Shown here in pieces: positions 1-46,660 of a stretch of 46,660 nucleotides of DNA; positions within the stretch are counted from its first letter, which is position 1, and every line of letters begins with the position of its first letter. Under the pieces are notes generated by a model. The model saw nothing but the letters and a program-made list of their open reading frames with translations, was not told the origin of the DNA and did not search any database. The position numbers and the translations under genes are program-made. The DNA comes from a virus, in IMG/VR virus record IMGVR_UViG_3300046822_000295, positions 1 to 46,660 of that record; one strand, 5' to 3'.

Positions 1-130
1 GCGTTGAAGCCAGCGCGCGCGGCGCTGCCAACGCGCGCAATCTGGCGCCCGGTCGAGTCGTAGATGCTCGTCGCCACCTAGAAGCTAGCTCCGGGGTTGG
101 TGATTCTGGGCTTGAACGTTGGCGCCGGCG
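1..130. repeat. Contig-end direct repeat (circular closure), left copy
   Basis: Positions 1-130 match 46531-46660 at 129 of 130 bases; the only difference is T at 120 against G at 46650. The repeat spans the junction of two late genes: the start codon of the 376-residue internal protein (77, or 46607 on the right) and the end of the 237-residue protein at 78. Both genes become intact only if the contig is circular. I read this as assembly overlap of a circular or circularly permuted map rather than a true terminal repeat. Confidence 0.9.
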
Positions 131-791
131 CCAGTGGCGGCCGGTACGGCGCGAGGCCGGAGCCGGAGCTTGGCCCCTGCCCCGGCTTGAGCGGGCCCGG
201 AGCGCCGGGAATGGTTCCCGCTGGCGGCAGCATCCCGGGAATCCCGGGCTTCGGGCCGCCGGCAGGGGCCATCACGTTCGGCGTTGCTGGCGTGCCCCAC
301 AGCGACGAGGTGGCCCCGGCGAGGTCAATCATCGAGTTCCAGAACGTCTGGTCCTGCGAGTCGGCGCGCTGCGCGGCGGTGTTGGCCGCGCCCAGCTCGG
401 CACCGAATAGCGTGTTCTGCTTCTCCTTGCCCGTCGTGTAGAGCTGGTTCGCCTCCTCCGTCGCGCCCTGCTCGCGGCCCTGTGCCTCGGTCGCGGTGGC
501 TTCATCGGCGAGTGCCGCAGCAGCCGGGCCCTGGAGATTCCGAGCAAGAATCTGCCGTCCTTGCTCTGCTCGCTGAATCTGGGCGGCGCGTGCGGCACTC
601 CCCGAGACCTCGGTGCGGGTGCGCGCCGCCGCCGCCCGGTCCTCCGGGCTCAGGTACGCGCTCGGGCCCTCGTTTCGGTAACGCTGGATGATGCCCTGGA
701 TGTTCGGGGTCCTGGGACGGTGGTGGAACAGGCCAGCCGCTAGCGGAGCCAGCGTGCTCGCGACCTTGGCAGCGCCGAGGAGTGGCAGCAT
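78..791 (-). CDS. Putative internal virion / ejection protein (237 aa)
   Basis: This 237-residue protein has a small hydrophobic N-terminus (leucine- and alanine-rich, residues 2-22). An alanine- and glutamine-rich, probably helical middle follows (about 50-150), and the last 80 residues are rich in proline and glycine. I do not recognise a family. In short-tailed phages this place, after nozzle and fibre genes and before very large internal proteins, is usually held by internal core or ejection proteins, so that role is inferred from position only. Its ATG shares one base with the upstream TAA (TAATG). It ends in TAG inside an AGCTAGCTTCTAG context, and the next gene's GTG follows directly. 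Confidence 0.5.
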   Translation of the reverse strand: MLPLLGAAKVASTLAPLAAGLFHHRPRTPNIQGIIQRYRNEGPSAYLSPEDRAAAARTRTEVSGSAARAAQIQRAEQGRQILARNLQGPAAAALADEATATEAQGREQGATEEANQLYTTGKEKQNTLFGAELGAANTAAQRADSQDQTFWNSMIDLAGATSSLWGTPATPNVMAPAGGPKPGIPGMLPPAGTIPGAPGPLKPGQGPSSGSGLAPYRPPLAPAPTFKPRITNPGASF

Positions 792-1183
792 TACTGCTCA
801 CCTCCAATCATCAGCGTGACCTCGCCGCCATCTAGGGAGCCAGGGCCCACGAGGATGACGTTCACGCGCACGGTGTTCGTGGTCCACTTGTCGCGGTCGA
901 TGGGCTCGACGCTGGTGTGCATGACGCCACGCGGATTCAGGGTGTGCACCTTCATCGCGAACCCAGCGACGCGCCCCAGCGAGTGCTGCACCTCGTAGTT
1001 CGCCTTGGTGCTGCTGATGCCGAACGTGACGTAGACGGCATCGTGGTTGCCCACGTCGTTGCCGTGCGCGACCTTGCCGAAGCCGATGGCGCGCGGCTGG
1101 AAGTTCGAGTCACCGAGACTGCCGTCCAGCTTCGAGCGCTGGTCGATGCCGCTGGCGATGGGCGCTGGTGCTCCGCGTGGCAT
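791..1183 (-). CDS. Hypothetical virion protein (130 aa)
   Basis: A 130-residue protein predicted to be mostly beta strand, with no cysteines and no membrane segment. The start is ATG at 1183, chosen because a strong GGAGG ribosome site lies 4 bases upstream and the upstream tail gene stops 8 bases earlier. The window of virion genes from adaptor to internal proteins suggests a tail or fibre-associated role, but nothing in the sequence identifies it. Family not recognised. Confidence 0.6.
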   Translation of the reverse strand: MPRGAPAPIASGIDQRSKLDGSLGDSNFQPRAIGFGKVAHGNDVGNHDAVYVTFGISSTKANYEVQHSLGRVAGFAMKVHTLNPRGVMHTSVEPIDRDKWTTNTVRVNVILVGPGSLDGGEVTLMIGGEQ

Positions 1184-1191
1184 GGTGCCTC

Positions 1192-1896
1192 CTACGTCAA
1201 CTTGAGATAGAGCACGTACAGCGAGCCGGTGAGCCGGTTGCTGCCATCCATCCCCGCGCCGGTCAGGTAGGCTTCGAGAACCACGTAGGTCGCCGATGGG
1301 ATGGCGCCGATGCCGATGCCCGCAGGGTCTATCATGGCGTCGTACATCCGCACCACGTCGTTCGGCGTGGGCGTGGAGTCGTAGATGGTGGCGACCACCC
1401 TGAACTGGTAGTTGCCGGCGACGATGGTGGGTACGACCGACAGGGCGGCGAAGGTGGTGGCGGGCGCGGAGTCGCTGGTCGTGGAGTACGACCGCGCGGC
1501 GGCAGTCACTGGGATGTTGCCCTGGCCGCTCAGAATCTCGAGCTGGGCGAGCGTGATGCGGCTGCCCCCAACGGCCGTGAGCTTCGCCTTGGTGATGATG
1601 CCGTCCTTGATGTGGTTGGCGGTGCCCACGGCGGCGTTCGGCGAGCCAGCGTTGGCGTCGGCGAGCAGCACGCGCGAGTCCACCGCCCCGGTCTCCATCT
1701 TGGAGACCGGCACGCGCTCGCCCTGGTTGCCGGAGAGCTGCGAGCCCTTGATGCCTGCGGAGGGCGACAGGTTGTCGGTGGCTAGCTGGCCGTTCACGAT
1801 GTCGGCGGTGGCTTTGTCGTTCGCCAGCACCTGGGAGCCGAACGCGGTGTCGGTGCCATCCACAAGGTTGTTCGGAATCACGACTTGGGGCGCCAT
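1192..1896 (-). CDS. Putative tail fibre / receptor-binding protein (234 aa)
   Basis: The 234-residue protein starts with a short leader of the kind seen in tail fibre N-termini (MAPQVVIPNN). It continues with serine-, glycine- and alanine-rich segments containing repeated polar turns (for example NLSPSAGIKGSQL, and a stretch ending in NHIKDGIITKAKL). The C-terminal half is beta-rich, consistent with a trimeric fibre tip. It is translationally coupled to the nozzle gene upstream (ATGA overlap). Fibre assignment rests on composition and position; no family was recognised with certainty. Confidence 0.55.
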   Translation of the reverse strand: MAPQVVIPNNLVDGTDTAFGSQVLANDKATADIVNGQLATDNLSPSAGIKGSQLSGNQGERVPVSKMETGAVDSRVLLADANAGSPNAAVGTANHIKDGIITKAKLTAVGGSRITLAQLEILSGQGNIPVTAAARSYSTTSDSAPATTFAALSVVPTIVAGNYQFRVVATIYDSTPTPNDVVRMYDAMIDPAGIGIGAIPSATYVVLEAYLTGAGMDGSNRLTGSLYVLYLKLT

Positions 1897-4034
1897 CAGG
1901 ACATTCTCCTTTCAGGCAGCAATAGCACATCGGCGGCGAATCCCTTGAACTGAAAATCGCCGGCACAGTTGGCCGTCACCGTGACCCGGTAGCGCGTGCC
2001 GGTGAGCCCGGGCCGAAGTCCCGAGAACGGCGACACATCGGCCTGCTGGCCCCACTTGAACGTGCCCCACAGGGGTCCCGAGCCCCACTTGATGCCGGAC
2101 TGGGTAAGCAGGGCCGAGAACGAGCGCGAGTCGGGGTTCGGGGAGACCTGGAGCGACAGGCTCATGTTGGTGTCCACGCCCGAGAAGGCGAACGCCTCGA
2201 GCCGCTCGTACATCTTGAGCACGTCCGGGGTGCCGTCGTCTATCCAGGGCGTGATGAGCTGGACGCGGACTGCGGCGCCCGCGCTGCCGTCCGTGTGCTT
2301 CTCGTCGCCGAACCCGTACAGCGCCATCCACGTCCGGTAGTCGCCGCCACCGAAGTCGCGGGCGTCGGCCATCAGGATGGTCTGGGCGTCGCCGAAGCTG
2401 GCCCCGCGCTGCACCAGGATGTCCTGTGCGAACCAGTTCGTGAACTTGGTCCAGCCGCCGAAGCGCTGGTCGTAGACCATGAACGAGTCGTTGCGCGCGC
2501 CGCCGGTCGAGAACGACACGAGCAGGAGCTGGCCCAGGTAGTTCTTCACCACCACGTCGCCGAACCGGGTCTTGTTCATGGCGTCGAAGATGTGCCCAAT
2601 CTCCTCCCAGCCGAAGGGCTTCACCTCGTTGCCGACAATCTGGTGCAGGCCGGCGTCGCCGAAGAACCAGACGACGCCGCCCATCGCACCCGCGCAGCGC
2701 GGTCCCGCAGCTCCGGCTCCCGTGTAGATGGGGACCTGGATGAAGCTAGCTGCGTCGAAGCCCTCGAGCGCCCATACCGACCACTTCTTGAGGATGATGA
2801 GCCGGTCGTTCTGGCGCACGACAGCCTGAATCGAGTCGCCGTCGTCCTTGCCGAAGTCGTAGGCGACGAGCGCGTTCCAGTTGCACACGCCGGTGGCCTC
2901 GAGGTCGCCGATGGCCTGTGACGCATAGAGCGTCGAGCCCGCCCAGCCGAACAGCCGGTCGCGGTGGGCAATCACGCCCTCATAGTGCAGCGGCTCGCCG
3001 TGCTTGATTTCCGGGTCGGTCTGCGCCCCCATGGCCGAGTCGGCGAACTTGTCGCTGTACGTGCTTCCGGTGCCGTCGATGACGAAGTACCACGGCCCTT
3101 GCGCGTTGCCACCGGGCTTCGTGCGCTCGAGCGTCCAGCCCACGTAGTCGGAGCGAGCCTCCTGGACGATGTTGGTGATGTCCGCGCGCTGTGCCGCCGC
3201 CGCCGTGGTCGCGGTGACGGCAGCCGAGGCGATAGAGGAGCCGTTCCTGTAGCGGTAGCGCAGCCGCCAGAAGTAGGGGTTGGACTGGGTGAGGCCGCTC
3301 GTGGCGTCGTTGACGAGCGTGATGGTCATGGGCGCGCCGACGCCCAGGCTAGCTGCCTCGTAGTAGACCGTGGGGCTGCCGATGGTGAGGCGACAGTTCG
3401 GGACCGTGATGCCGCCGATGTTCAGGACGGCGACGCCAGAGGCCGTGGGGTTCGGCGCGATGCTGATGGTGTTGGCGCCGCGCACGACCGGGGCGGACAC
3501 GGTGGTGGCGCCGCCCAGCGTGCCAGCGCCGCTGATTTTAGTCACCGTCACACCGCTGGCGATGTCCATGAACGCCGGACGCGGCAGCGTCATGTTGTGC
3601 CAGGTGTCGGTCGGGTTCAGGACCGAGAAGAACATCGGCGGGTTGGTCGTGCCGAGCTGCGTCGCCCACAACACGTCGTTCAACTGGTCCCAGCTCATGC
3701 GGTTGCTGAGATGGAGCGCGTAGGGCGTCGTCTGCGCCGTGAACGCGCTCGCGGTCATGCGATTCAGCACGCCCACCGAGGCGTCCTTGCAACCCTCGAA
3801 GATGCGCGTCGTGCCGTCCGAGCCGATGTATTCCATCAGCGTGTGCGGCTCTTTCGTCAGCGTGGCGCTACAGGCGCGTTGGCTGCCGGCGCGGACCTTG
3901 ACGCCACCGAAGGGGCGCAGCAGCACGTTCTCCGCGACCGAGAGATGGCGCGCGCGGCGGCCGTAGTCCGAGACGCCGCCGACGATGCCCTTGGAGAAGT
4001 CGAGCATCTTGCTCGCGTAGCGCGGGCCAGCCAT
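1896..4034 (-). CDS. Tail nozzle / tail tubular protein B-like (712 aa)
   Basis: This large beta-rich protein of 712 residues follows the adaptor gene, the usual place of the nozzle (T7 gp12-like) in short-tailed phages. The N-terminus has a feature typical of such proteins, DFSKGIVGGVSDYGRRA followed by a statement of 'initial values' (ENVLLRPFGGVKVRAGS), where repeated blades follow. Later segments such as NDRLIILKKWSVWALEG and GGVVWFFGDAGLH resemble propeller blades. The start is ambiguous: GTG at 4037 overlaps the upstream stop as GTGA, and the next codon ATG at 4034 gives TGATG; I chose ATG. Confidence 0.75.
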   Translation of the reverse strand: MAGPRYASKMLDFSKGIVGGVSDYGRRARHLSVAENVLLRPFGGVKVRAGSQRACSATLTKEPHTLMEYIGSDGTTRIFEGCKDASVGVLNRMTASAFTAQTTPYALHLSNRMSWDQLNDVLWATQLGTTNPPMFFSVLNPTDTWHNMTLPRPAFMDIASGVTVTKISGAGTLGGATTVSAPVVRGANTISIAPNPTASGVAVLNIGGITVPNCRLTIGSPTVYYEAASLGVGAPMTITLVNDATSGLTQSNPYFWRLRYRYRNGSSIASAAVTATTAAAAQRADITNIVQEARSDYVGWTLERTKPGGNAQGPWYFVIDGTGSTYSDKFADSAMGAQTDPEIKHGEPLHYEGVIAHRDRLFGWAGSTLYASQAIGDLEATGVCNWNALVAYDFGKDDGDSIQAVVRQNDRLIILKKWSVWALEGFDAASFIQVPIYTGAGAAGPRCAGAMGGVVWFFGDAGLHQIVGNEVKPFGWEEIGHIFDAMNKTRFGDVVVKNYLGQLLLVSFSTGGARNDSFMVYDQRFGGWTKFTNWFAQDILVQRGASFGDAQTILMADARDFGGGDYRTWMALYGFGDEKHTDGSAGAAVRVQLITPWIDDGTPDVLKMYERLEAFAFSGVDTNMSLSLQVSPNPDSRSFSALLTQSGIKWGSGPLWGTFKWGQQADVSPFSGLRPGLTGTRYRVTVTANCAGDFQFKGFAADVLLLPERRMS

Positions 4035-4708
4035 CACACCTGCCCGTCAAAGTAGCTGTTGAAGCGGCCCCTCGCGCGGAGGTTCGGGCGGCGGTCGCGA
4101 CCACGGTCCTCGAACGTGTCGCGGCTCTGCGTCATGCTCCCGACCCACTCCTGCTCGCGGGCCTGCGCCTCGTCCAGTCGGCGCTGGCGCTTCAGGAGGT
4201 GGATGATGATGCCCTCGGTCAAGAGGTCGCGGCACACGTCTGGGAACGCCGTCGTCTCCGTCGTCGGGTCCACCACGTCCGGCGGCAGCCCCCAGTACCG
4301 AATCCTCCCGCCGGAGACGAGCGTGGCCGCTGGCGCCGGGTAGAGCTGGAAGTAGCCCTGGCGCACGAAGTAGTGCTTCGTGTCGCCCGTCGCCGTCTGC
4401 CGGTTCGTGACCTGCGCGTGCTCGTCCTCGAACAGCTCCTTCAGCTCCCAGTAGCTGTAGAGGTCGCTGGGGGTGAGCGTCGCGTACATCTTGCGGACGC
4501 CCTTGCAGTCGTCGGGGAGCCGGTAGAGGTCGGAGTTCGCCACATGGTCGAAGAACGCCTCGTACTCGATGACGTTCAGCCGGATTGCGACCTTCTGCGC
4601 GGTGCGGTTGTAGAACGAGAGCTGCTCGTCCTGCGGGATACTGCGGGCGCCGGGGTCGGAGAGACCGATGAGCGCGTCGTTCAGGATTTTCTGGACAAGG
4701 AAGCTCAT
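4034..4708 (-). CDS. Head-to-tail adaptor / tail tubular protein A-like (224 aa)
   Basis: A 224-residue, largely helical protein. Its N-terminal part (residues 1-70) reads like adaptor proteins that dock under the portal: a helix, an IPQDEQLSFYN loop, and then RLPDDCKGVRKMY, reminiscent of the 'LP.D...v..v' signature of T7 gp11-like adaptors. The C-terminus is arginine-rich. It lies directly between the 270-residue virion protein and the nozzle, with ATGA and GTGA overlaps on both sides. Function follows from this order plus general resemblance, not from a database hit. Confidence 0.7.
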   Translation of the reverse strand: MSFLVQKILNDALIGLSDPGARSIPQDEQLSFYNRTAQKVAIRLNVIEYEAFFDHVANSDLYRLPDDCKGVRKMYATLTPSDLYSYWELKELFEDEHAQVTNRQTATGDTKHYFVRQGYFQLYPAPAATLVSGGRIRYWGLPPDVVDPTTETTAFPDVCRDLLTEGIIIHLLKRQRRLDEAQAREQEWVGSMTQSRDTFEDRGRDRRPNLRARGRFNSYFDGQV

Positions 4709-5517
4709 AGCGCCGTCATCACCTTCCGGTACTGGGTCGTGGGCATGACGCGCTTGACGTAGGGCGTCAGCACGTCCCAGTTGAACTCGGAGTTGGGGTC
4801 GGTGCTCGGCACCGTGCCCCAGAGCGGTGCGTAGGGCGACGGGTTGTAGAACGTCGGGTAGAGCGTCCAGCTAGCTGGGGTGAAGTTCAGTGGCGCCCAG
4901 GTAGTTCCCGCCAGAACCGGGACCAGCGCCGCGCTTGTCGGGTCGTCAATGTTGAACGTCATCGCCCCGGCACCGTAGAGCGTCGAGAAGAACGAGGCTG
5001 CGGCGCTGCGGATGGAGACGCGCATGTTGGCGATGGCGTCGATGCCGTTGAACAGCATCAGCAGCCCGTTGTGGGTCGGCAGCGCGGGGCTCGAGCTGGC
5101 TGTGGGAGAGGTCACGGCCTCCGTCAGCGGGTCCTCCTGCAACCGCAGGCGCAGCGTCTGCGCGCCGTTGTCGTAGTCGAGTCGCGCGGTGTGCCACTCG
5201 CCGGAGCTGGTGACGATGCCGCTGGGGCTCTGCACCACGTCACCGAACTGGGTCGTGCCGACGATGCGGCCGGATGGCGAAACGCCTATCGCCATGACGT
5301 TCTTGGCCGGCGCCGGCTTGCCCAGGTCGCCGAACGCGATGAGCGGGTGGCACTCGTCGGAGCTAGCCAGCGCCTTGGGCAGAGCGTGGACGGAGAACTG
5401 GACCACCAGCTCAGTCAGCCCGTCCTCGGGGAGAGCCTGCGCGTTGGCGCCGAGCGACGCGGAGGTGAACGCGAAGTACGGCGAGCCGTGGTTCTTGACC
5501 GCGCGATACGTGCTCAC
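4705..5517 (-). CDS. Hypothetical virion protein with lectin-like fold features (270 aa)
   Basis: The gene begins at GTG 5517, just after the upstream stop at 5522; no ATG lies near. The 270-residue product is beta-rich, with alternating hydrophobic residues and segments such as SSGEWHTARLDYDNGAQ that look like a concanavalin/LamG-type jelly roll. The end (VLTPYVKRVMPTTQYRKVM) is basic. It sits between capsid accessory genes and the tail adaptor, so it could be a head fibre, capsid decoration or tail component. The fold suggestion is by eye. Confidence 0.5.
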   Translation of the reverse strand: MSTYRAVKNHGSPYFAFTSASLGANAQALPEDGLTELVVQFSVHALPKALASSDECHPLIAFGDLGKPAPAKNVMAIGVSPSGRIVGTTQFGDVVQSPSGIVTSSGEWHTARLDYDNGAQTLRLRLQEDPLTEAVTSPTASSSPALPTHNGLLMLFNGIDAIANMRVSIRSAAASFFSTLYGAGAMTFNIDDPTSAALVPVLAGTTWAPLNFTPASWTLYPTFYNPSPYAPLWGTVPSTDPNSEFNWDVLTPYVKRVMPTTQYRKVMTAL

Positions 5518-5521
5518 GGGG

Positions 5522-5977
5522 TCAGACCAGGATGGACTGCCAATACTTCTCGTCCCAGTTCGCCATCCCCTTGTCCCCTGGGTAGAACTTCTCGAAGTAG
5601 ATTGCCAGCCACAGCTCGAGCGACGACAGCGTGCCGGCGGTGCTGACGCTCCCCTGGAACCAGCGATAGGGGATGTAGGGAGCGAGCACGCCGCTTGGAG
5701 AGTTGCAGGCGAACCCGGTCCAGAGGATGGTGGTGCCCAGCCCAATCGCCGTGGTGCTGGCGCCGCACTGTTGCATACCGTTCGCCGGGGAGGCGTTGAA
5801 CGCCCCTGTCATCGCCACGACATCCGCGACGAGGCCAGCCGTGGCGCTGACAGTTCCGGCGGTACCCTTGAAGCCGAACATCACCTGGCGTGCACCCAGG
5901 CACGGGATGGCCGGCGTGAGGGCGCTTCCGCCAACCTGGTCCGCCGGCACGCGCACCCTGCCAATTCTGAAGTCCAT
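5522..5977 (-). CDS. Hypothetical virion protein (151 aa)
   Basis: The start ATG at 5977 is preceded by a strong AAGGAGG ribosome site 4 bases upstream, which excludes the longer reading back to 5995. The protein is 151 residues, small-residue-rich, with no obvious membrane segment. The last 35 residues (LWLAIYFEKFYPGDKGMANW) are aromatic. It follows the presumed decoration gene after a 72-base gap that contains a stable hairpin, so its level may be set separately from the capsid genes. No family recognised. Confidence 0.55.
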   Translation of the reverse strand: MDFRIGRVRVPADQVGGSALTPAIPCLGARQVMFGFKGTAGTVSATAGLVADVVAMTGAFNASPANGMQQCGASTTAIGLGTTILWTGFACNSPSGVLAPYIPYRWFQGSVSTAGTLSSLELWLAIYFEKFYPGDKGMANWDEKYWQSILV

Positions 5978-5995
5978 TTCGCCTCCTTGAACCAA

Positions 5996-6033
5996 GAGAG
6001 GACGGGCCCCGGAAGGCGACCCGTCCAGCTCTC
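5996..6033 (-). terminator. Hairpin between capsid-accessory genes, possible weak terminator
   Basis: The arms GAGAGGACGGG (5996-6006) and CCCGTCC-AG-CTCTC (6020-6033) pair over 12 base pairs, with a two-base AG bulge and a 13-base loop. It lies in the 72-base gap downstream of the 182-residue gene. In the direction of transcription (minus) the sequence after the stem is TTGGTTC, not a U-tract. It may therefore be a pause, a processing site or an mRNA 3'-end stabiliser rather than a strong intrinsic terminator. Confidence 0.4.
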
Positions 6034-6049
6034 GGGGGTGTGCGGTTGG

Positions 6050-6598
6050 CTACAGAGCCTGCGGTGCCACCATGATGCCCAGCTTCGTTGTCGAGCCGGT
6101 ATCCGTGAAGCCACCGGTGTTGCCGGCGGGCTTGAGCACGAGGCCGCAGGAGTTCGCCGGCGCCGTTGCTGCTGCCGCGTTGGAAATGACCAGCCCGGCC
6201 GTACCTGCCGAGTTGGCGTGATGGCCGATGGTCCCGGTTGCGCCCGCCACGTTGGCGAGAGCGATGCTGCCGGGCCCTGCGACGACAATCTCGGCACCGA
6301 CCGGAGCGCTGGTCAGGGCGACGCCGAACCAGGCGCGGTCGAGCGAGCCCGCCGTGTTGCACTTGCGGCCGGCGTAGATGTTCTCCGCCGGAGCGCCGGT
6401 ATCCACGGCGGCAACGAAGCTGCCGCCGAAGATAAGCGATGCCGCCGGGTCGAGCACGAAGCCGTCGCCGATTGCTGCCGCCGCCGTCGTGACCCTCACC
6501 GTGTAGATGATTCCGAATAGGCCGGAACCAACCCACAGCACAGTGCCGTCTGCGCCAATCACTCGGATTGGCAGTTTCAGGTTGATGGACTCAGCCAC
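6050..6598 (-). CDS. Putative capsid decoration protein (182 aa)
   Basis: A 182-residue, alanine/glycine-rich, beta-strand protein encoded immediately after the major capsid gene (13-base gap). It contains repeated short strands rich in Ala, Gly, Val and Thr (for example TVRVTTAAAAIGDGFVL and VVAGPGSIALANVAGATG), no charged core and very few lysines, as expected of a surface decoration or cement protein. The role is inferred from composition and its place next to the capsid gene; no named family was identified. Confidence 0.5.
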   Translation of the reverse strand: MAESINLKLPIRVIGADGTVLWVGSGLFGIIYTVRVTTAAAAIGDGFVLDPAASLIFGGSFVAAVDTGAPAENIYAGRKCNTAGSLDRAWFGVALTSAPVGAEIVVAGPGSIALANVAGATGTIGHHANSAGTAGLVISNAAAATAPANSCGLVLKPAGNTGGFTDTGSTTKLGIMVAPQAL

Positions 6599-6611
6599 TG
6601 AGAATCACCTC

Positions 6612-7658
6612 CTAGCCGGACAGAACAGCGGTGGTCGTGACCTGGTTGATGACGCCACTCGAGCGCCGCTCATCGAAGCACATCTCGCCGCGCCAGAAGA
6701 TGTAGGCGACCCGAGCATCCTGGTCGATTGGCTTGCGCCAGTCCTCCATCTCCATGTTGCGACGCGGGTGGACCCACAGCCCCAGCGACTCCTCATCGAT
6801 GAGGTAGACCTTCTCGACATCGGAGGCGCGCGGAGCGCGCTCGTCGGCGACCCATGGCGCGGAGCGGTACATCAGGTTGCGGAACCCCGCCTTCGCCAAG
6901 TCCGTCTGCTGCTGCGGACGGTCGTAGCGCTCGTTGCGCGCCATCGAGTTGTGGAAGTCGCTCCACGCTCCCCAGTTCGACAGGATGATGCTCGGCTGCT
7001 CGCCCGAGCGGAGCGCGATGCGGCCCCACATCTTCGACACCGGGTTGTCCTGGGCGTACATGAACGTCGCCCCGACGCTGCCACAGGTGTAGCCGGTGCC
7101 GTCGTTGTTGTGCTGCCACCAGCCGTTCGGGTCCGACGCCGGAAGCGAGCCGCCGGCGAGGATGCCGCCGTAGCTAGCTGACGCCGGGAACTGCTGGCCG
7201 TTCGTGTCCTTGAGCGCGTACTGGAGGCCGGTGATGGCCTTCGGGTTCGAGCCGTCGTTGTAGAGGTTCGTCCCGATGAGGTCCACAGCCGTGCGCTCCG
7301 CAATCCGCATCTTCTGCGCGACCAGGTTCATCACCGCCTCGGGGCCGGTGACAGCCAGCTCCTCGTCGGAGTCGATAGCCACCGTGACCTGGGCGTTCTT
7401 CGGGAAATACTGCGCGGCCTTGATGGGGTTGCGAACCGACGTGTCGAACTTGTCGGTGCCGCTGTACCACGAGCCGCCGCCGCCTTCGGGAGCGAACGAG
7501 AGCGGGACGACGATGGTCGGGCCACCGGTCCAGTCGCGCACTCGCGACTTCCACCTGTAGAACAGAGCGTTCGACAGGAAGAAGTTGTCCTTGAGCTTGG
7601 GGACGTGCTTGTTCCGCGCCAGCGCGGAAACCATGTCCCAGTTGATGGTGTACGCCAT
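6612..7658 (-). CDS. Major capsid protein (348 aa)
   Basis: The 348-residue product follows the scaffold-like gene and precedes the decoration-like gene, the usual capsid order. The N-terminal arm, the extended loop (residues 48-75, glycine-rich, WTGGPTIVVPLSFAPEGGGG) and the following long spine helix region (VTGPEAVMNLVAQKMRIAERTAVDL, which I split here as VTGPEAVMNLVAQ and KMRIAERTAVDL) fit an HK97-type coat protein. The ATG at 7658 has AAGGAG nine bases upstream, but that site lies in a small hairpin (7665-7679) that could limit initiation. Confidence 0.8.
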   Translation of the reverse strand: MAYTINWDMVSALARNKHVPKLKDNFFLSNALFYRWKSRVRDWTGGPTIVVPLSFAPEGGGGSWYSGTDKFDTSVRNPIKAAQYFPKNAQVTVAIDSDEELAVTGPEAVMNLVAQKMRIAERTAVDLIGTNLYNDGSNPKAITGLQYALKDTNGQQFPASASYGGILAGGSLPASDPNGWWQHNNDGTGYTCGSVGATFMYAQDNPVSKMWGRIALRSGEQPSIILSNWGAWSDFHNSMARNERYDRPQQQTDLAKAGFRNLMYRSAPWVADERAPRASDVEKVYLIDEESLGLWVHPRRNMEMEDWRKPIDQDARVAYIFWRGEMCFDERRSSGVINQVTTTAVLSG

Positions 7659-7664
7659 GTCAAC

Positions 7665-7679
7665 TCACTCCTTGAGTGA
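7665..7679 (-). promoter_or_regulatory. Hairpin holding the capsid ribosome-binding site
   Basis: TCACTC (7665-7670) and GAGTGA (7674-7679) form a perfect six-base stem with a three-base loop. In the mRNA the AAGGAG Shine-Dalgarno of the major capsid gene spans the loop and the 3' arm, so the fold would mask it. Confidence 0.45.
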
Positions 7680-7685
7680 AGGCGC

Positions 7686-8423
7686 CTAGTAGCTCCCCAA
7701 CTTCGCCAGCTCGCTCGGATTCGCGAGCGTGCTCCTGGTGATGTCGGAGTAATCACGGCGCCGACCGTCGTGCTTGAAGGGCTGCGGTGTCCCGGGCCCT
7801 GCGGTCGAGGTGTCAATCACCGTGGCGGCCTTGCCGTCGTTCCCGGGAGCCGTCTTTGGCTGGGCGGGAGGGGCGGCAGTCAGGCGGCCCTGGAGTTCGG
7901 GCAACACGTACAGGCTTGCGCGCTCGAAGGACCACACGCCGATGAGTGCTGGGTTCTTCTCGAAGAAGGCGCCGACCGTCTCCACTTCGGGGTCGGACAT
8001 CTTCAGCTTGCCGGCCGTCGAGCGGACCTCGTGAACCATGCGGTCCTCCTCGGCCTTGATGGCGGCCTGCTCGCCCTGCTGCTTCAACTGCGCGTTCTCC
8101 GCCTCGAGCGCCTTGATGCGCTGCTCCTCGGCGGACAGCTCGGTGTTCTCGGCGGCCTCGCGCGCGGCCTTGGCCTTGCGCGCCTCGATGGCCTCGAGGC
8201 TCTGGGTCATGGCGGCCGTGAACTCCTCGACCGTCGCGAACTCCTTGTCCTCGGGCTCGTCCTGCGGTGGCGTCTCCGGCGCTGGTGGCTCGTCGGTCTT
8301 GGGCTTGGGGTCCGCCACCGGCGGCTTCTCGGCTACCGGCGGCGGTGCCTCCGTGCTGATGGGCGTCTCGCTGTGAGCCCCCAGCTCCTCTGGCGTTGGA
8401 ACCCCGTCCGTCGCAATCGGCAT
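7686..8423 (-). CDS. Scaffolding-like protein (245 aa)
   Basis: The protein is 245 residues, very acidic and proline-rich over its first 75 residues. It then has a coiled coil (about 85-145: EAIEARKAKAAREAAENTEL and ALEAENAQLKQQGEQAAIKA) and a more ordered C-terminal part with a basic last 30 residues. This acidic, coiled-coil, capsid-adjacent profile is characteristic of scaffolding proteins. Starts GTG 8426 and ATG 8423 are adjacent; ATG has GGAGG six bases upstream and overlaps the preceding stop as TGATG. Confidence 0.7.
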   Translation of the reverse strand: MPIATDGVPTPEELGAHSETPISTEAPPPVAEKPPVADPKPKTDEPPAPETPPQDEPEDKEFATVEEFTAAMTQSLEAIEARKAKAAREAAENTELSAEEQRIKALEAENAQLKQQGEQAAIKAEEDRMVHEVRSTAGKLKMSDPEVETVGAFFEKNPALIGVWSFERASLYVLPELQGRLTAAPPAQPKTAPGNDGKAATVIDTSTAGPGTPQPFKHDGRRRDYSDITRSTLANPSELAKLGSY

Positions 8424-8746
8424 CACTGGCCTCCGAACTCGGCGCCGGCTTCCGGCGCCTCAGTGCCCTCGGCCCCACCGCCCTCGCTGAAGGCATCCTG
8501 CGTGGCGCTGGGGTCCGTGGTGGGGATGCTGGGCTGTTGCGACTGCTGCCCCATCACCCGTTGCTGTCCAATCTGCTGCAAGCCAACAACGAGGTCGCGG
8601 ATGTCGCGCTGCTCGTCGGGGGCGAGGATGCCGTCGCGCCCGGCGATGGCGAGGATGGCCTGCGCGTGCTCGCGGATGGTCCCCATCTGCGTGTCGGGGC
8701 CAGGGTTCGCGAACACACCAACCGGTTGGTCGAGCGAGGCCGACAT
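8423..8746 (-). CDS. Hypothetical head-region protein (107 aa)
   Basis: A 107-residue protein with a helical core (residues 20-65, including EHAQAILAIAGRDGILAPDE) and a low-complexity tail rich in Gln, Pro, Gly and Glu. It lies between portal and scaffold and is coupled to both neighbours by one-base stop/start overlaps. It may be a second scaffold or head-completion factor, but nothing in the sequence proves this. Confidence 0.55.
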   Translation of the reverse strand: MSASLDQPVGVFANPGPDTQMGTIREHAQAILAIAGRDGILAPDEQRDIRDLVVGLQQIGQQRVMGQQSQQPSIPTTDPSATQDAFSEGGGAEGTEAPEAGAEFGGQ

Positions 8747-8961
8747 CAGCAGCCCCCGCGCCCCGTGGGCTTGCCGCTCGGCAGGCTGTAGCCGCTGCCG
8801 GCCTTGCCGTGGCCGGCCGTAGGCGTCGGTGCGGCCGGGAACGTGCCGCCGTTGTGGCCGGCGTGTTTGGCGCCCGCTGCGCCGGTGTAGATGTCAGCGG
8901 CGGAGCCGCGACCGTGGCCGCCGCTGGGTGCGCCCTTGGTACCCATTCCTGCCTTCGCCAT
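8746..8961 (-). CDS. Small glycine-rich protein of the head module (71 aa)
   Basis: A 71-residue, low-complexity protein (about one third glycine, with histidine, lysine and alanine), starting at ATG 8961 after GGAGGAACAG. It is basic and probably disordered. Strict coupling with the following gene (TGATG) argues that it is translated despite the biased composition. Function unknown. Confidence 0.5.
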   Translation of the reverse strand: MAKAGMGTKGAPSGGHGRGSAADIYTGAAGAKHAGHNGGTFPAAPTPTAGHGKAGSGYSLPSGKPTGRGGC

Positions 8962-8972
8962 CTGTTCCTCCC

Positions 8973-9245
8973 TCAGTAGCGCGCTGCCGCCATGGCGGGG
9001 CGCGCACCCTTGCCGAACGGAACCTTCTTCTTCGACCGCGACATCGCGGCGGCCTGTGACTTCTTCGCGGCGCGCTGGCCGAACCTGGCGCCGACCATCT
9101 TCTTCGCCACCCGGCTAGCTGCGCTCTCTGGAAGGGCCATGCCTTTGCTCGCTTGGTTGAACTCGTCCACTTTGGCCTGCCCCATCGCGGCGATTCCGCT
9201 CGGGGAGTTGCCCCAACGTCGCTGCTTGTTCGAGCCCCACGGCAT
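8973..9245 (-). CDS. Small basic protein beside the portal gene (90 aa)
   Basis: From ATG 9245 the product is 90 residues, beginning MPWGSNKQRRWGNSPSG and ending in a lysine/arginine/alanine-rich tail (AAKKSQAAAMSRSKKKVPFG). In other phages small proteins with a similar 'asparagine-arginine-tryptophan, then Ala-Lys-Val-x-Glu-Phe' N-terminus are encoded next to the portal; that comparison is from memory. The basic tail suggests DNA or acidic-protein contact. There is no clear Shine-Dalgarno before the start, which lies 44 bases after the portal stop. Confidence 0.55.
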   Translation of the reverse strand: MPWGSNKQRRWGNSPSGIAAMGQAKVDEFNQASKGMALPESAASRVAKKMVGARFGQRAAKKSQAAAMSRSKKKVPFGKGARPAMAAARY

Positions 9246-9265
9246 GTCGGTAGCTATGCACGAAC

Positions 9266-9279
9266 GGGCGCAATCGCCC
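9266..9279. other. Hairpin with adjacent A/T tract after the portal gene
   Basis: GGGCG-CAAT-CGCCC (9266-9279) is followed on the plus strand by AAACAAAAAA up to the portal stop. On the transcribed minus strand the T-tract precedes the stem rather than following it, so this is not an intrinsic terminator in either direction. It may be an mRNA-stability or translation element. Confidence 0.4.
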
Positions 9280-9289
9280 AAACAAAAAA

Positions 9290-11227
9290 TCAGCCGGCGT
9301 TGCCGAACCCGGTCCCCTGGGGTCCCTGCTTCGAGATTGCCTTCCGCTGGCCGGCCGAGGCCGCAGCGGTCTGGAGCTGGGTCTGCTGGATGGCGTTCTG
9401 CTGCAAGCGGCCCATGATGGTGGGCACGTTCTTGATTCCCAGCCGCTCGAGCGTGCTCTCCGGGTCCATGAGACCCAACTCGAACAGGTTCAACACCTTC
9501 TCCTCCTGCATCGCGCGGCTGACCGTCGTACCCGAGCCCTGGGCGAAGCGGATGTCGTAGTCGCGCGTCAGGATTTCGGGGTCGATTTCCTTCATCTCGC
9601 CGGAGCTGGCGCGGTAGAGGATGGGGCCCTGGGCCTTCTTGCCGGTGGCGTACATGCACTTCTTCAGCACCCGGCACAGCTCGGTGAACTGCGGGCCCTC
9701 CTTGCCACGGATGCGCGTCTGCGCCGCGTCCTGGAGGTCGCGAATCGCGGCGGCGGCCTCGATGCCTTCAGGGCGGCGGCCCTGCTGGACATCGTGGACG
9801 CCGCTCACGGTATCGAGGTCGCGCTTCTCCAGGTCCAGCACCTCGAACTGCTGGTTCGCCACGCCCTTGAACTGGAGCCACTCGATGGTGCTGCCGACGA
9901 GCTTCTTCAGCGTGTCGCCGGGCTCGATGGGCTTGTTGTCGATGTCGATGCCGGTGTTCGAGTCGGCAATCAGGATGGGCAGCGCCTCGTACTCGAGCGA
10001 GCGGTTCAGGAGGTTGTAGCGCTTGTTGATGCTGCGGTTGATGGGGATGATGTGGTCCAGCTCGCCCGTGCCGTAGAAGCGCCCGCCGTGGTAGTAGTCG
10101 CGGCCGAACTCGAGCGGCAGCCCGAGGAAGCACGGGTCCACCGGGCTCGAGTCGAGGAACGTCCCCGAGGCCGTGAACTGGAGCAGCCGCCAGCCCGAGG
10201 GGCAGCTCGGCTCGCTGGTCCGGTAGGGCATCGCATAGGGCGCGTAGTCGTAGGTGCCGCGCGCGTTCGGCGTCGCGATGTCGCCGACGTAGAGGACCGG
10301 GATGCGGGTGCGGTCGCGCACGAGCATCTGGATGAGGAACGTGGTCCCGGCGTTGCCGTACATATTGCCGGCCTCGGCGGAGACCAGCGGCGCGCTCGTG
10401 TTCGGCGCCGCCTGGCCGTCGATGTAGGCGCTCGAGGCGACGACATCCTCGAGGCGGTTGTAGGTGCCGTTCCACGCCACGTTCTCGTGGTAGGGCTTCT
10501 CCAGCACCTCGTAGCCGGGACTCGCGAGGTTGTCGGATTGCAACTCGTCCTTCGGCACCAGCGGGAACATCGCCCGCAGCCGCTCCGTCGCGATGGGGCC
10601 GGCGAGGAAACAGTGCTCCAGCTCGTCCTCGTTGCGCGCGAAGGGGTCCTTGTAGAAGTCGTACTGCGACCAGAACTTCGGGTAGGCGATTCCGGTCGCG
10701 GGGTCGATGACGATGATGGTGCAGTTCCAGCCCTGCTTCAGCATCTCGCGGCGCGAGACCTGGAACCACAGGTCGAACTGGTTCGTGTCCATCAGCCACT
10801 GGGCGAAGTCGTTCAACTGGTCCACGTCGGTGGTGGTGAGCGCGCGCCGCGCCTGAATCTCGGGGCGCGGCTTCATCTCCGTCATCACCGGCCACACCGT
10901 CTCGACGGTGGCGAAGCACAGGTTCGTGACCTTGTTGACGCGGTTCAGCTGCGCCGTGTTGTAGTGGAACCCGGAGTAGTAAAGCTCGTTGGTCTGGAGC
11001 CGGTAGGTCTCCGGTTTCTTCGCCTGCACCGCCTCCCTGAAGCGCTCGAACGCCCAGCCCACGAGCGCATCCTGGTCGGTTGCCTGGCCGAGATGCGGCG
11101 GGTCGCCCATCGGCGCGCGGTCGGTGGCGACGAAGAACGAGCCGTCGCCCATGTCCACCGAGAACAGCCCCGGCTTGAGCTTGAGTTGCGGCGCAATCGG
11201 GGGCGGCATGGTCGGCACGAGCGACAT
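9290..11227 (-). CDS. Portal protein (645 aa)
   Basis: A 645-residue protein encoded between the terminase and scaffold/capsid genes. It shows the features of short-tailed-phage portals: a conserved acidic/aromatic N-terminal domain, the segment RVNKVTNLCFATVETVWPVM, and a central mixed domain with aromatic-rich strands (KFWSQYDFYKDPFARNEDEL). A long C-terminal helical region (450-600, with QGRRPEGIEAAAAIRDLQDA) leads to a glutamine-rich tail, as expected for the clip/stem/crown of the DNA entry channel. The dodecameric ring role is inferred from this and the gene order. TGATG overlap with the gene before. Confidence 0.8.
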   Translation of the reverse strand: MSLVPTMPPPIAPQLKLKPGLFSVDMGDGSFFVATDRAPMGDPPHLGQATDQDALVGWAFERFREAVQAKKPETYRLQTNELYYSGFHYNTAQLNRVNKVTNLCFATVETVWPVMTEMKPRPEIQARRALTTTDVDQLNDFAQWLMDTNQFDLWFQVSRREMLKQGWNCTIIVIDPATGIAYPKFWSQYDFYKDPFARNEDELEHCFLAGPIATERLRAMFPLVPKDELQSDNLASPGYEVLEKPYHENVAWNGTYNRLEDVVASSAYIDGQAAPNTSAPLVSAEAGNMYGNAGTTFLIQMLVRDRTRIPVLYVGDIATPNARGTYDYAPYAMPYRTSEPSCPSGWRLLQFTASGTFLDSSPVDPCFLGLPLEFGRDYYHGGRFYGTGELDHIIPINRSINKRYNLLNRSLEYEALPILIADSNTGIDIDNKPIEPGDTLKKLVGSTIEWLQFKGVANQQFEVLDLEKRDLDTVSGVHDVQQGRRPEGIEAAAAIRDLQDAAQTRIRGKEGPQFTELCRVLKKCMYATGKKAQGPILYRASSGEMKEIDPEILTRDYDIRFAQGSGTTVSRAMQEEKVLNLFELGLMDPESTLERLGIKNVPTIMGRLQQNAIQQTQLQTAAASAGQRKAISKQGPQGTGFGNAG

Positions 11228-11667
11228 CAGCCCTCCATCCGCGCGGTGACGCCGTGGCCGTAGTCCAACGTCTTGCCCGCAGCTAGCTGGCGGCGCGTCT
11301 CGTTGTGGCGCTTGGCGCGCTCGAGCACGTCGCGCGGGGCGTGGCGCTCGGCGCCGTCACCCTTCACCACGGCGTCCTCGCAGCCCTTCGCTGCCTGGAG
11401 CTGCTTCATGTGGGAAAGCGACTCGACAAAGGTTCCGAGGGAGCGGTTCTTGTGCGGGGTGAAGTCGCTCTCGCTGGTCGAGTAGCCCGAGAGGCGCCCC
11501 AGCGTCACCGGCGGCACGTTGACGAACACCCAGTCGCAGAAGTTGTCGCACCACCCGCACTTCCCAGCGGTCGTGGTCGGCTCGTCCTCCTGCCACAGCC
11601 AGGCGTTGGCCTGTCCACAGACGCCGCAGGTCGCCTCCCAGCACGGCCCGTGCTTGCGCTCGTTCAC
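11227..11667 (-). CDS. Zinc-ribbon protein (146 aa)
   Basis: The 146-residue product has three cysteine pairs near the N-terminus: CGVCG at about 14-18, CGWC at about 37-40 and a further Cys at 44. This is the pattern of a zinc ribbon. The C-terminal half is helical and basic (DVLERAKRHNETRRQLAAGK). It lies between TerL and portal, with TGATG coupling into the portal gene. DNA or RNA binding is plausible; no family recognised. Confidence 0.6.
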   Translation of the reverse strand: MNERKHGPCWEATCGVCGQANAWLWQEDEPTTTAGKCGWCDNFCDWVFVNVPPVTLGRLSGYSTSESDFTPHKNRSLGTFVESLSHMKQLQAAKGCEDAVVKGDGAERHAPRDVLERAKRHNETRRQLAAGKTLDYGHGVTARMEG

Positions 11668-11996
11668 ATCATCCTCCCGCCCACCCGGATAGGCCCCGGG
11701 TGCGGCAACAGTGTGCTGCCGCGAGCCGCAGCCGGGATGGCCTCGAGCGCGACGCGCATCAGGTGCCGGGCGGACATCATGCCGCAGCAGTCGAGGTGCA
11801 CGGCGACGCGGGGCATCTGGCGCGGGTCATCGGCGCCGCCCCCGAGGTCAATCCAGCCGATGTGGCTCTTGTTCACGACCTCGAATCCGCACAGCGCGCA
11901 CACCGGATGTGCCGGCGAGAGGCGCCTGTCGATGACGCCCCAGGTGCGTTCTTGCTCGTCCTGCCAGCTCATGTCGGCCTTGAGTGGGTCGTTCAC
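11664..11996 (-). CDS. Hypothetical cysteine-containing protein (110 aa)
   Basis: A 110-residue protein with CALCG at about 33-37 and a later H-x-D-C-C (about 68-71), which together could bind one zinc. It starts at GTG 11996, overlapping the upstream stop as GTGA. It is one of several small zinc-type proteins interleaved with the packaging genes. No function can be assigned. Confidence 0.55.
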   Translation of the reverse strand: MNDPLKADMSWQDEQERTWGVIDRRLSPAHPVCALCGFEVVNKSHIGWIDLGGGADDPRQMPRVAVHLDCCGMMSARHLMRVALEAIPAAARGSTLLPHPGPIRVGGRMM

Positions 11997-12202
11997 CAGG
12001 CCCGTCCTTCATCGCGAGCAATCTTCATGCAGTCAGCGCAGCGGTCCCAGCCCGCGCTCTCGCGGTCGCGGTTCCAGGCTTCCTTGGTGATGTAGCCGCA
12101 GAGCGCCTTCGGCCACTGGGAGCGGACAACGAGGTGCAGCACCTTGTCCTCCGGCGTGGCGACCGGGCCCTCGAGTTGCGCGACCTGCTCCTGTTTCCTC
12201 AT
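11993..12202 (-). CDS. Small cysteine-motif protein (69 aa)
   Basis: A 69-residue protein whose ATG overlaps the TerL stop (ATGA). It contains a single Cys at about 35 and CADC at about 56-59, compatible with a three- or four-ligand zinc site completed by another residue. The rest is short, mixed and charged. Function unknown. Confidence 0.55.
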   Translation of the reverse strand: MRKQEQVAQLEGPVATPEDKVLHLVVRSQWPKALCGYITKEAWNRDRESAGWDRCADCMKIARDEGRAW

Positions 12203-13989
12203 CGAAAGCCTCCGAGGCCATTCCGTTGGCGGGCCTGGTCTCTGCGAGTCGCGTAGTCGTCCAGCTTCGCGATTTCGTCAAAGGTCATAACCCCAAGGTC
12301 GATGTCCGACGACGACTTGCCCATGCTCTGGCGCGCCAGAATCTCGCGGTAGAGCCCTGGCGCTGTCTGTATCACAGCGAGCGGCAGCGGCTCCAACGTA
12401 TTCTCGAACCCGCCCGAGTGGCTGTAGAGCGCCATCGCCATCGCCATGGTCAGGTCCATGAACTCGCCGTCCGGGTGGTCCACGCGGTCCACGCCGGAGG
12501 ACATCTTGTCGTAGTAGAGCGTCTGCCACTCGCGAATCATGCGCGGGTCGAGGCACTCCCCCGACTTCTCGCGCACGTAGCGGCGCACGAGGTTGACCAA
12601 GTTGGTGCGGTTCTCGCCCGAGGTCCACACCCCGGGCTTGTCGGTGAACCGGCCAGCGACGCTCGTCTCCGAGACCCGGCGCATCTGGATGTTCGGGTAC
12701 TGGATGTGCTTGATGAGTTCGGCGTGGAACTCGATGCCGTGGTTGTTCGCCTCGGCGGCGATGCGGCCGCCGTTGTACCACCACGCGGCGGCGGCGGCCT
12801 GACGCGCGCACAGGTCGGGAGGGGTGCGCGCGTAGTAGATGGCGTCGATGCCCAGCGTGTGCTGGTTCAGCGCCACGCCCGGCGACCAGTCGCTGCCGGG
12901 GTCGCCTTCGGAGAGGTCCCAGCCGAAGATATACATGTGCCGCGCGATGGGCGGCACGTAGATTTTCCAGCGGCCGCCCTTCACCATCCGCACGATGGGG
13001 TTCTTCTTGTCGGCGGGGTTGAAGTCGATTTCGCAGTCGTCGGGAATCTTGTTCTCGCGCCCGGCGTACTCGCTCGCCTCGATGTAGTGGCGCAGGCCCT
13101 CGGTGTCGAACACCTTGCGCCCCGACGCGAGGAAGCAGTCGGCGTCGTTGCACGGGTATTCCTGGTCCATCTTGTCCTGGTCGCCGGAGCACTTGTTCGT
13201 GCGCGTCCACACGTACCACGCCATCTGCTCGAGCGTGAGCTTGTAGCGCGCCATCTTCTCGCGGTCCTTATCAGCTAGCTCCTCGACCGCGTAGATTGCC
13301 CGGCGCTGGTACGTCGGGTCCTCGAACCACGGCACGAAGAACGGCACCCAGTCGTTCTGCCCGTGCACAGCGGCGACCCAGTTGTTGTGGAACCAGTTAC
13401 CGACGCCGTTCGCCGTGCTCTCGGCAATCACCAGCGAGTCCACCTCGTCGGGCACGACCTGTAGGATGGCGTTGAAGAAGTCGTCGGCGTTCTCGATGAA
13501 CGCGGCCTCGGAGATGTGCACGCGCTGGCCGGTGAACCCGCGCGACTCGCCCGCGACCTCGACCTGCATCCGCGAGTTGTTGTGCGCGAAGTGAATCACG
13601 CGCTTGGTGTTGTAGCGTCGCTTGGGCTTGATGCGCTCGGGCAGGTTGTCGTAGAAGCGCTGCGCCATGCCGAACAGGTACTCGCTCGACTCGGCCTTGT
13701 GCGCGGCGACCAGGGCCTGCTGGTTCTTCTTCAGGTGGCAGTCGCGGAACAGCTCCGCTTCACCGAACGTCGAGAACCCCTGCTGGCGCGCCTTCAGAAT
13801 CATGATGCGCGGCGGCCTGCCGGCGGCGCGCTCGGCGTCGATGACCTGGGCCAGCCGGCGCTGCGATGGCCGCATCACGAACGGAATCAGCTCGCCGCCC
13901 TTCTTGGGGCGGATTTTGAGGCAGAGCCGGAAGTAGAGGTCGCGGTTCTGTGCCAGGTCCGCGTTCGAGACCCTTGCCGGCTCTGCCAT
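12199..13989 (-). CDS. terL: Terminase large subunit, DNA-packaging ATPase/nuclease (596 aa)
   Basis: The motor that drives DNA into the prohead and cuts it. The ATPase half has a phage-type Walker A (LKARQQGFST, residues 65-74), a Walker B-like strand with acidic residues (RVHISEAAF, about 156-164) and a coupling motif (IAESTA, 188-193). The nuclease half shows RNase-H-fold acidic positions: D358 in GWDLSEGD, E413 in AAEANNHG and D512 in GEFMDLTMAMA. Length is normal for the family. It overlaps the next gene by ATGA. The preceding zinc-motif gene stops 3 bases before its start. Confidence 0.92.
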   Translation of the reverse strand: MAEPARVSNADLAQNRDLYFRLCLKIRPKKGGELIPFVMRPSQRRLAQVIDAERAAGRPPRIMILKARQQGFSTFGEAELFRDCHLKKNQQALVAAHKAESSEYLFGMAQRFYDNLPERIKPKRRYNTKRVIHFAHNNSRMQVEVAGESRGFTGQRVHISEAAFIENADDFFNAILQVVPDEVDSLVIAESTANGVGNWFHNNWVAAVHGQNDWVPFFVPWFEDPTYQRRAIYAVEELADKDREKMARYKLTLEQMAWYVWTRTNKCSGDQDKMDQEYPCNDADCFLASGRKVFDTEGLRHYIEASEYAGRENKIPDDCEIDFNPADKKNPIVRMVKGGRWKIYVPPIARHMYIFGWDLSEGDPGSDWSPGVALNQHTLGIDAIYYARTPPDLCARQAAAAAWWYNGGRIAAEANNHGIEFHAELIKHIQYPNIQMRRVSETSVAGRFTDKPGVWTSGENRTNLVNLVRRYVREKSGECLDPRMIREWQTLYYDKMSSGVDRVDHPDGEFMDLTMAMAMALYSHSGGFENTLEPLPLAVIQTAPGLYREILARQSMGKSSSDIDLGVMTFDEIAKLDDYATRRDQARQRNGLGGFR

Positions 13990-13992
13990 TCG

Positions 13993-14229
13993 TTACGCTC
14001 TCGTCCTCATCAGCACGCGCAGGAAGAAGCGGCCGATGCTCCGGCCCATGATGCCATCGTGCGCGCAGCTCGTGCACAGGACGTGGGCGTACCCCGCCTT
14101 CGCCAGCGTCGGGTCCTGGTAGGGGCGCGAGCGCTTCACGGCAATCTTCCGGCCGCAGGCGTCGCAGAGCATCGCCCCCATGTCGTCCCAGAGTTTCTGG
14201 CGAGCAGCTTCTCTGGGCGCGCTACTCAT
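13993..14229 (-). CDS. Small zinc-finger-like protein (78 aa)
   Basis: From ATG 14229 (overlapping the upstream gene's stop by 8 bases) the product is 78 residues with CDACG at about 22-26 and CTSC at about 52-55, a classic two-knuckle zinc site. Its C-terminus is strongly basic (GRFFLRVLMRTRA). Directly upstream of TerL, it might aid packaging or bind DNA, but position is the only evidence. Confidence 0.6.
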   Translation of the reverse strand: MSSAPREAARQKLWDDMGAMLCDACGRKIAVKRSRPYQDPTLAKAGYAHVLCTSCAHDGIMGRSIGRFFLRVLMRTRA

Positions 14230-14569
14230 GGCTCGCTGGTCCGGCTTCCACCACGCCGTTCGTCTCGGGCGCACCCGGGACCGGGGCCATGTCGGCGGTG
14301 CGCTCGACCCAGCCGTACTGGCAGCAGCCGCACATGAAGTGCAGGTGCTCACCGACGATGTTCAGCCCGCACTTGCCTGGCTCCTGGCGCACGCTCGCCG
14401 GCTCGAGCGCGCTCTTGCCCGAGCACCACCGGCACGCGAACCCCTGGCTCGGCGTCTTGCACTTGGGGCAACCCGAGTCCTTGAAGTGTCCGAACGGCTT
14501 GATGTCGCCTATCGTGCGCTCGATTTCCGCCTGCCGCATCGCGGCCCTGATTTCAGATTCACGGCTCAC
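14222..14569 (-). CDS. Zinc-ribbon protein (115 aa)
   Basis: GTG at 14569 overlaps the preceding stop as GTGA, giving 115 residues. CPKC and CRWC (about 34-37 and 46-49) form one likely zinc ribbon, and CGCCQYGW (about 81-88) adds a second cysteine cluster with Cys67. The N-terminus is helical and charged. Function unknown; one of the run of zinc proteins ahead of TerL. Confidence 0.6.
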   Translation of the reverse strand: MSRESEIRAAMRQAEIERTIGDIKPFGHFKDSGCPKCKTPSQGFACRWCSGKSALEPASVRQEPGKCGLNIVGEHLHFMCGCCQYGWVERTADMAPVPGAPETNGVVEAGPASHE

Positions 14570-14826
14570 TTCGCACCCTCCTGTGTGACTGCCCACTTGA
14601 GAACGAACCCATGCTCGTCGGTCTCCAGCACGTAGGGCGAGCCAGCTAGCTCGAGGTTCCGCCCCAGGGTCCAGACGTGCTGCACGGCGATTCGCAATCC
14701 GTCCAGCGGCCCGCCGCGCGCGGCCGCTGTCACCATGCCACCGTCCTGCATCACCAGGAACCCGCGCGAGTAGATGGGGTTTCGGTAGGTGCCATAGGCA
14801 CGCGAGATGGCGGGGCGGCTGTTCAT
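14566..14826 (-). CDS. Hypothetical protein (86 aa)
   Basis: This 86-residue protein starts at ATG 14826 (ATGA with the upstream stop). It has beta-strand character, a glycine-rich stretch (MQDGGMVTAAARGGPLDGLR) and no cysteines. An AGCTAGCT site is read here as Leu-Ala codons (CTA GCT). Nothing identifies its function. Confidence 0.55.
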   Translation of the reverse strand: MNSRPAISRAYGTYRNPIYSRGFLVMQDGGMVTAAARGGPLDGLRIAVQHVWTLGRNLELAGSPYVLETDEHGFVLKWAVTQEGAK

Positions 14827-15071
14827 TTCAGCTTCAGGTCCTCGGCGCCCTCGTGGGGCAGGAACTCCAATCCCGTCATGCGCTCGAACCGCTGCATCCA
14901 CACCCACTGGTCCTTGTGCTCCTTGTCGATGGCGTTCTTGTAGATGGCCTCCTGGATGTGCGGCACGCGCGAGCGCCAGCCCGCCTTCTCGCTCGCCACC
15001 GCCTGCCAGAAGCCCTCCTCGCCCATGAACTCGAGCAGCTCTTTGGGCGAGAGCCCCATCGCCGCTGACAT
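14823..15071 (-). CDS. Putative terminase small subunit or packaging accessory (82 aa)
   Basis: From ATG 15071 the protein has 82 residues; no earlier ATG, GTG or TTG lies in frame after the upstream stop. It begins with a helix (LSPKELLEFMGEEGFWQAV) and ends in a charged helical part (AIDKEHKDQWVWMQRFERM). The latter recalls the C-terminal helix of small terminase subunits. It sits four genes upstream of TerL in the packaging module, which supports but does not prove that role. A short HTH is not evident. Confidence 0.4.
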   Translation of the reverse strand: MSAAMGLSPKELLEFMGEEGFWQAVASEKAGWRSRVPHIQEAIYKNAIDKEHKDQWVWMQRFERMTGLEFLPHEGAEDLKLK

Positions 15072-15121
15072 CTCCGGCTCGCTCGTCGGGTAGCGGTCGT
15101 GCCGGGGCTGCGCGTACCAGA

Positions 15122-15598
15122 CTACGAGTGCTCGCCGCGCGCGGGCTCGTGACGGTTTTTCACTACTCCCGGCCGGTCTATCGGCTTCTGTTCGAACCCA
15201 TCCTTCACCGGCTCCGTCTGCGGGAGGTGCGCTCGCTGCGTCCCCGCCGGGAACGGCAGGATGTCCTCCTCGCCCCGCTGCGTCTCCTTCGGGCCCCGCA
15301 GCGACCGGCCCGAGCCCTGACTCTCCAGCCACAGGTGCGCGACCGCCTTCTCCAGCTTCTCGCTCGCGGTCGTAAGCAGAGCTAGCTGCTTCGCGACGGC
15401 GCCGCCTTCGGACACCAGGCTCTCCTCGCGAATCATCGTCTCCATGCGCCTCGTCACCGCCTCGTCCATCACCGACTTCGAGTGGTTCAAACTCCACACC
15501 GACTGTCCCCACAGCCACTTGGTTGTCAGCATCCCGCAGCTCACCCCCGCCAGGAACAGGAGCAGACCCATTCCCACCAGTTGCATTGGCAACATCAT
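15122..15598 (-). CDS. Single-pass membrane protein with helical domain, possible spanin-like (158 aa)
   Basis: An N-terminal membrane segment (residues about 5-27, LVGMGLLLFLAGVSCGML) is followed by a helical, charged region (45-90). The C-terminus is polar and proline-rich, with no further membrane segment. This N-in, single-span architecture is shared by inner-membrane spanins, but no outer-membrane lipoprotein partner is visible nested inside or beside it. It could equally be an internal membrane-anchored virion factor. ATGA overlap with the upstream gene. Confidence 0.5.
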   Translation of the reverse strand: MMLPMQLVGMGLLLFLAGVSCGMLTTKWLWGQSVWSLNHSKSVMDEAVTRRMETMIREESLVSEGGAVAKQLALLTTASEKLEKAVAHLWLESQGSGRSLRGPKETQRGEEDILPFPAGTQRAHLPQTEPVKDGFEQKPIDRPGVVKNRHEPARGEHS

Positions 15599-16044
15599 CG
15601 CCTCCGTTGTGGTTTCGCACGCAGCGGCCTCATCTCCCCGCAGGCGCGCAGCATCGCCGTCGCCCAGCGTTCAAGATGCTCCGTCTCAGGATTGCGAGGC
15701 CCTTGCCGGAGACCGGAGCGGGCCGGGGGGCCGCCGAGTCGGTGCTTGGCGCCGGTAGGCACGGCGCGGTGCGACCCGGTTCGGAACCTCGCCTGTCGTG
15801 CTTCATGGTCGCAGCTCTCGCGCTGGAAATCCGAACACGTCATCCCAAGGGTCAGCGCCACCCGCTCGAGCCACTCCTGCGGGAGCTGGTGAGCCTGGTA
15901 CAACTTCCGCAAGGCCGACTGGGACCAGCCGCGTCGCGTCGCGAACTGCCGGAGCGTCATGCCCGCCGGCATGTGGTCGCGCACCACCTCCGTCCACGCC
16001 GGATGGATGAGGCGGTTGTCGCGCCCCGTCCACTTGAGCTTCAT
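15595..16044 (-). CDS. HTH-containing protein (149 aa)
   Basis: Read from ATG 16044, this gives 149 residues. The segment TLRQFATRRGWSQSALRKLY (30-49) is a good helix-turn-helix candidate, followed by another helix (QLPQEWLERVALTLGM, 53-68). The C-terminal third is basic and loose. Third-position GC is high in this frame, marking it as the coding one. The frame extends upstream past 16044 without a stop, and the neighbouring gene in the other frame seems to run into it near 16080. The two may therefore be one gene split by a frameshift. Confidence 0.5.
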   Translation of the reverse strand: MKLKWTGRDNRLIHPAWTEVVRDHMPAGMTLRQFATRRGWSQSALRKLYQAHQLPQEWLERVALTLGMTCSDFQRESCDHEARQARFRTGSHRAVPTGAKHRLGGPPARSGLRQGPRNPETEHLERWATAMLRACGEMRPLRAKPQRRR

Positions 16045-16342
16045 CCCGTAGAGGCGCGGCGGGATTCCCAGCCCAGCGCCCTTTGCCTTCGCGCTTTTCC
16101 TGGACGCAGAGCTTGCACGAGCCGCCGCCCCGGAGCCACTCGCCGGTCTCCGGGTCGATGCCCGGGACAATCTGGTGGTCAACGCAGACGATGTAGCCAT
16201 CAGGCGCGCCGTCCACGACCAGACGGTGCGAGCGGATGGCGTCCTGGGTGCGCTGGTCCGCGAGCGTGCGCTGGAGTGTGGCCTGGTTGCCGGCGAGGAT
16301 GCCCTCGGCGGCACTCGTGTCGGGTCCGAACAGTCGCTCCAT
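15803..16342 (-). CDS. Zinc-motif protein, C-terminal frame doubtful (179 aa as read)
   Basis: The ATG at 16342 follows an AGGTGA ribosome site, and residues 1-85 have good codon use. C53 and H56 (IVCVDHQ) with C76 and C79 (CKLC) would form a zinc site, somewhat like treble-clef/HNH-type knuckles. After about residue 86 (positions 16075-16090, around GAAGGCAAAGGGCGC) the codon use worsens while the next frame, leading into the HTH gene, improves. A frameshift (real or from assembly) may fuse this N-terminus to the HTH protein; the last 90 residues as read are then not real. Confidence 0.45.
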   Translation of the reverse strand: MERLFGPDTSAAEGILAGNQATLQRTLADQRTQDAIRSHRLVVDGAPDGYIVCVDHQIVPGIDPETGEWLRGGGSCKLCVQEKREGKGRWAGNPAAPLRDEAQVDGARQPPHPSGVDGGGARPHAGGHDAPAVRDATRLVPVGLAEVVPGSPAPAGVARAGGADPWDDVFGFPARELRP

Positions 16343-16349
16343 CGCTCAC

Positions 16350-17387
16350 CTACGTCTGGAGGCCGTCTGCGGCCAGGGCGCGGGTGAAGTTGAGCACCCG
16401 GTCGCTCGATGCCTGGAGGTCGTGCGGCGAGAACCGGTCGAAGAAGATGGGGTTCTCGCGCATGAAGCTCGTCAGTACCGTGCCCCGGCGCACGCCGCGT
16501 GTGCCCTCGAGGTAGGCGATGGCGTAGGACGGATAGTTCGAGGGGTCGTCGCTCGGGTAGGCCATGTTCATGCCGTCGATGGCACCGCCCCAGCAGCCGC
16601 GCAGGGCGAGGCCGCACTGGATGAGGTTCGGGTCGGAGATGAGCGACGGGTTGATGTTCTCGATGTCGAGCCCACGGATGGTGAAGTTGTGGCAGGAGAG
16701 GAGCTGGACCTGCGAGTTCGCGGCGAACGTCTGGCCCTTGAGCGTGGGTGTGGAGTTGTTCGAGCTGAGCGAGTTGTTGATGAGCGAGGCGTGCAGGCAG
16801 TTGGTCAGCAGGATGGCCTCGCGGCCCGAGCTGTTGATTTCGTTGTTGTCGAGCTTCAGCAGCGTCGCGTTGGTGACGGCGATGCCGCGCCCGGTGGGGT
16901 TGCCGTTTCCGGTGGAGTTGATTTCGCAGCGCGAGATTTCGGTGTGGAACGAGACGCCGTTCGCCATGTCAGCGGCGACCAGGTTGATGCCCTGGGTGGA
17001 CATCGTGTTGATTTGCAGGTCGGCGAACTTCATCCACCGGAACCCGAACTGTCCCGCCGTCCCCACGAAGCTGATGCCCGCCGTGGTCGAGCCGCTGCCC
17101 TGGAGGGTGAGGCTGTCTATCTGCAACCGGCCGCCGACGCTGGCGCCCATGGCGGTGTTGGCAATCTGGAACAGCGGCACCGCGCCGCTCGTGGCGCTGA
17201 GTATCGTGTCCCGGAACGAGCCCGTCAGCGACGTGATGCGGATGCCCTTGTTGGTGATGTGGAGGGGGCCGCCGGATAAGAACGACGTGCCCGGCCGCAG
17301 CGTCACGGTGTCGCCATCGAGGGCGGTGGTCTCGATGGCGGTGCGGACAGCGGCCTCGCTGGTATCGGCCGGGGTTACGTTCGCCAT
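16350..17387 (-). CDS. Beta-helix tail spike-like protein (345 aa)
   Basis: From ATG 17387 (GGAGGTGA ribosome site overlapping the upstream stop) the product has 345 residues. The central part (about 30-270) repeats short strands and asparagine/small-residue turns (LLKLDNNEINSSGREAILLT and LHASLINNSLSSNN). This is the signature of a right-handed parallel beta-helix of the pectate-lyase or tailspike type. The short N-terminal region may be a docking domain. It follows a second beta-helix gene in the same orientation, suggesting a branched spike or a duplicated gene. Confidence 0.7.
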   Translation of the reverse strand: MANVTPADTSEAAVRTAIETTALDGDTVTLRPGTSFLSGGPLHITNKGIRITSLTGSFRDTILSATSGAVPLFQIANTAMGASVGGRLQIDSLTLQGSGSTTAGISFVGTAGQFGFRWMKFADLQINTMSTQGINLVAADMANGVSFHTEISRCEINSTGNGNPTGRGIAVTNATLLKLDNNEINSSGREAILLTNCLHASLINNSLSSNNSTPTLKGQTFAANSQVQLLSCHNFTIRGLDIENINPSLISDPNLIQCGLALRGCWGGAIDGMNMAYPSDDPSNYPSYAIAYLEGTRGVRRGTVLTSFMRENPIFFDRFSPHDLQASSDRVLNFTRALAADGLQT

Positions 17388-17389
17388 GG

Positions 17390-18526
17390 CTAGTTCACCT
17401 CCGGTGCAACGGGTGCGTCTCCGACCGAGGGGTCGGTGATGATGCCGGTGGCGCTCTGTAGGTTGCGGTAGGTCAGGAGCGACGGGCTGTTGCCGTTGTT
17501 GTTGCTGGTGCTGTCGAGCGGGTTGTTGCTGCGCGAGCGCCAGCGGGCGCAGCGGGTGTCGGCCACGTCCCAGGTGATGCCGGTGCCGTCGCCGTTGGCG
17601 CCCTTCTGCTTCAAGAATCGGTTGCCGTAGATGACGCCGCCCGCGCCGCACTGTTGAATCAGCAGCGCGCGCGTCGGGCCGTGGGTGCCGAACGCCGGGT
17701 TGCCGTAGATGTCGGACCCTGCGGTGCCGCCGTAGCCTGAGTTGAACCAGTTTCCGAGAATCATCGTGGGCGCGGTCATGTTGACGAAGTTCACCATTGC
17801 GTCCTTGTCGATGTACGCCTCGATGTTGTTGCCCTGGACCGTCGCGCCCTCGACGCCGTTCATCTCGATGTCGCGCCCGACGTTGCTCTCGAAGCTGCAC
17901 CCCTGGACCAGCGTGTTGCTGCTCTGGGTCAAGTAAAGGCCCTTGCCCTGGCAGTTCTGGAAGCTGCACCCGATGAACTTGAGCGTGGTGTTCGTGGGCT
18001 GGACGGGGGGCGAGCCGTAGGGCGGCACGGTGCGCTGGGCGCGCCCGGCGGCCGTCTGGGCGAAGGTGAAGAAGCTGTCGCGCACGGTGATGAGGATGGC
18101 GGCGTCGATGAGGAGCCCGATGTCGCCGCCGTAGGTCATCACGTCGCTAACGACGCACCTATCCACCTTGTTCGCGGCGGAGGTCCACGACAGCTTCAGG
18201 CAGTAGGCGCTCGTGAGCGGGCGGACGATGGTGAGGTTCTTCACCCGGCAGCGCCCGGCGTTCACGAACACGGAGCCGTCGATGATGGTGCCCTCGGCCG
18301 ACTCGCCCTCGAGCGTGGTGCCTCGGTTCGAGAGCGTGAGGTCGCCCCGGTAGATGCCGCGCCCGAGCTTGACCGTGCCGCCCGGCATCGTGAGCGATGG
18401 GTTGATGGGCGGATAGCCGAAGCTAGCTATCCCCGGACTCGTGAACGAGTCGAGCGCCTTCTGGATGGCAGAGCTTTCTTGAATCGAGACGTTGGCGACT
18501 GCGGTGCCGCCGTAGAACGTGCTCAC
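17390..18526 (-). CDS. Beta-helix tail spike-like protein (378 aa)
   Basis: The gene starts at GTG 18526, overlapping the protease stop as GTGA, and encodes 378 residues. After a helical leader (residues 10-35) the sequence shows parallel beta-helix rungs: GIYRGDLTLSNRGTTLEGES, GRCRVKNLTIVRPL, TTLKFIGCSFQNCQGKGLYL and GCSFESNVGRDIEMNGV. Such proteins bind or cut host surface polysaccharide. An AGCTAGCT site at 18421 is read as Ala-Ser. Acidic residues on the rungs could be catalytic, but none can be assigned by eye. Confidence 0.7.
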   Translation of the reverse strand: MSTFYGGTAVANVSIQESSAIQKALDSFTSPGIASFGYPPINPSLTMPGGTVKLGRGIYRGDLTLSNRGTTLEGESAEGTIIDGSVFVNAGRCRVKNLTIVRPLTSAYCLKLSWTSAANKVDRCVVSDVMTYGGDIGLLIDAAILITVRDSFFTFAQTAAGRAQRTVPPYGSPPVQPTNTTLKFIGCSFQNCQGKGLYLTQSSNTLVQGCSFESNVGRDIEMNGVEGATVQGNNIEAYIDKDAMVNFVNMTAPTMILGNWFNSGYGGTAGSDIYGNPAFGTHGPTRALLIQQCGAGGVIYGNRFLKQKGANGDGTGITWDVADTRCARWRSRSNNPLDSTSNNNGNSPSLLTYRNLQSATGIITDPSVGDAPVAPEVN

Positions 18527-19209
18527 GCGAGCGGCCTGGGGAACGTCGCGTCGCCCTGCTCGGCGAGAAGTTCGCGCAGCGTGGCGTAGCTGAACCAGAA
18601 CCGGCCGTTGCTGGCCGCGCCCCAGCGACCCCAGGAGTTCAGGCACCAGACGCGCTGCTGCTTGACGTTCAGGCCGAGGAGGCAGACCTCGTGGCCGCCA
18701 CGGATGCTAGCGTCCGGCGTGAGCGGGCACTCACCGGAGTTCAGCGGCTCATCGAATGAGTCGTACCAGTTGATGCCGAGGATGCCGGGCTGGAGTGTCA
18801 GCGCGCCGAGCAACTGGTCGAAGCTGAACGTGTGCGCGTAGCCGGCGATGAGCTTCAGCTTCACGGCGGCCTTCATCGCGGCGAGCCCGGAGGAGCCGGT
18901 GTCGTTCGGCGGATAGCTGCCGGGGTAGGGGTCTAGCTTCGTCGCCAGCGAGTAGATGTTGACGGCGGCGCTCTCGTCCAGCAGCGGGCCCGGGACCTTC
19001 GACGCTTCAGGCGTGCAGTTCAAGCACTGAGCGGTGGCGTTGCCGGTGCAGCTCCCGAGGTCGCCCTGGTCCAGCACGGGACCCCAGTGGCGGTGCATCA
19101 CGCTCGTCGGGGCCGCTGTGCCGGCCTGATAGCTCCAGGAGCGCTTGTCGTGCTCGATGTGTCGGCCGAGCCGTTCCGGTCCAGAGAGTTCGCGAATCCT
19201 TCGCTTCAT
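18523..19209 (-). CDS. Papain-like (C1) cysteine protease (228 aa)
   Basis: First gene of the leftward late block. ATG 19209 has GGAGG five bases upstream; the seven codons before it (from GTG 19230) lack such a site. The catalytic set is clear: the oxyanion glutamine and nucleophile in DQGDLGSCTGNA (C54), a histidine in RGGHEVCLLG (H173) and an asparagine in LNSWG (N191). No secretion signal is evident. It could process virion proteins or act on the host surface with the adjacent spikes. The family is certain, the target is not. Confidence 0.88.
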   Translation of the reverse strand: MKRRIRELSGPERLGRHIEHDKRSWSYQAGTAAPTSVMHRHWGPVLDQGDLGSCTGNATAQCLNCTPEASKVPGPLLDESAAVNIYSLATKLDPYPGSYPPNDTGSSGLAAMKAAVKLKLIAGYAHTFSFDQLLGALTLQPGILGINWYDSFDEPLNSGECPLTPDASIRGGHEVCLLGLNVKQQRVWCLNSWGRWGAASNGRFWFSYATLRELLAEQGDATFPRPLA

Positions 19210-19246
19210 TCGAGCCTCCGTGGCTAACACCTACTGCAACGTCTCT

Positions 19247-19280
19247 AGGGGGCTTCGCCCCCTTGCCCACATAAGTGGGC
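19247..19280 (-). promoter_or_regulatory. Two hairpins in the 5' leader of the late operon
   Basis: AGGGGGC-TTC-GCCCCCT (19247-19263) and GCCCAC-ATAA-GTGGGC (19265-19280) are perfect inverted repeats between the candidate promoter and the protease ribosome site. In the leftward transcript they would form two successive 5' stem-loops, as seen in phage leaders that protect mRNA. Neither is followed by a U-tract. Confidence 0.5.
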
Positions 19281-19281
19281 C

Positions 19282-19309
19282 ATTGTGTTGTTCGTCGCGC
19301 GCGCGTCAA
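19282..19309 (-). promoter_or_regulatory. Candidate sigma70-type promoter, leftward (late block)
   Basis: On the minus strand TTGACG (19309-19304) is separated by 16 bases from CACAAT (19287-19282), a fair -35/-10 pair in an otherwise GC-rich region. It points into the papain-like protease and the tail and packaging genes. Initiation would fall near 19275. Confidence 0.4.
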
Positions 19310-19368
19310 GGAGTTTCGTGTAAGTCGCGTACTGGCAACACCTGATTCAGTGTTCTCGCTGAGTGAAG

Positions 19369-19390
19369 TTATCCACAGGGATGTGGACAA
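19369..19390. promoter_or_regulatory. Inverted DnaA-box pair, candidate replication origin
   Basis: TTATCCACA at 19369-19377 is a perfect DnaA box on the plus strand. TGTGGACAA at 19382-19390 is its inverted partner with one mismatch (TTGTCCACA on the minus strand). Four bases separate them, in the most AT-rich part of the main intergenic region. With no phage polymerase or initiator recognised, host DnaA-driven initiation is a reasonable inference. Confidence 0.5.
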
Positions 19391-19557
19391 CTCTGGAACG
19401 CTGTGCTACACAGCACGTTGTCCGAGCGGCCTGGCCTGCGTTGAGCGCGGGAGGGCGGCGGCCCTGTGAACGTGCGGTGAGTGGGCCAGGCACGCACGGA
19501 GCGTATCCGGCGCACATGCTGGCGCGGTGATTGTGACGCGCGAGCAGCTCGAGCAGG

Positions 19558-19584
19558 CGACCGTCACGACCGTCACGACCGTCA
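19558..19584. repeat. Tandem 9-base repeat, three copies
   Basis: CGACCGTCA is repeated three times head to tail at 19558-19584, just downstream of the small leftward gene. No gene reads through it convincingly. It could be an iteron set, although three copies of 9 bases are also within reach of slippage. Confidence 0.6.
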
Positions 19585-19595
19585 GCCGCCACACC

Positions 19596-19832
19596 TCATG
19601 CTCGCTTCTTCGCCTTCGGTTTCGCCTTCACCGGCTTGGCCGCCTTCGGCTTCGGCACCTCGAGGTCCAGGTGCAGGAACCCCGCCAGGTCGAGATGCCG
19701 CGCCACCGACGCCGCGCAGCGATTCAGGTAGGCGCCGCAGTTCTCCGAGCCGTTCGGCCCCAGCCCACCGGTCTCCAGCTCGAGTGCTTCGTAGATGACG
19801 ACGTGCGCCTGTGACCGCATATCCTCGCTCAT
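19596..19832 (-). CDS. Small protein with basic Lys/Ala/Pro tail (78 aa)
   Basis: From ATG 19832, preceded by GGAGGAG four bases upstream, the product has 78 residues. A helical globular part (1-55) contains two cysteines, and the tail is a lysine/alanine/proline repeat (PKAAKPVKAKPKAKKRA) like histone H1 or small nucleoid proteins. An in-frame ATG at 19883 would add 17 residues. Three dyad sites lie directly upstream, so it may bind and control its own region. It stands alone between two divergent operons. Confidence 0.6.
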   Translation of the reverse strand: MSEDMRSQAHVVIYEALELETGGLGPNGSENCGAYLNRCAASVARHLDLAGFLHLDLEVPKPKAAKPVKAKPKAKKRA

Positions 19833-20415
19833 CGGACTCCTCCCTCGGTTCCATCCTCCGGGACTCCCGCCACCTGGTCCCATCGCACGGGACTCCTACC
19901 ACACCGGGCACACTTCCCCCGATGCGTTTCACTCCGCCCGCTGCCAGGTCCCATCGGCCGGGACTCCTGCGGTCCCCTTCGGGTCCCTCACTCGCCCGCC
20001 CTGTCGTGGCGTCGCGTCAGTGTAGGTGACGGATGACTGACTGCGCCGGCCTCGCGGCGGCGGCCGGGACCCGCGCGGGTGGGGTCGCCCGCGAGCACGC
20101 GAGCATGAGGCGGGAGGGTGTGCGCGGGAGGGTGCGAGCGCGTGTGTGCGTGCGCGGATGGGCTTCGCCTCTCCCCCGCATTGGCGTGGGCCGCAACGCC
20201 TTGCGAGCGCGCCGCGTCATGCGCCGAGCGGGTGTGTGCGATGCGTCGCGGAGGACGGGGGGTCCGGGGCTGTAACCTAGTGTCGGCCAACAAGCTAGCT
20301 CTGTCCAACATTTTCTCTGAATCCCGCCGCTAGCTGCCGAATCTGAAGTGGCCCAACGAGTTTGCTGCGGTTCGCCGGATGGGCCGGTGGCCGGTTGGGA
20401 CAGGAGGACTTGGGA
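19833..20415. other. Main divergent intergenic region, right half
   Basis: This stretch of 583 bases holds the operator-like dyads, then a very GC-rich part with alternating purine-pyrimidine runs (around 20130-20150) and a perfect 12-base palindrome ACCCGCGCGGGT at 20069-20080. An AGCTAGCT site lies at 20293 and a near copy at 20329. A 12-base word, TGCCGAATCTGA (20335-20346), recurs at 22999-23010 in the other plus-strand leader. No gene is supported; the rightward promoter should be here but I cannot pick it out. Confidence 0.55.
19847..19968. promoter_or_regulatory. Three operator-like dyads upstream of the 78-residue gene
   Basis: Three 22-base units (19847-19868, 19876-19897, 19947-19968) share an inverted core GTCCC-N7-GGGAC; the first has GTTCC in one arm. 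Cores lie at 19848-19864, 19877-19893 and 19948-19964, so core starts are 29 and 71 bases apart. On the minus strand each unit also resembles AGGAG-spacer-ATGG, so copies of a translation start region are an alternative origin. Confidence 0.55.
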
Positions 20416-20419
20416 ATGA
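20402..20419 (+). promoter_or_regulatory. Shared 18-base ribosome-site/leader motif, copy 1
   Basis: AGGAGGACTTGGGAATGA contains the Shine-Dalgarno and the ATG (20416) of the AAA+ gene. It is repeated base for base at 23094-23111 before the second plus-strand cluster. Its core GAGGACTTGGG also occurs twice, inverted, upstream of the RecT-like gene. Confidence 0.7.
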
Positions 20420-21531
20420 CCGATTACGCTCAGCTAGACCGGACAGCGCTCCAGAAACTCGTCCGGGAACGTGGCCTCGGGATGGACGGGGCACCGGGCA
20501 AGACCTCGTGGGTCGCTGTGTCCAGCCGCGCCACGATGGAAGCCGCGCTGCGGGCCGCTGACGGTGGCACGCCGCTCACCCTGCCGCTGGAATCGGCCGG
20601 TGGCGACAACGCGAAGGCCGCCGAGATGCTGGCCGCCGCCGTCGCCATCCTGTCGCAAGGGAAGGGCATGGACGAGGCGAAGGTGCGGGAAGTGGCCCGC
20701 GACGAGGCGAGCAAGTTCGCCGCGCCGCACACTCACGTTCTGACCGGTGGCGACCGTGAGCCGGTGGACGTGGGGACCACGCACAAGATTTACAGCCGCG
20801 TCCTCGACATGCTGGCCGATGGCCTGTGCCCCTATCTGGTCGGGCCGCCGGCCTGCGGCAAGACGCATCTCGGCCAGCAGCTAGCCAAGGCGCTCGCGAA
20901 GCATTTCGGCCACGACCCGGACTCGGGCTACATCCTGCACGCCGATAGCTGGAACGCAGACATGATGGACTGGCGAGTGTCCGGGACCGTGAACCCGCTC
21001 TCCGGGGCGTTCAATCCCACGCCGTTCTACCACTCGGTGACGGTCCCCGGCCTGTACCTCATGGACGAGCCGGACAAGATGAGCCAGACCGTGACGGGGT
21101 GCTTCAACCTCGCCATGGACAACCCGAAAGCTAGCTTCGCTTGCGGCCTCGTCTTGAAGCACAAGCACGCTCGTATGTTCGCCGCTGGCAACACGCCGGG
21201 GCTGGGCGCAACGCTGCAGTACCCGGACAGGAACGTGCTGCCCGCAGACTTCCGTGACCGGTGGACGTTCGTGAACATGGACTATGACGAAGCGCTGGAG
21301 CGGAAAATCACCCTCGCGGTGAACCCCGACGCCGGCGAATGGGTGGACTACGTGCAGGAAGTCCGGGCACGCATCGCCAAGGCAGGGACGCCCATCCTCG
21401 CCACGCCCCGGGCATCGGTGCAGGGCGCGAAGCTGCTCCTGCGGAAGTGGTCCCGGAAGGATATCGAGAACGCCGTGCTGTGGAAGAACGCGCCGGATTC
21501 CATGGTGGCCCGTGCGAAGGGAGACGCCTAG
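20416..21531 (+). CDS. MoxR-type AAA+ ATPase (371 aa)
   Basis: First gene of the rightward block. The N-terminal 50 residues are helical and SAP-like (LDRTALQKLVRERGLGM). The AAA+ core has Walker A GPPACGKT (143-150) and Walker B YLMDEPDKM (214-222), and then a region of the AAA_5/MoxR kind (FAAGNTPGLGATLQYPDRN, with an arginine-rich stretch after it). MoxR ATPases remodel partner proteins, often with a VWA-type partner. The next gene, 2 bases downstream, is the likely partner. An AGCTAGCT at 21129 is read as Ala-Ser. Confidence 0.82.
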   Translation: MTDYAQLDRTALQKLVRERGLGMDGAPGKTSWVAVSSRATMEAALRAADGGTPLTLPLESAGGDNAKAAEMLAAAVAILSQGKGMDEAKVREVARDEASKFAAPHTHVLTGGDREPVDVGTTHKIYSRVLDMLADGLCPYLVGPPACGKTHLGQQLAKALAKHFGHDPDSGYILHADSWNADMMDWRVSGTVNPLSGAFNPTPFYHSVTVPGLYLMDEPDKMSQTVTGCFNLAMDNPKASFACGLVLKHKHARMFAAGNTPGLGATLQYPDRNVLPADFRDRWTFVNMDYDEALERKITLAVNPDAGEWVDYVQEVRARIAKAGTPILATPRASVQGAKLLLRKWSRKDIENAVLWKNAPDSMVARAKGDA

Positions 21532-21533
21532 AC

Positions 21534-22415
21534 ATGCGACACACACAGGGCAGGCTTGAGCCCACGCCCAACGAGCACAAGCGCTGGGGCAAGCACTACA
21601 TGAGCACGCTAGCTGCGCTGGAGCGCCTCCAGGCACCGTGCGCCACGGAGCGCGGCGCAGCCCGCGAGAGCTATCGCGACGAGCAGAGCAAGAAGCCCGG
21701 TCGCGGCGAGTTCGGCCGGGCGTGGTACGGGAACGCCAGCCGCGATGAGACGCTCGTGCTTGCGAAAACCGGCATCGACCCGAAGGTGACGACGTTCGCG
21801 GTCAACGATGCCCGCGTCGGTCACGGTCACAGGGCCACGAACGTGCACGATGTAGTGGGCGGGTCGCTCGACGTTGGTGTGCTCATGGCCGGAGCGCCCG
21901 AGCATTTCGTCCGCCGCACGAAGCGCCCGAGCCCGCTCATGGTGAGCATACTCGTGTCCTGCTCGTGCAACTGCAACATCCCCGGCCCCACGCTCAGGGA
22001 GCGCGGCCTGCGCTTGCTGACGGCCATCCGCAGCATCGAGGAAGCGGGAGCCCGCGTGCAGCTAGACGTGAGTTTCTGCTCTGCGGGCTACAACGGCACG
22101 TACTGCTGGGAAGTCATCCGCGTGAAGGACTTCGGCGGGTTCGCAGACCCGCAAGAGGTCGCGTTCTGGATAGGCCATCCGGGAGCGTACAGGCATCTCG
22201 GCTTCGGGCTCTGGTCGCGGGACATTCTGGAAGAGTTCGATGAGGTGTACCTGCACGGTCTCGGACATGCACAGGACCCGCCCACGGAGCAGCTAGCCGC
22301 GTGGGACCTGTACCTGCCCACGCTGCGCCACGCTGGCGAGCTTGAGACCGCAGAGACGCTCGCAGAGGAAGCGCTCGCCGCAGCCCGCGACAGGGCCGTG
22401 CAGGTGCAGGCATGA
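21534..22415 (+). CDS. Predicted partner of the MoxR-type ATPase (293 aa)
   Basis: A 293-residue protein starting 2 bases after the AAA+ stop. After a charged leader, the middle (about 100-220) reads as an alpha/beta domain: HDVVGGSLDVGVLMAGAPEH, SILVSCSCNCNIPG and ARVQLDVSFC. The strand-loop with serine/asparagine in place of the MIDAS aspartate suggests a degenerate VWA-like fold. Proteins of this general pattern are encoded beside MoxR ATPases in other phages (from memory). The C-terminus is a long acidic helix. It overlaps the following gene by ATGA. Confidence 0.6.
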   Translation: MRHTQGRLEPTPNEHKRWGKHYMSTLAALERLQAPCATERGAARESYRDEQSKKPGRGEFGRAWYGNASRDETLVLAKTGIDPKVTTFAVNDARVGHGHRATNVHDVVGGSLDVGVLMAGAPEHFVRRTKRPSPLMVSILVSCSCNCNIPGPTLRERGLRLLTAIRSIEEAGARVQLDVSFCSAGYNGTYCWEVIRVKDFGGFADPQEVAFWIGHPGAYRHLGFGLWSRDILEEFDEVYLHGLGHAQDPPTEQLAAWDLYLPTLRHAGELETAETLAEEALAAARDRAVQVQA

Positions 22416-22792
22416 CCTACCCATACAGGTACCCATTCACGCTCGCAGACCGCGAGCGTTTCATCCACCCGGAGGCTCTCATGCACAACGTACTCGACGC
22501 ATACGCTTCACTCACCCGGATGCACCTGCAAACGGCCGTGCGAATCATGGGCGTGAACCCGAACGGGGTGTGCGACGGGCACACGTCGTGGGCAGCCACG
22601 ACCACTCGCGAGGGGCTCGCTCTCGCTCTGGAAGGCGTGACGCGCGACGACTCACCCCCGCCCGTGCGGGGGGCCATCGCGCTGGCATTCATCCGTGCCA
22701 ACGGCTCGCGCGGGAACGAGGTGACGCCGGAGAACAACAGCAATCGCGAAGCGCTCGCTGACATACTCGACCTGATGGCGCATGGCAGCTAG
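22412..22792 (+). CDS. Hypothetical protein (126 aa)
   Basis: A 126-residue protein coupled to the preceding gene by ATGA. It is mostly helical, with a conserved-looking centre (MHLQTAVRIMGVNPNGVCDG) and an acidic C-terminus. Its TAG stop is formed inside the octamer AGCTAGCT (22787-22794). It is the last gene of the first rightward cluster, and a strong hairpin follows 12 bases later. Function unknown. Confidence 0.55.
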   Translation: MTYPYRYPFTLADRERFIHPEALMHNVLDAYASLTRMHLQTAVRIMGVNPNGVCDGHTSWAATTTREGLALALEGVTRDDSPPPVRGAIALAFIRANGSRGNEVTPENNSNREALADILDLMAHGS

Positions 22793-22804
22793 CTGGTAAG
22801 GCGC

Positions 22805-22829
22805 GCACGTCGCGCCCATCGCGACGTGC
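22805..22829 (+). terminator. Strong GC hairpin after the first rightward cluster
   Basis: Ten-base arms GCACGTCGCG / CGCGACGTGC with a CCCAT loop lie 12 bases past the gene's stop, the usual place for a terminator. The missing U-tract suggests a factor-dependent or L-shaped terminator, or an mRNA-protecting stem. Confidence 0.45.
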
Positions 22830-22937
22830 TCACGGGCGCGCACGCTCACACAGGTGCGCGCCCGTTCGTGTGTGCGCTCGCGCGCATCACGCGCGCCTGG
22901 TTGCGCGCGCGCGAAAGTAGCTAGCTTGCTCGGCGGC

Positions 22938-22958
22938 GGCGGCATCTAAGATGCCGCC
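22938..22958. promoter_or_regulatory. 21-base palindrome, operator or hairpin
   Basis: GGCGGCATCT and AGATGCCGCC flank a single central A. The symmetry suits a dimeric repressor; as RNA it forms an eight-base stem with a five-base loop. It lies 150 bases before the second rightward cluster. Confidence 0.4.
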
Positions 22959-23093
22959 CGTAAGTCTAGACCACAAGCTACGAACCGCGCGGCACCCCTG
23001 CCGAATCTGATAGCCTGTCACGAGGGGAGCGGCCGCAGAGAGCGGACCCAGTGGCGATACGGGGAATGGGAACGCTCCCACGTGACGCAACCT

Positions 23094-23111
23094 AGGAGGA
23101 CTTGGGAATGA
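23094..23111 (+). promoter_or_regulatory. Shared 18-base ribosome-site/leader motif, copy 2
   Basis: AGGAGGACTTGGGAATGA, identical to 20402-20419, carries the ribosome site and ATG (23108) of the 162-residue gene. Identity extends through the spacer, beyond what a ribosome site alone needs. Confidence 0.7.
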
Positions 23112-23596
23112 ACCACGACGACAAGGGCCTGAAGCTCACGGCCGAGGACCGCGCGAAGCACGACGCGGCGCTCGATGCGCTCAAGAGCGTGAAGCGCCCG
23201 GGCTGTGCCTGCGGCGCGCTGCACTCGTTGCCCGAGGCACCCGTGGCCCCGCAGATGGTGCTCGACCTCGCGGAGTTTCTCTCCAAGATGACGGGCGACG
23301 ACCTCCGCGTAGCAGACCGGGCCGGCGTGTGCACCATCGACCCGGCCGAGGGCGCTCACACGAGCGAGGGCTGCTTCAAGATGGTGCCGAACATGGTGCC
23401 GAGGAAGCGGCCGCTGAAGGACAGCGACCCGTGCCCGGGGCTCTGCTTCAAGCCGGGCGACACGGACTGGCGCTTCGCGGCTGACTTGGAGGCGAGCATG
23501 GACGAGTTGCTCGTGCATCGGCATCGCTACGTGTTCCAGCGCTGGCCCAACATGGACGAGGCGCGCAAGGAACTGAACAAGGAGGCGGGCAAGTGA
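23108..23596 (+). CDS. Hypothetical protein (162 aa)
   Basis: The 162-residue product opens the second rightward cluster. It has a charged helical start, a CACG motif at about 35-38 and scattered further cysteines (NDS-like turns and DPCPGLCFKPGDTDW). The C-terminus is helical. No family recognised. It is coupled to the next gene by a GTGA overlap. Confidence 0.55.
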   Translation: MNHDDKGLKLTAEDRAKHDAALDALKSVKRPGCACGALHSLPEAPVAPQMVLDLAEFLSKMTGDDLRVADRAGVCTIDPAEGAHTSEGCFKMVPNMVPRKRPLKDSDPCPGLCFKPGDTDWRFAADLEASMDELLVHRHRYVFQRWPNMDEARKELNKEAGK

Positions 23597-24063
23597 GCAA
23601 CGCACGCACTCTCGTAATCATGGAGCTAGACGGCGACGTGGACGTGCGTCAGGTGGACGCAGCGCTCGCGGCGGCCGGGCTCTCGACCACCGGTGAGACG
23701 GCCGGCTACGGCATGAACACCATTCTGGGCGGCGTTGAGCACAGCTATCGCCCGGACGAAGTGTGCCGGCACTGTGGTTACCCGGGTCCGCTCGACGGCG
23801 TGAACGAGGCGGGCCTGTGCACGGACTGCGACGAGCACACGTCTGGCGTGTACCACCCGGGCGACGATGGCCCGTGCAAGACCTGTGGCGCGCCGCACGA
23901 GGGGCAGCCGGCGTGCGACGTGTTCACGCAAGACCAGTTCGCCGGGGCGACAGCGTTCTGCCCCGACTGCCACTGGCCGCAGTTCGATGAGCAAGGCACG
24001 CTGGGCACGGGTGGCCCGCCCTACGACGCGGCCACGGCCACAGGGATGTACGACCATGACTAA
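23593..24063 (+). CDS. Zinc-ribbon protein with paired knuckles (156 aa)
   Basis: After a 55-residue N-terminal alpha/beta part the sequence has four cysteine pairs: CRHCG, CTDC, CKTCG and CPDC between about residues 57 and 132. This is enough for two zinc ribbons. It starts at GTG 23593. The protein probably binds nucleic acid or a protein partner; no specific family is identified. Confidence 0.6.
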   Translation: MSNARTLVIMELDGDVDVRQVDAALAAAGLSTTGETAGYGMNTILGGVEHSYRPDEVCRHCGYPGPLDGVNEAGLCTDCDEHTSGVYHPGDDGPCKTCGAPHEGQPACDVFTQDQFAGATAFCPDCHWPQFDEQGTLGTGGPPYDAATATGMYDHD

Positions 24064-24337
24064 GCGCCGCGTGCTGGTGGGCGTCATCCGCGCAGACGAC
24101 GAGATGCCGCCCGAGCGGCACTACTTCGACCGGGACAAGCCGCTGTTGCCGGAGGTGTACCGGCTCATCGGCTGCGACTTGGTGGAGGTGGTGCGGCCGG
24201 GCACGGGAAGCGTCCTTGCGCTCGTGGACGAGGAAGGGCTGCTGCACGGCAAGCCGCTGAACGAGATTGCTTCACTCATGCTGGGACGGCCCATCGTGGG
24301 CGACGTTGCCATCGTGAAGGACGGAGACCTGAAGTGA
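24056..24337 (+). CDS. DUF3846-like protein (93 aa)
   Basis: From ATG 24056 (8-base overlap with the gene before) the product is 93 residues. It matches the small DUF3846-type fold: an IGCDLVEVVRPG turn in the middle (about 37-48), then a strand, EEGLLHGKPLNEIASLML, and a terminal IVGDVAIV strand. That resemblance is from memory of the family. Such proteins occur widely in phages and plasmids, with no proven function. Confidence 0.6.
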   Translation: MTKRRVLVGVIRADDEMPPERHYFDRDKPLLPEVYRLIGCDLVEVVRPGTGSVLALVDEEGLLHGKPLNEIASLMLGRPIVGDVAIVKDGDLK

Positions 24338-24597
24338 GCGAGACCAAGCACGAGCAGCTATACGACGACGCGCTCGCCAGCGGCTGCACCATCGACCACT
24401 GGGAGAGCGACCTCTATCTGGAGTGGTCGGCGGTGACGCGCGAAGTGCTGCGGCGCTGGCCCGACTGGAAGCCGGAGCGGAAGATTTTCCGCTCGCCGGC
24501 CGATGGCAAGCTCTGGTGCGTGGTGGCGTTCGCCTATGCGCCATGGTGGCGTGAGCGCAGGGCGAAGGCGCTGGCGCTGAAAGGGGGGCGAGCGTGA
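24334..24597 (+). CDS. Hypothetical protein (87 aa)
   Basis: An 87-residue tryptophan-rich protein (eight Trp), starting at GTG 24334 with a GTGA overlap. It is helical with a basic C-terminus. I do not recognise it. Confidence 0.5.
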   Translation: MSETKHEQLYDDALASGCTIDHWESDLYLEWSAVTREVLRRWPDWKPERKIFRSPADGKLWCVVAFAYAPWWRERRAKALALKGGRA

Positions 24598-24869
24598 GAA
24601 AGACGAGCGCGCAGCACTACTGGCGTGCCGCAGCCGAACTCAACGCGCAGACGTGCGAGGCGCAGCAAAGGCACATCCACAGGATGGCGCGGGAGAACAA
24701 GCGCCTCCAGGCACACGCCGAGCGGCTAGCTGCGGCTATGCTCCGGCTCGCGCAGGCCGCGCAGGAGTGCAACCTCACGGACGAGATGGCGAACGCGGTC
24801 GCAGAGGGCGTGACCGCGATGCAGGTGTACGGGGCGCACAAGCTCAAGCGCGCCGGGAGGCCCGCATGA
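24594..24869 (+). CDS. Coiled-coil protein (91 aa)
   Basis: The 91-residue product (GTG 24594, GTGA overlap) is a single long charged helix over residues 10-60 (RHIHRMARENKRLQAHAERL), likely a dimeric coiled coil. A basic end follows. Function unknown. Confidence 0.5.
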   Translation: MRKTSAQHYWRAAAELNAQTCEAQQRHIHRMARENKRLQAHAERLAAAMLRLAQAAQECNLTDEMANAVAEGVTAMQVYGAHKLKRAGRPA

Positions 24870-25078
24870 CACGACGAACCCCATACCGCGTCACAATGAA
24901 GCGGTGGGACGGTGAACCCGCCACCGCCGTTGACTTTCTTGGTGAAGTGGACACGGAACACGGCCCCATGGCCGTGGTCCGAGTGCCGGGCAACAAGCTA
25001 GAGCTTGTTCATTCATCACGACTGACCGACGAGGATGGCCGAGGGCTTTACTACCTGCTTCACCCGGAGACCCCATGA
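24866..25078 (+). CDS. Small beta-rich protein (70 aa)
   Basis: ATG 24866 overlaps the previous stop as ATGA; the product is 70 residues, with SH3-like alternation of strands (YRVTMKRWDG, FLGEVDTEHGPMAVVRVPG). The gene contains a perfect 18-base dyad, AACAAGCT-AG-AGCTTGTT (24992-25009). Function unknown. Confidence 0.5.
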   Translation: MTRRTPYRVTMKRWDGEPATAVDFLGEVDTEHGPMAVVRVPGNKLELVHSSRLTDEDGRGLYYLLHPETP

Positions 25079-25302
25079 CCACACTCACACGCAAGGTGCG
25101 ACGGCGCGTGAACGGCCTCGACCGCTCGGGGCCGCTCACGGTCACGCTGTACCCTTCGGGCACCATCGGGTTCAGACCCTACCGGGCGCACACCGAGTTC
25201 CTGCTCTCGCTGGGCGCGGTGTACGTGCGCGCAGCCGAGAACCATCTCGCCCACAAGCGCGCCGAGAGGAAGAAAGCTCGGCGGCGGCGCAGCCGTGGGT
25301 GA
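25075..25302 (+). CDS. Small basic protein (75 aa)
   Basis: A 75-residue protein (ATGA overlap) with an N-terminal strand region (TVTLYPSGTIGFRPYR) and a strongly basic C-terminal helix (HKRAERKKARRRRSRG). Nucleic-acid binding is plausible. No family recognised. Confidence 0.5.
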   Translation: MTTLTRKVRRRVNGLDRSGPLTVTLYPSGTIGFRPYRAHTEFLLSLGAVYVRAAENHLAHKRAERKKARRRRSRG

Positions 25303-25906
25303 CTGGCGGGAGTATCGCATCAACTGGGACGCGGTGGGCGCGCTTGCGCAGAACAAAAACCCGCTCATCGAAAGCCGCCCGCTCTACAAGCGGTTCATGG
25401 AGGCGCAGGTGGCAAAGAAGGATGGCAAGCCGGCGTGCCTGATGGTGTGTCGCGTGCACGTCGCGGTGCTCGTGCGCTTCCACGCCTACAACGTGCTCGG
25501 GCCGAAGGCCGAGGACGAGACCTATTGCGCCATGGCGGACCTGCTGCTGCGCGCCCACGCGCACGCATGGAATCAGAGCCACGAGACCAATGGCCTTGAC
25601 CCGGTGCCGTACTTGGCTCAGGAGATTATCGCGGCCCCGGACACGAACCCGCTCGCCTACCTGCGCGGCTGCGCCTATCTGGAGCGTCAGTGTGAGCTGT
25701 GGCCGGGCTGGGAGACATCGCCGGCGTGTGCGTTCCTGCACGAGATGCAGCTAGGCGCGATTCGGCTGCTCCCTGGTTGGGCTGACACCATCGAACACTT
25801 CACGCCCGAGGCGACAAAGCGGATGAAGAACCCCGGTCTGCTCGACGCCAAGTGGCTCGACGCCAAGTGGGTCGGCCGGGACGAGTACCCACGAGAGGAG
25901 GAGTAG
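25295..25906 (+). CDS. Hypothetical protein with tandem LDAKW duplication (203 aa)
   Basis: GTG 25295 overlaps the previous stop by 8 bases; 203 residues, mostly helical, with several Trp and Cys. Near the end a 15-base unit is duplicated exactly (25841-25855 and 25856-25870), doubling LDAKW. The N-terminal wording (YRINWDAVGALAQNKNP) loosely recalls the capsid protein start (INWDMVSALARNKHVP), which may be coincidence. Function unknown. Confidence 0.5.
   Translation: MGDWREYRINWDAVGALAQNKNPLIESRPLYKRFMEAQVAKKDGKPACLMVCRVHVAVLVRFHAYNVLGPKAEDETYCAMADLLLRAHAHAWNQSHETNGLDPVPYLAQEIIAAPDTNPLAYLRGCAYLERQCELWPGWETSPACAFLHEMQLGAIRLLPGWADTIEHFTPEATKRMKNPGLLDAKWLDAKWVGRDEYPREEE
25841..25870 (+). repeat. 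15-base in-frame tandem duplication
   Basis: CTCGACGCCAAGTGG occurs twice head to tail and adds five residues (LDAKW) without shifting the frame, consistent with recent slippage. Confidence 0.85.
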
Positions 25907-26116
25907 GTGCGAAAGACGCTAGCTGCAATCAGAGACCAGCTAATCGCCAGCGTGGTGCGCGAGGAGGTGCGCGCGTACATCGACGGAGCTAGGCGGCGGC
26001 GCTGCGCGTGCTGCGGGAGCAGCTTCGTGCCGCACATGAGGTACCATTTCCTGTGCTCAGACCCGTGCCGGCGACTGTGGTATCGGGGCGTGTTCAGGCC
26101 GAGGACGGGAGACTGA
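25907..26116 (+). CDS. Small zinc-motif protein (69 aa)
   Basis: GTG 25907 follows the upstream TAG directly, with GGAGGAG before it. The 69-residue product has CACC at about 33-36 and CSDPC at about 50-54, making a zinc knuckle flanked by arginine runs. It resembles small HNH-like or MYM-type knuckles, but without the catalytic His-Asn pattern. Function unknown. Confidence 0.55.
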   Translation: MRKTLAAIRDQLIASVVREEVRAYIDGARRRRCACCGSSFVPHMRYHFLCSDPCRRLWYRGVFRPRTGD

Positions 26117-26117
26117 C

Positions 26118-26273
26118 GTGACCATCAAGTGGAAGGACTGCGAACGCTGCCTGCTACCGTTCCGAGGCGGCAAGGCGAAGTGGTGCAGGGCGTGCCGCGA
26201 GCAACGGCGCTCCAAGACCAGGGCGGCGTCCCTCAAACGCGAGCGCCATGGACGGCGCAGGAGGGCAGCATGA
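26118..26273 (+). CDS. Very small zinc-finger protein (51 aa)
   Basis: A compact gene from GTG 26118 to TGA 26273, coding for 51 residues. CERC (8-11) and CRAC (24-27) form a two-knuckle zinc site, and the rest is lysine/arginine-rich. It fills the gap between the 69- and 232-residue genes exactly and overlaps the latter by ATGA, which supports it. Confidence 0.55.
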   Translation: MTIKWKDCERCLLPFRGGKAKWCRACREQRRSKTRAASLKRERHGRRRRAA

Positions 26274-26968
26274 GCGAGCTGACGAAGGAGCGCATCGAGG
26301 CGCTGCGTCAAGCGGTATCCGAGTACGGGAGCCTTGCCGCCAGTCCATCCATCGCGCTCTGCGACTCCCACGAGAGACTCCGCGCCCGCATCGCATCGCT
26401 GGAGCTAACGCAGGCGACCGACCGCGAGGTCATCGCGGCGCTGGAACTGTCTCAGAAGAACCTCGCCGAGATTGCGCGCGGCGGTGACAAGCTGCTGCCG
26501 GTGGCGGGGAACTGCATCGTGGCGCGTGACCGCATCACGGAGTTGGAAGCCGAGACGAAGCGCGCGCGGGACTACTCCATCCACATGGATGGCCTCCTGC
26601 GTGCGGAGGAAGCCAGAGTCGCGGAGCTGGAGCGGGAGCGGGACGAGGCGCGATTCGGCCACTACGATGCTGGTGCGGCCAATGAGGCAATCACGCTGCT
26701 GCTGAGCCGTGGCCGTGGCGGACCAGAGTGGGAAGCTGCGCGCACGGTCCAGAAGGCGGTCGCCGCCCTCTCGTCCCAACTCGCCGCTGCGCGGGAGGCG
26801 CTTCAGTGGGCGCGCAGGTACGCCACGGGCTTCGACCACGCGCGAGGTTGCGGCAAGCGCACGAGCATCGGCCACGACCGCTACGAATGCACCTGCGGCT
26901 ACGACGACTTCAAGGGCTCGCTCGGCGCCGCTCTCGACGGGCTCGGGGACGCGGGGAGGGAGCCATGA
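26270..26968 (+). CDS. Coiled-coil protein with C-terminal cysteine cluster (232 aa)
   Basis: From ATG 26270 the product has 232 residues: long charged helices (50-75 and 95-135, including DRITELEAETKRARDY), then a helical third. Near the end is a small cysteine/histidine patch (GFDHARGCGKRTSIGHDRY then CTCGYDDF). Two-helix scaffolding with a zinc tail is my reading; no family. Overlaps its neighbours by ATGA on both sides. Confidence 0.5.
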   Translation: MSELTKERIEALRQAVSEYGSLAASPSIALCDSHERLRARIASLELTQATDREVIAALELSQKNLAEIARGGDKLLPVAGNCIVARDRITELEAETKRARDYSIHMDGLLRAEEARVAELERERDEARFGHYDAGAANEAITLLLSRGRGGPEWEAARTVQKAVAALSSQLAAAREALQWARRYATGFDHARGCGKRTSIGHDRYECTCGYDDFKGSLGAALDGLGDAGREP

Positions 26969-27282
26969 GCGAGCTGTCCAAGGCTGTGGAGCGGCTGACG
27001 GAGCAAGCAGAGATGTACGAGGGAATGGTCTGTCATCCTGCTGGCGGCGGGGAAAGCGCCGACGCAGCCAAGGGATTCGCGGAATGGATTGCCCGCAGCC
27101 ACGCCGCCGACATCCGCCTCGTGCTCGCCCGTCTCGCCGCATTGGAGCGCGAGTGCGCCGCGTGGCGCATGTTCGATTGGGAGAACTGGCCGGAGGACGA
27201 CCCGAAGAGCACTCCGGCATGGGAGAAGGCGGACAACGAACTCCGTGCCGCTCGCGCCGCCAGCGATGAGGTGGGGAAATGA
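26965..27282 (+). CDS. Hypothetical helical protein (105 aa)
   Basis: A 105-residue helical protein starting MSELSKAVERL, close to the preceding gene's MSELTKERIEAL, so the two may be related by duplication. Both lack a catalytic signature. The C-terminus includes a tryptophan-rich segment (MFDWENWPEDD). Overlaps both neighbours by four bases. Confidence 0.5.
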   Translation: MSELSKAVERLTEQAEMYEGMVCHPAGGGESADAAKGFAEWIARSHAADIRLVLARLAALERECAAWRMFDWENWPEDDPKSTPAWEKADNELRAARAASDEVGK

Positions 27283-27386
27283 GGCTGCGCGCGATTGCCC
27301 TGCTCGTGGTCCTGTTCGCGCTGATGACGGTGTTCGTCATCTTCGGGCTGCCGCTGCTCGCCGGGCTGCTGCCGAAGGTGCGATGA
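27279..27386 (+). CDS. Mini membrane protein (35 aa)
   Basis: ATG 27279 to TGA 27386 encodes 35 residues: an arginine-containing start (MRLRA), one hydrophobic helix (IALLVVLFALMTVFVIFG) and a lysine/arginine end. Exact ATGA overlaps on both sides fit an operon member. It could be a small membrane modulator. Confidence 0.55.
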   Translation: MRLRAIALLVVLFALMTVFVIFGLPLLAGLLPKVR

Positions 27387-27745
27387 GCCGGGCCAGGAGA
27401 CTGAAGAAGCTAGCTCCACAGCGAGACGACGGCGCGCTGAGTCCGAGACTCTCTCGACTCAGGAAGCGGCGGCGCGTGGCCTGTCGCGCGCAGCACTGGA
27501 GGCGGCTGCTGGCGTCGGCGAAACTTGAGCCGTGGCGTCGGCCGGTGGACCAGAACTGCCGAGTGGCCTACGTGATTGGGCGGTGCAGCGAGTGCAGAAC
27601 CAACGCCCTCGCCTGCGCCGCCGTGACCGACCAAGAGGCAGACGAGAGGCGCGGCCCACACGAGCTGACGGAGCTGCTGATGGAGCGGCTAGCCACGGCC
27701 TACGAGACGTTCCGGTTCCTGGTCACGCCTCGGAGTCGGCGCTAG
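27383..27745 (+). CDS. Basic hypothetical protein, end of the rightward block (120 aa)
   Basis: 120 residues, arginine-rich throughout the first 60, with Cys at about 60, 69 and 72 (CRVAYVIGRCSECR, a partial zinc site). It ends in CTAG, the same four bases that end the converging exonuclease gene. An AGCTAGCT at 27408 is read as Leu-Ala (CTA GCT). Confidence 0.5.
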   Translation: MSRARRLKKLAPQRDDGALSPRLSRLRKRRRVACRAQHWRRLLASAKLEPWRRPVDQNCRVAYVIGRCSECRTNALACAAVTDQEADERRGPHELTELLMERLATAYETFRFLVTPRSRR

Positions 27746-28455
27746 AACTCCTTCAACTCCACGTCGTCCCGAAGCCGGGCCAGCATCCGCCCCATGAACG
27801 CGGCGCTGCGCCCGGCTTCCAGCTTGGCGCGCAACCCGTCAGCTAGCGCACCGAGGTTCTCGGGGTGGTAGATGGCCTCGAGCTTGCCGTATTCCTCGAG
27901 CAACCCTCGAGCTGCGACGGGACCGATGCCAGGGACGCCAGCTAGACCGTCAGAGGCGTCGCCGGCCAGCGCCAGGTAGTCCGGCATCTGGTCGGGGCTG
28001 ACCCCGAACTTCTTCTGTACCCACACGGCGTCGCGCACTTCCCAGTCTGGCGGTGCCATCAACTCGACGCCGGCACGGATGAGCTGCGCCCAGTCCTTGT
28101 CGCTGGAGACCAGCATCACGTCGCGGCCGGCTAGCTCGGCGTGCTTCGCCAGGGTCGCGGCGGCGTCGTCCGCCTCGGCGTCCACGGCGGCGTAGGAGTC
28201 CAGGTTCATCCGCTGCCACGCCTTGGCCTCGGCGCGCACGAACTCCTGCGCCATGGGCGCTTCCTTACGGTGGCCCTTGTACGCCGGGAACATGCGGTGG
28301 CGGAACGTCTCGCCGCCGCTGTCCCACGCAGCTACGATTTCGCAGGGCCAGCGCTCACGCAGCCTCTGGACCAGGCCGGGCAGCATCGACCGGCCCCCCG
28401 CGTGGTAGGCGCGGCGCGCGAGATTGGTCCCGTCTACGATAACTAGCTTGGACAG
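27742..28455 (-). CDS. T5-type 5'-3' exonuclease / flap endonuclease (237 aa)
   Basis: Removes 5' flaps and RNA primers at replication forks. Family motifs: VDGTNLARRAYHA (7-19), AWDSGGETFRH (43-53) with YK-x2-R (59-63), the acidic EADD (94-97), SSDKDW (117-122), GDASDG (165-170) and the helix-hairpin-helix GVPGIG (173-178). The first ATG (28386) lies after the conserved metal-site Asp, so the real start must be upstream. The only option after an AAGGAGG site (28468-28462) is CTG 28455, or CTG 28458. It overlaps the upstream gene by 101 bases. Confidence 0.8.
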   Translation of the reverse strand: MSKLVIVDGTNLARRAYHAGGRSMLPGLVQRLRERWPCEIVAAWDSGGETFRHRMFPAYKGHRKEAPMAQEFVRAEAKAWQRMNLDSYAAVDAEADDAAATLAKHAELAGRDVMLVSSDKDWAQLIRAGVELMAPPDWEVRDAVWVQKKFGVSPDQMPDYLALAGDASDGLAGVPGIGPVAARGLLEEYGKLEAIYHPENLGALADGLRAKLEAGRSAAFMGRMLARLRDDVELKEF

Positions 28456-28981
28456 CAGCGGCCTCCTTCCTCTCTGCGGCGACGCGGCGGTAGCTCGCCC
28501 GGCGGTGCTGGTCCATCTCCGCCGGGTGCGCGCGTCGCCACTTCTCGTTATAGGCTTTGACGCGAGCCGCGTTCAGCAGGTTCCAACGTCTCCGTATAGC
28601 TCGGGCGTGTCTCACCTGGCAGAGCGGGCACCTGACGGCGTTGGCGCCACCGATGTAGCTAGCTCCGCAGGCACAGGTTTGTTTGTGGTGGTACGGCCCC
28701 TCGGTCTTGAACACCCGGCGCGCTCGGTTGCCGGTGCCGGCCATCACGTTCTTGTAGTCCTGGTCGCGCACGCGCTCGCCCGGCCGCAGGCCCAGCCACG
28801 CGCGGCGCGCGATGCGCTCAAGCCGGCGCGCGCGGTTCAGCGCCCGCTTGTAGCAGCGGTAGTGGTAGCGCGGGTGCCTGCCGTGCTGGCTCGGGTTGTC
28901 GAGCGCAGGGTCGAGCAGGTCCTTGAGGCAGTACCTACACAGTCTCTGTCGGGGCAGGGGCGGGCGGCCTAGCTTCCCCAT
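28355..28981 (-). CDS. Zinc-motif basic protein, nuclease-like (208 aa)
   Basis: The 208-residue product is very rich in Arg and contains CRYC (15-18) and, later, CACG with CPLC (about 108-111 and 121-124), forming likely zinc knuckles. A helix-rich RRRWNLLNAARVKAYNEKW follows. This pattern recalls phage HNH/endonuclease VII-like proteins, but I see no His-Asn-His, so the label is tentative. Its last 35 codons run over the start of the exonuclease gene. Confidence 0.5.
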   Translation of the reverse strand: MGKLGRPPLPRQRLCRYCLKDLLDPALDNPSQHGRHPRYHYRCYKRALNRARRLERIARRAWLGLRPGERVRDQDYKNVMAGTGNRARRVFKTEGPYHHKQTCACGASYIGGANAVRCPLCQVRHARAIRRRWNLLNAARVKAYNEKWRRAHPAEMDQHRRASYRRVAAERKEAAAVQASYRRRDQSRAPRLPRGGPVDAARPGPEAA

Positions 28982-29339
28982 CCTTGGTCTCCTCGGTGAA
29001 CGGCTTCACCATCACCTGCTTCATTCTCGTGCCGTCCAGGGTCTCGTAGATGTCGCCGAAGCTCATCCGCTTCTCTCTCTTGGGCGCGAGGTAGCGCTCC
29101 AGCTCCACGATGCACTTGTCGCGGATGGCGTAGCAGAACTGGAGTCCGCTGTGCATCTCCATCTCCGCCGTGACCGTGGCGCGCGTCTGGTGCATCACCC
29201 GGCACTCGTCGCAGCGCGCCCACGCAATCAGCATCCGCGAGTCCATGTTGAACACGGGCACCCACTCCCAGCGAATCTTGAGCCGTAGCTCGTCCCCATG
29301 CTTGAGGCGGCAGCGGTCGGCGGCGATGGACAGGTTCAC
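28935..29339 (-). CDS. Hypothetical protein (134 aa)
   Basis: GTG 29339 overlaps the upstream stop as GTGA. 134 residues, beta-rich N-terminus, with CDEC at about 44-47 and a proline-rich tail. Unknown function. Its end overlaps the next gene by 47 bases, another sign of tight packing in this block. Confidence 0.5.
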   Translation of the reverse strand: MNLSIAADRCRLKHGDELRLKIRWEWVPVFNMDSRMLIAWARCDECRVMHQTRATVTAEMEMHSGLQFCYAIRDKCIVELERYLAPKREKRMSFGDIYETLDGTRMKQVMVKPFTEETKDGEARPPAPAPTETV

Positions 29340-29623
29340 GCGGACACCCAGACGATGGCCTTCCGGCCGGACAGCGTTTTGCGACGCCCATCGGTCTCTC
29401 GCACCAACCCCAGCTTGACCAGCTCGCCGCGCCGGGGGCGCACCGTCGAGGGGTTGATGAATAGGCGATGGGCAATCTCCTCGTCTGTGGCCCCCAGCTC
29501 TCCGCAGGTGCGAATGTAGGCCAGCACGCCGGCGCGCATGATTTCGCGGTGTGGGCGGATAGACTCGCCGGCCTCGCGGCTGGTCGTGTCGTTCGAGAAT
29601 GGAATCGGTAGCTGCCGGCTCAC
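29336..29623 (-). CDS. Winged-helix DNA-binding protein (95 aa)
   Basis: A 95-residue winged helix: helix 2 at about 46-54 (TDEEIAHRL), recognition helix at 58-71 (NPSTVRPRRGELVKL) and a wing (LVRETDGRRKTLSGRKAIVW). Similar small wHTH proteins are common in phages and may control the block. GTG start at 29623, GTGA overlap. Neighbouring recombination genes could be targets, but no operator is evident. Confidence 0.7.
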   Translation of the reverse strand: MSRQLPIPFSNDTTSREAGESIRPHREIMRAGVLAYIRTCGELGATDEEIAHRLFINPSTVRPRRGELVKLGLVRETDGRRKTLSGRKAIVWVSA

Positions 29624-30069
29624 TTACCCTCCAGCTCCTTCACGCGCGCCTCGGCTCTGGTCATTCTGTTCACCAGCTCGCTGCTGTTGGCGAACGCAGC
29701 CGTGCCGCGCAGAGCCTGCATCGCCTCGGTCAGCCCCCGGACCTCCTGCATCCTGTCGATTGACTGCTGCTCCAGCTCCTGGATTCTGGTCTGCTGCGCG
29801 GCTAGCTGCACGCGCGCCGTCGCCAGGTCTGAATCCACGACCGCCTTGGCGTTGCCAATCGCCTCTAGCTTCATGGTCGCTGTCGTCTTGGCCCACATGG
29901 CGTCGTCGCGCTCCACGGTGCGCTTGTCGAACGCGGCCATCAGGACGCCCATGTGCGCGGCGGCAGTCGGCCCCAGGCCGCCGCGCCCGTCGAGCACGGC
30001 CACGGCGCAGAACTCGCGGGCCTCCTGCACCAGCTCGTCAGTCGTTTTCTCACGCGCCAGGCGGGTCAA
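29620..30069 (-). CDS. Coiled-coil protein (149 aa)
   Basis: Read from TTG 30069 (AGGAGG about ten bases upstream; no ATG or GTG near the start), 149 residues. A coiled coil spans about 70-149 (ATARVQLAAQQTRIQELEQQ). The first 40 residues are charged (REKTTDELVQEAREF). Possibly structural or associated with DNA processing; no family recognised. Confidence 0.5.
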   Translation of the reverse strand: MTRLAREKTTDELVQEAREFCAVAVLDGRGGLGPTAAAHMGVLMAAFDKRTVERDDAMWAKTTATMKLEAIGNAKAVVDSDLATARVQLAAQQTRIQELEQQSIDRMQEVRGLTEAMQALRGTAAFANSSELVNRMTRAEARVKELEGK

Positions 30070-30346
30070 GGGGCAGCTCCTCCTGTGGCAGCTCGTTGGG
30101 GTCGGGCTTCTTCTCCTTCGGCTCCTTCGGCTTGTCCCAGCCGGCCGACTTCTCCTTGGCGTTCTGCACGGCATCGGCCCAGCTCTTTCTCGAGCGGCCC
30201 AGCGTCACGCGGCTAGCTGGGCCGTGGCCGACGTGCTCGAGGATGCCGACCTGGCGCTCCTGGGCGTTCGCGCCCCAGTCCACCCACGCCCCCTGGCCGG
30301 GGAACAGCTTCTGCATGGCGGCTAGCGCCTCGTCCCACTCGGTCAC
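30050..30346 (-). CDS. Hypothetical protein (98 aa)
   Basis: GTG 30346 overlaps the previous stop (GTGA); 98 residues. A globular half (aromatic, QKLFPGQGAWVDWGAN) is followed by an acidic/lysine/proline tail. The phrase LGRSRKSWADAVQNA suggests a helix. Unknown function. It overlaps the next gene by 20 bases. Confidence 0.5.
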   Translation of the reverse strand: MTEWDEALAAMQKLFPGQGAWVDWGANAQERQVGILEHVGHGPASRVTLGRSRKSWADAVQNAKEKSAGWDKPKEPKEKKPDPNELPQEELPLDPPGA

Positions 30347-30636
30347 GCTGTCTCCTTTGGCGGCCAGCTCCAGCTGCCGTTGCCCTCCCCCTTCGGCACG
30401 TTCTCCAGCCACTCGATTGAACCGCCGTGGTGGTCCGAGAACACCTGAAGGTTGACGATGCCCACAGAACGGTCCTGCACCTTGGTGATGATGGCCGGCA
30501 GCTCGGTCCCGACGCCGCACGACAACAGCACGCCGGGGTCGCTGTTCTTCACCTTGTAGCGGACGATGCGGCCCAGAGTGAGCACGGGCCCGGTGAGGCC
30601 GGGAGCCAGCTTCAGGGGCGGTAGTTCTTCTTGCAT
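30343..30636 (-). CDS. Hypothetical protein (97 aa)
   Basis: ATG 30636 with TAGGAGG five bases upstream. 97 residues, beta-rich (GRIVRYKVKNSDPGVLLSCG, ELPAIITKVQDRSVGIVNLQ), of the small 'SH3-like' type often seen in phage genomes. No function known to me. Confidence 0.5.
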   Translation of the reverse strand: MQEELPPLKLAPGLTGPVLTLGRIVRYKVKNSDPGVLLSCGVGTELPAIITKVQDRSVGIVNLQVFSDHHGGSIEWLENVPKGEGNGSWSWPPKETA

Positions 30637-30644
30637 GTTGCCTC

Positions 30645-32321
30645 CTATGCGTTCACGTAGAAGCGGGCGTCTTTGCCCGGAACAGACACGACCTGCTCGA
30701 TGGCACCGTTGTTCACGCTTGGAAACTGGCTGCCGGTGATGCGCTTGTACGGCCGGCCGAGGTCGATGTTGTGGGCGATGGTCGCGTCGCCGTTCACCGC
30801 GACGATGCCGTTCTGGAAGCGGCGCAGGTAGCAGCCGGTTGTGCCAGTCGAGTGCCCGGCTTCGAGCGGCATCCCGAGCCAGCCCATGTGCGCCCCCGTG
30901 GCATCCGAGACGCCGCCCGGCAGCACCACGCTGTATTCATCGGCCCACCACAGCGCCGCCGTGGCGTCGTGGTTAGCCTTCCACATCGTGTGATAGCCGC
31001 CGAGGATGCACGCCGAGCCGAGGCCGAAGCGGCTGTTCTTCTCCCAGATGCCGGAGCCGGGCGTGTTCGAGTCCTGCTGCTCCGACTTGATGAGCGTGGT
31101 GCCGAAGCCGGTGGGGTTCGACGTGACCCACGGACGGGACATCGCGATTGCCATAATCTGGTCGAAGCTGAAACCGGCGTTGAATGGCGGGGCGCCGGCC
31201 CCAGCGCCCTGGTCCGGGTCCCACGACTCGTACAGCTCTCCGGTCATCTTGAACGCGGTCGCGTCGTCTAGCTGTACGGTGAACATGCCGCGATTGAACC
31301 AACAGAGCCCGGTCCCGACCATCGCGTTCACGAACGCCTGCGTCTCGACCATGGCTGCGGCGTTCATCGCTGCGACGTTGGCGTAGCCGGTGGTGCGCGC
31401 AACGTCCACGGTCGAGTTCCACGGGGTGCCGTCCAGCACATCGAAGAAGTAGCCGTCAGCCTTGCCCTGATTGAACTGCTTCCACAGGGCGGCAAGGGTC
31501 GTTCCCAGCGGCGTGTGGCCCTGGGTTCCGCCGCTTCCCATGTCGTAGAACAGGCCGCCGAGAGCGGCCGGGTCTCCCGACTGGTACGCGACTCCGAACG
31601 GCGGGTTTCCGTTGGCCGAGTGCGTCGAGTCGTAGTAGGTGCGTCGGTCGGGCGGCCCGAGCACGAGCAGCCATATCTGTCCCGCCAGCGTGTTGGACGA
31701 CAGGTTCTGGGTGACGTACTGGTGCAGGTCGTAGATGAGGACTTTCTGCGTGGGATGGATGCTCGCGGCGCGGATGCGCGAGACGACGTTCTGGTTAGAC
31801 GGCTGCCCCGTGTTCGTCCACGGCGCCGAGGTCACGGTCACAAGGTGCCGCTTGCCGAGCGCGGTGATGATGCTTTGGTCGAACACGCCGGGAGAGGTCA
31901 TCAGCGGCGTGCCGTCGCTGCTGTTCCCCTGATAGCTCCAGATGAGCGGAAAGCCGTCCGCAGGCGCAGCATCACCCACGCCGTGCCGGCGGCGCGCGCC
32001 GAGGTTCAGGTTGTCGTAGTCTACCTTCGCGCCGGTGAAGTCGGCGCCCATCATGTTCGACTCGCTCGTGTTGGCGTTGGTGAGGTCGGCGTGCGAGAAG
32101 TTGGCGTCCCGAGCGTCGGAGCCGCTGAAGTCGGTGTCGCACAGCTTGCAGCCGACGAAGCTAGCTTCGCGCACGTCAGCCTTGCTGAAGTCGGCTTCGC
32201 GCAGGTCCTGCCCGCTGAAGTCGCGGCCGCGCAGGTCCTGCCCGCTGAAGTCGGCGCGCTCGCCCTCGGTCTCGCCCTTCAGGTAGGCGGCGTGGCTCTT
32301 GAAGATTGCGGCCAGGTCCAT
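30645..32321 (-). CDS. Pentapeptide-repeat / glycoside-hydrolase-like fusion (558 aa)
   Basis: Residues about 24-99 are about 15 pentapeptide repeats of the A(D/N)F/LxX kind (ADFSGQDLRGRDFSGQDL), which form a quadrilateral beta-helix. The rest (about 110-558) looks like a TIM-barrel glycoside hydrolase of the hypothetical GHL type: strands KVLIYDLHQYV and GYFFDVLDG (D about 294), acidic GELYESWDPD (E about 362/365) and a terminal RRFQNGIVAVNGD. It sits inside the recombination block rather than with the tail genes. Hydrolase assignment is tentative. Start ATG 32321 (GGAGG nearby). Confidence 0.55.
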   Translation of the reverse strand: MDLAAIFKSHAAYLKGETEGERADFSGQDLRGRDFSGQDLREADFSKADVREASFVGCKLCDTDFSGSDARDANFSHADLTNANTSESNMMGADFTGAKVDYDNLNLGARRRHGVGDAAPADGFPLIWSYQGNSSDGTPLMTSPGVFDQSIITALGKRHLVTVTSAPWTNTGQPSNQNVVSRIRAASIHPTQKVLIYDLHQYVTQNLSSNTLAGQIWLLVLGPPDRRTYYDSTHSANGNPPFGVAYQSGDPAALGGLFYDMGSGGTQGHTPLGTTLAALWKQFNQGKADGYFFDVLDGTPWNSTVDVARTTGYANVAAMNAAAMVETQAFVNAMVGTGLCWFNRGMFTVQLDDATAFKMTGELYESWDPDQGAGAGAPPFNAGFSFDQIMAIAMSRPWVTSNPTGFGTTLIKSEQQDSNTPGSGIWEKNSRFGLGSACILGGYHTMWKANHDATAALWWADEYSVVLPGGVSDATGAHMGWLGMPLEAGHSTGTTGCYLRRFQNGIVAVNGDATIAHNIDLGRPYKRITGSQFPSVNNGAIEQVVSVPGKDARFYVNA

Positions 32322-32713
32322 CACGCCTCCCTCCCGCTAGCTGCCGGCAGCAGCTTTCGTAGCTCGACGCTCTGGGCGACGGTCGAGCCGTCTTGCAGCA
32401 GCGTCCACGGCAGGAACACCTCCTCGAACGTGACCAGCTTCGCCTCGATGGCTTCGAGCTGGGCTTTGACCCAGAGCAGGAGCACGCGCCAGCGACGACG
32501 CTCCTCGCGCTCGAAGGACATCGTTCCAGGTCGGAGCCCTGGAGGCGCCGTGATGTCTAGTTTGATGGCTCGCCCTCGATGCGTGAACTGAATCATCGCT
32601 CCCTCCTTGGCCCAGCCGAACGCGAACGCCGTGCAGCCGTACCGGCGGAGCGTGCTCTCAATCTCAGAGCGAGACCGCTCCACCGGGACGCTGGTGTTCG
32701 CCGCGTACTTCAC
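32321..32713 (-). CDS. Conserved phage protein of unknown function (130 aa)
   Basis: 130 residues from GTG 32713 (GTGA). The N-terminus (NTSVPVERSRSEIESTLRRY) and the phrase TAFAFGWAKEGAMIQF, then ERRRWRVLLLWVKAQLEA, match a family I recognise from many phages, always near recombination or replication genes, with no known function. Good confidence in the family pattern, none in activity. Confidence 0.7.
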   Translation of the reverse strand: MKYAANTSVPVERSRSEIESTLRRYGCTAFAFGWAKEGAMIQFTHRGRAIKLDITAPPGLRPGTMSFEREERRRWRVLLLWVKAQLEAIEAKLVTFEEVFLPWTLLQDGSTVAQSVELRKLLPAASGREA

Positions 32714-32928
32714 GCGAAGCCCTCCTCTTGCGGATTAACCATGCCGCGCACTCTGTCCAGTTCCTCAAGGACGAGCGGGAGAGACGTGCGCGCGCCCAAG
32801 AGCATCTGGGCATCATCTCTGGTCAGCCCCGTCAGTGCCAGCTTGCCCTCGTGCATGGAAATCACCGGCACGACCGCCAGCGCTTTCGGCGCCAGCCATC
32901 TGGCGTACTTCTCCTGCTCCGGCGTCAT
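32710..32928 (-). CDS. Hypothetical protein (72 aa)
   Basis: ATG 32928 overlaps the upstream stop (ATGA). 72 residues, with helix MTPEQEKYARWLAPKALAVV and no cysteines. Unknown. Confidence 0.5.
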   Translation of the reverse strand: MTPEQEKYARWLAPKALAVVPVISMHEGKLALTGLTRDDAQMLLGARTSLPLVLEELDRVRGMVNPQEEGFA

Positions 32929-33620
32929 GCCGCCACCGCAGCTAGCTGCTTCGCCAGCCCGGCGCACTGGGCCTTCACGTACTGAAGCGTCCTGTAGTTC
33001 TCGACCAGCTCGCGCTCGGCAAAGAGGCGAGGCATGTCAGCCGGGCGTTCCTTGCGCTTGGGCCACGCATCGCCCGCGTGCGCGCAGTCGAAGCCGAACC
33101 ACCACGCCGGCTCGAAGTCGCCTGGGCCTGCGACGTGGCAGATTGCGGTCGCCTGCATGTGCGCCGCCCACTTGTCGTAGTCATCCACGATGGGCGCCCA
33201 CTCCCGCAGGAACTCGGCTGCGTCTCCGTGTGGGTGCGCCGTCGCCCGCGCGGTGCGCTCGGCCAGCTCCTCATGGTACGAGTCGCGCCACTTCGCCCAC
33301 TCCCCGCGACCGCTCTCGTGGCACGCGCCCGAGAACGTGATGCCGCCGTGGACGCGAGTCATCGCCTCCGGCGAGTGCCCGCAGTAGCTCTCGCCACACG
33401 GCGTCGGCAGCGTGCAGCACGTCGAATAGTCCTTGCGATACCACGGGTGCTGCGGGCCAACACCGACGTAGCCGCACCACGAGCCCATCGGGCCACGCAC
33501 CGCGAGACACGGCAGGCCGGTCTCTGGGTCGGGGAACTGAACCTTGTCGGGCTCGTCGTCCCACGGCCCCGGAGCCCAGCGCTCGCGGGCCGGGTCCTCC
33601 CTGTAAGTCAACGTCTCCAT
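32925..33620 (-). CDS. Conserved phage protein of unknown function (231 aa)
   Basis: 231 residues from ATG 33620 with a good AAGGAG site. It has the features of a phage family I recognise: an N-terminal LPCLAVRGPMGSWCGYVGV segment and a C-terminal WWFGFDCAHAGD, where cysteine and histidine residues may bind metal. No activity is established for it to my knowledge. Several other cysteines (YSTCCTLPTPCGESYCGH) add to the likely zinc content. Confidence 0.65.
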   Translation of the reverse strand: METLTYREDPARERWAPGPWDDEPDKVQFPDPETGLPCLAVRGPMGSWCGYVGVGPQHPWYRKDYSTCCTLPTPCGESYCGHSPEAMTRVHGGITFSGACHESGRGEWAKWRDSYHEELAERTARATAHPHGDAAEFLREWAPIVDDYDKWAAHMQATAICHVAGPGDFEPAWWFGFDCAHAGDAWPKRKERPADMPRLFAERELVENYRTLQYVKAQCAGLAKQLAAVAA

Positions 33621-33699
33621 CGCCTACTCCTTTCATTCGTGGGGCCCCGGCTGACGGGTCGAGGCCCGCCAGCCAGAGTTATGTCGCAGCACCCCACAC

Positions 33700-34437
33700 T
33701 CACGAAACCCGCTTCGCCAGGTCCGTCCGATACTTGAGCACCAACCCGATGACGCGCACTTCAGTGCCGTCCTTCGGCACGTCGAGCAGGCCCTTGCGAA
33801 TCTGGTCCTGCGCCCAACCGCGCGCCGCTGCCGCGTCGAGCTGGAGCATGGTCTCCGGGATGCGACTGAAATCCTCGGCGACAATCTCCAGCGTGTGCGT
33901 CAGGTGCACGCTGCCCTGCGGCCCCGCCTTGACCTGCGTCACCGTGGGCGGGATGTAGCGCTGCGCCGGGGGAGGCGCGGGTGGTCCGCCCTCGCCGTCC
34001 CCCTGACGCGCAGCTTCCTCCGCCGCACGGAGCCGGGCCGATTCGGCTGCGCGTGCGACTTCGGATGCCTTCCGCTCCGCTTCGAGGTATGCCTTCACCT
34101 GCTCACTGAGGTACTTCACAGCCTCGGCCACCGGCTCCTCGTAGCCGGCGAACTTCTCCGCCACCGCCGCCTTGATGCTGTTGATGGCGACCGCCAGCGG
34201 CTTCTTCGACTCAGCTAGCCGCTTCGTTCCGGCCTGCAAGTCCAGGAGTGCTCCCGTTGCCATGGTCAGCGACGCGGCATCGGTCACGACGATGGACAGG
34301 GCGTAGCGTGCGCGCTCCATGGCCTTCGCAATCTCGGGCCGCGCGAGCGCTCTCACCGCCAGTCCGGCCGCCACCGTGTCGAGCGTCGAGACGATGGCCT
34401 CGTCCGTCGTGCGCTCGATGCCGATTCGCGTGGTCAT
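33700..34437 (-). CDS. Coiled-coil protein of the recombination module (245 aa)
   Basis: 245 residues. The first half is helical, with a long coiled coil (about 95-145, including AYLEAERKASEVARAAESAR). A proline-rich linker and a small domain ending in EVRVIGLVLKY follow. This is the layout of phage proteins encoded beside RecT-type annealing proteins (DUF-type, unknown activity), a likeness recalled from memory. ATGA coupling with the gene before. Confidence 0.6.
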   Translation of the reverse strand: MTTRIGIERTTDEAIVSTLDTVAAGLAVRALARPEIAKAMERARYALSIVVTDAASLTMATGALLDLQAGTKRLAESKKPLAVAINSIKAAVAEKFAGYEEPVAEAVKYLSEQVKAYLEAERKASEVARAAESARLRAAEEAARQGDGEGGPPAPPPAQRYIPPTVTQVKAGPQGSVHLTHTLEIVAEDFSRIPETMLQLDAAAARGWAQDQIRKGLLDVPKDGTEVRVIGLVLKYRTDLAKRVS

Positions 34438-34691
34438 TGGAACGGGTCTCCCTCCTGTGCTTCCTCGGGCACCTTGCCCGTGGCGTACTGCGGGTCGAGA
34501 CCACGCTTCTCCAGCTCGGCCTCGATTTCCGTAATCAGCTCTGTGCGCGCGTCGCCTTGGAGCAGGTTGCTGTTCTCGTCCAGATACTCGTCGCGCAGGA
34601 TTTTCCGGTACGTGTTCAACAGGTGCTGCCCGTGCATCTCGGACAGCTCCAGGTGCTCCTGCCTAGACTGCGACCACACTTTAGTTGTCAT
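34434..34691 (-). CDS. Small helical protein beside RecT (85 aa)
   Basis: 85 residues, ATG overlapping the RecT stop as ATGA. Acidic helical (YRKILRDEYLDENSNLL, ELITEIEAELEKRG). Likely works with the annealing protein or its coiled-coil neighbour, by position only. Confidence 0.5.
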   Translation of the reverse strand: MTTKVWSQSRQEHLELSEMHGQHLLNTYRKILRDEYLDENSNLLQGDARTELITEIEAELEKRGLDPQYATGKVPEEAQEGDPFQ

Positions 34692-35947
34692 GCTGCGGGC
34701 CTACCCTTTCTTGCATCGAGGTCAACCATCGCCTGCTCCACGCCGCGACGCAACAGCGCCACCGATGCGCCTCCCAGCGCGAACACGTCCTGCGACCCCG
34801 AGAACCCGCAGGCTTCCAAGATGTTCAGGTCGATGAACCATACCGACCCGTTTCCGGGGACCAAGAACGTGCGTCCCTGCCCGTGCTGCTGGTACGCCTT
34901 CTCTGCCTGATGGCAGCGCTTCACCAGATGCTCGGGGTTCAACAGGTCATCCTCTGACGGCTCCTTCGCCGGCTCCTGCTCCTGCTCCGGCTCGAAGCGC
35001 TTTGCGGGCGGGGGCCCGGCCTTGGGCGACTGCACGGCCACCGTCGCCTTCCCCGCCGCTTTCTTCTCCGCCTCGTAGCGCAGCACCACGCCGTAGAGCC
35101 ACTCCCACTCGTCGCTCGTCACTGTCTGGTAGCTCTCGAACCGCCGCTCCGACCCAGCCCACTCGCACAGCGAGTTCACAAACCGCGTGAACGTCTCCTT
35201 CTCGCCGCGCGCCGTCAGCTTGGCTGGCGCGTAGATGCGGTCACCAACGTCCTTCACCATCTTGTCGTAGCGGACGGGCTCGGGCTTCTTCTCGGGCTTC
35301 GGCGCAGGAGCCTCGGGCGGCCCGCCGAGTGCCCCGGCCAGCGCGTTGGTGGCAGCCGCTTCGTCAACGACCACCGCCCCGGACGCTGGCCCGTTCTCCT
35401 TGGGCGCCTCCGGCTCCTCGCCTTCACCCGGCAGGTCCGGCACCGCCGCGAGCACCCAGCCCATGCCAGCGCCGATGGCGCGCAGGGCCTTGCGGGTCGC
35501 TGCCCAGCGGTACATATCCTCGCTCCACGTCCCCCACACCGAGTTCTTCAGCACCTGCCCACGCTTCGCCATGTCCTCGTTGAAGGTCTGCTCGTGCGGC
35601 TGCTGCCCCTTGCGGGACACGCGGACGGTGCACGACTTCTCCTTCTGGTCAAGCACGTCGTAGGTGAAGCCGTCGATGCGGGCGAAGGCGAGATTCAGGA
35701 GCAGCTCGGTCTTGAACGTGGGCCGCCCGTGGACGACGTAGGCGTTCTGGAGCGCCAGCAGCATGGGAATCTGCATCTCCCGCGCCGTGAGGGCGATGAC
35801 GCACGCCTGCTCGACGCTGGTGATGCTCTGCGGCAGCAGCCCGCTCCGCAGGGCAATCGCCACCTGGTCCTTGATTGCCTGCCACTCCACCGCATCAGGC
35901 GGCATCACGAGCGCCTGTGGGTCGTACTTCTGCATCGCGGTCGTCAC
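34688..35947 (-). CDS. RecT-like ssDNA-annealing recombinase (419 aa)
   Basis: Single-strand annealing protein for recombination. From GTG 35947 (TAGGAGG upstream) it reads as an RecT/Bet-type core: LLPQSITSVEQACVIALTAR (38-57), then PMLLALQNAYVVHGRPTFKT (61-80) and a region with basic and aromatic residues through about 170. A long linker and an acidic/proline C-terminal part follow. Exact subfamily (RecT, Erf-like) uncertain. It starts the leftward replication/recombination block, with a structured leader upstream. Confidence 0.65.
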   Translation of the reverse strand: MTTAMQKYDPQALVMPPDAVEWQAIKDQVAIALRSGLLPQSITSVEQACVIALTAREMQIPMLLALQNAYVVHGRPTFKTELLLNLAFARIDGFTYDVLDQKEKSCTVRVSRKGQQPHEQTFNEDMAKRGQVLKNSVWGTWSEDMYRWAATRKALRAIGAGMGWVLAAVPDLPGEGEEPEAPKENGPASGAVVVDEAAATNALAGALGGPPEAPAPKPEKKPEPVRYDKMVKDVGDRIYAPAKLTARGEKETFTRFVNSLCEWAGSERRFESYQTVTSDEWEWLYGVVLRYEAEKKAAGKATVAVQSPKAGPPPAKRFEPEQEQEPAKEPSEDDLLNPEHLVKRCHQAEKAYQQHGQGRTFLVPGNGSVWFIDLNILEACGFSGSQDVFALGGASVALLRRGVEQAMVDLDARKGRPAA

Positions 35948-36114
35948 TGGACCTCCTAAAGCGCTAAGGGCGGCGTCAGCATCGTGGCAGCCGAGGGAGG
36001 ACTTGGGAAAGCCACCTCGACCGCTCCGCTGACACCGCCCAGAGCCCCAAGTCCTCTTATGACTCGACCTACGCTAGCATCTGATGCGTGGTCGGGCCTA
36101 GAGGATTCGCGGCT
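35948..36114. promoter_or_regulatory. Leader region of the RecT block with inverted GAGGACTTGGG copies
   Basis: GAGGACTTGGG at 35997-36007 and its reverse complement at 36046-36056 form an 11-base inverted repeat 38 bases apart. The same word is the core of the 18-base leader motif before the two rightward clusters. In the leftward transcript it makes a large-loop stem upstream of the recT-like ribosome site. A promoter is expected here; none stands out. Confidence 0.6.
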
Positions 36115-36432
36115 TTACTTCTTCGGCCCAGCCCCCACCGCCATGAGCCCGCCGGCCGCTGCGCGCTCGAGGACATCGCGGTTGCTCGTGAAGTTTGGCG
36201 TCGTCTCGCCAGCTAGCTGGTCCGCGACCTGTTTCACCAGGTCGAGCCACGACAGGCTCGGGTTGTTGGCGTAGACCTGCGCGGCCACGTCCTTCGCCAC
36301 GAGGGCGATGGCGTTCGCGCGCGCAGCGTCCGAGTTGTTCTTCACGTGCTTGCCGAGCCAGCCTGCGAAGGCGATGCCGCCGAGCTGGAGCGCGTAGGGC
36401 CAGATGAGATGGAACAGGGGTCCGAACTGCAC
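36115..36432 (-). CDS. Holin-like membrane protein (105 aa)
   Basis: Read from GTG 36432 (AGGAGG five bases upstream), 105 residues with one clear N-terminal membrane segment (LFHLIWPYALQLGGIAFAGW). An amphipathic, alanine-rich helix (ARANAIALVAKDVAAQVY) follows, as in the LLH family of phage holins. It is the third gene of a cassette after endolysin and a membrane protein, so a hole-forming role fits. GTG 36438 in the same frame is less likely, as it overlaps the ribosome site. Confidence 0.6.
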   Translation of the reverse strand: MQFGPLFHLIWPYALQLGGIAFAGWLGKHVKNNSDAARANAIALVAKDVAAQVYANNPSLSWLDLVKQVADQLAGETTPNFTSNRDVLERAAAGGLMAVGAGPKK

Positions 36433-36445
36433 GGCCACCTCCTTG

Positions 36446-36811
36446 TCAGTTGGGAATCACATGGCGACGGTGACGCAGCTCTGCAATCGCCGCCGACCTC
36501 TCGGAGCTACCTTCCTTCTCCAGCACAGCGGCGGAAATCAGCTCCACAATCTCGAACGCGCGTTCGGTGCGAATCGAGTCCGCTTCGAACCGCCTCGCCT
36601 GGAGCGCCGCCAGCGCCGACAGGTCATCATGGGTGTCGTCTAGGCGCGCACTGATGCCGGCCGTCATCTTCTGCACCGCCCACGTCCCGCCGGCAGTCAC
36701 GGTGGTGACGACGATTGCAGCGGCCCCGAGGTAGAGCCGCATCTTCCTGGCAATCACATCGAGACCAGAGTCGTGGACCTCGACGCTATCTTCCTGCTCA
36801 TCGGGGCTCAC
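36446..36811 (-). CDS. Single-pass membrane protein of the lysis cassette (121 aa)
   Basis: GTG 36811 overlaps the endolysin stop as GTGA. 121 residues: acidic N-terminus, membrane segment about 28-48 (LYLGAAAIVVTTVTAGGTW), then a charged helical tail (residues 50-121). Topology and position suggest a second holin/antiholin or an inner-membrane spanin; not resolved by sequence. Confidence 0.55.
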   Translation of the reverse strand: MSPDEQEDSVEVHDSGLDVIARKMRLYLGAAAIVVTTVTAGGTWAVQKMTAGISARLDDTHDDLSALAALQARRFEADSIRTERAFEIVELISAAVLEKEGSSERSAAIAELRHRRHVIPN

Positions 36812-37248
36812 GCTACCTCCTTGGCCTTCACCGCCGCCTTCCAGTCCCGGCGCTCGAAGTGCGGCCGGTCCCAGGTGAACTTGTCCGCTACGCCAAGCGG
36901 GCCACCCCACGACAAGCCCAAGCCTTCGCCGATTTCGCCTATCTCCTGCCAGCGAAGGTTGCTCTGTGGGTAGGGCTCTCCTCCAAGGAAGCAAACGTCG
37001 AACGCCATCCCATAGTTGTGTGGCGACTCGCCGGGCATGGCCTTCGTGACGACGTGGCTGGGGTCCACGATTATCCATGAGCCGTCCTCCTGCTGGACGC
37101 GGCCCTGTTGGTACAGGTGAAGCTGTTCCCCAAGCGTCCGCAGAGTATGCGTCACCCGGAGCAGAATGGAACGTTGAGCACACATCGCCATGAATCGCTT
37201 GCACTTGGCCTGCGTGATGGGCTCCAGGTCATCGACCCTATCGCTCAC
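36808..37248 (-). CDS. Endolysin, M15-type peptidoglycan peptidase (146 aa)
   Basis: Cuts cell-wall peptide cross-links to release progeny. The LAS-type metallopeptidase motif SPHNYGMAFD (75-84) supplies zinc ligands H77 and D84, and WDRPHFE (126-132) supplies the third, H130; a glutamate near residue 107 is the likely base. The rest is a single compact domain, normal length for VanY/L-Ala-D-Glu peptidases. No signal peptide, so it relies on a holin. GTG start in GTGA overlap with the giant gene. Confidence 0.85.
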   Translation of the reverse strand: MSDRVDDLEPITQAKCKRFMAMCAQRSILLRVTHTLRTLGEQLHLYQQGRVQQEDGSWIIVDPSHVVTKAMPGESPHNYGMAFDVCFLGGEPYPQSNLRWQEIGEIGEGLGLSWGGPLGVADKFTWDRPHFERRDWKAAVKAKEVA

Positions 37249-40200
37249 TTCGCCCCCTTGATGATTTTGCGCCGCTTCGCTTCCTCATCGGTCGGCGTGA
37301 GCCCCAGATTACCCTTGACCATCTGGACCGCATCACGATTTTGCACGTAGCTGCGCGTGCCCACCACGTCGGGCACGGCCGTGCGCGCAATCTTCGCGGC
37401 GCTCGGGACCGGCCCCATCTCGACGGAGTTCTGAATCGAGCGCCGGAACGCCACGAGACCCGGGACCTGCTCGCGCAGGAACTCGGACAGCGCATCGCCC
37501 ACGGGCCGCGCCAGCTCGCCCGCAGCCTGCATGGGGCGCCCCTGCTTCGCGCGCTTCTGGGCGCGAGCCCAGGTGGCCGTCGTGTTCTCGGGGCCCAGGT
37601 ACTGCCACATCAGCCTAACTGCGGGTGACATTCCAGTTTCAACACCGCGCTCCGGGCTGACCACGGCAGCCGAGCGCGCCCGCTCCAGCGCCTTCGCGAG
37701 CTTCTTGTTGTGCGGGTCCAGCGAGTAGGCGAGCAGCGTCACCATCACGTCCCAGCCCGGCGTGCCGGGCAGCATGGCGTTGATGCCGGTGGCCTCCGTG
37801 AGCGCGTGCATGAGGCCCACGGTGACGGCCTGCGTCATAAACACGCGCATCGCCTGGCGGTCGTGGAAGCGCGCGCCGTACTTGTCGAGCCAGCGCTCCG
37901 CGCCGTTGACCGGGGCCGGGTACTCGCCGCGCACGAGGTACTTGTCCTCGGTCGGCAGCGCGTGCAGGCGCGAGACCGCGCGCTCCGGGCGCGGCGCCAC
38001 CTCGCCGTACTTGCCGCCCGTCAGGGCGCTCGTGGCTCCGCGCGCCACGGCAGCGCCGACCTTGAGCGCGCCGCCCACCGGGCGCGTGACGTAGCGCGGG
38101 AAGAAGTTCGCCGGGAACGTCATCAGGCGGCCCAGGAGCTTGCCGGCGGTGCCGCCGAAGATGGGCGCCTGCCCGAGCGCGTTGTAGTCGAACATGGTCT
38201 CCGAATCGAGGATGGACTGGAGGCGCTCGGCGGTGCCCTTGGTCCGCATCGCGGCCACGGTCTTGGCCCAGTCCTCGAAGAACGGCGCGCCCAGCTCCTT
38301 GTGGAACTGCCACGCCACCGCCGGGTCGAGGCCGTAGCGGCGCGCCAGCACCTCGCTGCCGAGCACGTTCACGCCGCGCGTGAAGTCCTCAATCAGCCGG
38401 TAGCCGTACATGGGGCCGACCACCTCGGCAATCTTCTGGTAGGGCTCGAGCGTGGGGTGCAGGAGCTGCTCGCGCGCGGACATCACTTCGCCCTGGAGCG
38501 AACCGAGCTGCATCGCGCGCTGCTTCGTGTCCTGGAAAATCTCGCGGTAGCTAGCTGCGTTCTCGGGCGTGATGTAGCCGCGCTTCTCTGCCAGGTCCAC
38601 GATGCGGCGCATGACCTCGCCGCCGCCGACGCGCGCGGAGGCGTGCAGCACCGGCAGGATGCCGTACTCGGGCGCGCTCGTGATGTAGGGCTGGAACCAG
38701 TTCGCAATCATGGCGCGGAAGTTCCAGCCGAGCACGGCGCGCATCTGGTTGCCGCCCATCTGCCGGAACCACGCTGAGCCCGGCGAGCGCGCCGAGTCCT
38801 CGATGTCCTGCCGCCACGCGCGGTAGGCGACCTCCTTCGCCTGCTTGCCGGTCAGGCCCTCGGGGCGCGTCTGGAGCTTGCCGCCCGAGAGCGCCTGCGT
38901 CAGCTCGCGCGCGCCGTGGCCGATTTCGACACCGGCCTTGCCCGCCAGCTCGAACGGCTTCCTCAGCTTCGGGGACTCGAGGCCGGTGAACACCATCTCG
39001 CCCTGCGTGCCGATGAGCTTGCGCCCGAACTTGTCCGTGAGCAGCACCTCGGCGCCCTTGCGCGGCCTGCCCAGCAGGTCCTGGTCGCGGCCCGGCGAGA
39101 CCTCGAAGTTGACGCCCTCGGGCACGAGGAAGAACCGCTTGTATTCCGTGCCCAGCCGCGCGCCCATCTTGCGGGTGTCCTCGTTCGGGAACAGCATCTC
39201 GGCGGCGCGGCGCGGCGAGATGCTGGACGCCTGCGGCTCGTTCTTGGCGTAGAACAGCGCGCGCGAGGTGTTGTCGAGGATGTTGTCCACCTTCGTCTTT
39301 CGCCGCAGCAGCGTGGCCTTCAGCCAGTCGGCGACCAGCCCGGCGCGGATGGGGTCCTCGTTCTCCATGTGCGCGATGTCGCTGCCCAGCCGGCGCAGCA
39401 CCGGGGCCAGCGCCGAGTAGCGCGACATCACGGAGATGTAGGCGTCTAGCTGGAGCGCCGCGTCCTCGGTCCACCTGTCGTGGTTGTTGCGGTGCTCGAA
39501 GAAGCGGTTCCGCATGTCCTCGAGCGCCGCCTGCCGCTGCTTCACGTCCACGCCGCCCAGGAAGCTCTGGAGCAGCGAGTCCACCAGCTCCGACGCCTTG
39601 CCCGTAATCATGTGCGGCAGGTCGTAGCCCTTCAGCGGCTTGATGGGCTCCATGCCCATGCTCTTTCGCACCTTGTTCACGTAGTCGAAAATCTCGCTCG
39701 TGAGGTTGCGGATGGCGTCGGGGACATGCTGCAAGTCCTTCGGCAGGTCCTCGACCTTGGCGCGGCCCGAGAGCACGCGCGAGACGAGCTTCGAGTTGTC
39801 GGTGAACGGCCCCATCAGCCGCGCCGCCTTGTCGCCAATCAGTTCCATGCGCCGCCAGTTCCAGCGGTGCATGTGCAGCGCCTCCTCGGAGTAGCCGGCC
39901 TTCAGGTCGATGGCGTTGTCGCGCGGCAGCACGAAGTTGCCGCCCAGGAGCTTCGCGTGCGCCATCAGGCGCACCAGCGCCGACTCCGAGTAATAGTCGG
40001 GCTCGTACAGGCTCTTGCCTTCGTAGCGCTGCACGACGCGCCCCTGGGCGTCCACGGTCTTGAGTCGGTCGCCACGCGGGATGCGGCGAATCGAAGCGCG
40101 CATCACTCCGGGCTGGCCCTTCAGCACGTCGCGCCAGAGCTGCGGCAGCGCCGTCTCGGCGAGCCGCTTCTCGTCGTCGGTGAAGCCCTGGTAGCTGTGC

Positions 40201-43200
40201 ATAATCTGCGGCTCGGTGCCGGCGGGGATGTTGTCCACCGGGCTCTCGGGCCCCAGCTTCAGGTCAATCTCGTCCTTGATGTTCTGGAGGGTTTTCTCCG
40301 CCGGCACGCCGAGGCGCAGGCCCTTGGCGATGCGGTCGAACAGCTCGTGCGGGTTCAGCGACTTCTCCAGCGCCTTCGCGCGCTCGCGGTCGGCGCTGAC
40401 CTTCTCCGAGAGCTTCTTCACGGCCTCGGCGTCGCCGCCGGACTTCTCGATGGCCTTGAGCGCAGCTAGCTGCCGTGAGAGCGCCGTCTTGATGCTCTCG
40501 ACGTAGCGCAGGCCCCGGTTGGTCGCGTCCTTCACCTGCTGCGGCGTGAACCCGGCGTTGCCGAAGTCGTTGCCCATGTCGAGCTGGTTCAGCCGGTCCA
40601 GCAGCCCGCGCTCCTGCTTCAGCGCTGCCGCGAACTCGACGGCGCTGCCGTACTGCCCGTCGTTGATGGCGCGCATCGCCATGCGCTGGCGCACGCTGTT
40701 GAAGTAGTCGGGGTGCGCGGACACCGCAGCGCCCAGATGGCCGCCGTGGGTCCGCATCGCCTCGTCGGCGAAGAACTCACGAACGGCCGGGTCCAGGCGC
40801 CCGATGTTGGCCGCGCGCTCTGCCTCGGATTGCTTGGTTCCAAGAGCCGAGGCGATTTCCTTGACGCTCTTGCCCTCGTCAGAGAGCCGGCTCGCCAGCC
40901 GCGCGTCCTCGATGTAGCTGGTGCGCGCGGTGCGGCGGTTGGCGTACTCGGCAATCTGCTGCGCCTGCTCCGGCGTGACGAACACCTCGACCGCGTTCAT
41001 GCTGCGGTCGGCGCTGCCGGTACGCACGTAGTCCTCGCCGCGCTTGCCGAACGTGTTGCTGGCGAGGTAACGCCGGTGGTGCCCGTCGAGGATGTAGGTC
41101 TTGCCCGCCTCGCCGAAAGCGCCGGTCTTGTCGGTCCAGATTGTGACCGGCGACTGGTCCATCAGCGCCTGGTTGTAGCCGCCCTGCGGGTTCTTGGGGC
41201 TGGGCTCCAGGTGCTGCGAGATGACGCGCGGGTTGATGAGGTCGCCCTGGGTCACGCCCTCGCGCTTCTGGAACTCGGGCAGGATGGACAGGTCGCTCGC
41301 CTTCACCGTCCGCATCTGCGGCGGCGCCAGGTGCTCGCCGCCAGCGTCCTGCACGGCCTGCGCTGCGGCATCCGTCGCCATGTCCTTGGCGACCGCTGGC
41401 TTGTCCTCCGCCTTCTTCGGCTTCGGAATCTCGACGCCGGCAGCAGCGAACGCATCGCCCTGCCCGGCTTCAGCCAGCGCCTTGGCGCGCACGCGCGCGA
41501 CCTCGGTGTTCGGGTCGAATCCGTCCGGGACCTTGGCGCCGCTCTCCTTAGCCGCCTCCTCTGCGAGCGTGATGGGGCTGGTGTTGCGATTCATCGGGTC
41601 GCGCACCTTCTCCCAGAAGGCGTCGTGGAAGTCCTGCGCCGACTTCGCCTCCGGCGTTCCCATCTTGAGTGGCTTCGGGGTGCGCTCGCCCAGCCCCTCC
41701 AGCTCCTCCTGCGGCAGCTTCTTCTTCACCCCCAGCCTGGCGCGCAGCTCGTCGGAGACGAAGCGCGGGCCGCCCTGCTTCGCATAGCTGATGGTTGTCA
41801 GCCCTGGCTCGCTGGCGTCGGCGGGGGCCGAGCGTTCGAGCAGCTCGTCGCTGATACGCAGCAGCTCGGAGAGCGCGGTGGACTCGCCCGGCTTCATGCC
41901 CAGCAGGCGCCGCATGATGTCCACGAACGCGGTCAGGCCGTTCCTATGCGTCCGGTACTGGATGCTCTCCAGGTAGTTCTGGGCGCGGTGGTCGGTGAGG
42001 CCCCACGTCATAATCTCGTGGATGCCGCCGTCCGGGACGTGTGGCTCGAACAGGAAGTTGCTCTGCTGGAGGAACCTCTCCGTCTCCGCGCCCAGCGTTT
42101 TTGCAGCGGAGCGCTTCAGGGTCTCCTGGAGTACGTGCAGGTAGAGGCGCTCGAGGTCGGCGACGGCCGAGATAATCTGGCGCTCGCGATTGCTCCCGCC
42201 CAGTGTGGACTTTGGGTTCCGAAGCTCCTTCAGCCCCCAGTTGATAATCGAGCTGAGCGCCTGGTGGAGTTCCTCGTGAATCACGACTCGCCTGCCGACG
42301 CCGCGCGCACGAGCGAAGTTGCCGTTCAAGAACACCGGCTCCTCGTGGCGGCCGATAAGGCCGGGCGAGGAGATGTGGGCGCCCAGCGTGGCGTTGTCTC
42401 TCGCCATGGCGCGCAGGTCGCCGACAACCTGCGGAGTGGCAATCGCAGGCGGCAGCATGGCCGATAGCTCGGCCGGCTTCATGTCCTTGTGGACGAGGTG
42501 AATCTTGTTCTTCTCGACGTTCTGCTCGGTCAGCGACTCGCGGGTGCGGCGCGCAACCAGCTTCTCGGCCGGCGTGCCGTTCTGTTCGACCTCGCGCATC
42601 GCCTCCTCGGCGGTCTTGCCGTGGTAGTGGAGAACCGCGCGCGCCTCGTCCGCCGAAAACACCGGCTGGTCGCCCTGCGTGTGCTCCGCTCCGGGCTCGA
42701 AGCGGTTTATCTTCTCCTCTTTCGGCGCGAAGTGGCTCTCGATGAACTTGTCGATGATGAACGGTGGGGCGTCTGGGAACCGCTTCTCGAGTCGCTTCCG
42801 CATCTCCTCTCGGCTGTTGGGCGGCTTGCCCGCGCGCGCCATGCCCTGCACGGCCTTGAGCAGCGCAACATTGTCGTCGTGGCCGCCCACGTCCCAGCCG
42901 TCCTCGTGGAGCGCCGCGTGAACGAGCGCGTCTAGCTGCTCGTCGGTGGCGCCCTCGTTCACGAGCTTGTCCAGCTCGCCGGGGTAGTGCTTCTCGAGCG
43001 CGGCCTGGATGTCCTCGTGGCTGGGCTCGCCGGTGCGCTTCGGGGCTTCTGGGGCCTTCGGCGCCTCGGCCTTCGGCTCCCCCGCACGGCGTCGGGCTAT
43101 CTCGTTCTCGACTTCAGCAAGCCTGTCCGGGTGCCATCCCTCCCTGGCCCCCTTCAGTCGCATCGAGTTCAACTCTCCGTCACCGGCGTCGCGCACATGC

Positions 43201-45470
43201 TGGCGGAACAAGTCGGTTGGCGGCGACTGGTTGGTTACTTTCGGTCTTGGTGCTTCTTCTGTGGGAGGAGGCGGAGCCTCCGGCTTCTGGGCCCGGCCAC
43301 GGGTTCCCGTCTGCTCGGGGGGCGCCCCCTCCCCTTTCTTCTCCGAGAACAGGTCCTGCGACCCGATGCGCCGCTGCTCGGCCTCCTTCTCGAGATTGCG
43401 GGGCGGCTCCGGCGGCATGGGCTCGCGCACGCGCGGCGGCTTCGCCGGCTTCGGCTTCAGCCCGCGCCGCGCAATCTCCGCCGCGAGCGCCTGCTTCACC
43501 GGGCCCTCGGGCTCGATGGCGTGCGCGTTCTGGAGGTGGTCGCCGGCCATGCGGTTGATGGCGATTTCGCCACCGCGCGACGAACTCTGGTAGGTGCTGG
43601 GCAGCTCCTCCGGCTTCGGCAGCGGCGGCCTCGGCTGCTCGGGGACCTGCGTCTCCGGGAACGGTGGCGCCTTGGCGCGGATTGGCTCCTCTACCGCTGC
43701 GGCAGGCTTCTCTGGGGCCGGCGCAGCAGCAGCCTTCCCGGGCCGCTGCTCCGCTTCGTGTGCCGCCCTCTGCTCGTCGGTCATCGGGGCCGACACAACG
43801 CCAGACGCCTTGAACGCAAGCCCCTCGGCCCGCCCACCGTGCGCCCCCTCGATTTCTTCCTTCGTGTGGAAGCTGCCGTCTTTGGCGACGAACCCGCGCT
43901 CGAACGGAACGTCGTACCACGGCACGCCGGGATGCTCTCTCCCAATCTCCGGGTTCTCGGCGTAGACGCGCTGGAGCAGGCTTCCGTGAATCTCGCTCGG
44001 CGTGGCCTCGTAGACCTTGCCGGAAACGCGGATGGCTATGCTACGGAAGGCCCCCTTCGTTGGCGCGGGCGCCTGCGGCTTCTCTGCCACCGGAGGTTCA
44101 TACGGAGCCACGACCGAGTTCGTGAAGGATTCAAGCGTCGGATAGTTGAGCGGGGCCAGGTGCCCATTCGAGTCCTCGGCGATGACGCGGACGTGCGGTG
44201 GTCCATTCGGGTCGTCGTGCGGATAGGCGTAGACGGTGTGAATCTTCGCCACCAGCGGCTTGCCGGTGTCGGGGTCCTTGAGCGTGAACAGCCTCCCCGC
44301 CACCGTGTTGTTGAGGCTCTGCGTCAGCTCCTGCGCGCGCTCGAGGTCCTTGCCGGCCATGCCCTCCGGCGGCTTCGCTGCGTCCGCCAGCACCTGCACT
44401 TCCGGCTTGAGCTGGGGCTTCTCACCCAGCGTCGTCGGCTGGCCCATCGAAGCTAGACGCGCCGCTTCCTGGGGCGGCACCACGCCACGGCGCGCCGTCT
44501 CCGTGAACTGGGCCTGGCGCGAGGCGTGTTCGCCCGCGAGGCGGTTGGCTTCGCCGGCGGCAGCGAGGCCGGGCGCGTGCGCGAGCCCCAGCGCGCTGTT
44601 GATGAGCAACTGCTCGAGGAAGCCGCGTCGCGCGTCGTCCCACGTCACCGGCGTCGTCGGCGAGCCTAGCGCGCCGCTGATTTTCTCGGCCGCCCACGGC
44701 TGTGCCCCACCAAAGACAGCGGCGGTCGGGATGCTCGCTGCTGCTGCACGCAGCAGGCCGGGGTTAGCGCCCTCGATTCCGCCGCTGATGGCTCCCGTCA
44801 GCTTACCAGCGAGCGCCGTGGTGGCGCCGCGCACGATGCGCTGGGTCGGCGTGCCGGGCTCTGCCGCAGCGATGGCGCTCATGGTCGTGAGCGCTTTCGC
44901 AGGGGCTGCCTCCGCGCCGAGTACGTAGGGCGCGAGGCCGGCACCCACGTCCGTCGCGTGCTCGGCGAAGGTGCGCGCCGGCGGCACGATGGGGGCGACG
45001 TTGCGGGAGACCGGGTTCGGGTTCGCGTTCATCTCGGCGGCGTTCCCGAGTCCGCCTCCAGCGGTGGAGCGCGCGGCGTTCACCACCAGGTCGCCAACGC
45101 CCGCCACGGTGCGGCCCCAGGTGTTCGCCATCCGCATCCCGACGCGCTGCCAGGCCGGAGCCTTGTTGTAGGCGTCGAACGCTGGGTTCGGGGCTTGCAG
45201 CGAGCTGGGCGAGCTGGCCCCCGGGACATCGGGCCCGGCCACCGGCGGCGCCTGGCCGCTCATGGCGCGCTGCACCGCGCGCACCTTCTCGTGCACGACG
45301 GTCATGCGCGGCGCGCGCTCCGCGAGCGCGCTGCTCAGGGTCTGGGCGTACTGCGCCGGGTAGTCAGGCGGGACCTGCGTCGCCAGACGCTGCTGCCACT
45401 TCGGCGTCAGCGTGTCTAGCGGATACGCCGCCTTCGTTGAGTCCGGCAGAAGGTCGTAGAGCGTTGCCAT
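37245..45470 (-). CDS. Giant polyvalent protein with zincin and ParB-like domains (2741 aa)
   Basis: At 2741 residues this is the largest gene, 18% of the genome. Identifiable parts: a hydrophobic/alanine-rich stretch (about 190-300); proline/acidic linkers (about 560-760); a zincin metallopeptidase signature IHEELHQA (H1065-H1069); a ParB-type domain (about 1390-1500) with ILDGHHRRYLA near 1460-1470; and a following HTH-like VKEIASALGTKQSEAERAA. Long helical and basic regions carry on to a hydrophobic C-terminus. Such mosaics are typical of polyvalent proteins ejected with phage DNA to meet host defences. Family certain in outline, targets unknown. Confidence 0.75.
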   Translation of the reverse strand: MATLYDLLPDSTKAAYPLDTLTPKWQQRLATQVPPDYPAQYAQTLSSALAERAPRMTVVHEKVRAVQRAMSGQAPPVAGPDVPGASSPSSLQAPNPAFDAYNKAPAWQRVGMRMANTWGRTVAGVGDLVVNAARSTAGGGLGNAAEMNANPNPVSRNVAPIVPPARTFAEHATDVGAGLAPYVLGAEAAPAKALTTMSAIAAAEPGTPTQRIVRGATTALAGKLTGAISGGIEGANPGLLRAAAASIPTAAVFGGAQPWAAEKISGALGSPTTPVTWDDARRGFLEQLLINSALGLAHAPGLAAAGEANRLAGEHASRQAQFTETARRGVVPPQEAARLASMGQPTTLGEKPQLKPEVQVLADAAKPPEGMAGKDLERAQELTQSLNNTVAGRLFTLKDPDTGKPLVAKIHTVYAYPHDDPNGPPHVRVIAEDSNGHLAPLNYPTLESFTNSVVAPYEPPVAEKPQAPAPTKGAFRSIAIRVSGKVYEATPSEIHGSLLQRVYAENPEIGREHPGVPWYDVPFERGFVAKDGSFHTKEEIEGAHGGRAEGLAFKASGVVSAPMTDEQRAAHEAEQRPGKAAAAPAPEKPAAAVEEPIRAKAPPFPETQVPEQPRPPLPKPEELPSTYQSSSRGGEIAINRMAGDHLQNAHAIEPEGPVKQALAAEIARRGLKPKPAKPPRVREPMPPEPPRNLEKEAEQRRIGSQDLFSEKKGEGAPPEQTGTRGRAQKPEAPPPPTEEAPRPKVTNQSPPTDLFRQHVRDAGDGELNSMRLKGAREGWHPDRLAEVENEIARRRAGEPKAEAPKAPEAPKRTGEPSHEDIQAALEKHYPGELDKLVNEGATDEQLDALVHAALHEDGWDVGGHDDNVALLKAVQGMARAGKPPNSREEMRKRLEKRFPDAPPFIIDKFIESHFAPKEEKINRFEPGAEHTQGDQPVFSADEARAVLHYHGKTAEEAMREVEQNGTPAEKLVARRTRESLTEQNVEKNKIHLVHKDMKPAELSAMLPPAIATPQVVGDLRAMARDNATLGAHISSPGLIGRHEEPVFLNGNFARARGVGRRVVIHEELHQALSSIINWGLKELRNPKSTLGGSNRERQIISAVADLERLYLHVLQETLKRSAAKTLGAETERFLQQSNFLFEPHVPDGGIHEIMTWGLTDHRAQNYLESIQYRTHRNGLTAFVDIMRRLLGMKPGESTALSELLRISDELLERSAPADASEPGLTTISYAKQGGPRFVSDELRARLGVKKKLPQEELEGLGERTPKPLKMGTPEAKSAQDFHDAFWEKVRDPMNRNTSPITLAEEAAKESGAKVPDGFDPNTEVARVRAKALAEAGQGDAFAAAGVEIPKPKKAEDKPAVAKDMATDAAAQAVQDAGGEHLAPPQMRTVKASDLSILPEFQKREGVTQGDLINPRVISQHLEPSPKNPQGGYNQALMDQSPVTIWTDKTGAFGEAGKTYILDGHHRRYLASNTFGKRGEDYVRTGSADRSMNAVEVFVTPEQAQQIAEYANRRTARTSYIEDARLASRLSDEGKSVKEIASALGTKQSEAERAANIGRLDPAVREFFADEAMRTHGGHLGAAVSAHPDYFNSVRQRMAMRAINDGQYGSAVEFAAALKQERGLLDRLNQLDMGNDFGNAGFTPQQVKDATNRGLRYVESIKTALSRQLAALKAIEKSGGDAEAVKKLSEKVSADRERAKALEKSLNPHELFDRIAKGLRLGVPAEKTLQNIKDEIDLKLGPESPVDNIPAGTEPQIMHSYQGFTDDEKRLAETALPQLWRDVLKGQPGVMRASIRRIPRGDRLKTVDAQGRVVQRYEGKSLYEPDYYSESALVRLMAHAKLLGGNFVLPRDNAIDLKAGYSEEALHMHRWNWRRMELIGDKAARLMGPFTDNSKLVSRVLSGRAKVEDLPKDLQHVPDAIRNLTSEIFDYVNKVRKSMGMEPIKPLKGYDLPHMITGKASELVDSLLQSFLGGVDVKQRQAALEDMRNRFFEHRNNHDRWTEDAALQLDAYISVMSRYSALAPVLRRLGSDIAHMENEDPIRAGLVADWLKATLLRRKTKVDNILDNTSRALFYAKNEPQASSISPRRAAEMLFPNEDTRKMGARLGTEYKRFFLVPEGVNFEVSPGRDQDLLGRPRKGAEVLLTDKFGRKLIGTQGEMVFTGLESPKLRKPFELAGKAGVEIGHGARELTQALSGGKLQTRPEGLTGKQAKEVAYRAWRQDIEDSARSPGSAWFRQMGGNQMRAVLGWNFRAMIANWFQPYITSAPEYGILPVLHASARVGGGEVMRRIVDLAEKRGYITPENAASYREIFQDTKQRAMQLGSLQGEVMSAREQLLHPTLEPYQKIAEVVGPMYGYRLIEDFTRGVNVLGSEVLARRYGLDPAVAWQFHKELGAPFFEDWAKTVAAMRTKGTAERLQSILDSETMFDYNALGQAPIFGGTAGKLLGRLMTFPANFFPRYVTRPVGGALKVGAAVARGATSALTGGKYGEVAPRPERAVSRLHALPTEDKYLVRGEYPAPVNGAERWLDKYGARFHDRQAMRVFMTQAVTVGLMHALTEATGINAMLPGTPGWDVMVTLLAYSLDPHNKKLAKALERARSAAVVSPERGVETGMSPAVRLMWQYLGPENTTATWARAQKRAKQGRPMQAAGELARPVGDALSEFLREQVPGLVAFRRSIQNSVEMGPVPSAAKIARTAVPDVVGTRSYVQNRDAVQMVKGNLGLTPTDEEAKRRKIIKGAK

Positions 45471-45476
45471 CCGTAG

Positions 45477-46607
45477 CTAGTTCCCGTCATCTTCTTCGTC
45501 CCACTTCTTGAGCTGCCCCATCGGGTCCTCGTACTGCGGCTGCTCTGGGGTCTCGGGCGGCGGCGCGGGCGTGTTCAGCGGGTCGGCGTTCCACTGGTCG
45601 ATGTTGCCTTCGCCGGTCTGCCCGCCGGGCTTCATCCCCGCGAGCACGGTGTCCATGTGCAGGTACTTGTCGCGCATGAGCTGGATGGCCGTGCGCCGGG
45701 CCATGTTCGTCGTCTGGAACTTGGACGCGGCGCTGGCGCGCGACTCCTCAATCATCATGTTCAGCCGGTCGCGGTTCGGCACGTCGAAGGCGTGCAGCGT
45801 GTTGTCGGAGTCCAGGTAGACCGGCTCGCCGTCCTTGGTTTTCCAGCCAGCGCCGAGGAACTCGGCCGCCTGCTTGCGGCGCGCCCAGAACGCCGCCTGG
45901 TCCATGGGCTGCCCGGCCGGCGTGCGCCCCGCCTGCATGGTCAGCCACGGCAGCTCCTTCTCGATTTTGGAGCGCGTGATGTTCGCCGCCGTGTCGCCCT
46001 CAATCTTGGCGCGCATGTCGAGGTCGCGAAGCGCAGCGTCCTGCTCCGCCACCTTGCTGCGCGCCTGAAGGCGCTGGTTCGCCAGCTCGCGGATGCGCTC
46101 GTCAACTGCCTCGCCGCGCTTGGTCACGCGGTCGCCCACCTCTTGCGCGCGCGACGCGATGCTGGCGGTGTTGATTTCGTGGATGTTGGCGGTTCCCCCA
46201 GTCGGGTCGTTGGGGTCGGGGACGAACGAGGTCAGCTTATACTTCTTCGCCAGGTCGGCGCTGATGGGCTGGTCGGTGGCCGGTCCCGTGTGCGACGCCT
46301 TGGGCACGGTGCCGGTGACGACCTGCTGAAGATGCGCGAGCTGCAAGCGGTCGTACTCGTCGTGCGTCTCGCGGCGCTGGCGCAGCTCCCTGGCGTTGGC
46401 GATGGCGCGGCGCGAGCCAATCATTTCCGAGACGATGCGCGCGATGCCGCTCGCGCGGTCGGGAATCTCGTTCGCCGCGAACGGGTGCACGTTCACCTCG
46501 GGCCCGTACTGGTCGAGCCCGGCGGTGGCTGCGTTGAAGCCAGCGCGCGCGGCGCTGCCAACGCGCGCAATCTGGCGCCCGGTCGAGTCGTAGATGCTCG
46601 TCGCCAC
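45477..46607 (-). CDS. Internal virion protein-like (376 aa, spans the circle join)
   Basis: Starts at GTG 46607, directly after the TAG of the 237-residue gene in the closed circle; its first 77 bases are also present at 1-77. 376 residues, long charged helices (about 70-215, e.g. RIRELANQRLQARSKVAEQD) and an acidic/proline tail (PQYEDPMGQLKKWDEEDDGN). No membrane segment. It sits before the giant ejected protein, as internal core proteins do. No Shine-Dalgarno immediately before the GTG. Role by position and shape. Confidence 0.55.
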   Translation of the reverse strand: MATSIYDSTGRQIARVGSAARAGFNAATAGLDQYGPEVNVHPFAANEIPDRASGIARIVSEMIGSRRAIANARELRQRRETHDEYDRLQLAHLQQVVTGTVPKASHTGPATDQPISADLAKKYKLTSFVPDPNDPTGGTANIHEINTASIASRAQEVGDRVTKRGEAVDERIRELANQRLQARSKVAEQDAALRDLDMRAKIEGDTAANITRSKIEKELPWLTMQAGRTPAGQPMDQAAFWARRKQAAEFLGAGWKTKDGEPVYLDSDNTLHAFDVPNRDRLNMMIEESRASAASKFQTTNMARRTAIQLMRDKYLHMDTVLAGMKPGGQTGEGNIDQWNADPLNTPAPPPETPEQPQYEDPMGQLKKWDEEDDGN

Positions 46608-46660
46608 CTAGAAGCTAGCTCCGGGGTTGGTGATTCTGGGCTTGAACGTGGGCGCCGGCG
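46531..46660. repeat. Contig-end direct repeat (circular closure), right copy
   Basis: This is the right-hand copy of the 130-base end repeat. Base 46650 is G where base 120 is T. On the minus strand this changes a proline codon from CCA to CCC in the 237-residue gene, so the difference is silent. Confidence 0.9.

Follow-up and report, generated by a model that had tools for sequence, protein, structure and literature searches.

The octamer AGCTAGCT is a real, strong and lineage-specific HIP-like repeat of the phage genome in IMG/VR record IMGVR_UViG_3300046822_000295, the whole of which (positions 1-46,660; 46,660 nt; 67% GC) was analysed and is referred to below as the window. Both its sequence and its setting are new, and phages of cyanobacterial hosts offer a known analogue. 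What HIPs do in cyanobacteria, the group from which they are known, is disputed. There is about an even chance that AGCTAGCT is the HIP of this phage lineage, lying outside the known cyanobacterial setting and imprinted by an unsampled host.

Abundance and placement of AGCTAGCT

A direct count found 21 exact copies of AGCTAGCT in 46,660 bp. Positions 1-130 and 46531-46660 form a 130-bp end overlap with one mismatch, so the copies at 83 and 46613 are one site and the count falls to 20 unique sites over 46,530 bp (0.43/kb or 430 per Mb, approximately 1 per 2.3 kb). With near-identical ends of this kind the genome appears to be complete, and either circular or terminally redundant. The expected number of copies is only ∼0.6-1.0 (0.64 under an order-2, trinucleotide model and 0.86 under an order-3, tetranucleotide model), giving a 23- to 31-fold excess (Poisson P = 9e-21) and bearing out the initial annotation, in which 20 copies were reported where composition predicts less than one. 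AGCTAGCT ranks first among all 8-mers in the window and is the sole outlier among the 256 palindromic octamers, the next having P = 0.05 and no other passing P = 0.04.

That this count could stem from preferred amino acids and codons, or from repetition of a gene segment, is hardly credible. Markov models of orders 4-6 do predict 9-21 copies, but these models, including the order-6 check proposed in the initial annotation, are circular because the words used for fitting are themselves parts of AGCTAGCT. The codon shuffle proposed alongside it proved decisive. Synonymous-codon shuffling, which preserves the proteins and codon usage and was taken as a fair control, gave a mean of 0.17 copies in the predicted genes (maximum 2 in 500 shuffles; genome-wide mean 0.12) against the 15 observed there, which excludes chance and is taken as refuting an artefact. 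For the Leu-Ala pair CTA-GCT the count is 13, where 0.5 are expected. No kinship is seen between the sequences flanking the 20 unique copies, and this, with the four copies in predicted gaps, also argues against an artefact. The excess is real, and independent of composition and codon choice.

The inner hexamer GCTAGC has 41 unique copies, the number given previously, though the expectation from dinucleotides is 11 and not the roughly 16 stated with it. Twenty of the 41 carry both outer bases of AGCTAGCT, and the selection of the flanking A and T proposed in the initial annotation thus holds. Single-base deviants of AGCTAGCT exceed expectation at positions 1/8 alone (16 vs 5.5 expected, P = 2e-4), and those at positions 2/7, 3/6 and 4/5 occur at 0.75-1.25 times expectation. 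GCTAGC therefore seems to be the recognised core, to which the outer A and T are added.

Copies occur in genes and in gaps, as had been described, with 15 of the 20 unique copies fully within predicted genes, one across a stop codon and four in predicted gaps (Table 1). Those in genes are in reading frames 1 and 2; frame 0 would introduce an in-frame TAG, and is found only where it forms the stop of a gene (copy 12).

Table 1. Unique copies of AGCTAGCT in the window and the predicted genes in which they lie.
Copy	Position	Location	Strand of gene	Remarks
1	83..90	gene 78-791	-	duplicate at 46613..46620 in terminal overlap
2	2744..2751	virion structural gene 1896-4034	-	other codons in relatives
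3	4869..4876	gene 4705-5517	-	
4	7172..7179	major capsid protein gene 6612-7658	-	encodes Ser-Ala-Ser
5	11281..11288	gene 11227-11667	-	
6	13273..13280	terminase large subunit gene 12199-13989	-	
7	14644..14651	gene 14566-14826	-	
8	15380..15387	gene 15122-15586	-	
9	18421..18428	beta-helix protein gene 17390-18526	-	
10	20293..20300	predicted gap		
11	21129..21136	gene 20395-21531	+	PHROG 'porphyrin biosynthesis' (CobS-like)
12	22787..22794	end of gene 22412-22792	+	gives the gene its TAG stop codon
13	22919..22926	predicted gap		
14	27408..27415	predicted gap		
15	28657..28664	predicted gap		uncalled 208-aa ORF 28355-28981 spans the site
16	32159..32166	pentapeptide-repeat protein gene 30645-32321	-	
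17	32940..32947	gene 32925-33620	-	
18	36211..36218	gene 36115-36438	-	
19	38549..38556	2741-aa protein gene 37245-45470	-	
20	40464..40471	2741-aa protein gene 37245-45470	-	

The spacing between copies (mean 2,326 bp, CV 0.61) is near random and slightly even (P = 0.014). Regular packaging or loop spacing was rejected because the spacing is only slightly more even than random, and the packaging cue suggested in the initial annotation thus finds no support. Binding by a partition or nucleoid factor, also suggested there, would be a possible role. Sites of the parS or centromere-like type are clustered, usually intergenic and near a partition operon, whereas the AGCTAGCT copies are scattered over 46 kb and lie mostly in genes. 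Origin by tandem duplication of AGCT was also rejected, as this would shift reading frames and the copies in the window are single.

Gain in the window lineage and avoidance of other palindromes

A search of IMG/VR with the capsid protein found only four relatives, L005 (79% identity), L006 (65%), L007 (63%) and L196 (58%), and a peptide-pattern search using the 539-aa ORF at 16350-17969, the terminase and the portal found none. There are no copies of AGCTAGCT in any of the four, or in the longer contigs behind them. As relatives with a 58-79% identical capsid protein are without the octamer, AGCTAGCT is, on this comparison, lineage-specific. The initial annotation had named absence from relatives as an argument against the motif. 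The absence is literally found but, because the codon and Markov controls exclude chance, it speaks for a lineage-specific gain and not for an artefact.

In codon alignments at the window sites, all relatives have different residues. For example, the Ser-Ala-Ser encoded at the capsid site (copy 4) corresponds to Ile/Pro/Thr-Gln-Thr or Ala-Thr-Thr in the four relatives. These differences indicate that the octamers were gained by substitution in the window lineage, at variable protein positions. No window relative carries AGCTAGCT, and retention of copies above background is seen instead in a separate marine clade described below. A gain since the split from relatives with a 79% identical capsid protein provides a natural test of repair bias versus selection.

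Many other palindromes have been purged from the window. GATC is missing (0 vs 190 expected) but is near expectation in the relatives (406 vs 448), and 18 of the 36 hexamer palindromes with an expectation of at least 5 are found at 10% or less of that expectation, among them CCGCGG (0 of 63 expected), GAGCTC (0 of 27) and GCATGC (0 of 24). CTAG, described in the initial annotation as normally rare, is not rare in the window (74 vs 75 expected), though the relatives are poor in it (43 where 122 are expected). That many palindromes are purged yet one has accumulated indicates a positive cause for AGCTAGCT.

This avoidance could itself be regarded as the source of the repeat, with AGCTAGCT a tolerated word reached by near-miss drift under heavy restriction, and the marine clade likewise avoids palindromes (CCGG 0 of 207 expected; GGCC and GCGC depleted). 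Nevertheless, such an origin is highly improbable. Avoidance alone would not yield so large an excess of one word, the palindromes CGCGCG, GCCGGC, CTCGAG and GTGCAC, which are also tolerated in the window, are only near expectation, and none of the other palindromic octamers is in excess. Furthermore, Anabaena phage A-4L avoids GATC completely (0 of 90 expected), yet has no enriched octamer palindrome.

Comparison with HIP1 and the search for a host

HIP1 (GCGATCGC) and alternate HIPs have been described in cyanobacteria and linked to methyltransferases, the alternate forms being GGGATCCC, TCGATCGA, GGCGCC, RCCGGY and GCSGC, found together with cognate methyltransferases (Elhai 2015, PMC4390886). 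HIP densities are about 500-2500 per Mb, and the two end bases show the strongest deviations (Elhai 2015, PMC4390886). AGCTAGCT resembles these elements in that a single palindrome greatly exceeds what composition and codon usage predict, dominates other octamers and is scattered genome-wide as single dispersed copies in genes and gaps, in that its one-off sites are concentrated at the first and last base, and in a density of the same order, at the lower edge of the range. It differs in that its sequence is new and it is seen in a phage. It is also not HIP1 in the strict sense, as there are no copies of GCGATCGC in the window and GATC itself is missing.

Counterparts are also found in two phages of cyanobacteria. 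Nodularia phage vB_NpeS-2AV2 (KU230356) has 19 copies of HIP1 in 45 kb (0.17 expected; 0.42/kb) and Nostoc phage A1 (KU234533) has 27 in 50 kb (0.24 expected; 0.54/kb). In both, HIP1 deviants are strongest at positions 1/8, with 18 vs 1.1 expected in 2AV2 and 11 vs 1.9 in A1. The window therefore resembles both phages in density and in the outer-base pattern of deviation which, together with the location of copies in genes and gaps and the independence from codons, supports the term HIP1-like used in the initial annotation. In contrast to the window, A1 and 2AV2 have 194 and 155 copies of GATC, respectively, and A1 encodes an annotated N6-adenine methyltransferase. The natural reading, from comparison of the phage genomes alone, is that HIP1 in the Nostoc and Nodularia phages derives from the hosts. 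Phage A-4L has no HIP1, and a HIP1 host may thus have phages that are free of the repeat.

No DNA methyltransferase was found in the window using Pfam, PHROGs, NCBIfam and a motif search, and the pentapeptide-repeat protein was rejected as a candidate, as its single NPPF is without the hydrophobic strand of motif IV. By these searches the phage is thus without the cognate enzyme that accompanies HIPs in a genome. This weighs against a HIP but does not exclude one, because the enzyme would be expected in the host. If AGCTAGCT is a HIP imprinted by a host, a host enzyme would mark or bind the core GCTAGC, and the phage would replicate repeatedly in such a host. By analogy with Elhai's HIP model, the enzyme would most likely be a DNA methyltransferase acting with strand-choosing mismatch repair, the repair step converting one-off sites to full sites and then protecting them. 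Methylation would be the best-precedented link, judging from other HIPs (Elhai 2015, PMC4390886), and the phage may have acquired the HIP of its host in the way suggested for the Nostoc and Nodularia phages. Were the host found, AGCTAGCT would predict which sequence (core GCTAGC) is recognised by a methyltransferase or binding protein not yet described.

Against an imprint by a host, no genome with dispersed AGCTAGCT was found among ∼1,600 that were screened, and none was visible among 84,980 scanned species. A screen for pairs of sites covered 1,305 genomes (296 Actinomycetota, 398 Pseudomonadota, 284 Myxococcota and 327 Acidobacteriota), in which a host at window density would give an estimated 30-55 pairs. 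A handful at most was found per genome, mostly in tandem repeats, apart from 11 in one genome that belong to a tandem array. Direct counts of AGCTAGCT in 289 Verrucomicrobiota were ordinary except in Persicirhabdus, which was rejected as a host as its AGCTAGCT copies arise secondarily from a stronger bias towards CCAGCTGG/AGCTGG. Myxococcota genome G1148 was likewise rejected, its 49 copies in 4.8 Mb being ordinary. Cyanobacteria, Gemmatimonadota, Chloroflexota and Planctomycetota were left out of these genome-by-genome screens.

A triple-site scan of GTDB (84,980 species) gave 69 matches, all of them tandem or interspersed repeats or local clusters, and Halorussus halobius, Myxococcales, Tannerellaceae and Oscillospiraceae were rejected as hosts because their matches are tandem or interspersed repeats. 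It is estimated that a 5-Mb host would give 0.4 matches at window density and about 2.8 at 1 site per 1.2 kb, and that the scan misses most single genomes at window density and about 6% at HIP1-like density; hence a large clade of such hosts is excluded, whereas one rare host could have escaped the scan. The phage proteins do not point to a host, their nearest matches being distant and scattered (Mx8/Mx9 capsid, 27-29%; Arthrobacter phage cysteine protease, 48%; Listeria-type endolysin, 29%). Papers matching AGCTAGCT as a text string were, by title, not on phage or HIP repeats.

A host could also have supplied a Chi-like signal for recombination or nuclease attenuation, accumulated by a phage that recombines or survives exonuclease. 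A palindrome would serve both orientations, the scatter of AGCTAGCT is even and on both strands, and the window includes a weak RecT-like match (34688-35947). However, Chi sites are non-palindromic, strand-biased and frequent in the host chromosome, whereas AGCTAGCT is palindromic and no such host was found among the genomes screened, making this origin quite improbable. The known Chi sites include GCTGGTGG in E. coli and AGCGG in B. subtilis (PMC5101192).

A marine phage clade rich in the same octamer

A pair-of-sites scan of viral contigs led to a group of phages, taken to be marine from the sample series of the contigs, and their relatives were collected via a CobT/VWA-type protein. In most contigs of this clade (L093, L152, G310, G312, G313 and others; 46% GC) the density of AGCTAGCT is 0.4-1.7/kb, the outgroup contigs G311 and G314 have one copy each, and L221 has none. 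Aligned copies are retained far more often than other 8-mers (38%, 44% and 69% at identities of 65-70%, 70-75% and 80-85%, respectively, where other 8-mers reach 9%, 17% and 32%), in sequence pairs that are not independent of each other. Further viral contigs of high GC in which two copies lie close together were rejected as not comparable, having 2-6 copies of AGCTAGCT in 32-61 kb.

The marine clade shares with the window a richness in AGCTAGCT, its lineage specificity and the strong avoidance of certain palindromes. It differs in that the core is broader, AGCTA/TAGCTA and not GCTAGC (185 copies of TAGCTA where 29 are expected; stretches such as (AGCT)4 also occur), and in that it avoids CCGG, GCGC and GGCC but not GATC. 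A comparison of the window with five marine contigs (blastp E 1e-4) gave no protein in common. The two are treated as convergent, separate systems. A HIP of unrelated sequence in a phage, with a separate AGCT-based one in the marine clade, would broaden the HIP phenomenon.

The main rival to an imprint by a host is a site that belongs to the phage, with AGCTAGCT bound by a phage-encoded protein for condensation, segregation, transcription or recombination and selected without a host counterpart. This is possible, if doubtful. It is consistent with the outcome of the host screens, with the retention of aligned copies in the unrelated marine clade, which indicates that retention is possible in phages, and with the ParB-like PHROG match at residues 1379-1588 of the 2741-aa protein. 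However, the motif is missing from the four nearest relatives although their structural genes are the same, the sites are in coding sequence and not in promoters or a centromere-like cluster, and neither a protein nor the core is common to the window and the marine contigs. It is rather unlikely that AGCTAGCT is a mark owned by phages and gained independently by unrelated ones (67% GC in the window and 46% in the marine clade) and kept through selection for a phage protein or process, with no counterpart in a host, but it would then be the first HIP-like element of viral, and not cellular, origin.

Window ends and loss of palindromes

The two ends of the window overlap over 130 bp with a single mismatch (position 120), and the genome is therefore probably complete. 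GATC is absent throughout (0 vs 190 expected), and 18 of the 36 testable hexamer palindromes, those with an expectation of 5 or more, are nearly or fully missing. The four IMG/VR relatives differ from the window in showing no such loss of GATC or hexamer palindromes. Restriction avoidance in the window is heavy and was acquired within its own lineage. Anabaena phage A-4L (L232) has no GATC either, where 90 copies would be expected, and it lacks HIP1, the cyanobacterial highly iterated palindrome (HIP); the two phages of Nodularia and Nostoc, by contrast, carry HIP1 and retain GATC.

Large protein and CobS-like region

Besides its ParB-like match, the 2741-aa protein has a weak match to a virion RNA polymerase (residues 1062-1217), and is perhaps a polyvalent protein that would be ejected.

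Features of the window
Feature	Position	Strand	Remark
Terminal overlap	1-130 and 46531-46660		
CobS-like AAA type gene	20395-21531	+	PHROG 'porphyrin biosynthesis'
DUF7192 gene	21534-22415	+	Downstream of CobS-like gene
2741-aa protein gene	37245-45470	-	ParB-like PHROG match, residues 1379-1588

Marine phage clade

Contigs of the marine clade (L093, L152, L205-L220, L222-L225 and L230-L231) are enriched in the octamer AGCTAGCT and TAGCTA and have lost CCGG, GCGC and GGCC, making this clade a second HIP-like case. Here an AAA-type gene adjoins a CobT/VWA-type gene, a pairing comparable to the CobS-like and DUF7192 genes of the window, but no similarity between the two pairs was detectable.

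Related words in cellular genomes

In alphaproteobacterial contigs from Roseomonas, Devosia and MAGs (L018, L024, L042, L050 and L064), AGCTAGCT, CTAG and TAGCTA are locally clustered in a way that resembles an array of regulator or partition sites. Halorussus halobius (L008, L013, L040, L043, L052 and L058) carries AGCTAGCT triplets with 31-44-bp steps at six genome places as an interspersed element. AGCTGG and CCAGCTGG, a possible further HIP-like word, are in strong excess genome-wide in Persicirhabdus sediminis (G021; L241-L253), with AGCTGG at 1013 vs 181 in 258 kb of G021.
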